From Prevotella sp. (GTDB lineage: Bacteria; Bacteroidota; Bacteroidia; Bacteroidales; Bacteroidaceae), in the NCBI GenBank assembly GCA_017458225.1, contig JAFTFX010000028.1, forward strand, positions 1 to 40,163: DNA of 40,163 nt. The letters are read 5' to 3'. Made by a program: the position numbers and the translations under genes. This document shows positions 1 to 40,163 of the stretch, piece by piece (the first letter of the stretch is position 1; every line of letters starts with the position of its first letter). Under the pieces are notes generated by a model. The model did not search any database, had not been told where the DNA came from, and saw nothing but the letters and a program-made list of their open reading frames with translations.

Positions 1-124
1 AGTCGGAGTTCATTGAATGCAATTTGTAGCAGAACGTAGAATTGAGAACGGTTGCCAAATCGTAACCCCAATTTTTCTCAATCCTCGGAACTGCCTTTAT
101 ATAAAGAAAGATTGCAAATTCTTC

Positions 125-155
125 CAAAGTTACGAAAAAACGAAAGCAGAACAAA
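125..155 (-). promoter_or_regulatory. Bacteroidetes-type promoter reading leftward out of the window
   Basis: On the minus strand a -7 element TAACTTTG (132 to 125) lies 19 bp from a TTTG at 155-152. Both match the Bacteroidetes primary sigma consensus (TTTG, about 20 bp, TAnnTTTG). The -33 part sits inside one arm of the terminator hairpin, so the next gene's promoter overlaps the previous gene's terminator. The gene served lies left of base 1. Confidence 0.6.
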
Positions 156-183
156 AGAAAAGTTTGATTTTCTTTTGTTCTGC
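146..183 (-). terminator. Terminator of the BspA-like gene
   Basis: Two 16-base arms (146-161 and 168-183) pair perfectly around a 6-base loop. Read on the minus strand, the hairpin is followed at once by a T-rich tract (complement of 133-145). It lies 25 bp beyond the stop codon of the BspA-like gene, as expected for a Rho-independent terminator. Confidence 0.75.
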
Positions 184-207
184 CGAGTACTAGGAGTTCT
201 TATTACA

Positions 208-1671
208 CTATTTCACTATTACCTTCCGCGTGGTGCCATCCTTCTGACGCACAATCTGCAGGCCTCGTTTGCCTGTAGTCTGTCTCCCGTCAAGGGTATA
301 GCGGCTCACAATTGAGTGGTCGCCACTGGTGCTCACCTCAGAAATGCCGGTCACGTTGTATTCTTCTATCTGGAAGTTGCTCCACCAGTTGTTGTCGTCT
401 TGCCGTTGGTATTTATCCTTGCTTCCCTGCGGAACATAGACGGTGCACTTCGATGGCAGCCAGAAATTGTCTTCCGATGGCCAGAATACATATACTTTTC
501 CTGGCACAGGTTCTTTGCGCTGCGAATAGATGCTGCGCAGGCTCTTACAGTTGGTGAAAGTTAACTCGCTTATACTATCCACGCTGGCAGGGATGACCAC
601 CTTCTCCAGCGACTCACAGCAATAGAAAGAGTGATCCAGCACGGCGGTGCCCTCAGCAATGGTCACACTACCCGTGCGGCCACAGGGACAATGCAGCAAC
701 TGCGTGCCGTCCTTCGTATAGAGGATGCCATCAATGCTCTTGTACACAGGGTTGTCTTCGTCAACCTCGATGTCGGTCATGCCGTAGTCATACCACAGTG
801 CGTCGTACTCCATCTTCGTCACACTGGTCGGAATATTGATGGTCTTGAGGCTGTTGCAATCCCAGAATACATTGTGACCCAAATAGCTCACCGTCGACGG
901 AATATCCAACGACACCAGCGATTTGCACTGGGCGAAAAGTTCCGAATGCAGGCTATCCACACCTGACGGAATATTTATCTGCTGCATCTGAGTGCATCCA
1001 TGGAAAGCTGCATGCTCCAACTCACGAACCGTTTCAGGCAGATGTAATTCTGTGAGGTGTCCGCTTCCCTCGAATGCCCGCCACGTAATAGTGGTGACTC
1101 CCTGCGGAACACTGTAGGGACCTTCCTTTCCTGCCGGATAGACCAGCAACTGCGTTCCGTCCTTAGAGAAAAGAACACCATCGCGACTGCTGAACCTTGT
1201 GTCGTCTGCCTCGACTTCAATGCCAGTCAGCAATGGGCGGTTGATCAGCAAGCTATAGTCAAGATTCAGGTTCTTTCTAATCGTTAATGCGCCAGCCTTG
1301 GCCATCGGCCATCCCAGCAGTTGCGTGCCGTCTTTAGAGAAGAGCACACCGTCAATTCCTGACAGCGAGCGGTTGTCAGCATCAACGACAACAGCCTTCA
1401 TATTGTCACCCAGCTGGAAGAAGCTTTCGTCTACCATGTCTACATAAGCCATTTTGCCTTGCCATTCGATGGTAGCAGGCACGAACAGCGTGTCTGGAGC
1501 AGCCTGCCAGTGCATCAGCATCACTCGCACATCGTCGCTTTCGTCTTCGCTATCCCAAAACTCCGTGTAGTAGTGGTCGCCCACCTTGGTGGCTGCAGTG
1601 CTATAATAGATTTCGGCACTGGCACTCGCCATGGTGCAGAGGCAACAGGCCAAAAACAGCAATCTCTTCAT
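208..1671 (-). CDS. Secreted BspA-like leucine-rich repeat protein
   Basis: An exported protein of 487 residues. Its N-terminus is a signal peptide: MKR, then a hydrophobic stretch ending at about ASA-EIYY. The middle contains LRR_5/BspA-type repeats (motifs such as 'LPETVRELEHAAFHGC' and 'IPSTVSYLGHNVFWDC'). Three copies of a beta module, 'DGVLFSKDGTQLL' or close variants, occur at about residues 107, 164 and 314. The C-terminus has the 'YTLDGR...RGLQIVR..DGT.RKVIVK' pattern common at the end of secreted Prevotella proteins. BspA-family proteins usually act in adhesion or host binding, but the ligand here is unknown. I prefer the ATG at 1671 over the one at 1677 because the signal peptide then starts MKR. 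The gene stands alone, with its own terminator downstream. Confidence 0.8.
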   Translation of the reverse strand: MKRLLFLACCLCTMASASAEIYYSTAATKVGDHYYTEFWDSEDESDDVRVMLMHWQAAPDTLFVPATIEWQGKMAYVDMVDESFFQLGDNMKAVVVDADNRSLSGIDGVLFSKDGTQLLGWPMAKAGALTIRKNLNLDYSLLINRPLLTGIEVEADDTRFSSRDGVLFSKDGTQLLVYPAGKEGPYSVPQGVTTITWRAFEGSGHLTELHLPETVRELEHAAFHGCTQMQQINIPSGVDSLHSELFAQCKSLVSLDIPSTVSYLGHNVFWDCNSLKTINIPTSVTKMEYDALWYDYGMTDIEVDEDNPVYKSIDGILYTKDGTQLLHCPCGRTGSVTIAEGTAVLDHSFYCCESLEKVVIPASVDSISELTFTNCKSLRSIYSQRKEPVPGKVYVFWPSEDNFWLPSKCTVYVPQGSKDKYQRQDDNNWWSNFQIEEYNVTGISEVSTSGDHSIVSRYTLDGRQTTGKRGLQIVRQKDGTTRKVIVK

Positions 1672-1785
1672 CGTCATCAGTCTTAAAATATTAATCGTTA
1701 TTAGTATAACGCTGCCTGATGGCTTTTTATTTTGTGTTGTTCAACAATTTTACACGAAGAGCAGTCATAGGGAATCAGCTAAACA

Positions 1786-2877
1786 CTAATTATTCTTTCT
1801 GTAGCTCCTGACAGCCCAGAAAGCCATGAAGAAGGAAATGGCGAACAGTGCATAGACCTGATAGGCAATGTGTTGGAACGTGCCGCCGCGAACGAAAACG
1901 GTGCGAATGGCATCGATGAAGTAGTGCATGGGATTGACGTATGTGGTCAGATAGGCCCACGACGGCATGCTGCGAGTGGGAGTAAACAGGCCGCTGAGCA
2001 ACATGAGACACACCACGAAGAACCACATGACCAGCATGGCCTGTTGCATCGTGTCACTATAGTTGGAAATGATGAGGCCGAAACTGCTGAAGAACAGAGC
2101 CAACAATATCGCCAACAGATAGACCAACCACAGAGGGCCCTGACAGGTGATGCCATAGACGGCCCACGACAGCAACAGACAGACCGTAAGCACCAGCAGG
2201 CCTATCAGCCAGTAGGGAATCAACTTGGCCAAAATGAATATCCACTTGGATACCGGCGTGACATTGATCTGCTCGATGGTGCCCTTCTCCTTCTCACCCA
2301 CAATGTTCAAGGCTGGCAGAAAGCCGCAGAGCATCATCATCAGAATACCCATCAGGGCCGGAATCATGAACACCTTGTAGTTCTGTCCTTTGTTATAGAG
2401 AATGAGAAGTCCCCCTCCTGTCCTCTCTTTGGGGGATGATATATAGCTGTTGCCGCTATCGGACTTTCCCCCATGGGGGGATGAAAGGGGGGCTACTATT
2501 TGTGTCAAATAACTGGAGCCGATGGAGCCCTTGGTGCCATTGACGGCATTGGCAGCGATGAGGTAGCGGCCGTCACGTATTTCAAGAATGATGTCTGCCT
2601 GTGCCGTCTCGATGTCCCTAAGGGCTTCTTGATAGGTGGCCTTCTGACCATTAAAGATGAAATAGTTGGAATGCTCTATCTGGTGGAGAAGTTGCTGTGA
2701 CTGCGTAGTACGGTCGATATCCACCACGTCAACACGTATGTTCTTCACCTCCTGATTCATCACCCACGGCATGACACACATTACCATGATGGGGAAAATG
2801 AAGATAATCTTCGGCATGAATGAGTTACGGCGAATTTGCAGGAACTCTTTCTGGAGCAAGTATTTTATCATTGTCAA
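1786..2877 (-). CDS. ABC-2 type efflux permease (second of two)
   Basis: A membrane subunit of an ABC exporter of the YhhJ/YbhR kind, about 363 aa. It has one N-terminal membrane segment (about residues 22-40), a large periplasmic domain, and five or so C-terminal segments. The conserved 'GEKEKGTIEQINVTPV' motif follows the second segment and is diagnostic of ABC2_membrane_3. It is the last gene of the operon, 42 bp behind its paralogue. Residues about 129-156 ('APLSSPHGGKSDSG' and on) are low-complexity and unlike the family; they coincide with a GC-rich inverted-repeat element inserted in frame (2408-2494). The start may be 2877 or 2871. The substrate is unknown. Confidence 0.88.
   Translation of the reverse strand: MTMIKYLLQKEFLQIRRNSFMPKIIFIFPIMVMCVMPWVMNQEVKNIRVDVVDIDRTTQSQQLLHQIEHSNYFIFNGQKATYQEALRDIETAQADIILEIRDGRYLIAANAVNGTKGSIGSSYLTQIVAPLSSPHGGKSDSGNSYISSPKERTGGGLLILYNKGQNYKVFMIPALMGILMMMLCGFLPALNIVGEKEKGTIEQINVTPVSKWIFILAKLIPYWLIGLLVLTVCLLLSWAVYGITCQGPLWLVYLLAILLALFFSSFGLIISNYSDTMQQAMLVMWFFVVCLMLLSGLFTPTRSMPSWAYLTTYVNPMHYFIDAIRTVFVRGGTFQHIAYQVYALFAISFFMAFWAVRSYRKNN
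2408..2494. repeat. In-frame GC-rich inverted-repeat element inside a permease gene
   Basis: Eighty-seven bases (exactly 29 codons) bounded by imperfect inverted ends, AGTCCCCCTCCTGTCC on the left and AGCCCCCCTTTCATCC on the opposite strand at the right. Internal G and C runs (GGGGGATGAT, TTTCCCCCATGGGGGG) can also pair. The translated peptide does not resemble the surrounding ABC-2 domain, which resumes at 'LLILYNKGQNYKVFM'. It looks like a dispersed REP-like element tolerated in the periplasmic loop. Confidence 0.6.
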
Positions 2878-2919
2878 TATTTCGTTATGACGTTATTTCG
2901 ATATTTCGATAATTTAATG

Positions 2920-3978
2920 CTACGAAAGTCGCTTGTTAAAGTTCTTAAGTGCGGCAACGAGCAGCAGGACTGTCATACCAGAGAGGATGGCCACCTCTTG
3001 CCAGACATCGCCAATGCCCACACCCATAATCATGAGCTTGCGCATGGCTTGAATATAATAGCGAGGTGGGATAATAGCAGAGATCCATTGTAGAATCTGG
3101 GGCATTGACTCTACAGGGAACAGCATGCCCGAAAGCATCACAGTGGGCAACAGCAGTACCATAGCCGATACCAACAGAGCCACAAATTGGGTCTGTGCCA
3201 CGTTTGAGATGAACAATCCCAGCGAGAGTGCCAGCAGGATATAGATGAACGAGACCACCAAAATCCAGCCGAACGAGCCTTGAAGGGGCACATCGAGCAA
3301 AGTGGCCGACATGGTCAGGATGACAAAGAGAATCAGCAGTGCCTGTAACAGATAGGGAACCGCCTTCGCCACGATGATCATCAGCGGCTGAACTGGCGAC
3401 ACAAGCAGCACCTCCATGGTGCCCTGCTCTTTCTCGCGCACAATGCTGACGGAGGTCATCATCGCACAAATCAGGAGCAACAGCATACCCATGATGGCGG
3501 GCACGAAGTTGTAGGCCGACTTCATCCGAGGATTGTAAAGCAGCTTGAGGTTGACCATCGGGTTCTGAGGATTCATGATAACCTGCTGTGCATAGGCAGT
3601 CCATTGCTGGGCCATGTTGGGGTCGGCACCGTCGACGATGAACTGGACACCGCTTTTCTTGGCGGCAAAGTCATGAGCGAAGACAATGGCAAGGTCGGCC
3701 TTCTGACTGCGAATCAGTCTTTCTGCTTCTGTGGGTGTTTGCACAGTGGAGGTGATGTTGAAGTACTCCGAGGCTGCAAGACGGTCTACGGCGGCCTGCG
3801 TCAGATGGTCCATCTGCGAGGTTACTACTACCGTGCGCACATTCTTCACATCGTTGGTGATGGCAAAGCCGAAGAGCAACATCAGCACCACCGGCATGCC
3901 GAATAGTATCAGCATCGTGCGCTTATCGCGCAGAATGTGCTTAGATTCCTTGGTGATGAAAGAAAGAAAAGTGTTCAT
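2920..3978 (-). CDS. ABC-2 type efflux permease (first of two)
   Basis: A 352-residue ABC exporter membrane subunit, paralogous to the next gene downstream. It begins 'MNTFLSFITKESKHILRDKRTM', the cytoplasmic helix typical of ABC2_membrane_3. One membrane helix follows at about residues 24-41, then a periplasmic domain of about 120 residues. The cytoplasmic motif 'REKEQGTMEVLLVSPVQP' comes next, with C-terminal membrane segments after it. The ATPase gene ends 33 bp upstream. The two permeases probably form a heterodimer driven by the fused ATPase. Nothing repeat-like interrupts this copy, unlike its neighbour. Confidence 0.9.
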   Translation of the reverse strand: MNTFLSFITKESKHILRDKRTMLILFGMPVVLMLLFGFAITNDVKNVRTVVVTSQMDHLTQAAVDRLAASEYFNITSTVQTPTEAERLIRSQKADLAIVFAHDFAAKKSGVQFIVDGADPNMAQQWTAYAQQVIMNPQNPMVNLKLLYNPRMKSAYNFVPAIMGMLLLLICAMMTSVSIVREKEQGTMEVLLVSPVQPLMIIVAKAVPYLLQALLILFVILTMSATLLDVPLQGSFGWILVVSFIYILLALSLGLFISNVAQTQFVALLVSAMVLLLPTVMLSGMLFPVESMPQILQWISAIIPPRYYIQAMRKLMIMGVGIGDVWQEVAILSGMTVLLLVAALKNFNKRLS

Positions 3979-4011
3979 TCTTATTCTATTCTTACTGGTT
4001 TTCCAAATATT

Positions 4012-5493
4012 TTAGTCACTGCTTCTTGTTGCCTGACGGGCCAGATATGTGAATACATGGTCCATATCGGGCTGGTTCAATGTGCGCTTCAGCTCCTCAG
4101 GCGTACCCATTGCACTGATTTTTCCGTCGACCATGATTGAGATGCGGTCGCAATATTCCGCTTCGTCCATATAGTGGGTGGTCACAAAGACCGTGATGCC
4201 TCGCTTGGCGGCATCGTAGATGAGTCCCCAAAACTGACGGCGCGTGGCAGGGTCTACCCCACCCGTCGGCTCGTCGAGGAACACCACACCTGGTTCGTGG
4301 AAGATAGAGACCGAGAAAGCCAACTTCTGTTTCCATCCTAATGGCAGCGAGCCCACAAGGTCGTTTGCGTGCTCAGCGAAGTTGAGACGGCGCAGCAATT
4401 CTTCAGTCTTCGTTCTAATCTCTTCACTTTTCATTCCATAAATACCGGCAAACAGGCGGATATTCTCGGCTACGGTCAGGTCTTCATAGAGCGAGAACTT
4501 CTGCGACATATAGCCGATATGCCGCTTGATGTCTTCATACTGGGTGCGGATGTCGTAGCCACAGACGCGACCTGTGCCGCTGGTAGGTTGGTTCAGTCCA
4601 GTCAACATGTGCATGGCAGTGGTCTTGCCTGCACCGTTGGCACCCAGGAAACCGAATATCTCGCCCTTCTTGACACTGAACGAGATATCATCGACAGCAC
4701 GGAAGTCGCCAAATGCTTTCACCAGATGTTCCACCTCGATAACAGACTCTCCCCCTGGGTAACCACTCCCCTCCATTACAGGGAGGGGCTGGGGGGTGGG
4801 TCTTGGCGGATTGAAAATGCCCTTGAACCTATCAAGTATCACCTCAGGTGTGTCAATACCCATCACTTGTCCTTCGCTTAAGAACGCCACACGCTCACAC
4901 TGCCGCACCTCATCGAGATAGGGCGTGGAAGCCACAATCGTGATTTCCCGCTCCTTCAGCATCGACAGCATCTGCCACAACTCCTTACGCGAGACAGGAT
5001 CGACACCCGTTGTCGGCTCGTCGAGGAAAAGCACGCTGGGCTGATGGACGAGCGCACACGAAAGGGCCAATTTCTGTTTCATACCGCCTGAGAGAGCACC
5101 TGCCTTGCGGTCTTTGAACCTTTCTATCTGTGAGTAGATGGCCTTGATCGAGTCATAACCTTCATCGACTGTTGTTCCGAAAAGCGTGGCAAAAAACTCC
5201 AGATTCTCCTGTACCGTCAAATCTTGATAGAGCGAAAATTTGCCCGGCATGTAGCCCACTCGCCGACGAATGTCCTTCATCTGCCGCACCACATCAAAGC
5301 CGTCTACCGAGGCTATCCCTTCGTCGGGCAACAACAGCGTGCAGAGAATACGGAACATCGTGGTCTTGCCTGCTCCGTCAGGACCGATGAGTCCAAAGAC
5401 TTCTCCCTTCTCAACAGAGAACGACACGTTCTGCAAGGCTTTCACACGGCCGTAGCTCTTAGTAATGTTGTTGACGATTATACTCTCCATCAT
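4012..5493 (-). CDS. ABC exporter ATPase with two fused nucleotide-binding domains
   Basis: A 493-residue protein with two tandem ABC ATPase domains (YhiH/YbhF type) that powers the two permeases. Domain 1 has Walker A 'GPDGAGKTT' at about 37-45, signature 'LSGGM' and Walker B 'VLFLDEPTTGVDP'. Domain 2 has Walker A 'GANGAGKTT', Walker B 'VVFLDEPTGGVDP' and a signature changed to 'LPLGWKQK', a variant usual in the second domain of this family. The linker (about residues 231-249, 'RPTPQPLPVMEGSGYPGG') is encoded by a GC-rich palindromic element. The start is one of two adjacent ATGs (5493 or 5490), 15 bp after the membrane fusion gene. Confidence 0.92.
   Translation of the reverse strand: MMESIIVNNITKSYGRVKALQNVSFSVEKGEVFGLIGPDGAGKTTMFRILCTLLLPDEGIASVDGFDVVRQMKDIRRRVGYMPGKFSLYQDLTVQENLEFFATLFGTTVDEGYDSIKAIYSQIERFKDRKAGALSGGMKQKLALSCALVHQPSVLFLDEPTTGVDPVSRKELWQMLSMLKEREITIVASTPYLDEVRQCERVAFLSEGQVMGIDTPEVILDRFKGIFNPPRPTPQPLPVMEGSGYPGGESVIEVEHLVKAFGDFRAVDDISFSVKKGEIFGFLGANGAGKTTAMHMLTGLNQPTSGTGRVCGYDIRTQYEDIKRHIGYMSQKFSLYEDLTVAENIRLFAGIYGMKSEEIRTKTEELLRRLNFAEHANDLVGSLPLGWKQKLAFSVSIFHEPGVVFLDEPTGGVDPATRRQFWGLIYDAAKRGITVFVTTHYMDEAEYCDRISIMVDGKISAMGTPEELKRTLNQPDMDHVFTYLARQATRSSD
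4744..4802. repeat. In-frame GC-rich hairpin element in the ATPase linker
   Basis: A C-rich to G-rich stretch with a 7-bp perfect stem (CCCCTCC at 4768-4774 with GGAGGGG at 4782-4788), flanked by further C and G runs. It encodes the proline/glycine-rich linker between the two ATPase domains and keeps the frame. The domains themselves are intact. Its composition and palindromic form recall dispersed elements of Bacteroidales genomes; that link is from memory, not from a search. Confidence 0.6.
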
Positions 5494-5508
5494 ACAGTAG
5501 CAAATTAT

Positions 5509-6441
5509 TCACTTTTCACTAATGAAGCGCACCTCCCCGTACATGCCTATCTTGATGTTGCCATCGTTCTCGCCTTGCGAACGACCAGAGGTCGAGCGTT
5601 TCACAGCTACCTTCAGGGCATACACCAGGTCTGCCCGTTCATCATCGGTTAAGATAGTCTTGGGCGTGAACTCCGAGTGACTGCTGATCCAAGTCACCAC
5701 TCCGTCGTACTCCAGTTTTTGCCCATCACCATAGTCAGCATAGACCTTTGCCTTCTGCCCTACCTTGATGTTTTGCAGTTGGGTCGACGTAACATAGGCA
5801 CGAATGAACATCTGCTTTGTATCAGCCATTTTGAACAGCGGTTTTCCTGTTGCTACAAACTCGCCCTGTCCGACATACTTCTCCAGCACTGTGCCTGCAA
5901 CAGGTGTCACAATGTGGCACTTCCGTAACTGATCGCTAAGCTGGTTCACCTGCACATCGACTGTAGAGATTTGGGAATTGAGGGTTGAGGATTGGGAGTT
6001 GAGTGAAGATATTTGTGCTTCGAGTTGACGTTGCAGCACCTTCACCAGACTACTGGCATCGTCGAGCATCTTGGCAGGGGCAGCACCGTCAGCCACCAGT
6101 TCGCGATAGCGCTGCTCGTCTTGACGGGCTTTGGCCAGTTGTTGTTGAGTGGCAGCAATCTGCTTCTCCATATCGGGCTTCTGATTCTGGTACACCGCCT
6201 TCGTGGCTCCCATCTGCTGAATCTTCAACCACAACTGCGTGGTGTCCACCAGTCCCACTTCCTTGCCTTGAGGCAGTTCGTCGCCCTCATTGACATCGAA
6301 GTGCAGCAGTGTCCCGCTCTGTTCGGCTGACACTGTCGTCTCAGTGGCCTCGAAGGTTCCCGTGGCATCATACTCTTTCTCATTGTTTCCGCAACTTGCC
6401 AGCATCGCCAGCACGGTTGCTATCGTCACTGTTCTTTTCAT
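5509..6441 (-). CDS. HlyD-family periplasmic adaptor lipoprotein
   Basis: A membrane fusion protein of 310 residues linking the inner-membrane ABC pump to the outer-membrane TolC channel. The signal peptide ends in a lipobox ('LASC', Cys at about residue 17), so it is probably a lipoprotein. Then come a half biotinyl-lipoyl motif ('VSAEQSGTLLHFDVNEGDEL'), a coiled-coil hairpin (about 75-170), the second lipoyl half ('CHIVTPVAGTVLEKYVGQGE') and a beta-barrel domain. In the coiled coil the heptad 'SSLNSQSSTLNSQIS' is encoded by a 7-bp tandem repeat. It starts 1 bp after the TolC gene stops, so the two are tightly coupled. Confidence 0.92.
   Translation of the reverse strand: MKRTVTIATVLAMLASCGNNEKEYDATGTFEATETTVSAEQSGTLLHFDVNEGDELPQGKEVGLVDTTQLWLKIQQMGATKAVYQNQKPDMEKQIAATQQQLAKARQDEQRYRELVADGAAPAKMLDDASSLVKVLQRQLEAQISSLNSQSSTLNSQISTVDVQVNQLSDQLRKCHIVTPVAGTVLEKYVGQGEFVATGKPLFKMADTKQMFIRAYVTSTQLQNIKVGQKAKVYADYGDGQKLEYDGVVTWISSHSEFTPKTILTDDERADLVYALKVAVKRSTSGRSQGENDGNIKIGMYGEVRFISEK
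5969..6003. repeat. Heptanucleotide tandem repeat inside the HlyD gene
   Basis: Five consecutive 7-base units: ATTTGGG, AATTGAG, GGTTGAG, GATTGGG, AGTTGAG (consensus RRTTGRG on the plus strand). Twenty-one bases equal seven codons, so three units encode one protein heptad, which fits a coiled coil. Gain or loss of one unit would shift the frame. Confidence 0.7.
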
Positions 6442-6442
6442 A

Positions 6443-7714
6443 TCAGTTGTTCGTTGTGTATTTCAAATCGTATATTTCTTTCAGCATCTGAATCTCGTGC
6501 ACTGACTGCTGCACACGTGCTGCATTCTCTGCATTGATCTCACGAACAAGGTCGTTCACGTCAATAATGCCGTGTGCCAGTTTCGACTCTGCCGCCTTAC
6601 GAATGCTGCTGCGCAGGCGGATAATCTCCTCATCGTCAGCCATCAGTTTTCGGTGGCGCACGATGTTCTCGTTCTGCTGCATCCGTTCCAATCGATTGTT
6701 AAAGAGGAACACATCGCGCTGGTTCTCAGCCGACTCACGTTGCAGCTGTATCTTTGCCTTGTCGTTCTTGTGGGTGTAGAGGGCTCCGATGTTCCAAGTG
6801 AGCCGTGCACCAATCATGCCGTTAAGACTCCACTTGCGGCCCATCATGTCCTCAAACAGATTATAGCCCGGATAGCCGTAGAAACCTTGCGCAAACACTC
6901 CTAACTTCGGCATCAGTGCTGCATTCAGAGCCTTATCCTGCGCATCGGCCAGCCGCAATTGTGCGTCGATGGCTTTCAGTTCAGGGCGTTGTAATGTGTG
7001 CTGCGACTCCGTTTCAGCTATCATTGGTTTCACTGCCTCTTTCACCTCTATACCGCAAAATGTCGACAGCATTCTGCGCAGCGTCTGTCTTTGCGCCTCC
7101 AGACTTGTCAGCTGCTGTGCAATGTTCAGTCGCTCGGCCTTCACGTTCTGATAGTCGCTCTCAGCTGCCGTTCCGCTCTTCAGCATCGATGCAAGTTTCT
7201 TCTCGTTCTGCGTCAATAGTTCCTGAAGGTCATGGTTCAGCACCACCTGCTTGTCTATCAGCAACAGGCCAAAGTACATTTCGTTCACGCGCTGGCGAAC
7301 ATTGTACAGCGTGACCTCTGTCTGAGCTGCCTGCACCTCGCCCTGCTGTCGGGCAACGGCTTTCTGACTGCTGATGGCCCCCCCATCAAATACAGTCTGC
7401 TGCACGTCGATGCCCACGCGATACTGATCTTTTCGCAGGCCCTTCATGTCGATGCCCATCGTCTGATACAGCTGTTGCATCTGGTCGGGAAAAGCCGTTA
7501 CGTCGCTTTGCAGCGTTGCCTGTGCCGAAGCTGACACCTGCGGCAGCCAGCCTTTCTGAATGTTGCTCACCGTCAGGTTGGTAGTCTTCGCGATGAGGTC
7601 GTACTGACGAATCATCGGATAGTTACGCTCTGCCGCCTGCTGGCACTCCTCAAGCGTCTGGGCATGAGCATGTACCAAAATCGGTAGCATCATGGCAATC
7701 AATAGTTTCTTCAT
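6443..7714 (-). CDS. TolC-family outer-membrane efflux protein
   Basis: An outer-membrane channel of 423 residues, first gene of the efflux operon. It has a signal peptide ('MKKLLIAMMLPILVHAHA-QT') followed by two OEP repeats rich in long helices ('LEECQQAAERNYPMI' is the usual opening). I chose the ATG at 7714 rather than one 10 codons upstream for two reasons: the signal peptide begins there, and a -7 promoter element at 7742-7749 would place the transcription start downstream of the longer start. With the HlyD and ABC genes behind it, it completes a tripartite exporter. The substrate is unknown. Confidence 0.92.
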   Translation of the reverse strand: MKKLLIAMMLPILVHAHAQTLEECQQAAERNYPMIRQYDLIAKTTNLTVSNIQKGWLPQVSASAQATLQSDVTAFPDQMQQLYQTMGIDMKGLRKDQYRVGIDVQQTVFDGGAISSQKAVARQQGEVQAAQTEVTLYNVRQRVNEMYFGLLLIDKQVVLNHDLQELLTQNEKKLASMLKSGTAAESDYQNVKAERLNIAQQLTSLEAQRQTLRRMLSTFCGIEVKEAVKPMIAETESQHTLQRPELKAIDAQLRLADAQDKALNAALMPKLGVFAQGFYGYPGYNLFEDMMGRKWSLNGMIGARLTWNIGALYTHKNDKAKIQLQRESAENQRDVFLFNNRLERMQQNENIVRHRKLMADDEEIIRLRSSIRKAAESKLAHGIIDVNDLVREINAENAARVQQSVHEIQMLKEIYDLKYTTNN

Positions 7715-7741
7715 ATTTCGTCTGTATTGTAATAACGACGG

Positions 7742-7749
7742 CAAAATTA
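7742..7749 (-). promoter_or_regulatory. -7 promoter element of the efflux operon
   Basis: TAATTTTG on the minus strand matches the Bacteroidetes -7 consensus TAnnTTTG. It implies transcription from about 7735 and a leader of about 20 bases before the ATG at 7714. No clear -33 TTTG is present, which could mean dependence on an activator such as the divergent AraC protein. Confidence 0.5.
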
Positions 7750-7846
7750 CGACTAATTCATGAATCTATTGTTATCCTTATATTTGATAAAATGTCCCTT
7801 TTGTCAGATTTGGAAAGAAATATGGCATCATATCACACTTTTTTAT

Positions 7847-7854
7847 TATCTTTG
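7847..7854 (+). promoter_or_regulatory. -7 promoter element of the AraC-type regulator
   Basis: TATCTTTG matches TAnnTTTG and lies 21 bp before the ATG at 7876, giving a leader of about 15 bases. No TTTG lies at the expected -33 spacing. It is about 100 bp from the divergent efflux promoter, so one regulator could act on both. Confidence 0.55.
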
Positions 7855-7875
7855 CAGCAAAAATATGGGATATAG

Positions 7876-8826
7876 ATGGCAGAACTAAGACACTTTTCAC
7901 TGATGCAGCTGCAGCAGTTGCTTAGCGGTGATGGCGAACTGACGGAACATGGTGCGGCAGCACAGAACGCGATACTGGTAGACAACTACATCTCGCAAAA
8001 TCTAGTTATTTCACGCAAGATCAAGCCACAGATTGTCTACAAGCAGTTCAAACAGGGACCAATGCTCATGCCGGAGATGCGCGTGCTCATCGTGACACAA
8101 GGCTGGGTGGAGCCGACTATCAACCTGAAGTCCTACCACTTCGAGGCTGGCCAACTGGTCTTTGTCGGGCGCAACGGCATTATACAGGCCGAGCATGCGT
8201 CGGACGACGTTCGCGGCATAGGCTTTTCACTAAGCGACGACCTCTTCTCGCTGGCTGTGGGCAATCATCTGCCTAAGGCTTTCGACGGCCACCTGCGCGA
8301 CTTCAATTTCCACCTGTCGACGGAAGAGTTCGACTTTCTCGACCGCATCCACTATCTGCTCTATAAGAATATGCATCAAACTGAACATGATGCACAGGTC
8401 ACACTCAGCCTCATCAGCTCGTTTCTCTGGTACATCAACCAGCTGTGGCGACAGCACGAGGCTACCCTCCGCCAAACACAGACCCATGAACAGCGCATCT
8501 TCTCCGACTTCATTCAACTTGTCAACCGTGATGCCCCTCGCCAGCATCAAGTGGAATACTATGCCTCACAGCTCTGCCTCACGCCCCGCTACGTCAGCGC
8601 CCTCATCCGTCAGGTCAGCGGACGGCCTCCCAAGGAATGGATCGATGAAGCACTGCTCACCCATATCAAGATAGAGCTCAGACACTCCGACAAGACTGTA
8701 GCACAAATCTCCGACGACACAAACTTTCCCAACCCTTCCTTCTTCTCGAAGTTCTTCAAACGCCTTACAGGCATGACACCTGGTGAATACCGACTCAGCA
8801 GTCCTGTCAAAGGTGTTTCTCATTGA
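7876..8826 (+). CDS. AraC-family transcriptional regulator
   Basis: A 316-residue regulator. The N-terminal two thirds form a cupin-like sensor domain ('IVTQGWVEPTINLKSYHFEAGQLVFVGRNG'-type beta strands). The C-terminal 100 residues are the double helix-turn-helix of the AraC family: 'YYASQLCLTPRYVSALIRQVSG' for the first helix pair and 'VAQISDDTNFPNPSFFSKFFKRLTGMTPGEYR' for the second, with the classic F-K-R-x-T-G-x-T-P-x-x-Y-R ending. It is divergent from the efflux operon, a common arrangement for a local regulator of drug export. Despite the family name it is unlikely to control the neighbouring arabinose genes, which have their own AraR. The effector is unknown. Confidence 0.9.
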   Translation: MAELRHFSLMQLQQLLSGDGELTEHGAAAQNAILVDNYISQNLVISRKIKPQIVYKQFKQGPMLMPEMRVLIVTQGWVEPTINLKSYHFEAGQLVFVGRNGIIQAEHASDDVRGIGFSLSDDLFSLAVGNHLPKAFDGHLRDFNFHLSTEEFDFLDRIHYLLYKNMHQTEHDAQVTLSLISSFLWYINQLWRQHEATLRQTQTHEQRIFSDFIQLVNRDAPRQHQVEYYASQLCLTPRYVSALIRQVSGRPPKEWIDEALLTHIKIELRHSDKTVAQISDDTNFPNPSFFSKFFKRLTGMTPGEYRLSSPVKGVSH

Positions 8827-8858
8827 AACGCTGAGAGTATCGCAGTGTGTAAATCTTC

Positions 8859-8916
8859 AATTTATGCGTAAATTCCTTCAATTTATGCATAAATTGCTCG
8901 GATTTATGCATAAATT
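8859..8916. repeat. Three palindromic iterons with 21-bp spacing
   Basis: The 16-base core AATTTATGCATAAATT, a perfect palindrome in copy 2, occurs at 8859-8874 (one change, GCG for GCA), 8880-8895 and 8901-8916 (first base G). The start-to-start distance is exactly 21 bp, two turns of the helix, so all cores face the same side of the DNA. They lie between the convergent araC-type and araA genes, so they are not an obvious promoter operator. Confidence 0.8.
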
Positions 8917-8952
8917 CATGCTAACAGGCTAAGAATATATCAACCATCTTCA

Positions 8953-8995
8953 TAAAAAAGAGAGGCTATGCCTACGAATTGGCACAGCCTCTCTT
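8953..8995 (-). terminator. Terminator of the arabinose operon
   Basis: Arms 8958-8972 and 8981-8995 (AAGAGAGGCTATGCC with GGCACAGCCTCTCTT) pair at 14 of 15 positions around an 8-base loop. On the minus strand a run of six T residues follows (complement of 8954-8959). It lies 20 bp past the araA stop. It may also stop transcription from the convergent AraC-type gene. Confidence 0.8.
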
Positions 8996-9015
8996 TGCTT
9001 AATAATGCGATAGAA

Positions 9016-10554
9016 TTAACGGAGAGCCTTGCTCAGCATGTAGTACATTTCGTTGTTCTGCAGCTGCTGCTTGAACTCGTAGGTCTTGGTCTGCTTGTTA
9101 ATCTTGACATATTCAATGCCAAGCATTTCAGCGAAGTCTTCCCAGTATTCCTCAGTGATGTCGTAAGAGAAGGCACTGTGGTGAGTACCGCCTGCGAGGA
9201 TCCATGCACCGGCACCAATCTCGAACGTGGGCTGGGGCACCCAGAGGGCACTGGCCACGGGCAGGTTGGGCATGGGCTTCGGCTCGATGCACTCCACCTC
9301 CTGCGAGATCAGGCGGAAGCGGTTGCCCAGGTCTACGACGGTAGCCTTGATGCCACGGCCCACCTTAGAGGTGAACACGAGGCGGGCGGTCTGCTGCTTG
9401 CGAATGCCGATGCCGAGGAAGTGGACCTCGAGCTTGGGTTTGTCGACAGCGATGAGCGGGCACACCTCGAGCATGTGGCTCTGCAGGCAGCTGGAGCGGT
9501 CGCCGGCGAAGTTCAGCGTGTAGTCCTCGAGGAACGAGCAGCCCGTGGGCAGGCCCTGCGAGATGACCCACAGCGTGCGATAGAGGCAAGCGGTCTTCCA
9601 GTCGCCCTCGGCACCGAAGCCATAGCCCTCTTCCATGAGGCGCTGCGAAGCGAGACCGGGAATCTGGTCGAAACCACAGAAGTCAGGAGCATCGATGTCT
9701 GCATCGCCCAGATCGTCGAAGTTGGTGGTGAAGGCAGTAGCACCCTCATCCTTCAGCACGCGGCGCAGGGCAATCTCAGCCTTGGCGGCATTATGCACTT
9801 TCTGCCAGTAGACCTCCTCACCGCTCTCGTCGATCTTAATGGTGTAAAGTTTCTTGTACTCCTCGACGAGTTCATCGGCCTCCTTATCGGTCACCTTCTT
9901 GAAGTAGTCCATCAAGCTACTAACGGGATAGTAGTCGACATGATAGCCCAGGCGCTGCTCGAACTCCACACGGTCGCCATCGGTCACGGCCACGTTGTTC
10001 ATATTCATACCGAACATCAGACAGCGCACGTTGTGAGCATCGGCCACACCAACGGCCACACGAGCCCATACGGCAATCTGCTTCTGAGCCTGCTCGTCCT
10101 TCCAGTAGCCGCAAACGACCTTGCGAGGAACACGCATACGGGTGCAGATATGTCCGAACTCGATATCGCCGTGGGCGCTCTGGTTCAGGTTCATGAAGTC
10201 CATGTCCATAGTCTCCCAAGGTATCTCAGCGTTATACTGAGTGTGGAAGTGCAGCAAGGGCTTCTTCAGAGCCTGCAGACCCTTGATCCACATCTTGGCA
10301 GGCGAGAAAGTGTGCATCCAGGTAATCACACCTACGCACTTCTCCTCGTTGTTGGCAGCCAGCATCACCTGCTCTACTTCCTTCGAGCTGTTGGCCGTGC
10401 CCTTATAGACAATCTTCACGGGGATATTGCCGCTGGCGTTCAAGCCTTCGACCATTTCCTTTGAGTGACCGTCAACAGCTACGACAGCGTCACCACCATA
10501 GAGCAACTGTGCACCAGTCACCCACCAAATCTCATAATTCTCAAATGCTTTCAT
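9016..10554 (-). CDS. araA: L-arabinose isomerase
   Basis: Converts L-arabinose to L-ribulose in the cytoplasm (EC 5.3.1.4), the first catabolic step. At 512 residues it is close to the usual 500. Recognisable family segments are 'EIWWVTGAQLLYG' at the N-terminus, 'VGVITWMHTFSPAKMWI', 'PLLHFHTQYN', 'GDWKTACLYR' and 'FLEDYTLNF', plus 'GGTHHSAFSYD' near the C-terminus, which carries a metal-binding His. It is the last gene of the arabinose operon and is followed by a strong terminator. The 71-bp upstream gap contains a 26-bp tandem duplication. Confidence 0.96.
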   Translation of the reverse strand: MKAFENYEIWWVTGAQLLYGGDAVVAVDGHSKEMVEGLNASGNIPVKIVYKGTANSSKEVEQVMLAANNEEKCVGVITWMHTFSPAKMWIKGLQALKKPLLHFHTQYNAEIPWETMDMDFMNLNQSAHGDIEFGHICTRMRVPRKVVCGYWKDEQAQKQIAVWARVAVGVADAHNVRCLMFGMNMNNVAVTDGDRVEFEQRLGYHVDYYPVSSLMDYFKKVTDKEADELVEEYKKLYTIKIDESGEEVYWQKVHNAAKAEIALRRVLKDEGATAFTTNFDDLGDADIDAPDFCGFDQIPGLASQRLMEEGYGFGAEGDWKTACLYRTLWVISQGLPTGCSFLEDYTLNFAGDRSSCLQSHMLEVCPLIAVDKPKLEVHFLGIGIRKQQTARLVFTSKVGRGIKATVVDLGNRFRLISQEVECIEPKPMPNLPVASALWVPQPTFEIGAGAWILAGGTHHSAFSYDITEEYWEDFAEMLGIEYVKINKQTKTYEFKQQLQNNEMYYMLSKALR

Positions 10555-10589
10555 AATAGGTTGTTTTAAAGTTTTATTGATAAAAAAAG

Positions 10590-10641
10590 TTTGATTACTT
10601 TAAATAAGTCTGCTATTTGATTACTTTAAATAAGCCCGTTC
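10590..10641. repeat. 26-bp tandem duplication between araA and the upstream gene
   Basis: The 19-base string TTTGATTACTTTAAATAAG occurs at 10590-10608 and again at 10616-10634, a period of 26 bp. The right-hand copy spans the stop codon of the 141-residue gene (10626-10628). The left copy therefore looks like a duplication of that gene's 3' end, now lying in the araA leader. Confidence 0.75.
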
Positions 10642-11051
10642 CTTACGGCATATTCCCAAGCATCATGGTCAGTCTGCTGCATGGTGCGCACGCCCTCAGG
10701 CAGTTCACTCACAGGATAGGTGGCCTCAATGATGCTGACGGTGACACGGTATTCGCAACCGTCGTCTTCATACCAGCCCGTCGTCCATTCTTTGGTGAAG
10801 TCGAGCGCTATTTCCTGCGTTTTCTCTTTTGCAACCATGAGCCTGACTGTATTTCCGGCACCAAGGAACGTGAAACGACAGTGGCCGGCGTAGGGCGAGT
10901 GGTAAAAGCCGCCATGACGGTTCCATACGATCTCCTGTCCTTCCTTCAGGTCCTTGATGTGAAGACGCCAGTCGTCGTTAGTGGTGCCACTGCCTTTGGT
11001 TCGCTTCTCTTCATGGAGCCGAAGGTCCCATTCTTTCCACTTTTCGTTCAT
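10626..11051 (-). CDS. Conserved-looking hypothetical protein in the arabinose operon
   Basis: A soluble protein of 141 residues with no signal peptide or membrane segment; I do not recognise the family. It is rich in Trp, charged and aromatic residues ('NEKWKEWDLRLHEEKRTKGSGTTNDDWRLHI', written here for composition). The segment 'LKEGQEIVWNRHGGFYHSPYAGHCRFTF' suggests a small beta-rich fold. I chose the ATG at 11051 ('MNEKWKEW') over one 16 codons upstream, which would sit only 3 bp from the araD stop. Its place between araD and araA, in the same orientation, suggests a role in pentose metabolism or its control; the sequence says nothing more definite. Confidence 0.65.
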   Translation of the reverse strand: MNEKWKEWDLRLHEEKRTKGSGTTNDDWRLHIKDLKEGQEIVWNRHGGFYHSPYAGHCRFTFLGAGNTVRLMVAKEKTQEIALDFTKEWTTGWYEDDGCEYRVTVSIIEATYPVSELPEGVRTMQQTDHDAWEYAVRNGLI

Positions 11052-11102
11052 TGTCGTTTCACTTTTTGGAGTTAATGGCTTGTTTATAGGCCGTTGCACT
11101 TG

Positions 11103-11813
11103 TTAGTGCTTTTGTCCTTTCTGTCCGTAGTAGGCGTTGGGGCCGTGCTTACGGTTGTAGTGTTTCTCAACGAGAAGCGGATTCATCATAGTGTTGGGGT
11201 TCACCGAGAACGACACGAAGGCCATCTTGGCACACTGCTCCATCACCTTGGCGTTGTAGACGGCATTGTCGGGACTGGTGCCCCACGAGAACGGGCCGTG
11301 GTTCTTCACCAGCACGGCAGGCGTGTGGTCAGGGTTGATCTTACGGATGTTCAGAATCTCATCGACAATCACGTTACCCGTCTCCAATTCGTACTGTCCT
11401 TCCACCTCTTCCTTCGTCATGTCGCGAGTGCAGGGAATGTCCTTGTAGAAGTAGTCGGCATGGGTCGTACCGATATTGGGAATGTCGCGGCCTGCCTGTG
11501 CGAAAGCAGTAGCATAGGTCGAGTGCGTGTGCACCACGCCCTGAATGTTGGGGAATGCCTTGTATAATACAAGGTGCGTGGGCGTGTCGCTCGAAGGGTT
11601 CAGTTCACCTTCGACAACCTTGCCAGTAGCAAGGTCTACCACCACCATATCCTCAGCCTTCATGTCATCGTAGCTGACGCCCGACGGCTTGATGACCACG
11701 AGGCCCTTCTCGCGGTCGATGCCCGAGACGTTGCCCCACGTGAAGATGACCAGGCCTTGCTTTACCAAGTCAAGGTTGGCCTTGAATACTTTCTGTTTGA
11801 GTTCTTCTAACAT
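11103..11813 (-). CDS. araD: L-ribulose-5-phosphate 4-epimerase
   Basis: Converts L-ribulose 5-phosphate to D-xylulose 5-phosphate (EC 5.1.3.4), feeding the pentose phosphate pathway. It is a 236-residue member of the class II aldolase/adducin family. Visible marks are 'WGNVSGID' and '[10 protein letters not shown]' near the N-terminus, the zinc ligands in '[14 protein letters not shown]' (two His), '[14 protein letters not shown]', and the third zinc His in 'KNHGPFSWG'. It is 9 bp downstream of the AraR gene and so cotranscribed with it. The kinase that makes its substrate is not encoded in this window. Confidence 0.95.
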
Positions 11814-11822
11814 AGTATTTGC

Positions 11823-12497
11823 TTAAAGTTTAAAGTTAGGATCTTCTTTATACGCTTTGTTGTTGAACCGATAGAGGAAGGCGCCTCGCTTCGAACTGAG
11901 CTTGTCGATGAGCTCGGTCTTCTCGATGAAGTCCATGTCCTTGATGCGCTTGCGGAAGTTGCGCTTGTCGATCTCCTCGCCTCCGACGGCCTCGTAGAGG
12001 CGCTGCAACTGCGTGAGCGTGAACAGCGGCGGCAGCAGACGGAAGCCGATGGGTTCGGTGCGCATCTTCTGCTTCATCAGTTTCCAGGCTTTCATCACCA
12101 TTTCGTTATGGTCGGAATAAAGCTGGGGAATCTCGTTGATGTTCACCCACTCCACCTCGTGCTCACGGCGCAGTTTCTCGTCGTAGTCCTTCACGTTGAT
12201 CAGCGCGTAGTAGGCTACCGAGATAACGCGCTCGCCGGGGTCGCGATCGACCTTGCCGAAGGCGCCCACCTGCCGCATGAAGATGTTGTGAATGCCTGTC
12301 AGCTCCGACAGCGTACGCTTGGCAGCCTCGTCGATACTCTCGTCGGCAGCGACGAAGCCTCCATAGAGGCTCCATTCGCCACGTCCGGGATCCATCTGGC
12401 GTCGGCCGATGAGCACCTTCAGCTTACTCTCGTCGAAGCCAAAGATGATGCAGTCGACCGACACCCAGACCTTAGAATGTTCGTTATAGAATGTCAT
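11823..12497 (-). CDS. araR: Nudix-type arabinose-responsive repressor AraR
   Basis: A 224-residue protein with an N-terminal Nudix domain and a C-terminal winged helix, the NrtR-like layout of the AraR described in Bacteroides. The Nudix box runs from G47 to I69 but is degenerate. The canonical R-E-U-x-E-E-x-G-U core reads R-T-L-S-E-L-T-G-I, so two of the metal-binding Glu residues (positions 62 and 66) are gone. This fits a sugar sensor that no longer hydrolyses nucleotides. The C-terminal part, about 150-224, carries the DNA-binding domain. It is embedded in the operon it probably controls, 3 bp after the transporter stop, giving autoregulation. Confidence 0.85.
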   Translation of the reverse strand: MTFYNEHSKVWVSVDCIIFGFDESKLKVLIGRRQMDPGRGEWSLYGGFVAADESIDEAAKRTLSELTGIHNIFMRQVGAFGKVDRDPGERVISVAYYALINVKDYDEKLRREHEVEWVNINEIPQLYSDHNEMVMKAWKLMKQKMRTEPIGFRLLPPLFTLTQLQRLYEAVGGEEIDKRNFRKRIKDMDFIEKTELIDKLSSKRGAFLYRFNNKAYKEDPNFKL

Positions 12498-12500
12498 TTT

Positions 12501-14246
12501 TTACCAGAAGTATGCATAGAAGCAAGCACAGAGGCCTACAACGACCAGTGTGCCAACGATATCCCATACACCCCAGCTCTCGCGGATGCTCTTCTTGAAG
12601 TCTGCCGAGAAGGTGATGGCCTCCACCTGTGCCTTCGAAGGAGCGGGTGTGAAGAAGCTCACGCAGACCATGAGGCAAATGATGAACACCAGCAGCCAGC
12701 ACTCAAAGATGAGCCAGTTGGTCTGCCAGAACCATGTGGTGCTCTCCCAGAAGGCACCGTCCATAGCAGCTTTGCCAGAGTCGGTAATCACATTGGTGAG
12801 CAGGCGAAGCATACCGATGAGGAAGCCGCCAATGAGACCCCACTCACCTGCCTTCGGCGTGATCTTCTTAGAGAAGATACCCAGCGTGAACACAGCCACC
12901 ATGGCAGGAGCGATGAGCGACTGTATGTCCTGTAGGTAGCTGTAGAGGTTGCCCATCGACATCATCACCGGCATCCACAGCAGACCCAGGACCACCACCA
13001 CGACGGTAGCGCAACGGCCAACAAACACGTAGTGGGCCTCGCTCTTGCCCTTCTTCATGGGCTTGTAGAAGTCCTCAGTGAACAGCGTAGCGCAGCTATT
13101 GAAGAAAGCTGCCAGCGAAGCCACCAGAGCACAGACGAAACCGATGGTCACGATGCCCTTGATACCAGCAGGCAGGATGTTCTTCACCATCATGGCAAAG
13201 GCACCGTCGGTAGACTCATGGTTGGTAATATCCATCACGATGCCGCTGTCGGGGTTCTGCGACAGAGCGTATGCGATCATGCCGGGAATGAGGAACATGA
13301 AGCAAGGCAGAATCTTGAAGAAACCGGCAGCAATGGTGCCACGACGAGCGCGGGCGATAACCTTGGCATTGTCCTCGCCGGGAACCTGACCGAGCACACG
13401 CTGTACGATGTGCTGGTCGGTGCACCAGTACCAGAAACCGATAATAGAGGCTCCGAGGAACACCACATAGCCGGGGAACTGCGGGTACATCGGGTCGCCC
13501 GGATCGGTATGGAACATGTGAGTGGTGCCGTAGCCGTCGTGAGCGGCATTACAGATGGCCATCATGTTCTCCCAGCCAGCAGTAATACTGCCACCGCCCA
13601 GAGCCGAAAGGCCAAGGAAGAGTACGAGGAACGAGCCTATAATAAGAATAGGTGTCTGGATGGTGGAGAGCGTCATCACGCCCTTCATACCGCCAAAGAC
13701 GGTGAACACGGCCGTGATGGCAATCAGGCCGATGGCACCCACCCAGAAGTTGAGGCCAAGCAGATACTTGAAGAAGATACCACCGGTGAAGGCCGTCACC
13801 GATACCTTCGTCAGCACGTAGGCTACAAGAGTGATGATCGACAGCCACGAACCCGTGCGCTGGGTGTAGCGGAACTTCAGGAAGTCGGGCATGGTGATAA
13901 TCTTGCCCATCTTCGTAATCAGCAGCTGATAGAAAGGCACGAACAGCCAACCGAGAATCAGGATCATCCAGCCCTGCATCTCCCAGTGAGCCATACCTAC
14001 GCCATCCTTAGCGCCCGTACCAGCCAGACCTACCAGATGCTCAGAGCCGATATTGGCGGCGAAAATAGCCATACCGATTACATACCAAGGCTCACCCTTA
14101 CCGAAAAGGTAAGCCGACGAGTCTTCGCCCTGCTGGGCTTTCTTGTCTTTCCAGATGGCATACCACACGGCAGCCACCACTCCACAAAGGCCGATGGCGA
14201 GAATCGCCCAGTCGAGCCAAATGAATTCATGTGAACTCCAGTTCAT
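12501..14246 (-). CDS. Sodium/sugar symporter, probably for L-arabinose
   Basis: An inner-membrane secondary transporter of 581 residues in the solute:sodium symporter (SSS, SglT-like) family. About 14 hydrophobic segments are visible. Family marks include 'FAANIGSEHLVGLAGTGAKDG' in the first helices, 'MPDFLKFRYTQRTGSW', 'FGGMKGVMTLSTIQTPILIIGS' and 'DQHIVQRVLGQ'. It lies between galM and araR in the arabinose operon, which supports Na+-coupled arabinose uptake; the substrate is inferred from context only. The galM stop is 28 bp upstream. Confidence 0.9.
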   Translation of the reverse strand: MNWSSHEFIWLDWAILAIGLCGVVAAVWYAIWKDKKAQQGEDSSAYLFGKGEPWYVIGMAIFAANIGSEHLVGLAGTGAKDGVGMAHWEMQGWMILILGWLFVPFYQLLITKMGKIITMPDFLKFRYTQRTGSWLSIITLVAYVLTKVSVTAFTGGIFFKYLLGLNFWVGAIGLIAITAVFTVFGGMKGVMTLSTIQTPILIIGSFLVLFLGLSALGGGSITAGWENMMAICNAAHDGYGTTHMFHTDPGDPMYPQFPGYVVFLGASIIGFWYWCTDQHIVQRVLGQVPGEDNAKVIARARRGTIAAGFFKILPCFMFLIPGMIAYALSQNPDSGIVMDITNHESTDGAFAMMVKNILPAGIKGIVTIGFVCALVASLAAFFNSCATLFTEDFYKPMKKGKSEAHYVFVGRCATVVVVVLGLLWMPVMMSMGNLYSYLQDIQSLIAPAMVAVFTLGIFSKKITPKAGEWGLIGGFLIGMLRLLTNVITDSGKAAMDGAFWESTTWFWQTNWLIFECWLLVFIICLMVCVSFFTPAPSKAQVEAITFSADFKKSIRESWGVWDIVGTLVVVGLCACFYAYFW

Positions 14247-14274
14247 AGTTTAATTAGTATTTATAGGATTTTGA

Positions 14275-15462
14275 TTATTTGATGCTGAATTTATAAGCTG
14301 CGTGGCTGTAATATGACTTCTCGGGAGTAACCACAGGACTTGCCCATTCGGGATGGTTGGGCGAGTCGGGATATTTCTGGCTCTCCAGACATACACTCAC
14401 GTGCTGAGGATATTTCTTACCGAGTTTGCGAACGATGTTCTCTTCGCCGTTCACGCCCTGGAAGTTACCGCTATACACCTGCACACCAGGCTCGTTGGTG
14501 AACATCTCCATGAAGATGCCTGTACGGGGGCTATAGAGCGAAGCACAAACCTGCGTGTCATCACCATTAGTGTTCAGGCACCAGTTGTGGTCATAGCCGT
14601 GAGCATTCTTTATCTGATAGTATTCTGAGTGAATGCTGTCGCCAACGGCATGCGGTGTACGGAAGTCCATAGGAGTACCCTCAACAGGAAGAATCTTGCC
14701 GGTAGGCATATAGCTGAAATCTGCCTCGGTGAAGTTGTCGGCATTCACATAGAGAACCTGATCGTAAGCAGCATTCTCCAGATCGCCGCTCAGATTGTAG
14801 TAGTTGTGGTTCGTCTGGTTCACAATAGTTGGTTTGTCGGTGGTTGCCTCCCATGTGATATCAAGCACATTGTCGGCCGTAACCTTATAGGTGGTGATGG
14901 CTGTTACATTGCCGGGGAATCCGTTCTCACCGTCAGCTGCATTGATCTGCAACTTAATCAGAGAATCATTCACCTCAATGACATCATAGACCTGATTCAT
15001 CCAACCAGTTGCGCCACCTCCATGCAGGCAGTGAATGCGCGTGTCACCCTCATGAGGGTCGTTCTGGCGCAACTGATAGGTCTCACCGTCAAGTGTGAAC
15101 TTACCATCGCAGATACGGTTGGCATAACGGCCAACGCTTGATCCGTAATCTGTCGGCGAGTTCAGCGTGTCGGCGTACTGTGCAATATTGTCAAAGCCCA
15201 GCACTACATCGGTGGGATTGCCATCCTTGTCGTTAACAACAAGCGACACCACTCGACCACCATAGTTGGTAATGCATACTTCCATGCCGTTGGCATTCTT
15301 CAGCGTGTAGAGTTTCACAGGCTTTTCGTTAATAACTGTGTCGAATTTGGCGGCATCGAGACCCGACTTTGTCAAAGCCGATTCCTGAGCTCCGCCAGCA
15401 CATGCAGAAAGCATCAGTGCAGACGCACCGATACAAAGCAATGAACCTTTAAGTGTTTTCAT
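14275..15462 (-). CDS. galM: Exported aldose 1-epimerase (mutarotase) lipoprotein
   Basis: Interconverts alpha and beta anomers of aldoses (EC 5.1.3.3). The protein has 395 residues, longer than cytosolic GalM because of an N-terminal lipoprotein signal ending in the lipobox 'LSAC' at about residues 18-21. It should therefore sit in the periplasm, anchored to a membrane, and prepare sugar for the symporter. Catalytic features seen are the His in 'NHNYYNLSGD' and the Glu in 'TNEPGVQVYSGNF'. It is the first gene of the arabinose operon, downstream of the palindromic candidate operator. Its preferred sugar is presumably L-arabinose, from context. Confidence 0.93.
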   Translation of the reverse strand: MKTLKGSLLCIGASALMLSACAGGAQESALTKSGLDAAKFDTVINEKPVKLYTLKNANGMEVCITNYGGRVVSLVVNDKDGNPTDVVLGFDNIAQYADTLNSPTDYGSSVGRYANRICDGKFTLDGETYQLRQNDPHEGDTRIHCLHGGGATGWMNQVYDVIEVNDSLIKLQINAADGENGFPGNVTAITTYKVTADNVLDITWEATTDKPTIVNQTNHNYYNLSGDLENAAYDQVLYVNADNFTEADFSYMPTGKILPVEGTPMDFRTPHAVGDSIHSEYYQIKNAHGYDHNWCLNTNGDDTQVCASLYSPRTGIFMEMFTNEPGVQVYSGNFQGVNGEENIVRKLGKKYPQHVSVCLESQKYPDSPNHPEWASPVVTPEKSYYSHAAYKFSIK

Positions 15463-15510
15463 TTTTTTAGTTTTAAATAAACGTTTTAGTTATTGTTGCG
15501 ATAATTTGGG

Positions 15511-15522
15511 TGTAAATTTACA
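15511..15522. promoter_or_regulatory. Candidate AraR operator upstream of galM
   Basis: TGTAAATTTACA is a perfect 12-bp palindrome located 49 bp before the galM start. It contains TAAATTTA, close to the -7 consensus TAnnTTTG on the minus strand, so a repressor bound here would block the promoter. Assignment to AraR is inference from position; I have not compared it with a published motif. Confidence 0.5.
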
Positions 15523-15683
15523 ACTAAATTTTGAATTGGCCATAAAAAAAAACATTATTTTTTGTGTTATGACCGCTAAATTTTGATATTTAACCTTTAT
15601 AAACACTCTGCGACAACTGTGGCACAGAATTTGCATATATTATGGCAAATGTAAATAAATCTATTAGAAAAAGAACAAAAGAC

Positions 15684-17747
15684 ATGATGCAAAAAGGTAA
15701 CATCGGGGTTACGACTGAGAACATCTTCCCCGTAATCAAAAAGTTTCTCTATAGCGACCATGAGATTTTTCTGCGCGAGATGGTATCGAATGCAGTTGAT
15801 GCAACGCAGAAAATGAAGACATTAGCCGAAAAGGGTGAATATAAAGAGGATTTAGGCGACCTGACAGTGCGTGTAAGTCTGGATGCCGAAAAAGGAACAA
15901 TCACTATCAGTGACCGTGGTATCGGCATGACTGAGGAGGAGATTGACAAGTATATCAATCAGATTGCTTTCTCGGGTGTCACCGACTTCCTGGAAAAGTA
16001 CAAGGACAATGCCAACAACATTATCGGTCACTTCGGTCTCGGCTTCTACAGTTCGTTCATGGTATCTAAAAAGGTGGAAATCATCACCAAGAGCTATCGT
16101 GAGGGTTCAAAGGCCGTAAAGTGGAGCTGCGACGGCAGTCCTGCCTATGAGATTGACGAGGCTGAGCGCGACAGTCGCGGTTCGGATATTATTCTTTATA
16201 TTGACGACGATTGCAAGGAGTTCCTCGAAAAGAACAAAATTGAGGGATTACTCAACAAATACTGCAAGTTCCTACCCGTTCCTGTGGCTTTTGGAAAGAA
16301 ACAGGAATGGTCGAAGGACGAGAGTAAAATGGTTGACACACAGGAGGATAACATCATCAATAATGTAGCTCCGTTGTGGACATCAACACCGTCTACTTTG
16401 AAAGACGAAGACTACAAGTCGTTCTATCGCACGCTCTACCCCATGCAGGACGAGCCGCTCTTTTGGATTCACTTGAATGTCGACTATCCCTTTAACCTGA
16501 CAGGTATTCTATACTTCCCAAAAATCAAGTCGAACCTTGAGATACAGCGCAACAAGATTCAGCTCTACTGCAATCAGGTTTTTGTGACCGATCAGGTGGA
16601 AGGCATTGTGCCTGAGTTCCTGACGTTGCTGCATGGTGTGATTGACTCGCCCGACATTCCTCTGAACGTCAGCCGCTCTTATCTGCAGAGTGACCGTGAG
16701 GTTAAGAAGATCTCCACCTATATAACTAAAAAGGTGGCCGACCGACTGAAAGCGATCTTCAATGAAGACCGCAAGGTGTATGAAGAAAAGTGGGACGATC
16801 TGAAGTTGTTCATCAACTATGGCATACTAACCGAACAGGATTTCTACGACCGCGCTAAGGACTTCTCGCTTTTCAAGGACACTGAAGGAAAGTACTTCAC
16901 CTTCGAGGAATACAAGAAGTTGATTGAGGTCTCGCAGAAAGACAAGGACGACACACTCGTTTACCTTTATGCAACCGAGAAAGAGGAACAGTACAGCTAT
17001 ATCAAGGCTGCTCAGGACAAGGGTTACTCAGTGCTGCTCTTCGACGGTCAACTCGATGTGCCATGCATTCAGACCTTCGAGCAGAAGTTTGAGAAGAGTA
17101 AGTTTACTCGTGTGGACAGTGACATTGTTGACCGCCTGATTGTAAAGAGCGATGACAAAAAGAGCACGCTCGCTGACACAGAGCGTGACAATCTGTCAGC
17201 CGTTTTCCAGTCGCAAGTGCCAAAACTTGACAAGGCAGAATTCCTCGTTGAGGTAGATGCACTTGGTGAAGAACAGCGTCCCGTCATCATCACACAGAAT
17301 GAGTGGATGCGCCGCATGAAGGAGATGAGCCGCTATCAGAGTGGCATGAGTTTCTATGGCCAGATGCCCGACTCGTTCAACCTGGTACTGAACAGTGACC
17401 ACCGACTTGTGAAGCAGGTACTCAGCGATGCACAGGCAGCGCTCACTGAACAACTGAAACCGATTGAGAGCGAAATCAAGGGACAAGAAGCTCGCTTGGC
17501 AGCCTTGAACCAACAGACAGAGAAAAAGAAGCCTGAGGAAATCACTCAAGAGGAGAAAGACGACAAGGCCAACACACAAAAGGCCATCGACGAACAGAAG
17601 GATAAGAAACAGCAGCTCATCAATGACTATGCTGCCAAGAACGACATTGTTCATCAACTCATCGACTTGGCATTGCTGCAGAACGGTATGCTAAAGGGCG
17701 AAGCACTCGACAAGTTCCTGAAAAGAAGTGTGGAGCTGATCAAGTAA
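15684..17747 (+). CDS. htpG: Hsp90-family molecular chaperone HtpG
   Basis: An ATP-dependent cytosolic chaperone of 687 residues. The N-terminal GHKL ATPase fold shows 'REMVSNAVDA' (box N), 'DRGIGMT' and 'GHFGLGFYSSF'. The middle domain has 'NVSRSYLQSD' with the conserved arginine. A charged, Gln/Lys-rich coiled stretch lies at about 590-650, before a short C-terminal dimer region. I chose the adjacent ATGs at 15684/15687 because bacterial HtpG proteins begin with the 'MQKGNIGVTTENIFP' type sequence. The frame is open up to an ATG at 15642, but those 14 codons are Lys/Arg-rich and unlike the family. It is monocistronic, divergent from galM. Confidence 0.95.
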   Translation: MMQKGNIGVTTENIFPVIKKFLYSDHEIFLREMVSNAVDATQKMKTLAEKGEYKEDLGDLTVRVSLDAEKGTITISDRGIGMTEEEIDKYINQIAFSGVTDFLEKYKDNANNIIGHFGLGFYSSFMVSKKVEIITKSYREGSKAVKWSCDGSPAYEIDEAERDSRGSDIILYIDDDCKEFLEKNKIEGLLNKYCKFLPVPVAFGKKQEWSKDESKMVDTQEDNIINNVAPLWTSTPSTLKDEDYKSFYRTLYPMQDEPLFWIHLNVDYPFNLTGILYFPKIKSNLEIQRNKIQLYCNQVFVTDQVEGIVPEFLTLLHGVIDSPDIPLNVSRSYLQSDREVKKISTYITKKVADRLKAIFNEDRKVYEEKWDDLKLFINYGILTEQDFYDRAKDFSLFKDTEGKYFTFEEYKKLIEVSQKDKDDTLVYLYATEKEEQYSYIKAAQDKGYSVLLFDGQLDVPCIQTFEQKFEKSKFTRVDSDIVDRLIVKSDDKKSTLADTERDNLSAVFQSQVPKLDKAEFLVEVDALGEEQRPVIITQNEWMRRMKEMSRYQSGMSFYGQMPDSFNLVLNSDHRLVKQVLSDAQAALTEQLKPIESEIKGQEARLAALNQQTEKKKPEEITQEEKDDKANTQKAIDEQKDKKQQLINDYAAKNDIVHQLIDLALLQNGMLKGEALDKFLKRSVELIK

Positions 17748-17804
17748 CCTTTATTTGAATATGCTTCTGAAGAACCCAGTCAATATGATTTGACTGAAAA
17801 ACAG

Positions 17805-17870
17805 AAATCTTCAAAAATCTTTCACATATATTGTTTAACAATATCATTTGTGTCGGATTTTTGAAGATTT
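17805..17870. terminator. Bidirectional terminator between htpG and tetR
   Basis: Two perfect 15-base arms (17805-17819 and 17856-17870, AAATCTTCAAAAATC and its complement) enclose 36 bases. Inside lie further nested palindromes, CACA/TGTG and ATATTG/CAATAT. A TTTTC/CTTTG tract follows on the plus strand. The location between converging genes suggests it stops both. Confidence 0.65.
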
Positions 17871-17898
17871 TCTTTGTTATGAAAAATCCCTATAGCGA

Positions 17899-18513
17899 TT
17901 AGTATGAGTCAAGCCGCTCAACACCCTTTAGGGTGCAGAAGCCTCTCAAGGATACAAACACAATGTTGTGGAATATATCTTCTATAGAGTAATTCTTATA
18001 GAGCTGATTCTGCATGACAAATTCCATAGCTGAGGTGAACAGAGCCGCTACCAACTCCAAATTCAGGTTTCGACGGAAATAGCCTTCGTCGATTCCCCGC
18101 TTCAAAAACTCGACAAAATTATCGAGAGACTGTTTGCGGTCCTGCCTGAACAGTTCTTGAACAGAAGGATATTTCGCTATGTCGGCATAGAAGTCAGGAC
18201 ACGTCTTCTTGAATTCCTCAACTTTTTTGCGATAAATGTTCAGAATGGTATCCATGATGTCCGGACACTGACGGTATAACTCTGTCATTTCGTTTTCACG
18301 CTGCTCCTTGTATTTCTTCACTCCTTCATAGAGCAAGATTTCCTTGTTCTCATACAGTTCATAGAGAGTGCGCTTAGAAATGCCTAAGTCTTTTGCAATA
18401 TCATCCATCTTGACAGCCTTGATGCCCTTGGTAGTAAAGTCATTCATGGCTGTTTTCAAGATACGCTCTCTAAGGGCTACCATGTATGGGGTTTTTGCTC
18501 TCATCGGTTTCAT
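17899..18513 (-). CDS. TetR-family transcriptional regulator
   Basis: A DNA-binding regulator of 204 residues. The N-terminal helix-turn-helix is clear: 'RILKTAMNDFTTKGIKAVKM', then 'DDIAKDLGISKRTLYELYENKE', the recognition helix region of TetR_N. The C-terminal ligand domain is all-helical with no recognisable signature. The first possible codon is a GTG at 18519; the ATG at 18513 ('MKPMRAKTPYM') looks more likely. It lies a few bases after the epimerase-like gene and is probably the last gene of the ligA unit. Neither target nor effector can be read from the sequence. Confidence 0.87.
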   Translation of the reverse strand: MKPMRAKTPYMVALRERILKTAMNDFTTKGIKAVKMDDIAKDLGISKRTLYELYENKEILLYEGVKKYKEQRENEMTELYRQCPDIMDTILNIYRKKVEEFKKTCPDFYADIAKYPSVQELFRQDRKQSLDNFVEFLKRGIDEGYFRRNLNLELVAALFTSAMEFVMQNQLYKNYSIEDIFHNIVFVSLRGFCTLKGVERLDSY

Positions 18514-18524
18514 AGGCACTGTTT

Positions 18525-19574
18525 TTACAATAATATCTTTACTATACGTTCAGCCGTTCGACCGTCCCAACGATCAGGCAGCGAAGATTTCTTCCAATTG
18601 TTCTGAAGAATCTTTTGGATGGCAGTCGAAAGCAATTCCACATCGCCGCCCACCAGTTCGTTGGTTCCTATACTGACGGTCTCCTGATGCTCTGTGTAGC
18701 TGTTCAGGGTTATGCACGGCACATTGTTGAACGTAGCTTCTTCTGCCACATTACCACTATCGGTGATGATGCCTTTGGCATGAGCAGTGAGCCAACCAAA
18801 TTCCAGATACGACAAGGGAGAAATCAGCCGTATACGGTCGTTCAGCGCTGCCACCGTGTCGTGGGCATCCTGACGTAACGGTGCAAGAATCGGCATGTCG
18901 CCTGCAGCGGCCACCATGGCATCCAGCATTTGCTTCAGCTGTTCTTGATTGGCAAGCAAGGCTTTTCTGTTCAGTGTCAGCACGAAATAGTTGTTCTCCT
19001 GCAGGTCAAGACGAGGACGTTGCAGCCGCTGGTAATTATAGCGAAGCGTGTCCATAAGGATATTGCCCACCATATACGTCTGCGAAGCATCGCCCTGCGA
19101 CCGCGATGCAATGCTGTTGCTCTTCACGCCTGCCGTGAACAGATAGTCGCTCAAGGCATCGATGACCAGACGGTTAATCTCCTTTGGCATCTGAATATCG
19201 AACGAGCGAGTTCCTGCTACAAGGTGAGCCAGTTTGATGCCGCGCTTCTTGGTGACGATAGCTGCTGCCATCGTTGAAGCCAGATCGTCTACGACAATGA
19301 CCACATCAACTGGATGAGAATCCAGAAAGCTATCGAAACGCGCCATTACCTGACTTGTAATTTCATTCAGTCTGACACTGTCAACGCCTAAAAACACATC
19401 AGGATGCGGCATCTGCAAATCGTCGAACAAGGTTGGTTCCAAAGAAGCATCATCTTCACGTCCTGTATAGATGACCACATAGTGTGCTCCTTCCGTTGCA
19501 CGAATGGCTCTGATCAGTGGTGCAATCTTTACGAAGTTTGGACGTGCACCTGCAATAATACAAATATTTTTCAT
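18525..19574 (-). CDS. Divergent WecB-like UDP-GlcNAc 2-epimerase family protein
   Basis: A 349-residue protein with the two-Rossmann (GT-B) fold of non-hydrolysing UDP-N-acetylglucosamine 2-epimerases (EC 5.1.3.14). Conserved marks are 'GARPNFVKIAPL' at the N-terminus, 'MPKEINR', 'VGNILMD', 'LSYLEFGWL', 'ITDSGNVAEEA' and 'GTNELVGGD'. Key residues differ: the 'HVEAG' motif reads 'HLVAG' (Val119 for Glu), and the 'TLHR' His is Asn202. Both are catalytic in E. coli WecB (Glu117, His213); the Glu of the 'PEE' motif is kept (Glu132). Activity may therefore be altered or lost. It overlaps the B3/B4 gene by 4 bp (ATGA), implying translational coupling. Confidence 0.8.
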   Translation of the reverse strand: MKNICIIAGARPNFVKIAPLIRAIRATEGAHYVVIYTGREDDASLEPTLFDDLQMPHPDVFLGVDSVRLNEITSQVMARFDSFLDSHPVDVVIVVDDLASTMAAAIVTKKRGIKLAHLVAGTRSFDIQMPKEINRLVIDALSDYLFTAGVKSNSIASRSQGDASQTYMVGNILMDTLRYNYQRLQRPRLDLQENNYFVLTLNRKALLANQEQLKQMLDAMVAAAGDMPILAPLRQDAHDTVAALNDRIRLISPLSYLEFGWLTAHAKGIITDSGNVAEEATFNNVPCITLNSYTEHQETVSIGTNELVGGDVELLSTAIQKILQNNWKKSSLPDRWDGRTAERIVKILL

Positions 19575-20257
19575 TTCTCGTTTCTTTTATATGTTAAGAC
19601 CGTTCCTCCGTCGCTTTCTGCATAACGACGCAGCAATTCTTGTATGTATCTTGCATTCTCCAACACCCGTTGTTCGTTGCCGTCATAGCCGTTGATGAGC
19701 ACTAACAGGTGCTGTGTGTCAATAGAGATTTTTGTACGTTCGTTGTCGCTGGTAGGTGTCCCTACTCCACCCTCTTGGTCACGATAGACCGGCAGCCCTG
19801 CAATGTTCAGAACGCCTCGGCCGATGCCTTCATAGGGTTCGCCTTCGCGACCGATACCCAGCGTGAGCGTGTCTCCCACTATTTTCGCTGCATCAAAGCC
19901 GCCTATGCTGTATCCGTATGCTATCGAAGCCAAATTGACCAGATCGACCAGCGTGTCTATCTGATAGAGTTCCTTTCCTTGCAGCATGCGCCGGATCAGT
20001 TGTTCGCTGGCAGGACGATAGCGTGAAGGATCCTTTCCACATTTCTTATATACTTGTCGTGTAGCAGCTATGCTCGTCAGCTCTTTCAGCGATTCTGTGG
20101 ACAGTTCCTGTCTCAACCGATTCTCCAGCTGATGTATCTCCGCCCACAGTTTTTCAGAGTAAGGCGAGTTGTGAACGGTGGCTTCAACAGCAGCCCCGAC
20201 AAATTCAGGGCAGACGTTAGCAATTTCTTCTGATACGATAATCTTCATGATGCGCAC
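19571..20257 (-). CDS. B3/B4 tRNA-binding domain protein
   Basis: A 225-228 residue stand-alone B3/B4 domain, the fold that in phenylalanyl-tRNA synthetase beta subunits (PheT) edits or binds the aminoacyl moiety. Typical segments are 'IAATRQVYKKCGKDPSRYRPASEQLIRR', 'LVDLVNLASIAYGYSIGGFDAAKI' and 'DTQHLLVLINGYDG'. Free-standing members are widespread, but their biochemical role is not well defined; editing of mischarged tRNA is an inference. The start may be 20257 or the fourth codon at 20248 ('MKIIVSEE'). It follows ligA by 16-25 bp and overlaps the next gene. Confidence 0.8.
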   Translation of the reverse strand: MRIMKIIVSEEIANVCPEFVGAAVEATVHNSPYSEKLWAEIHQLENRLRQELSTESLKELTSIAATRQVYKKCGKDPSRYRPASEQLIRRMLQGKELYQIDTLVDLVNLASIAYGYSIGGFDAAKIVGDTLTLGIGREGEPYEGIGRGVLNIAGLPVYRDQEGGVGTPTSDNERTKISIDTQHLLVLINGYDGNEQRVLENARYIQELLRRYAESDGGTVLTYKRNEK

Positions 20258-20273
20258 ATGTTTAGTAGGGTCT

Positions 20274-22349
<2,076 letters not shown>

Positions 22350-22362
22350 TCAAAAAATATTG

Positions 22363-22370
22363 TACCTTTG
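22363..22370 (+). promoter_or_regulatory. -7 promoter element of the DUF4468-porin operon
   Basis: TACCTTTG, exact TAnnTTTG, 47 bp before the ATG at 22418. A TTTG lies at 22334-22337, 25 bp upstream, somewhat farther than the usual 20 bp. The ligA promoter is divergent, about 45 bp away. Confidence 0.6.
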
Positions 22371-22417
22371 CACCAATTTAATTTTCAAAAACATCATAAC
22401 TTCATATTTTAATAAGG

Positions 22418-23029
22418 ATGAAAAAAGTAGCTTTTGCATTGATGATCATGCTGTCGGCAATGAATGCCGTTGCACAGGACAATACGTGGGAACAGGTGGA
22501 ACGCACAGAAAAGGGCAACCCTGATGCCAAGTATCTGGCAGGAGCTGTCCCTGTTGTTGACGGAAAAGTGCTGTTTGAGAAGACAATTCAGGCACCTGGG
22601 AAATCCAAGCAGCAGATCTATGACATCATCTTGGCCCAATTCCAGAAAATGACTCAAGAGCCCAACCAGTTCGAGCAGAGCCGCATCGTTCTGAACGATA
22701 GCATCGGCAAGGCTCAGATTGTAGCATCCTATCAGGAATGGCTGGTGTTCAAGAACAAGCCGCTGGTGCTTGACCGAACACGTCTGTTCTTCCACTTGCT
22801 GGCTGACATCAAGGACGGCGAGGCAACCATCAAGATGACACGCATCTACTATCTCTACGACGAAGAGCGCATCCCCACCACCTATCAGGCAGAAGAGTGG
22901 ATTACTGACCGATACGGCTTAAACCGCAAGATGACGAAGCTGGCACGTGTCAGCGGAAAATTCCGCAGGAAGACAATTGACCGCAAAGACTATATCTTCA
23001 ACAAACTGGAACAGCTACTGACGAAATAA
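22418..23029 (+). CDS. Exported DUF4468-type protein
   Basis: A 203-residue exported protein with a signal peptide ('MKKVAFALMIMLSAMNAVAQ', cleavage after AVAQ or nearby). The mature part ('VLFEKTIQAPGKSKQQIYDIILAQF', a Trp-containing middle, and 'MTRIYYLYDEE') resembles the DUF4468 domain found in many Bacteroidetes periplasmic proteins, thought to have a TBP-like fold. No catalytic residues can be recognised. It is the first gene of a three-gene operon with a small membrane protein (6 bp on) and a porin, so a cell-envelope role is likely. Confidence 0.75.
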   Translation: MKKVAFALMIMLSAMNAVAQDNTWEQVERTEKGNPDAKYLAGAVPVVDGKVLFEKTIQAPGKSKQQIYDIILAQFQKMTQEPNQFEQSRIVLNDSIGKAQIVASYQEWLVFKNKPLVLDRTRLFFHLLADIKDGEATIKMTRIYYLYDEERIPTTYQAEEWITDRYGLNRKMTKLARVSGKFRRKTIDRKDYIFNKLEQLLTK

Positions 23030-23035
23030 GCCATC

Positions 23036-23284
23036 ATGAACAGGGAAGAATATGAAGCCAAAGACGACCTTTGGCAAAAGTTCCACCGCCGTCAAGACGA
23101 TCCTTTTGAAGGTAAGGACCGCTTCTATTCTTTGCGTCAGTTTCTGAATGTCACTTTCATCATTTTGGGCATTATCGGCATGATAGTGTGGTTCAGCTAT
23201 TCGCACGATCTTGCCACCTATATTCTGATTGGTGCGGTAGGGTTCAAGTTCATCGAACTGACGATGCGCATCATGAAATTGTAA
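23036..23284 (+). CDS. Small membrane protein with two membrane segments
   Basis: An 82-residue protein not recognised as a named family. The N-terminal 40 residues are charged ('MNREEYEAKDDLWQKFHRR'). Two hydrophobic helices follow: 'FLNVTFIILGIIGMIVWFSY' and 'LATYILIGAVGFKFIELTM'. It lies 6 bp after the DUF4468 gene and 9 bp before the porin gene, all in one direction, so it is almost certainly cotranscribed. It may be a helper for envelope assembly, but that is only context. Confidence 0.75.
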   Translation: MNREEYEAKDDLWQKFHRRQDDPFEGKDRFYSLRQFLNVTFIILGIIGMIVWFSYSHDLATYILIGAVGFKFIELTMRIMKL

Positions 23285-23293
23285 ACCACCCGT

Positions 23294-25648
23294 ATGAAAA
23301 AACTATCCTCCGCCATACTACTCTCTCTCATGCTTTGCAGCACCGTTGGTCATGCCCAGGAATTAACAGGCATTGACGAGAACGGCAATATGACGCGGAT
23401 AAACGAACAGGGCAATTTTAATCCGAACAGGGTTGACAGCACGCGAAAGACGAAAGAAGTGCCCAAGGGCATCTACGTATGGCAAGTTGACAGAAAGTTA
23501 GGCGACATCATCAAAGCTGATGTCGACACCATACCCCACCTCTATCCGCAGAGCACGATGGCGATGGGCACCTATGGAACCTACAACACCACTGGTTCAA
23601 ACTACACGCCTCGCATTTCGCGCATCTTCATCGACCGCGAAGAAAATCAGCAGTTCATCTTCACTCAGGCATATAGTCAGGTAATGAAATCGCCCGACCA
23701 GTGGCACTTCACCAACACGCTATCGCCTGTTACAAATCTGTCATACGACAACTGCGGTGACAAACTCGACGGTGAAGACCATATCGACGCGAAGTTTGCT
23801 GCCAACGTTGGTAAGAGGTTCGGCTTTGGTTTCGACCTTGACTACGACTATGCTCGCGGATACTTTCTGAATCAGTCAATTTCCCATTTCAACGCTACGC
23901 TCTATGCCTCCTATCTGGGCGACCGCTATCAGATGCATGCTCTGTATGCTCAGCATCACCAGAAGGCATCAGAGAATGGCGGCATTCTCAATGACGACTA
24001 CATCACCCACCCTGAACTTTTCTCTGAATCGTTCAGCGACAACGAGATACCTGTGGCCCTGTCGTCAAACTGGAACCGTAACGACTCGCGCCACTTCTTC
24101 CTCACCCACCGCTATAGCGTAGGCTTCTATCGCGACGTAAGGATGACGGAGGCAGAAATCGAAGCCAAGAAATTTGCTGAGAAATCAAAAAAGGAAGCTG
24201 AGAAGCAGAAAGCCCTTGAAAAGAGCGAGGACGAGAAGAAAAAAGGCGAAATGCCTTCAGGCAGAGTGCCTGGCGGTCGACCAGACGGAGCTGTCGTGAT
24301 GGGTGACGAACCTGAAGCGCTGAAACAGAAGAGCGACCAACCAGCACCTATTGACAGCACACGCATACAGGTAAACACGAAGGCAGCCGCCGACAGTCTT
24401 CTGGCAGAAGAGGCCCAGAAGGATTCGATGTCGATGTATATGAGGAAGGAATTTGTACCCGTTACTAGCTTTATTCATACGTTTGACATGTCGGACCACG
24501 AGCGGCTCTACCAAGCCTATAGCACGCCGACTGACTATTATGCCAACACCTACTACTCACTCATGCAGGCCACAGGTTATCCTGGCGACTCCATCAGGGA
24601 TGTCACCAAGCATCTGATGGTGAAAAACACCTTTGGCGTTGCCCTGCTTGAGGGATTCAACAAATGGGCAAAAGCAGGACTAAAGGCCTTTATAACCCAT
24701 GAATACAGACGTTTCCAAATGCCGCTGATTGACGACATTGGGATGGGATATATGGAACGCTGGGTTGAAAACAATGTGAGCATTGGCGGACGGCTTTCGA
24801 AGACACAGGGAAAGACGCTCCACTACGACCTGACGGCTGAAACATGGCTCGTTGGTGCTGATTTCGGACAGCTGAAGGTAGACTTCTCCACCGACCTGAA
24901 CTTCCCCCTATGGGGCGACACTGTACGTCTGGCAGCCAAAGGCTATCTGCACCGCCTGAATCCCACTTTCTATGAGCGCAACTATCACTCAAAGCACTTC
25001 TGGTGGGACAATTCACTTGAAATGACTACTCGCCTGCGTGCAGAAGGCATCTTTGCCTACGACAAGACAAAGACAAAGTTGCGCATCGCCATCGAAGAGT
25101 TGCAAAACTACACCTATCTGGGCATGTCGTATGATGCAACAAGCACAAGCCGAACCGCCCTTACGGCTGCTATACACCAGCACTCTGGCATTCTGCACAT
25201 CTTGACGGCTCAGCTCGACCAGCGCATGAAGTTAGGGCCTCTTCATTGGGATAACATCGTGACCTATCAAACCAGCTCAGATCCCTACATCATTCCACTG
25301 CCAACCATCAACATCTTCTCCAATCTCTACCTGAAGTTTGTCTATGCCAAGGTGCTGTCAGTTGAGTTGGGTGGTGCTGCCACATTCTTCACCGACTACT
25401 ATGCACCAGACTTCCTTCCACAGCTCAATCAGTATGCTGTGCAGGAGACTGACGAAAGCAGAATAAGCTTGGGTAACTTCCCTATTGTAGATGTCTATGC
25501 CAATCTTCATCTGAAGCGTGCCCGTTTCTTTGTGATGATGAGCAATATCACAGGCACATCGTTCAACAAGCGATCGTTCCTCACGCCCCACTATCCGCTG
25601 AACCGCTCCGTTCTGAAGTTTGGCGTTTCATGGAATTTCTTCAACTAA
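23294..25648 (+). CDS. Putative outer-membrane porin (Porin_10 type)
   Basis: A 784-residue outer-membrane protein, last gene of its operon. A signal peptide ('LSLMLCSTVGHAQE') is followed by an extended N-terminal region and then many amphipathic beta strands alternating aromatic and polar residues, ending in a terminal aromatic strand ('LKFGVSWNFFN', final Phe-Asn) as beta-barrels do. The sequence fits the Bacteroidetes putative porin family (PF14121). A charged Lys/Glu-rich insertion (about residues 285-330, 'EAKKFAEKSKKEAEKQK') probably forms a helix outside the barrel. The transported substrate is unknown. Confidence 0.82.
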   Translation: MKKLSSAILLSLMLCSTVGHAQELTGIDENGNMTRINEQGNFNPNRVDSTRKTKEVPKGIYVWQVDRKLGDIIKADVDTIPHLYPQSTMAMGTYGTYNTTGSNYTPRISRIFIDREENQQFIFTQAYSQVMKSPDQWHFTNTLSPVTNLSYDNCGDKLDGEDHIDAKFAANVGKRFGFGFDLDYDYARGYFLNQSISHFNATLYASYLGDRYQMHALYAQHHQKASENGGILNDDYITHPELFSESFSDNEIPVALSSNWNRNDSRHFFLTHRYSVGFYRDVRMTEAEIEAKKFAEKSKKEAEKQKALEKSEDEKKKGEMPSGRVPGGRPDGAVVMGDEPEALKQKSDQPAPIDSTRIQVNTKAAADSLLAEEAQKDSMSMYMRKEFVPVTSFIHTFDMSDHERLYQAYSTPTDYYANTYYSLMQATGYPGDSIRDVTKHLMVKNTFGVALLEGFNKWAKAGLKAFITHEYRRFQMPLIDDIGMGYMERWVENNVSIGGRLSKTQGKTLHYDLTAETWLVGADFGQLKVDFSTDLNFPLWGDTVRLAAKGYLHRLNPTFYERNYHSKHFWWDNSLEMTTRLRAEGIFAYDKTKTKLRIAIEELQNYTYLGMSYDATSTSRTALTAAIHQHSGILHILTAQLDQRMKLGPLHWDNIVTYQTSSDPYIIPLPTINIFSNLYLKFVYAKVLSVELGGAATFFTDYYAPDFLPQLNQYAVQETDESRISLGNFPIVDVYANLHLKRARFFVMMSNITGTSFNKRSFLTPHYPLNRSVLKFGVSWNFFN

Positions 25649-25652
25649 ATGG

Positions 25653-25703
25653 CAAACACTCATAGAGTTTGCATCAAACGCTCATAGAGTTTGCATCAAA
25701 CGC
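25653..25703. repeat. 22-bp tandem repeat between converging genes
   Basis: Two full copies and a partial third of CAAACrCTCATAGAGTTTGCAT start at 25653, 25675 and 25697. Within each unit CAAAC and GTTTG, and CTC and GAG, can pair to form a small hairpin. The array separates the porin gene from the converging yihY and may act as a roadblock, but there is no T tract. Confidence 0.8.
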
Positions 25704-25735
25704 TGTGAGTATTTCAATGCAATACTTTGTGAATG

Positions 25736-27049
25736 TTAGAGATCTTCGAGCTTGATGTCGTACATCGACTTCAAGTACTTGTTGCGCTGCTCAATAGCCT
25801 TTGCCCACTCGCTGCCCATCAGGTCGCTTACAGGCAAGTCAATCTTCCATTTCCCCTTGGCCTCCAATCGGTCAACCATCACGCCTACATTCAGGTTGGC
25901 GATGCTCTCGGCAGGAACAAATTGTGAGGACTGCCCTTTCTCGTCAGACGAAATCTCAATGAGCAAGTTGGCCTCCATTAGGTTATAAAGCAAGTCATTG
26001 ACAATTCTTACAGGGATGCCCGTCTCACGCTGCAGCTCCTCGGTCGTATAGGGACGACGGCCTTCGGCAAAGCGCTTGCAGACACGCGACATAAGGATGG
26101 CCGACAACATGATGAGATAGCGATGACTGATATCGGAAGTCCGCGCATCGTAGTCGTAGTAGTCAAGATTCTGACTGGTGTAGGTAAGCTCGGCACCAAA
26201 CAGGCAGATGGTCCATGAAATCTGTATCCAGAGCATGAACAACGGCAGGGCGGCAAACGATCCGTAGATGGCGTTGTAGCTGGTCATCCAAATCTGAGAG
26301 TTGATGTAGAAATACTGCAACCACTGCATTGCAATACCTGCCAAGATGCCAGGCACAATGACGTTTCTTATCTTTACATGCGTATTGGGCATGAACACGT
26401 AGAGAGCCATGAACAAGGCCGACATCAGCACGTAGGGCGATATCTTGATGGCAAACTTCACCACAGGTCCCAGCAGCAAGAAGTTGGGCAGCGATGAGGA
26501 CAATGTGACCATGAAGATGCTCAAGCCCGACGAGATAACGATCAGGATGGGAAACATAAAAAACATGGCCAGATAGTCGGTGAAGGTACGGAAGATGCTG
26601 CGTTGCTTCTTCACCTGCCAGATTTCGTTGAACGTTGCTTCAATGTTGCTGACCAGCATCAACACGGTGTAGAGCATGAACACCAGACCCACACCCAGGA
26701 AGATGCCGCTCTTGGTGTGCACCAGATAGCTGTTGACGAAGCCAATGATGACATCGGCTGCCTGAGGCTGCGATGCCAATGCTTCGCGGAACCACACCTC
26801 TATATATATATTATAGCCGAATCCCCTTGCAATAGCAAACACCACAGCCATGATGGGCACGATGGCCAGCAGCGTGGAGTATGTGAGTGCTGAAGCTTGC
26901 GTCATGACTCGCTTTGTGGTGAAGAAGCGAATGGCGAGATAAAGGATTTGCACAACTTCGTAAAACAAGCGCTTGATTGGTGGCAACTCATCAGGATCAA
27001 TGCGCCAGAGGTCGGTTTGAAAGAAGCGGATGACTTTCTTGAAATTCAT
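25736..27049 (-). CDS. YihY/BrkB-family inner-membrane protein
   Basis: A 437-residue integral membrane protein of the YihY/UPF0761 family (once misnamed ribonuclease BN). The N-terminal domain has about six membrane helices with family motifs 'RVMTQASALTYSTLLAIVP', 'ATFNEIWQVKKQRS' and 'IYGSFAALPLFMLWIQISW'. The C-terminal 130 residues form a soluble winged-helix-like tail ('YTTEELQRETGIPVRIVNDLLYNLMEANLL'). Function in the family is unsettled. The gene lies directly downstream of the RNase P RNA, in the same direction, with about 33 bp between, so it may depend on readthrough from the rnpB promoter. Confidence 0.85.
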   Translation of the reverse strand: MNFKKVIRFFQTDLWRIDPDELPPIKRLFYEVVQILYLAIRFFTTKRVMTQASALTYSTLLAIVPIMAVVFAIARGFGYNIYIEVWFREALASQPQAADVIIGFVNSYLVHTKSGIFLGVGLVFMLYTVLMLVSNIEATFNEIWQVKKQRSIFRTFTDYLAMFFMFPILIVISSGLSIFMVTLSSSLPNFLLLGPVVKFAIKISPYVLMSALFMALYVFMPNTHVKIRNVIVPGILAGIAMQWLQYFYINSQIWMTSYNAIYGSFAALPLFMLWIQISWTICLFGAELTYTSQNLDYYDYDARTSDISHRYLIMLSAILMSRVCKRFAEGRRPYTTEELQRETGIPVRIVNDLLYNLMEANLLIEISSDEKGQSSQFVPAESIANLNVGVMVDRLEAKGKWKIDLPVSDLMGSEWAKAIEQRNKYLKSMYDIKLEDL

Positions 27050-27081
27050 TCAGTAACAAGTTTTCAGTTCGCAGAAAAAGG

Positions 27082-27504
27082 AAAAAGCACTGTCCCTATA
27101 AGCCGGGTTCTGTTCTGACAAGATGTCAGCGCCTGTCATTTATCTACTATGCACGTCGCCATGCATCTCTAGCGTTCTACCCTCCATCGCACGTTCGTTT
27201 GGGCGGGCAACCCTCCATTCCTTGCGGAAAACGATGGTATACATGAACTTGCAGCCTCCAGATGGAACAGCGCGACGATCACCCGCCGCCTGGTGGTCTC
27301 TTACACCGCCTTCTCACCCTTACCCCACCCTCTTGGTTCTCTTTGCAGAGCCTGAGAGAGCTTGACGGGGCGGTCGTTCTCTTCTTCCATATCCAGCTGT
27401 CGCCAACTGCTTCTACTTTCAGAAGTGGAGCACCCTGTGCTGCCCGGACTTTCCTCCCGTCTCTCCTTTCAGAAAGGCCAGCGACAAGCCAGGACAGTGC
27501 TTTC
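27082..27504 (-). ncRNA. rnpB: RNase P RNA (bacterial class A)
   Basis: The catalytic RNA that trims tRNA 5' ends. On the minus strand the 5' part has the hallmark GAGGAAAGTCCGGGC (27442-27456 complement) and the 3' part has ACAGAACCCGGCTTATAGG (27096-27114 complement), which together form the P4 core. Between them lie GGTAAGGGTGAGAAGGCGG and AAGAGACCACC, also conserved. The ends pair as helix P1: AGCACTGTCC near the start with GGGACAGTGCT near the end. A T-rich run follows. The promoter element TAATTTTG (27518-27511) sits just upstream. Length is about 420 nt. Ends are accurate to a few bases. Confidence 0.95.
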
Positions 27505-27510
27505 AGCGCG

Positions 27511-27518
27511 CAAAATTA
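27511..27518 (-). promoter_or_regulatory. -7 promoter element of rnpB
   Basis: TAATTTTG on the minus strand matches TAnnTTTG and lies 7 bp before the predicted first base of the RNase P RNA. Confidence 0.6.
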
Positions 27519-27633
27519 CTAATTTTTATTTAAATTAAGTCATTAAACGAATGTAAAATTCTTAAAACGTGTCGCAAACAGACCTTAAAGGTGATTTTGA
27601 AAGTGTTAAAATGCAAGAAAAACAACCGACAAA

Positions 27634-27666
27634 TTGTCGCGTTTGATATTTTTGACTATATATTTG
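27634..27666 (+). promoter_or_regulatory. Promoter of the DegP/Q-type protease gene
   Basis: TATATTTG (27659-27666) is an exact TAnnTTTG. A TTG at 27634-27636 is 22 bp upstream. Transcription would start near 27673, inside the long upstream open frame, which supports translation from 27711. Confidence 0.55.
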
Positions 27667-27710
27667 CAATGTCAGTTTTGAACAAGAAAATTATTATTAA
27701 CAAACAGCAA

Positions 27711-29204
27711 ATGAATATGAAAAAGATTGTAAATTACGCAGTACCTGCCCTGTGCGTGGTAGCTATTGCTTTCTCGGTAGCAGCCTTTAATCAGACTTGT
27801 GCTGCCACCAATCCATCGACCGACGAGGCAACACAGATAACAACCGTGATGGCCGGACAGCCGGTCGACCTGACCTATGCAGCTGAAAAATCGCTGCCCT
27901 CAGTTGTTCATATTAAATATGTACAGAACTCAAAGGTGCAGACGGTGAAGGTTCAGCGCGATCCGTTCGAAGACTTCTTCGACCCGTTCGGCGGATTCTT
28001 CGGCCGCGGTCAGGGTGGTACGCAGGAGCGCAAGGTGCAGACCCCTAAGAAGACTGCCACAGGTTCAGGTGTGATAATCTCTACCGACGGCTACATCGTG
28101 ACCAACAACCACGTGGTCGACGGTGCCGACGAGCTGACCGTCACACTGAACGACAACAGCGAATACTCGGCTCGCATCATCGGTGCCGACAAGACCACCG
28201 ACCTCGCCCTCATCAAGATTGACGGTAAGAATCTGCCTGCCATCACCATTGCCAACAGCGACAACGTGAAAGTAGGCGAATGGGTGTTGGCCGTTGGAAA
28301 CCCCTTGGGATTGAACAACACGGTGACGGCTGGTATTATCTCTGCTAAAGCCCGCACACTGGGTGCCAACAGTGTGGAGTCGTTCATCCAGACTGATGCT
28401 GCCATCAATGCAGGAAACTCTGGTGGTGCACTGGTCAACACTCGCGGCGAGTTGGTCGGCATCAATGCCATGCTTTACTCGCAGACAGGCTCCTACAGCG
28501 GTTATGGTTTTGCTATCCCTACAACCATCATGAACAAGGTGGTCGACGACATCAAAAACTACGGAACCGTTCAGCGCGCCATGATTGGCATCAGCGGCAT
28601 GGATGTGAAGGGCTATGTTGATGCTCAGAAAGAAGAAGGCAAGGAAGTTGACCTCGGCACTATGGAGGGCATCTATGTGGCAACCGTAGTCGAAAAGAGT
28701 GCTGCTGAGGATGCAGGCATCGAGAAAGGCGACGTGATCACTGAAGTTGACGGTCAGAAGGTGACAAAGTTTGGCGACCTGAGCGGCATCATTGCCCAAA
28801 AGCGTCCTGGCGACAAGGTATCGCTGACCTACCTGCACAACAAGAAGAAGCACACCAAGCAGGTGACGCTGAAGAACGAGCAGGGCAACACGAAGGTTGT
28901 GAAGAATGCCGATATCGACGTGCTTGGTGCCGACTTCCGCCCCATCACTGATGCCACCCAGAAACAGCTCGACATCACATACGGTCTGGAAGTACTGAAG
29001 GTCAACGCAGGCAAGATGAAGGATGCCGGTGTTCCCAAGGGATTCATCATCCAGCGTGTGAACGACCAGCCAATGAAGACTGTTGAGGACCTGCAGGAAA
29101 CTGTCAGGGAGGCATCTACCTCAAACGAGCCTGTACTTATTGTCAAGGGTGTCTATCCTACTGGCAAGCGCGGCTATTTCGTCGTACAGTTGCAGAACGA
29201 TTAA
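27711..29204 (+). CDS. Periplasmic serine protease/chaperone of the DegP/DegQ (Do) family
   Basis: An envelope quality-control protease of 497 residues. The N-terminus has a signal or anchor ('KKIVNYAVPALCVVAIAFSVAAF'). The trypsin-like domain shows the full catalytic triad: His134 in 'VTNNHVVDGA', Asp164 in 'TTDLALI' and Ser237 in 'NAGNSGGAL'. Two PDZ domains follow ('GIEKGDVITEVDGQKV' in the first). A Phe/Gly-rich loop (about residues 84-100, 'RDPFEDFFDPFGGFFGRG') lies early in the protease domain, as in other members. The frame is open from 27591, but the promoter position and the signal peptide favour the ATG at 27711 or 27717. A strong terminator follows the gene. Confidence 0.94.
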   Translation: MNMKKIVNYAVPALCVVAIAFSVAAFNQTCAATNPSTDEATQITTVMAGQPVDLTYAAEKSLPSVVHIKYVQNSKVQTVKVQRDPFEDFFDPFGGFFGRGQGGTQERKVQTPKKTATGSGVIISTDGYIVTNNHVVDGADELTVTLNDNSEYSARIIGADKTTDLALIKIDGKNLPAITIANSDNVKVGEWVLAVGNPLGLNNTVTAGIISAKARTLGANSVESFIQTDAAINAGNSGGALVNTRGELVGINAMLYSQTGSYSGYGFAIPTTIMNKVVDDIKNYGTVQRAMIGISGMDVKGYVDAQKEEGKEVDLGTMEGIYVATVVEKSAAEDAGIEKGDVITEVDGQKVTKFGDLSGIIAQKRPGDKVSLTYLHNKKKHTKQVTLKNEQGNTKVVKNADIDVLGADFRPITDATQKQLDITYGLEVLKVNAGKMKDAGVPKGFIIQRVNDQPMKTVEDLQETVREASTSNEPVLIVKGVYPTGKRGYFVVQLQND

Positions 29205-29223
29205 ATCGCAATAGAAACTGAAT

Positions 29224-29258
29224 CTGGCCAGAATCCATGCGATTTTGGCCAGTTTTTT
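29224..29258 (+). terminator. Rho-independent terminator of the protease gene
   Basis: Arms CTGGCCAGAATC (29224-29235) and GATTTTGGCCAG (29241-29252) pair along 12 positions with one G-U, around a 5-base loop. Six T residues follow. It lies 20 bp past the stop and just before the rpoD promoter. Confidence 0.9.
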
Positions 29259-29277
29259 ATTGATTTTCAAATATTTC

Positions 29278-29309
29278 TTTGGCTGTTTCACAGAAATCAA
29301 CTAACTTTG
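29278..29309 (+). promoter_or_regulatory. Consensus promoter of the rpoD operon
   Basis: TTTG at 29278-29281, a 20-bp spacer, and TAACTTTG at 29302-29309 match the Bacteroidetes primary sigma consensus. Transcription would begin near 29316, leaving a leader of about 27 bases before the ATG at 29343. Confidence 0.75.
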
Positions 29310-29342
29310 CACGAAGGGATATTAAATACACGTTCACAAGCA

Positions 29343-30206
29343 ATGAGACAACTGAAAATCTCGAAGTCGATTACCAATCGCGAAAGCGACTCGCTCGAAA
29401 AGTATCTGCAGGAGATTGGTAAGGAAGAGATGATTAGCACGGAGGAAGAGGTGGAGCTGGCCCAACGCATCCGCAAGGGCGACCGTAAAGCCTTGGAGCG
29501 GCTGACGAAAGCGAACCTGCGCTTTGTTGTCTCTGTAGCCAAGCAGTATCAAAACCAAGGGTTAAGTCTGCCGGATCTGATCAACGAGGGCAATGTAGGG
29601 CTTATCAAAGCAGCCGAGAAGTTCGATGAGACACGCGGATTCAAGTTCATTTCCTATGCGGTATGGTGGATTCGACAGAGCATTCTGCAAGCTCTGGCCG
29701 AGCAAAGCCGTATCGTGCGCTTCCCTCAGAACCAGGTAGGTGCAGCAGGAAAAATCAACAAGATACTGGGCCGCTTTGAACAAGAACACGAACGCCGTCC
29801 GTCAGTCGATGAGATTTCTGAACAGATTGACCTGCCGCGTGAGAAGATTGACGAAGCGCTGAACATATCAGGCCATCATGTATCGGTGGATGCACCGTTT
29901 GCAGAAGGCGATGACAGCTCGTTGCTCGATGTTCTTGTCAACGACAATTCCCCAATGGCCGACTCTGAATTAGTAGTAGAGTCGATGAAGAGCGAGATTG
30001 CTTCTGCACTCAATATATTGCGCGAGCGCGAAAGAAACGTCATTGAAGCATACTTTGGCATCAACCAGCCAGAACTGTCGCTCGAAGAGATTGGCGTGAA
30101 GTACGGATTGTCTCGCGAAAGAGTGCGCCAGATCAAGGAAAAAGCTATTCGCGAACTGCGCGAGAACTCAAAGAACAAAATATTGAAGACCTATTTAGGA
30201 CAATGA
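29343..30206 (+). CDS. rpoD: RNA polymerase primary sigma factor
   Basis: The housekeeping sigma-70 of 287 residues, the short Bacteroidetes form without region 1.1. Region 1.2 is '[26 protein letters not shown]'. Region 2 holds '[25 protein letters not shown]' and '[19 protein letters not shown]'. Region 3 is around '[15 protein letters not shown]'. Region 4 ends in '[28 protein letters not shown]'. The ATG at 29343 is preferred over an in-frame codon at 29307 because the -7 element overlaps the latter. The stop overlaps the next gene's start (ATGA), so rpoD heads a coupled five-gene unit. Confidence 0.97.
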
Positions 30207-30712
30207 GAACAAATACAATCAAACTATTTCTAATTCTCTGCCTCACTGCCTTTTCAGTTGTGCATGTCGAGGCTAAACGCACAGTTGTGCCTAAGATGTA
30301 TATGTTTGGCTTTGCCGCATCGTTCAACGACACCATCGTCCATTTCACAAACATCATGGAAGTTGACTCCGTATGGATTGAAACGAAGAACAACTTCCTT
30401 TTAGGCAGAAACTACTATTCCCACCAGTTCCGCAGCTATCTGGAAAAGAACATGCAGATGCCCGACCGCACCTGCATCACCATGTATGCCAAGACACGCG
30501 CCAAAGCTGAGAAGAAATATTTGAAGCTTCGTCGCAAGTACACACAGTCGAAAGACGGAAAGGCCCATTTCGACGTGCGCTATCTTGACGATGGTGCATT
30601 CAACTTCAAAACGGTCAACATCCGTGAATACGAAGAAAGCGAAGAAGAGATGGAGGCAAGAAATGCTGCTTTAGCAAAGAAAAACAAGAAAAAGGGCAAG
30701 AAGCGTGAATAG
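30203..30712 (+). CDS. Exported hypothetical protein downstream of rpoD
   Basis: A 169-residue protein with a signal peptide ('[18 protein letters not shown]'); I do not recognise the family. The mature part contains '[28 protein letters not shown]' and a middle rich in Tyr, Lys and Arg. The C-terminus is very basic and low in complexity ('[15 protein letters not shown]'). It overlaps rpoD by 4 bp and the next gene by 8 bp, so translation of the block is coupled. The product looks periplasmic or surface-attached. Any link to its neighbours is only by position. Confidence 0.75.
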
Positions 30713-31583
30713 TCATTATTTCTGTATTGCCGGCCATGTGGTTGAACTGAGGTTTACCGAGTCATCGGTCAACAGCATGGGCTTGTTGCCTTCCTTTGCT
30801 CCGTTCGCTTGTGAGCAACCTTCATGCGCCCCTCTCTTCACCCTTACTGTCGATGACGATTTGCGCCCTGTTCCTGGGCGAAAGCTCATTCGCAAGTTCG
30901 ATACAGGCAATGGCGACACCATTGTCCATCGACTGCCAGACGGAGGCTATCAGTATATCATCAAGGACATCTATAATCGTGAGTGCGCCCTGCTGGTGTG
31001 CAACAATCAGTTCAAGGAGTGTACATGTGCACTGAATGGCGACTGGACGATGCGCTCCTTTGGGCTTAACGATGCCATCATGCTGGTCTTTGCCTTTGCT
31101 GGCGCTTATCACGACACGTTGCTCATCCATGCTTCCTGCGTCCTCTATCAGGGACATGCCTATCCGTTCACAGCTAAGAGCGGAACAGGTAAAAGTACCC
31201 ACACATCGCTATGGCTCAAGCATATTGAAGGTGCCGAACTGCTCAACGACGATAATCCTGTGATACGCATCGTCGACGGCCAGCCTGTTGTCTATGGCTC
31301 ACCCTGGAGTGGCAAAACGCCTTGTTATCGCAACCGATGGGCACCCTTGGGAGCGCTGACGCAGATTGAGCGCGCATCCACTAATTATGCCGAACGCCTT
31401 CCTGTGGTACAGGCTTTTGCCGTACTGCTACCAGCTTGTTCTTCCATGAAATGGGACGAAGAACTCTACGACCGACTCTGTAACATCATCACCGTCATCA
31501 TTCAGACGACACCAGTCTACACCATGCACTGCCTGCCAGACCAAGAGGCAGCTGAGGTGTGCCATCAAACGATTGCCTTATGA
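30705..31583 (+). CDS. HPr kinase-like P-loop protein
   Basis: A 292-residue protein whose C-terminal half resembles the HprK P-loop kinase fold. Walker A is 'AKSGTGKST' at about 157-165, followed by 'LLNDDNPVI' (179-187, Walker B-like). Upstream lies 'LLIHASCVLYQGHAYPFTA'. The N-terminal half has no clear match. Genuine HPr kinases are phosphorylases with an HPr partner; this type, paired with PqqD-like genes, is a family seen in some RiPP clusters, where it phosphorylates the peptide. Here the substrate is unknown. It overlaps the next gene by 4 bp. Confidence 0.72.
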   Translation: MNSHYFCIAGHVVELRFTESSVNSMGLLPSFAPFACEQPSCAPLFTLTVDDDLRPVPGRKLIRKFDTGNGDTIVHRLPDGGYQYIIKDIYNRECALLVCNNQFKECTCALNGDWTMRSFGLNDAIMLVFAFAGAYHDTLLIHASCVLYQGHAYPFTAKSGTGKSTHTSLWLKHIEGAELLNDDNPVIRIVDGQPVVYGSPWSGKTPCYRNRWAPLGALTQIERASTNYAERLPVVQAFAVLLPACSSMKWDEELYDRLCNIITVIIQTTPVYTMHCLPDQEAAEVCHQTIAL

Positions 31584-32056
31584 TTACGAAACAAATGCCC
31601 AATGCCGAGTTCCTACCTTTCGTGGTAGAGCAGCTTCATGCTGTTGCAGGAAAGACGGTCACGCTGCCCCTGCGAGGCAGAAGCATGCGCCCCTTTCTTG
31701 AAGACGGACGCGACAAAGCCCTGCTCATTGCAGATTCTGACTACAAGGTGGGCGATGCAGTATTGGCAGAGATCAGTAAGGGGCATTTCGTCCTGCATCG
31801 CATCATCCGCATTGAAGGCGACCGTGTCACACTACGTGGTGACGGGAACCTGAACATCGAACAGTGCCACCTTGCTGATGTGAAGGCAAAAGCCATCGGG
31901 TTCTATCGGAAAGGACGAAACACCCTCGATTCTACTTCTGGAGCGAAATGGAGAACCTATTCATGGATCTGGACACGCCTCTACCCCATCCGCCGTTATC
32001 TGCTGTTCATGCTCCACCCACACATACCTCAAAGATTTAAACCAACAAAACAATAG
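31580..32056 (+). CDS. S24/S26-family signal-peptidase-like protein
   Basis: A 158-residue protein with the serine-peptidase fold shared by LexA and signal peptidases. The Ser lies in 'LRGRSMRPFLEDG', and the region 'KGHFVLHRIIRI..DRVTLRGDGN' carries a His in the position used by Ser-His type (SipW-like) enzymes rather than the Ser-Lys type. The C-terminus has a weakly hydrophobic stretch ('RRYLLFMLHPH'). I chose the ATG at 31580, which overlaps the previous stop as ATGA. An earlier ATG at 31559 would overlap by 25 bp. The substrate could be a leader peptide, on the evidence of the neighbouring PqqD gene. Confidence 0.75.
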   Translation: MITKQMPNAEFLPFVVEQLHAVAGKTVTLPLRGRSMRPFLEDGRDKALLIADSDYKVGDAVLAEISKGHFVLHRIIRIEGDRVTLRGDGNLNIEQCHLADVKAKAIGFYRKGRNTLDSTSGAKWRTYSWIWTRLYPIRRYLLFMLHPHIPQRFKPTKQ

Positions 32057-32066
32057 ATATAAAGCA

Positions 32067-32336
32067 ATGAAGACCAAAAAAGGATTTCGCCTGCGCAGCA
32101 TTTGCGGCGAGAATATTATTGTAGCCGAAGGTATTGAAAACATCGACTTCAGCCGTATCATCAGCATGAATGAATCGTCGGCTTACCTATGGAGCAAAGC
32201 CGAAGGAAACTCATTCAGCGAAGAAGACTTAGTCAATTGGCTGACAGACGAATACGAAGTGGAGCGCGCTACTGCAGAAGCCGACGTAAAAACGCTGGTT
32301 GGCAAATGGCTGGAGGCAGGAATCATTGAAGCCTGA
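32067..32336 (+). CDS. PqqD-like peptide-binding protein
   Basis: An 89-residue protein with the PqqD/RiPP recognition-element pattern: 'GFRLRSICGENIIVAEG', 'IISMNESSAYLWSKAEGNSFSEEDLVNWL' and 'VERATAEADVKTLVGKWLEAGII'. PqqD proteins bind the leader of a ribosomal peptide and present it to a modifying enzyme. It follows the peptidase-like gene by 10 bp and ends the unit. No candidate precursor gene lies beside it, and the 24-bp gap before the converging ispE is too short for one. Confidence 0.75.
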   Translation: MKTKKGFRLRSICGENIIVAEGIENIDFSRIISMNESSAYLWSKAEGNSFSEEDLVNWLTDEYEVERATAEADVKTLVGKWLEAGIIEA

Positions 32337-32360
32337 CCATAGGATTTCAAGCATCGGAAA

Positions 32361-33194
32361 TCACGGAAGAAAGACTACTGTCTTGAACATTCCTTCAAAC
32401 ACTCCTTCAAGTTCCGGCTTTTGACGGAACAAACCAAATACGGCACTTCCGCTTCCACTCATGGCAGCGTAAGTAGCTCCCATGTGATAAAGCATTTCCT
32501 TCACATCGCCAATCTCTGGATGCCGGGCAAACACACTGGCTTCAAAATCGTTAACCAATGCGTCGCACCATTCTTCAACAGGGCGCAACACAATGTCACG
32601 ACAGTTCACGAGGGGCCTCTGAGGCTTGACTCTTGCAAAGGCTTCTTTCGTCGGAACAGGGATGTTAGGACGTACAACCGCCAGATACCATCCCTGCAAA
32701 TTCAGGCTGACGAGCTCCAGTCTTTCGCCAATTCCCTCAGCATAGCAGGGCTGATTCATAATGAAGAAAGGACAGTCGGCTCCCAGACGGGCAGCATAGT
32801 CTATCAATTGCTGCCGGCCAATTCCCAAGTCAAACATCTTGTTAAGCAGCAGCAGCATGGCCGATGCATCGCTCGAGCCGCCGCCCATACCGGCTTGCGT
32901 AGGTATGCTCTTATAGAGGTGGGCATGCACACGCGGCATTGCAGGGAAATCTTCCTTCAGCAATTGGTAAGCCCGTACCACAAGGTTGCGCTGTTCGTCG
33001 CCTTCCACTGCAAAATTGCTTACTTTTATATCGCAGTCAAAGGGTGACGGGAACTTTTCGTCCATCACATTGACTTCAAGTGCATCGTGAATGGCAACAG
33101 GATAGAACACCGTTTCGAGGTTATGATAGCCGTCGGGACGACGCTCCACTATATTCAATCCCAGATTGATTTTCGCATTAGGAAATGTTATCAT
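32361..33194 (-). CDS. ispE: 4-diphosphocytidyl-2-C-methyl-D-erythritol kinase
   Basis: A GHMP kinase of 277 residues in the MEP isoprenoid pathway (EC 2.7.1.148). 'PNAKINLGLNIVERRPDGYHNLETVF' is the N-terminal substrate-binding signature, 'QAGMGGGSSDASA' the phosphate loop, and 'YAAMSGSGSAVFGLF' the third GHMP motif. Length is normal. It lies 46 bp downstream of feoAB in the same direction, so cotranscription is possible. It converges on the PqqD-like gene with only 24 bp between and no visible hairpin. Confidence 0.95.
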   Translation of the reverse strand: MITFPNAKINLGLNIVERRPDGYHNLETVFYPVAIHDALEVNVMDEKFPSPFDCDIKVSNFAVEGDEQRNLVVRAYQLLKEDFPAMPRVHAHLYKSIPTQAGMGGGSSDASAMLLLLNKMFDLGIGRQQLIDYAARLGADCPFFIMNQPCYAEGIGERLELVSLNLQGWYLAVVRPNIPVPTKEAFARVKPQRPLVNCRDIVLRPVEEWCDALVNDFEASVFARHPEIGDVKEMLYHMGATYAAMSGSGSAVFGLFRQKPELEGVFEGMFKTVVFLP

Positions 33195-33240
33195 GTCGTG
33201 AAATAATTCTGTTCCTTATAGGGATTTCCCACTTCTTTGT

Positions 33241-35640
33241 TTATAAAAGACTACCCACTTGATAGACAATGGCCGACACCAGCCACGCCAATGCCGTTGT
33301 GTAGCCAGCAGCAAACAGTGCCCACCGCCATGAAGAGGTCTCGTTCTTGATAGCAACGATTGTTGCGATGCAAGGGAAATAGAGCAGCACAAACAGCAGA
33401 TAGCAATAGGCCGTCAGTGGTGTGATGCCGTCTGCCTCCATCTGTGAGCGCAAGGTGACATACTTCGATGTGTCCTCGCTGAAAGAATCATCGTCGGCAA
33501 AGGAGTCGTCACCGCTGTACAGCACACCGATAGTGGAAGCCACGATCTCCTTGGCTCCTACGCCAGCAATAAGACTGACATCCAGTTTCCAGTTGAAGCC
33601 TTGTGGCGTGAACAGTGGCTCGACAGCCTTTCCTAAGCGTCCAATATACGACTGTTCCTGTTGTTGCTGCGGAGTCAGTTCTCCATGATGAGGGAAATAC
33701 TCAAGCGACCACACCACGATAGATGCTACCAAGATGATGCCACCCATCTTTTTCAGATACTCCTTTCCTTTCTCCCACGTATGCCTGCCGATTGCCTTTG
33801 CCGTTGGCCAACGGTACGGCGGCAGTTCCATCACGAAGGGTGTGTCGGGTTCTTTCACCACAAAAGCCGCCAATACCTTGCTTGCTATGACCGACATTGC
33901 AATGCCCAACACATAGAGCGAGAGCATGGCCCACGTCTGATAGTGAGCAACGAAGAAGGTGCCTACAATCATAATATAGATAGGAAGACGGGCCGAGCAC
34001 GACATGAAGGGCAATATCATCATCGTAATCAGTCGCGACTTGCGGCTTTCTATTGTACGAGTAGCCATCACGGCAGGAACATTGCAGCCAAAGCCCATGA
34101 TGAGGGGAATGAACGATTTGCCGTGAAGTCCCATCTTGTGCATCAGCTTATCCATGATGAAGGCGGCACGCGACATGTAGCCAGAGTCCTCCATCAGCGA
34201 GATGAAGAAATAGAGGATGAGTATCTGCGGCAGGAAGACGATGACCGAACCCACGCCGGCAATAGCACCATCGACAATCAGTGAGCGAAGCGGACCTTCA
34301 GGAAGGGCGGCCTCAACCTTGTTCGACAGCCAGCTGACCGCCATTTCTATCCAATCCATCGGGTATTGTCCGAGCGAGAAAGTTGTCTCGAACATGACAT
34401 AGAGGATCATGAAGAAGATAGGAATGCCCAGATACTTGTTGGAGAGAATGCTGTCGATGATGCGTGTGGTGCGATAAGTATCCTTCTCTGTACCCGTGCT
34501 ATATTCAGCTTCAGTGAGTGCACCATTGATGAAGCCATACTTGGCATCCATGATGGCCGTTTCGGCATCGCTACCTGTTTCCTCCTGCACACGATTGGCC
34601 GCATGGTTTCGTGCAGCCAGCAGTTGTCGGCGGTCTTCAGGGCGATGTTCGTCGGCCAGATGCTGACCAATATAGCGTGCTGCCTCAGGATCGTTCTCCA
34701 GGAGTTTGATGGCCAGATAGCGCGTTGAGTAACGCTGCCTGATATGTTCGTCGGCCTTCAGGTATTTCTGGATGTGGCTGATGCCGTCCTCAATCTCATG
34801 ACCATAGTTGATGTGCAAGTGGCGCGCCTGTCGGCTGGCTCCCTCATACACCTGAATGACAGCACGGAAAAGATTTTTCACGCCGGTGCCGTGCTTGAAC
34901 GAGGTTGGCACCATTGGCATACCGAAGAGTGTGGAGAGCGTATCGAGATTGACTGTATCGCCACGATGCTCGAACTCATCATACATATTCAGAGCTCCCA
35001 CCATTCGCAAGTCCATATCGACAAGCTGGGTGGTGAGATACAGATTGCGTTCCAAGTTCGTTGAGTCAATAACGTTGATGACCACATCAGGCATCTGTTC
35101 CGTCAGATATTTCCTTACATAGAGTTCTTCCGGCGAATAGCATGAGAGCGAATAAGTGCCTGGCAGGTCGATGAGGTTGAACTCATAGCCAAACATGGTG
35201 GCGTGTGCCTCCGAGGCATCGACCGTTACGCCCGAATAGTTACCCACACGTCCGTGAGCACCCGATGCATAGTTGAAGAGCGATGTCTTTCCGCAGTTGG
35301 GATTGCCAATGAGTGCCACGTTGATGGTGCGTCGTTTCTCCAGGGCCACATGCTGGAAGTAATCGTCTTCGTGCAGCATCTTCGTATAGGGAGTTTCCAT
35401 CTTCTCGGTAGTGGGTTCGGTGCTCACCACCTCAATCATTTCCGCTTCTTGATGACGAAGGGACACCTCATAGCCCATCACTCTGTATTTCACGGGGTCT
35501 TGAAGGGGCGCATTCAACAGCACTTCTACCAGTTTACCCTTGACGAAGCCCATTTCAATGATGCGTTTACGGAAACTGCCGTGTCCTTGCACCTTAACGA
35601 TATAGCCCTTTTCGCCTGTCTTCAGTTCTGAGAGTTTCAT
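33241..35640 (-). CDS. feoB: FeoA-FeoB fusion ferrous iron transporter
   Basis: An inner-membrane Fe2+ importer of 799 residues. Residues 1-75 are a FeoA (SH3-like) domain fused to the N-terminus, the form common in Bacteroidetes. The G domain follows: G1 'GNPNCGKT' (112-119), G2 around 'VGNYSGVTVD', G3 'DLPG' (158-161) and G4 'NMYD' (218-221). Two Gate domains and the membrane core come after, including 'FIPLIMGFGCNVPAVMATRTIESRK'. The gene is 18 bp after nhaD. No FeoC is visible, as usual in this phylum. Confidence 0.95.
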   Translation of the reverse strand: MKLSELKTGEKGYIVKVQGHGSFRKRIIEMGFVKGKLVEVLLNAPLQDPVKYRVMGYEVSLRHQEAEMIEVVSTEPTTEKMETPYTKMLHEDDYFQHVALEKRRTINVALIGNPNCGKTSLFNYASGAHGRVGNYSGVTVDASEAHATMFGYEFNLIDLPGTYSLSCYSPEELYVRKYLTEQMPDVVINVIDSTNLERNLYLTTQLVDMDLRMVGALNMYDEFEHRGDTVNLDTLSTLFGMPMVPTSFKHGTGVKNLFRAVIQVYEGASRQARHLHINYGHEIEDGISHIQKYLKADEHIRQRYSTRYLAIKLLENDPEAARYIGQHLADEHRPEDRRQLLAARNHAANRVQEETGSDAETAIMDAKYGFINGALTEAEYSTGTEKDTYRTTRIIDSILSNKYLGIPIFFMILYVMFETTFSLGQYPMDWIEMAVSWLSNKVEAALPEGPLRSLIVDGAIAGVGSVIVFLPQILILYFFISLMEDSGYMSRAAFIMDKLMHKMGLHGKSFIPLIMGFGCNVPAVMATRTIESRKSRLITMMILPFMSCSARLPIYIMIVGTFFVAHYQTWAMLSLYVLGIAMSVIASKVLAAFVVKEPDTPFVMELPPYRWPTAKAIGRHTWEKGKEYLKKMGGIILVASIVVWSLEYFPHHGELTPQQQQEQSYIGRLGKAVEPLFTPQGFNWKLDVSLIAGVGAKEIVASTIGVLYSGDDSFADDDSFSEDTSKYVTLRSQMEADGITPLTAYCYLLFVLLYFPCIATIVAIKNETSSWRWALFAAGYTTALAWLVSAIVYQVGSLL

Positions 35641-35658
35641 CGGTTGTCTGTTGTTTTG

Positions 35659-37032
35659 TTATGCATAGAAATAGTGTTCGAAGTAGAGAGCCATCAGGCC
35701 TACGACGAAGCCGGCGAACACTTTAGGCGTGATATTGCGGAAATACCACCCCAGACGCATGTGCTCTGCCTGCATGAGAGCCAATCCGCTGGTGGAACCG
35801 ACAGAGAGCAGACAACCGCCAATGGCTGTTGAATAGGCGATGATCATCCAGTAAATGCCGTTTTGGGCAAAGTCGCCCTCGCCCACATTGAAGAACGACA
35901 CGTTCGTAATGGCTACAGTGAAAGTATCGACAAACGAGGAAAGAACACCGGAAAGAAATCCCATCACCCAGATGTTTCCCTGCAAGGTGTTGAGTATCCA
36001 TTTGGCAATATCGCCCAACACGCCCGTCTCTGTCATGACACCCATGCCGAGCATGATGCCCATCACGAACAGCATTTGCTGGATGGCTCCATACTGCAAA
36101 GCACGCGGTATGCGCCGCTGAGCCATCTGGTCGGCCTGCATCAGCTTGCGATTGAAGGCCTCGTTGACTACCCACAACAGCGACAGCACGCAGAGTGCGC
36201 CAAGGAAGGGCGACAACTTGGTGATATTGTGGAAAGTGGGGATGAACCACAGGCCACCAATGCCCACCATGAACATCAGCAGTCGCTGCCAGCGGTTCAG
36301 TCGGGTGTCGTTGCCGCGATAGGGAGCCAAGCCCCATTCTATGTCAAGACGACTGGGCAACTGAAGGTTTATCAGAATGGTGGGAATGATCCATGCGAGC
36401 ACGGCAGGCAGGGCCAGATAGGCAGAAAAGCGCGAAGCCGTGATGGCTCCGTCGCCCCAGAGTATCACTCCGATAGGGTCGCCGATCACCGTGAAGCATC
36501 CTCCTGCATTGGCCGCCAGCACGATGGCCGACCCAATGAGTATGCGCTGGTTGTGATTGTTCACAATGCCACGCATGATGATCAGCATCAATGTCGTGGT
36601 GGTCAGGTTGTCCAGATTGGCCGAGATTAGGAATGTGGCAATGGTGATGGTCCACAAGAATCGCTTGGTGTTGCGCGTGCGAATCCATTCTGAGATAAAG
36701 TCGAAGCAGCCGTTGTTGTTCAGTATCTCGACAATGCTCATCGTTGCCACCAGGAACATGACAACTGCCGCTGCCTTGCCTACATATTTCAGGAAGATGC
36801 TGTCATAGATGAAGAACTTGACGGCCTCGCTCGACGGTTCGCTGCCCTGCAGGAAGTCGGCATATTCGTCGGCATGCAGCTGCAGCACGAAGTCGGAGCC
36901 CCAGCATACATACACCACCCATCCCACAGCGCCTATGAACATAGCGATGGCCGATCGGTTCACTCCTGTCAGATGGCCTGTAGCAATCATCAGATAGCCC
37001 AAGACCAATAAGGAAACTATTATGAGCATCAT
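35659..37032 (-). CDS. nhaD: NhaD-type Na+/H+ antiporter
   Basis: An inner-membrane antiporter of 457 residues in the NhaD/ion transporter superfamily, with about 11-12 membrane segments. Family marks are 'FLISANLDNLTTTTLMLIIMR', 'SAIVLAANAGGCFTVIGDPIGVILW' and 'GVLSSFVDTFTVAITNVSFF'. It exports Na+ in exchange for protons, which supports Na+-cycle physiology (the arabinose symporter in this window is Na+-coupled by family). A 23-bp direct repeat sits just before its start. Specificity for Na+ over Li+ is not readable here. Confidence 0.88.
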   Translation of the reverse strand: MMLIIVSLLVLGYLMIATGHLTGVNRSAIAMFIGAVGWVVYVCWGSDFVLQLHADEYADFLQGSEPSSEAVKFFIYDSIFLKYVGKAAAVVMFLVATMSIVEILNNNGCFDFISEWIRTRNTKRFLWTITIATFLISANLDNLTTTTLMLIIMRGIVNNHNQRILIGSAIVLAANAGGCFTVIGDPIGVILWGDGAITASRFSAYLALPAVLAWIIPTILINLQLPSRLDIEWGLAPYRGNDTRLNRWQRLLMFMVGIGGLWFIPTFHNITKLSPFLGALCVLSLLWVVNEAFNRKLMQADQMAQRRIPRALQYGAIQQMLFVMGIMLGMGVMTETGVLGDIAKWILNTLQGNIWVMGFLSGVLSSFVDTFTVAITNVSFFNVGEGDFAQNGIYWMIIAYSTAIGGCLLSVGSTSGLALMQAEHMRLGWYFRNITPKVFAGFVVGLMALYFEHYFYA

Positions 37033-37045
37033 TTCTTTTCTCTTT

Positions 37046-37091
37046 TATTTAGGTATGGTGTCTTCTCGTATTTAGGTATATCGTCTTCTTT
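37046..37091. repeat. 23-bp direct repeat between rnz and nhaD
   Basis: TATTTAGGTATGGTGTCTTCTCG (37046-37068) is followed directly by a second copy (37069-37091) with changes at positions 12-14 and 22-23. The period is 23 bp. It occupies almost the whole 60-bp gap. Confidence 0.8.
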
Positions 37092-37092
37092 T

Positions 37093-38007
37093 TCAAAGGT
37101 CAATGGCATCGAACTCGCTGGTCAGTCGCGACGAGGGGAATACCTCCTGCGCCTGACGGAGCAACACCTGCTCATCAAGATAGCGCGAGCTGTAGTGCCC
37201 CAGCAACAGCTTTCCCACACCAGCATCGCGCGCCACGAGAGCTGCCTGCCGGGCCGTCGAGTGATTATATTTCTCAGCCATTTCCAGATTGTCATCAGCG
37301 TATGTGGCCTCGTGGTAAAGGGTCGTCACACCCTTCAAACGCTCGGCCAAGTGCGGCATATACTGAGTGTCGCTGACGAAGGCATAGGCTCGCGGTGCAT
37401 CGGCAGGCTTCACCAGCCGGTCGTTGGGAACCACGGTTCCGTCGGGCATCACGAAGTCTTGTCCGTTCTTGATGTTCTGTATCTGCGAAACGGGAATACC
37501 GTAGAACTCAAGCATGTCGCGCCGAATATGGGGCAGCGTGGGCTTCTCGCGGAACAGATAGCCGCAGCAAGGCAGGCGGTGCTCCAGGGGAATGGTCTTC
37601 ACCGTGAGCGAACGGTCTTCGTAGACGACGGCCTGACGGGTGGTGTCGACGGGATGAAACACAACCTCATAGCCCAGATCGCGGCAGAAAGCGTTCAACT
37701 GGAAGTCGATGACAGCGCCAAGCGACGGTTCACCATAGACGTGAAGTGCGGCTGTGCGCCCCAGCAGTCCGAACGTGCTGATCATGCCTATCAAGCCAAA
37801 GCAATGGTCGCCGTGCATGTGGGAGATGAAGATATGCCCTATCTTATTGAACGAAAGACCGGCTTTGCGCACCTGCAACTGAGCGCCCTCGCCACAGTCT
37901 ATCATAAACAGCTTGCCTCTGCATTCCAAAACCTGCGTAGTGGGAAAATGCCGAAGCGTCGGCAAGGCGCTTCCGCATCCCAGGATATGCAGTTTGAATG
38001 GTTCCAT
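37093..38007 (-). CDS. rnz: Ribonuclease Z
   Basis: A metallo-beta-lactamase endonuclease of 304 residues that trims tRNA 3' trailers (EC 3.1.26.11). The zinc motif 'SHMHGDHCFGLIG' (His63, His65, Asp67, His68) and 'GCGSALPTLRHFPT' at the N-terminus are the family marks. 'FVSDTQY' provides the Asp in motif IV and 'LLGHYSSRY' the later His. Length is normal. It lies 52 bp behind the lipoprotein gene. It may be part of one long transcript running from mazG to feoAB. Confidence 0.95.
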   Translation of the reverse strand: MEPFKLHILGCGSALPTLRHFPTTQVLECRGKLFMIDCGEGAQLQVRKAGLSFNKIGHIFISHMHGDHCFGLIGMISTFGLLGRTAALHVYGEPSLGAVIDFQLNAFCRDLGYEVVFHPVDTTRQAVVYEDRSLTVKTIPLEHRLPCCGYLFREKPTLPHIRRDMLEFYGIPVSQIQNIKNGQDFVMPDGTVVPNDRLVKPADAPRAYAFVSDTQYMPHLAERLKGVTTLYHEATYADDNLEMAEKYNHSTARQAALVARDAGVGKLLLGHYSSRYLDEQVLLRQAQEVFPSSRLTSEFDAIDL

Positions 38008-38059
38008 GTTCTTTCTTGTCTTATAAGGAAAAGATGTGGTTTTCTCTATTCGTCAGTAA

Positions 38060-38731
38060 TCAGAAGACCATGTCGTTAAAGCCTTCGTCTTCAAGCTCGA
38101 TATCGCTGTAGTCCTCTGCTTTGCCAGGATGTGAATACTCGAAAATTTCTTCAGCGTTGGAAAAGACGAGCGAGTCGGAGGTCAGCAACTGAATCTGATA
38201 GAGCTCGGTCTCCTCGAAGTCGTTGCTTCCTTCGCGCACGCCACTCAGTTCCAGCATGCCGTTCACCAGTCGCCACGTCTGATACATCAGCGAGTTGGGG
38301 TTGATGCTCTCTGCAAAGCCTCCATCGCGAATGCTGATGCCCGTTTCCGACGAGCCGTCGAAGGGGTTCTGCATCACCCAGTCGCCCATCAGCGCATTCA
38401 GGTTGAGCACCATGATGGCTTGCGAGCGGTCGCTGTTCAGCAGCACGGCCATACGGTCGCCCACCGAGTAGCCGCCATACACCTTACCGTTCTCCTGCGC
38501 CTGCATAACGTCGAGCATCAGCGTGTCGCCTGTATCTGACAGCAGTTGAAGGCTATGCATGGCCGAACCGTCCATGCAAAGGCCATATACGGTTGAGTCG
38601 CGGTTCTGAATCACTTGTTCTTCCCAGTCGTCATAGGCTGAATCGGCTGCAGGAGCCTGTTTCTTTCCACCGCAGGCACCCAAAAGCAGTGCCATCATGA
38701 AAGCGGTGAATATAAATGATGTCTTTTTCAT
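38060..38731 (-). CDS. Lipoprotein of unknown function
   Basis: A 223-residue lipoprotein with the signal 'MKKTSFIFTAFMMALLLGAC' (lipobox LGAC, Cys at 20). The mature part is acidic ('IELEDEGFNDMVF' at the end) and predicted largely beta: 'SLQLLSDTGDTLMLDVMQAQENGKVYGGYSVGDRMAVLL' shows alternating hydrophobic residues, and lipocalin-like 'MGDWVMQNP' follows. It might be a DUF4738- or lipocalin-like protein, but I cannot assign a family. The mazG gene ends 11 bp upstream, so the two share a transcript. Confidence 0.75.
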   Translation of the reverse strand: MKKTSFIFTAFMMALLLGACGGKKQAPAADSAYDDWEEQVIQNRDSTVYGLCMDGSAMHSLQLLSDTGDTLMLDVMQAQENGKVYGGYSVGDRMAVLLNSDRSQAIMVLNLNALMGDWVMQNPFDGSSETGISIRDGGFAESINPNSLMYQTWRLVNGMLELSGVREGSNDFEETELYQIQLLTSDSLVFSNAEEIFEYSHPGKAEDYSDIELEDEGFNDMVF

Positions 38732-38742
38732 TTTGTTTTTAG

Positions 38743-39657
38743 TTATTGTTTCTCCAACTGTTTGGCTTCGTTCCAGAGTGCATCCATCTCGGCAAGGGTC
38801 ATCTCGGTGAGTGGCTTTCCCTGCCGGATGCTGTGTTCCTCCACATAGGTGAAGCGGCGAATGAACTTGGCGTTTGTCTTCTCCAGGGCATTGTCAGGAT
38901 TCAGCTTGTAGAGGCGCGCCGCATTGATGAGCGAGAACAGATAGTCGCCCAATTCGCCTTCTTGTGCATCGCGTATGGTTCGTTTCTCTTCGTCAGAAGC
39001 ATCGGCAGGAATCGGCTTCGACAGTTCCTGTTCCAGTTCCGCCAGTTCTTCGCGCACCTTCTCCCATACGTTTTCTTTCTTCTCCCAGTCGAAGCCTACA
39101 TTGCGGGCCTTGTCCTGAATGCGATAAGCCTTGATCACACTGGGCAGTGCCGAGGGCACTCCAGAGAGAACGCGCTTGTTGCCGTCCTTCTCCTTCAGTT
39201 TAATTTGCTCCCAGTTCTGCAGCACCTGGTCGGCAGTGGTAGCATTCTCGAACTTCCCGTTCCCCGAAGTCTCTCTTTGCTCCTTGCTGCACGCCTCTCT
39301 GTAAGGCAACGGCTTCGGCTCAGGAGCGCCCACCTGACTGGGGTCGTAGACGTGCGGATGACGGAAGATAAGCTTGTCAGCCTGCGTCGTCAGTACGTCG
39401 GCCACATCAAACTGTCCTTTCTCTGACGCAATCTTGGCATAGAAACAAAGATGCATCAGCACGTCGCCCAGTTCTTTCATCGTGTCGTTGACATCGCCTC
39501 GGACCAAGGCATCACAGAGTTCATAAGTTTCTTCAATCGTATTAGGGCGCAGGCTTTCGTTCGTCTGTTTCTTGTCCCAAGGGCACTTTTCGCGCAGTTG
39601 GTCGAGCACGTCGAGCAGCCGTCCGAAAGCCTTCATTTGTTCTTCGCGTGTATGCAT
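38743..39657 (-). CDS. mazG: Nucleoside triphosphate pyrophosphohydrolase MazG
   Basis: Hydrolyses (d)NTPs to NMP and pyrophosphate (EC 3.6.1.9), limiting aberrant nucleotides. Two MazG domains are visible: 'LREKCPWDKKQTNESLRPNTIEETYELCDAL' with 'ELGDVLMHL' first, and 'EELAELEQEL' with 'EGELGDYLFSLINAARLY' second. At 304 residues it is about 40 longer than E. coli MazG (263). The excess is mainly an insertion at about residues 107-139 ('PKPLPYREACSKEQRETSGNGKF') between 'FRHPHVY' and 'TTADQVLQNWEQIK'. I chose the ATG at 39657 because a consensus promoter (39678-39709) lies just upstream. Confidence 0.92.
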   Translation of the reverse strand: MHTREEQMKAFGRLLDVLDQLREKCPWDKKQTNESLRPNTIEETYELCDALVRGDVNDTMKELGDVLMHLCFYAKIASEKGQFDVADVLTTQADKLIFRHPHVYDPSQVGAPEPKPLPYREACSKEQRETSGNGKFENATTADQVLQNWEQIKLKEKDGNKRVLSGVPSALPSVIKAYRIQDKARNVGFDWEKKENVWEKVREELAELEQELSKPIPADASDEEKRTIRDAQEGELGDYLFSLINAARLYKLNPDNALEKTNAKFIRRFTYVEEHSIRQGKPLTEMTLAEMDALWNEAKQLEKQ

Positions 39658-39677
39658 GTACGTTTTAGTTTTTCGCG

Positions 39678-39709
39678 CAAAGGTAACACTTTTTTCCGAA
39701 ACAGCCAAA
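39678..39709 (-). promoter_or_regulatory. Consensus promoter of mazG
   Basis: On the minus strand: TTTG at 39709-39706, a 20-bp spacer, and TACCTTTG at 39685-39678. It is a full match to the Bacteroidetes consensus, with a leader of about 15 bases before the ATG at 39657. Confidence 0.8.
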
Positions 39710-39795
39710 TATTTACATTGACAATACGCCACGAATACTCAATTAAAGGTATTAAAGATTTGCATCGACGTTCTTTTGTGGCGCAATACAGCACA

Positions 39796-39883
39796 GATGG
39801 CGGTACAATACAATACGGATGGCGGTACAATACAATACGGATGGCGGTACAATACAATACGGATGGCAGTACAAAACAGCGTT
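39796..39883. repeat. Tandem array A: four 22-bp units
   Basis: The unit GATGGCGGTACAATACAATACG starts at 39796, 39818, 39840 and 39862. The first three are identical apart from junctions; the fourth is decayed (GATGGCAGTACAAAACAG). Copies are identical enough to suggest recent expansion. Since 22 is not a multiple of 3, the array is not a protein repeat. Confidence 0.9.
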
Positions 39884-39896
39884 GTTTCCAGCTTTT

Positions 39897-39985
39897 GCTT
39901 ACAAGCAAACGACCATTCGCTTACAAGCAAAAGGCCATTCGGTTAAAAGCAAACGACCATTCACTTATAAGCAAATACCGCCATC
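39897..39985. repeat. Tandem array B: four 22-bp units
   Basis: Units related to GCTTACAAGCAAACGACCATTC start at 39897, 39919, 39941 and 39963. Each begins with a near palindrome GCTTACAAGC and ends CCATTC or CCATC. Copies differ at several positions, so this array is older than array A. It has the same period as array A but an unrelated sequence. Confidence 0.88.
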
Positions 39986-40072
39986 GCCAATTGCAAACAG
40001 GCACAAACTGGCACATTCCTTTTATAAACTTTCAAGATAGAAGTGCAATTTCTTGGGAGCATAAATAGACTC

Positions 40073-40137
40073 CCTCTCCGCAGGACTCAGACGTTCTCGG
40101 AGCGTAGCGACGAGGTTGTCTGAGTCCTGCGGAGAGG
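40073..40137. repeat. Perfect 20-bp inverted repeat with 25-base loop
   Basis: Arms 40073-40092 and 40118-40137 are exact complements, G+C-rich, starting CCTCTCCGCAGG and ending CCTGCGGAGAGG. The loop contains a smaller stem (CTCG at 40096-40099 with CGAG at 40111-40114). An A run follows on the plus strand rather than a T run, so it is not a standard terminator in either direction. It resembles a palindromic dispersed element. Confidence 0.8.
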
Positions 40138-40163
40138 AAAAATCAATCAGCAATGCAAATAAA

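Follow-up and report, generated by a model that had tools for sequence, protein, structure and literature searches.

The known repeats closest to the arrays described here are the REP/BIME repeats and the BrickBuilt element of Porphyromonas gingivalis, a member of Bacteroidales. REP and BIME sequences are short palindromic extragenic repeats, both dispersed and clustered (PMC2817692, PMC12306157, PMC3733652), and one end of a REP sequence carries a tag, GTAG or CGTC (PMC3733652). BrickBuilt is a MITE minisatellite whose 23-nt tandem repeats occupy 19 intergenic loci, with 1 to 22.8 units, a leader, a tail, and small inverted-repeat ends; whole-unit changes occur between strains, and each unit has conserved and non-conserved sites (PMC4596501). 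No description of arrays such as those reported below was found among the titles and abstract openings listed in literature searches.

Arrays of the window and their abundance in the genome

The window, the whole 40,163-nt stretch of Prevotella DNA analyzed here, contains five tandem arrays of 21–23 bp; an earlier note on this DNA had listed them, and Tandem Repeats Finder (TRF) recovers all five at or near the same places. A family A element at 8859..8916 (TRF 8855-8917, 21 bp x 3.0) has three dyad cores of approximately AATTTATGCATAAATT at a pitch of 21 bp, separated by 5-bp spacers; its exact tandem-core pattern is found at 6 sites in the same genome and in 0 of 60 other genomes of the taxonomic family. 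The 22-bp array at 25653..25718 (TRF 25653-25704, 22 x 2.4), previously credited with 2.3 units, does have two near-identical units, CAAAC(G/A)CTCATAGAGTTTGCAT, but a degenerate third unit continues on pitch to about 25718; similar sequence lies at three further places in the genome (on C38, C21, and C29). At the right end, the 22-bp array at 39784..39878 (TRF 39784-39878, 22 x 4.3; near-identical units CAATACAATACGGATGGCGGTA) and the family C array at 39897..39975 (TRF 39897-39975, 22 x 3.6; unit GCTTACAAGCAAACGACCATTC) are both real, but are the left and right parts of one compound element. A second copy occurs at C16:81450-81644 (80% identity), the match starting and stopping near the array edges, and sequence related to the family C array is found at many further places. 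Near-identical units also form an array at position 6205 of locus L010. The exception among the five is a 23-bp direct repeat at 37046..37089 (TRF 23 x 1.9): as it consists of two units and the genome contains no relative of it, it may be an ordinary duplication unrelated to the others. The arrays had been said to differ in sequence; this holds from one family to another, although relatives of four of the five are dispersed through their own genome. Relatives' loci that match the right end of the window (L229-L235) carry no 22-bp array (L235 has only a period-12 array), and the window's own arrays are therefore not datable.

The draft genome comprises 2.24 Mb (2,236 kb), of which 760 kb (the window, L009-L028, and L260-L275) was sampled; the array total for this third of the genome is 59. 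The 286 intergenic stretches of at least 40 bp (79.6 kb in total), as delimited by a home-made gene finder on whose calls the counts depend, contain 49 arrays of period 21–23 (37 at 22, 9 at 21, and 3 at 23), in addition to 4 of period 44 and 2 of period 66. The random-sequence control proposed in the earlier note does not reproduce them: third-order Markov sequence of the same lengths gave a mean of 0.05 such arrays over 20 replicates, and 200 Markov-3 pseudo-windows yielded 22 arrays of period 18–26 (score at least 50), or 0.11 per window compared with the 5 observed. A chance origin is rejected on both controls. Arrays within called genes are also present, and 23 of 27 of these have a period that is a multiple of 3 (in 440 kb of the genome); an origin as coding repeats is rejected, since most of the counted arrays are located outside called genes and 22 is not divisible by 3. 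An assembly artefact is likewise rejected, because arrays are also carried by G016 and G024, each a single-contig genome at 99% completeness.

Unit geometry and candidate protein sites

Within families of related units, designated A, B, C, D, and F, spacing is close to invariant. When neighbors within 120 bp are measured with no period presumed, spacings are 21 bp in 15 of 15 cases for A, 22 bp in 12 of 12 for B, 22 bp (12) or 44 bp (2) for C, and 22 bp (20) or 66 bp (1) for F. For D, a weight matrix yields 63 spacings of up to 130 bp, all of them multiples of 11, and a mismatch search finds 2 of 52 off pitch, at 16 and 27. Elements in this genome's sample have three units in A (8 of 8, one locus having a degenerate fourth) and B (7 of 7), four (5 elements) or three (2) in C, and five to nine in F; elsewhere, the B array of G306 has 4.5 units, that of G041 four, and that of G414 two. 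Dyad cores mark families A, B, C, and F, whose spacers are looser in sequence, not in length. Core identity within and between elements is.88/.89 for A,.99/.99 for B,.79/.78 for C, and.82/.80 for F, and the corresponding spacer values are.43/.38 (8 within-pairs),.67/.67 (7),.35/.44 (17), and.59/.65 (50). Family D units are locally homogenized, with identities of 0.71 within elements and 0.63 between, a difference reached by 0 of 500 shuffles.

Symmetry is pronounced in a minority of arrays. In the 25 of 95 that are significantly symmetric, unit-to-unit identity is.88–1.0 at 5–9 bp from the dyad axis and.42–.56 at 10–11 bp; the profile of the other 70 is nearly flat (about.60–.81 over 0–11 bp). 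Consensus units are significantly palindromic in 9 of 38 arrays of this genome and 7 of 53 from other genomes, compared with 2.9% of 987 random intergenic 22-mers; A and B are clear palindromes, and symmetry is weaker or absent in many arrays. A near-perfect long palindrome lies at 12133-12190 of L012.

We favor, at a little less than an even chance and from sequence patterns, the reading that most arrays are clusters of candidate binding sites, spaced at two helical turns, for dimeric proteins that recognize specific DNA sequences. A protein would bind the cores, each core family (A, B, C, and F) belonging to one protein, and the pitch of 21–22 bp would reflect helical phasing, such that successive dimers lie on the same face of the DNA and might bind cooperatively. 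The role would be structural (nucleoid, silencing, or insulation) rather than control of particular genes. Counted in favor of such sites are the fixed pitch and often fixed unit number within this genome, dyad cores conserved over spacers, neighboring units no more alike than distant ones, the lack of any excess of compensation in A, C, and F (below), intergenic positions that adjoin unrelated genes and tend toward the 3' end of the upstream gene, and cores that vary from species to species. Against them count the many families per genome, which would require many proteins, unit numbers that are not fixed in every case, the small number of palindromic units, the homogenization and off-pitch spacings of D, and a patchy distribution of family B that is like that of a mobile element. 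The earlier suggestion of sites for an architectural protein agrees with the strict pitch, the retention of spacer length over sequence, and the absence of excess compensation, but no such protein was found; the sole candidate checked for tracking the arrays, a RAYT-like transposase, does not do so. Geometry is kept while sequence changes, so that a constraint on spacing is separable from one on sequence and can be directly tested.

In same-strand gaps, 19 of 25 elements are nearer the 3' end of the upstream gene, and divergent gaps hold 5 of 39 elements. A regulon is rejected, the genes adjoining 8 A and 7 B elements being unrelated (the scan covers 28 of 29 listed genes, two of them without a family, and omits a 71-aa neighbor at L266). 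The 3'-end bias would also be expected of RNA or single-strand hairpins (terminators, mRNA ends, or 22-bp stems), an explanation that we regard as very improbable. Folding at z < -3 is seen in 25 of 46 arrays of this genome versus 20 of 124 controls (16%), which weighs against protein sites, yet dyad arrays would fold anyway; the L012 palindrome would also suit hairpins, as would paired cells in the family shared by G003 and G026, which exceed the shuffle mean (60 of 1000 shuffles reach the observed value). Nevertheless, compensated arm changes are not in excess over shuffles (2 vs. 1.5 in A, 4 vs. 7.6 in C, and 0 vs. 0.2 in F), on which ground selection for hairpins is rejected. Pairing would moreover be weak in the A+T-rich cores of A, some elements do occupy divergent gaps, and Rfam at gathering score identifies only RNase P in the window (27083-27500), with no family at the arrays.

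Local duplication, by slippage or by copying in 22-bp steps, is improbable as a general cause. Reading frames are broken by a 22-bp change, which would keep such arrays between genes, and local duplication accords with the existence of near-identical arrays (39784; L010), the homogenization of D, the unique repeat at 37046, and a two-unit difference between G041 and G414 (below). However, three units are kept at all 15 sampled A and B elements of this genome, and slippage gives no ground for a single period across unrelated sequences and species. The 22-bp copying process that had been proposed is contradicted in A, B, C, and F because units there, in core and spacer both, are as alike between arrays as within them; it could still apply to D, to 37046, and to near-identical arrays such as 39784.

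Distribution among genomes and the question of mobility

Of 14 same-genus genomes sampled, 12 contain arrays of period 21–23, with other unit sequences. In 10 genomes the intergenic period seen most often is 22; it is not the commonest in G045 and G028, and G463 and G236 have no such arrays in 60 kb each. In the stretches read, densities are 133 per Mb in G003, 122 in G026, 83 in G010, and 36 in G024. At greater distance arrays are few: 15 in 1.3 Mb at 80 named RpoD loci (among the matches listed), 4 in 400 kb of seven genomes at class or phylum level, and a single one in 100 kb of E. coli K-12. The 59 arrays in a third of this genome, together with similar ones in 12 of the 14 sampled relatives, suggest that such arrays are widespread between genes in the genus. 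The proposal of one genome-wide phenomenon is supported.

Sister genomes differ in both unit number and unit sequence. The size polymorphism anticipated among sisters is found in one sister-species pair, G041 and G414, whose shared B array differs by 44 bp, or two whole units, in DNA of about 94% identity. In G003 and G026, aligned and read by eye, the centers of neighboring cores differ jointly (AAAACGTATATACGTTTT in one, AAAACGGAGGTACGTTTT in neighboring units of the other), and one unit elsewhere is inverted; a further 19.6 kb of their alignment holds no 22-bp array. The joint change counts against protein sites, as templated replacement would account for it more readily than would selection acting on each site singly. 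A broader proposal, which we consider distinctly doubtful, is that Prevotella and its kin possess a system of dyad clusters two turns apart, in which putative binding proteins diverge rapidly and cores are overwritten or flipped in place, with pitch and register kept; if this is so, sequence follows species and geometry stays.

Alternatively, the arrays may be selfish repeats of REP/BIME type, non-autonomous units that a putative transposase spreads and recognizes by their symmetry, which we hold to be unlikely, if not strongly so. They are dispersed, intergenic, and patchy: family B occurs in 5 of 398 genomes (30 pair matches in this one, 115 in G264, 3 in each of two more, and 1 in a fifth; the remaining 393 have none), corresponding by inference to about 15 triplets here and about 57 in G264. 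The compound element recurs as a block, B copies have common, partly symmetric short edges of about 15 bp, and the overall form of D elements is a dyad, with TTGCAAT or ATTGCAA close to an end in several (edges and ends judged by eye). A RAYT-like gene is present in this genome (C19:31123-32400); its product scores 34.7 bits against a cut-off of 80, and the RAYT-like protein matches 225 of the 398 genomes. However, the array-bearing, 99% complete genomes G003, G026, G010, and G024 have no match to it, and RAYT-driven spread as a general cause is rejected on that ground (G010 has two IS200-like Y1 genes; G003, G026, and G024 have none). Where G041, G306, and G414 carry a lone B array, inspection by eye reveals no transposase among the adjacent ORFs (the G306 contig stops less than 100 bp from the array), and A and B elements have no common flank beyond the short edges in the 40–45 bp viewed on each side. 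Elements of the same family are, furthermore, equally alike inside and between loci.

Comparison with known repeat systems

The arrays share with REP/BIME repeats the character of short palindromic intergenic repeats in many copies. They differ in their fixed pitch of 21/22 bp, looser spacers, several unrelated families per genome, and failure to track a RAYT-like gene. Typical A and C cores contain neither GTAG nor CGTC, and CGTC lies inside B, D, and F units.

Clusters of 22-bp sites are also found at the ends of the transposons Mu (MuA) and Tn7 (TnsB). Family D resembles these in having about three 22-bp sites per cluster in inverted halves, but its facing halves are 33, 55, or in one case 77 bp apart, leaving no space for a transposon body.

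Compared with BrickBuilt, the arrays are similarly intergenic and tandem, with whole-unit changes and with conserved and non-conserved sites in each unit. They depart from it in that A and B elements of this genome have three units and no common flank beyond about 15 bp, and a 23-nt unit with leader, tail, and terminal inverted repeats is not seen, 37 of 49 arrays having period 22. The traits of slippage-derived VNTRs, namely neighbors that are more alike and a spacer copied with the core, are absent from A, B, C, and F and seen only in D. Overall, the arrays look more like landing sites for putative DNA-binding proteins than copying accidents.

Arrays in the window and across the genome

The earlier note had described five intergenic arrays of period 21–23 bp in the window and suggested that they might reflect one genome-wide phenomenon; all five (starting at 8859, 25653, 37046, 39784, and 39897) were recovered by Tandem Repeats Finder, and Markov-3 pseudo-windows yielded 22 arrays of period 18–26 in total over 200 replicates. 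The window is the entire contig C12 of a Prevotella sp. draft genome (2,236,009 bases, 46 contigs, 74.7% complete), which was first sampled as the window plus twenty 20-kb stretches (440 kb). Period 22 accounted for 28 arrays in this sample (26 intergenic) and period 21 for 11 (6 intergenic), with three arrays of period 23, two of period 44, and one of period 66; every other period was represented by at most six. A second sample (16 stretches, 320 kb) added 21 intergenic arrays of these periods, bringing both samples together to 59. Over the combined 760 kb, intergenic sequence held 49 arrays of period 21–23 vs. a mean of 0.05 in 20 Markov-3 replicates, the counts departing slightly from those above because intergenic stretches were scanned singly here. 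Repeats of period 9, 18, or 27 form a second class, ACTAGT-rich and TCGGAGTAA-like, some of them within called genes (stretches L009 2513, L024 8790, L016 13407, L027 5320, L017 12610, and L026 17401).

Thirty-nine elements are flanked by two called genes and could be assigned to a gap type, the rest of the 46 merged elements that were folded being not placeable in this way. Same-strand gaps hold 25 elements (28.5 expected from gap length), convergent gaps nine (5.1), and divergent gaps five (5.4); within same-strand gaps, 19 of 25 elements lie closer to the end of the upstream gene (medians 42 and 129 bp). Genes adjoining elements of families A and B (dispersed groups of related units) showed no relatedness by Pfam, and include those for an AraC-type regulator, arabinose isomerase, an FtsZ family protein, a Mur ligase, phenylalanyl-tRNA synthetase beta, MTHFR, glycoside hydrolases, and a TonB receptor, among others.

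Within the window, array 8859 is a family A element and array 39897 a family C member; the latter forms with 39784 a single compound element that has a second copy at contig C16. Array 25653 has three on-pitch units, and similar sequence occurs at three further sites, all with half-sites 22 bp apart, although only one of the three is a 22-bp Tandem Repeats Finder array. A relative of array 37046 was looked for elsewhere in this genome and none was found. The loci read from related genomes that match the right end of the window (L229–L235; 67–77% identity for L229–L234) contain no 22-bp array, the 37046 gap being covered in only some of them. The window also encodes a class A bacterial RNase P RNA (27083–27500, minus strand, 186 bits), and the plus-strand ORFs listed across it are probably spurious.

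Pitch, conservation, and symmetry of the units

Family A (AATTTATGCATAAATT) has a pitch of 21 bp, and families B (ACAAACTCGTCGACTTTGT), C (CTTTTGCTTACAAGCAAAAG), and F (ACTCCGAACGTCTCGGAGT) one of 22 bp; family D has a 22-bp unit with no inner symmetry, arranged in two inverted halves. When neighbor distances were taken within 120 bp, with spacing not presupposed, they were 21 bp in 15/15 cases for A and 22 bp in 12/12 for B, with 12 at 22 bp and two at 44 bp for C, and 20 at 22 bp and one at 66 bp for F. For family D, a weight matrix gave multiples of 11 in 63/63 distances (47 at 22, nine at 33, five at 55, and one each at 44 and 77), and a cruder mismatch search gave 22 in 50/52 (exceptions 16 and 27, one each). 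Singletons are rare in intergenic sequence, with lone vs. clustered units numbering 3 vs. 23 (A), 0 vs. 18 (B), 3 vs. 16 (C), and 1 vs. 24 (F). Sampled elements have three units in 8/8 cases for A and 7/7 for B; beyond that sample, A locus L221 has a fourth, degenerate unit and L222 has three. Among relatives, the unit number of family B varies (2.9 copies in all four arrays read from genome G264, 4.5 in G306, four in G041, and two in G414). One family A element (L012 12133–12190) is a near-perfect 58-bp palindrome, both spacers included, and the other listed A elements are unlike it.

In families A, B, C, and F, units of the same array resemble one another no more closely than units taken from separate arrays do, for core and spacer alike; spacers (the sequence between the repeated cores) have identities of.35–.67 vs..79–.99 for cores, and yet their length is not free. 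Family D differs (likeness 0.71 within and 0.63 between arrays, reached by 0/500 shuffles). Symmetry is significant in 25 of 95 arrays, in which identity is.88–1.0 in the arms, less at the center (.69–.88), and least in the spacer (.42–.56), with some bias toward conserved arms because these arrays were chosen by symmetry; the remaining 70 have an almost flat profile. Consensus units are significantly palindromic in 9/38 cases in this genome and 7/53 in others, compared with 2.9% of random intergenic 22-mers (n = 987). Arrays also fold better than controls (z < -3 in 25/46 own arrays, 27/78 arrays of relatives, and 20/124 controls). Compensated arm changes in A, C, and F did not exceed shuffled expectation, and a family shared by genomes G003 and G026 gave a weak signal (paired cells reached in 60/1000 shuffles, compensated changes in 290).

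That distance is constrained beyond spacer sequence, that unit number is often fixed in this genome, that neighbors resemble each other no more than strangers do, and that dyad cores lack excess compensated changes fits putative sites for dimeric proteins placed two helical turns apart, in which the protein, its binding, and its role are inferred. The families might also have spread as mobile repeats; such an origin does not conflict with dimeric sites, and both could hold together.

Transposase-like gene and distribution among relatives

A single RAYT-like transposase gene is present (C19:31123–32400; L005 236–1516), whose 426-aa product has a long C-terminal portion; it scores 34.7 bits against NCBIfam NF047646, under the cut-off of 80, and 23.5 vs. 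23 for Pfam Y1_Tnp. Among 398 genomes searched, the protein has matches in 225 and none in G003, G026, G010, and G024, all of which carry arrays, and it was therefore rejected as a general explanation of the arrays. Two IS200-like Y1 genes occur in G010; no Y1_Tnp match was found in G003, G024, or G026. The RAYT-like gene adjoins a 139–140-bp repeat with a strong inverted repeat, located at 40025–40163 in the window and at the ends of seven other contigs (L002–L008); as contigs break at it, this repeat probably marks the border of a longer element present in multiple copies.

By RpoD, Prevotella draft genomes are the closest relatives among the matches listed (at least 80 named loci), the best at 80% identity. 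Arrays with these periods were found between genes in 12 of 14 sampled same-genus genomes (G059, G050, G016, G024, G045, G010, G219, G003, G026, G028, G044, and G264) at 14–133 per Mb (samples of 20–140 kb), and not in 60 kb sampled from each of G463 and G236. The top or joint-top intergenic period is 22 in 10/14 (exceptions G045, G028, G463, and G236); stretches from G041, G414, and G306, and later ones from G264, were left out of this tally because they were chosen for holding family B. In G045 (L186–L192), period 21–23 arrays are few (2 in 140 kb), yet the gaps between genes hold 14 repeats of period 7, 10, or 14. Unit sequence is mostly species-dependent, although family B is shared with G264, and G219 has a similarly formed 21-bp family (AATTATAGCTATAATT). 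Family B is present in 5/398 genomes, with 30 pair matches in the genome of the window, 115 in G264, three each in G041 and G306, and one in G414. At greater distance, arrays are scarce, with 15 in 1.3 Mb among the matches listed (80 named loci), four in 400 kb from seven genomes related at class or phylum level, and one in 100 kb of E. coli.

Sister genomes and the nearest known repeats

G003 and G026 are 94.8% identical across 6.3 kb, with other blocks at 75–91%. One array shared by this pair has equal length and register and similar flanking genes, and the centers of neighboring cores differ together (by eye); the surrounding gap itself is divergent (61–80% identity per 100 columns), as are the spacers, so that the locus does not show a clean replacement within a gap left otherwise unchanged. 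By eye, a second shared array has cores replaced and inverted, with some spacers apparently kept, and a third is in G026 and absent from G003. That dyad cores changing between species are overwritten or flipped in place, with pitch and register kept, appears rather unlikely, an assessment kept low because of the divergent gap and differing spacers. Between G041 and G414 (~94%), a shared B array differs by 44 bp, i.e., two units. Two arrays of period 22 lie at or beside gene-order breaks between the sisters G003 and G026 (G026 C2 48910–48957 and G003 C23 27343–27462).

The titles and abstract openings searched included no paper on 21–22-bp phased intergenic arrays in Prevotella, and the word “tandem” is absent from the main text of PMC5771137. 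The nearest systems among the papers listed are BrickBuilt (PMC4596501) and the repeats of the REP papers (PMC3733652, PMC12306157, PMC2817692).
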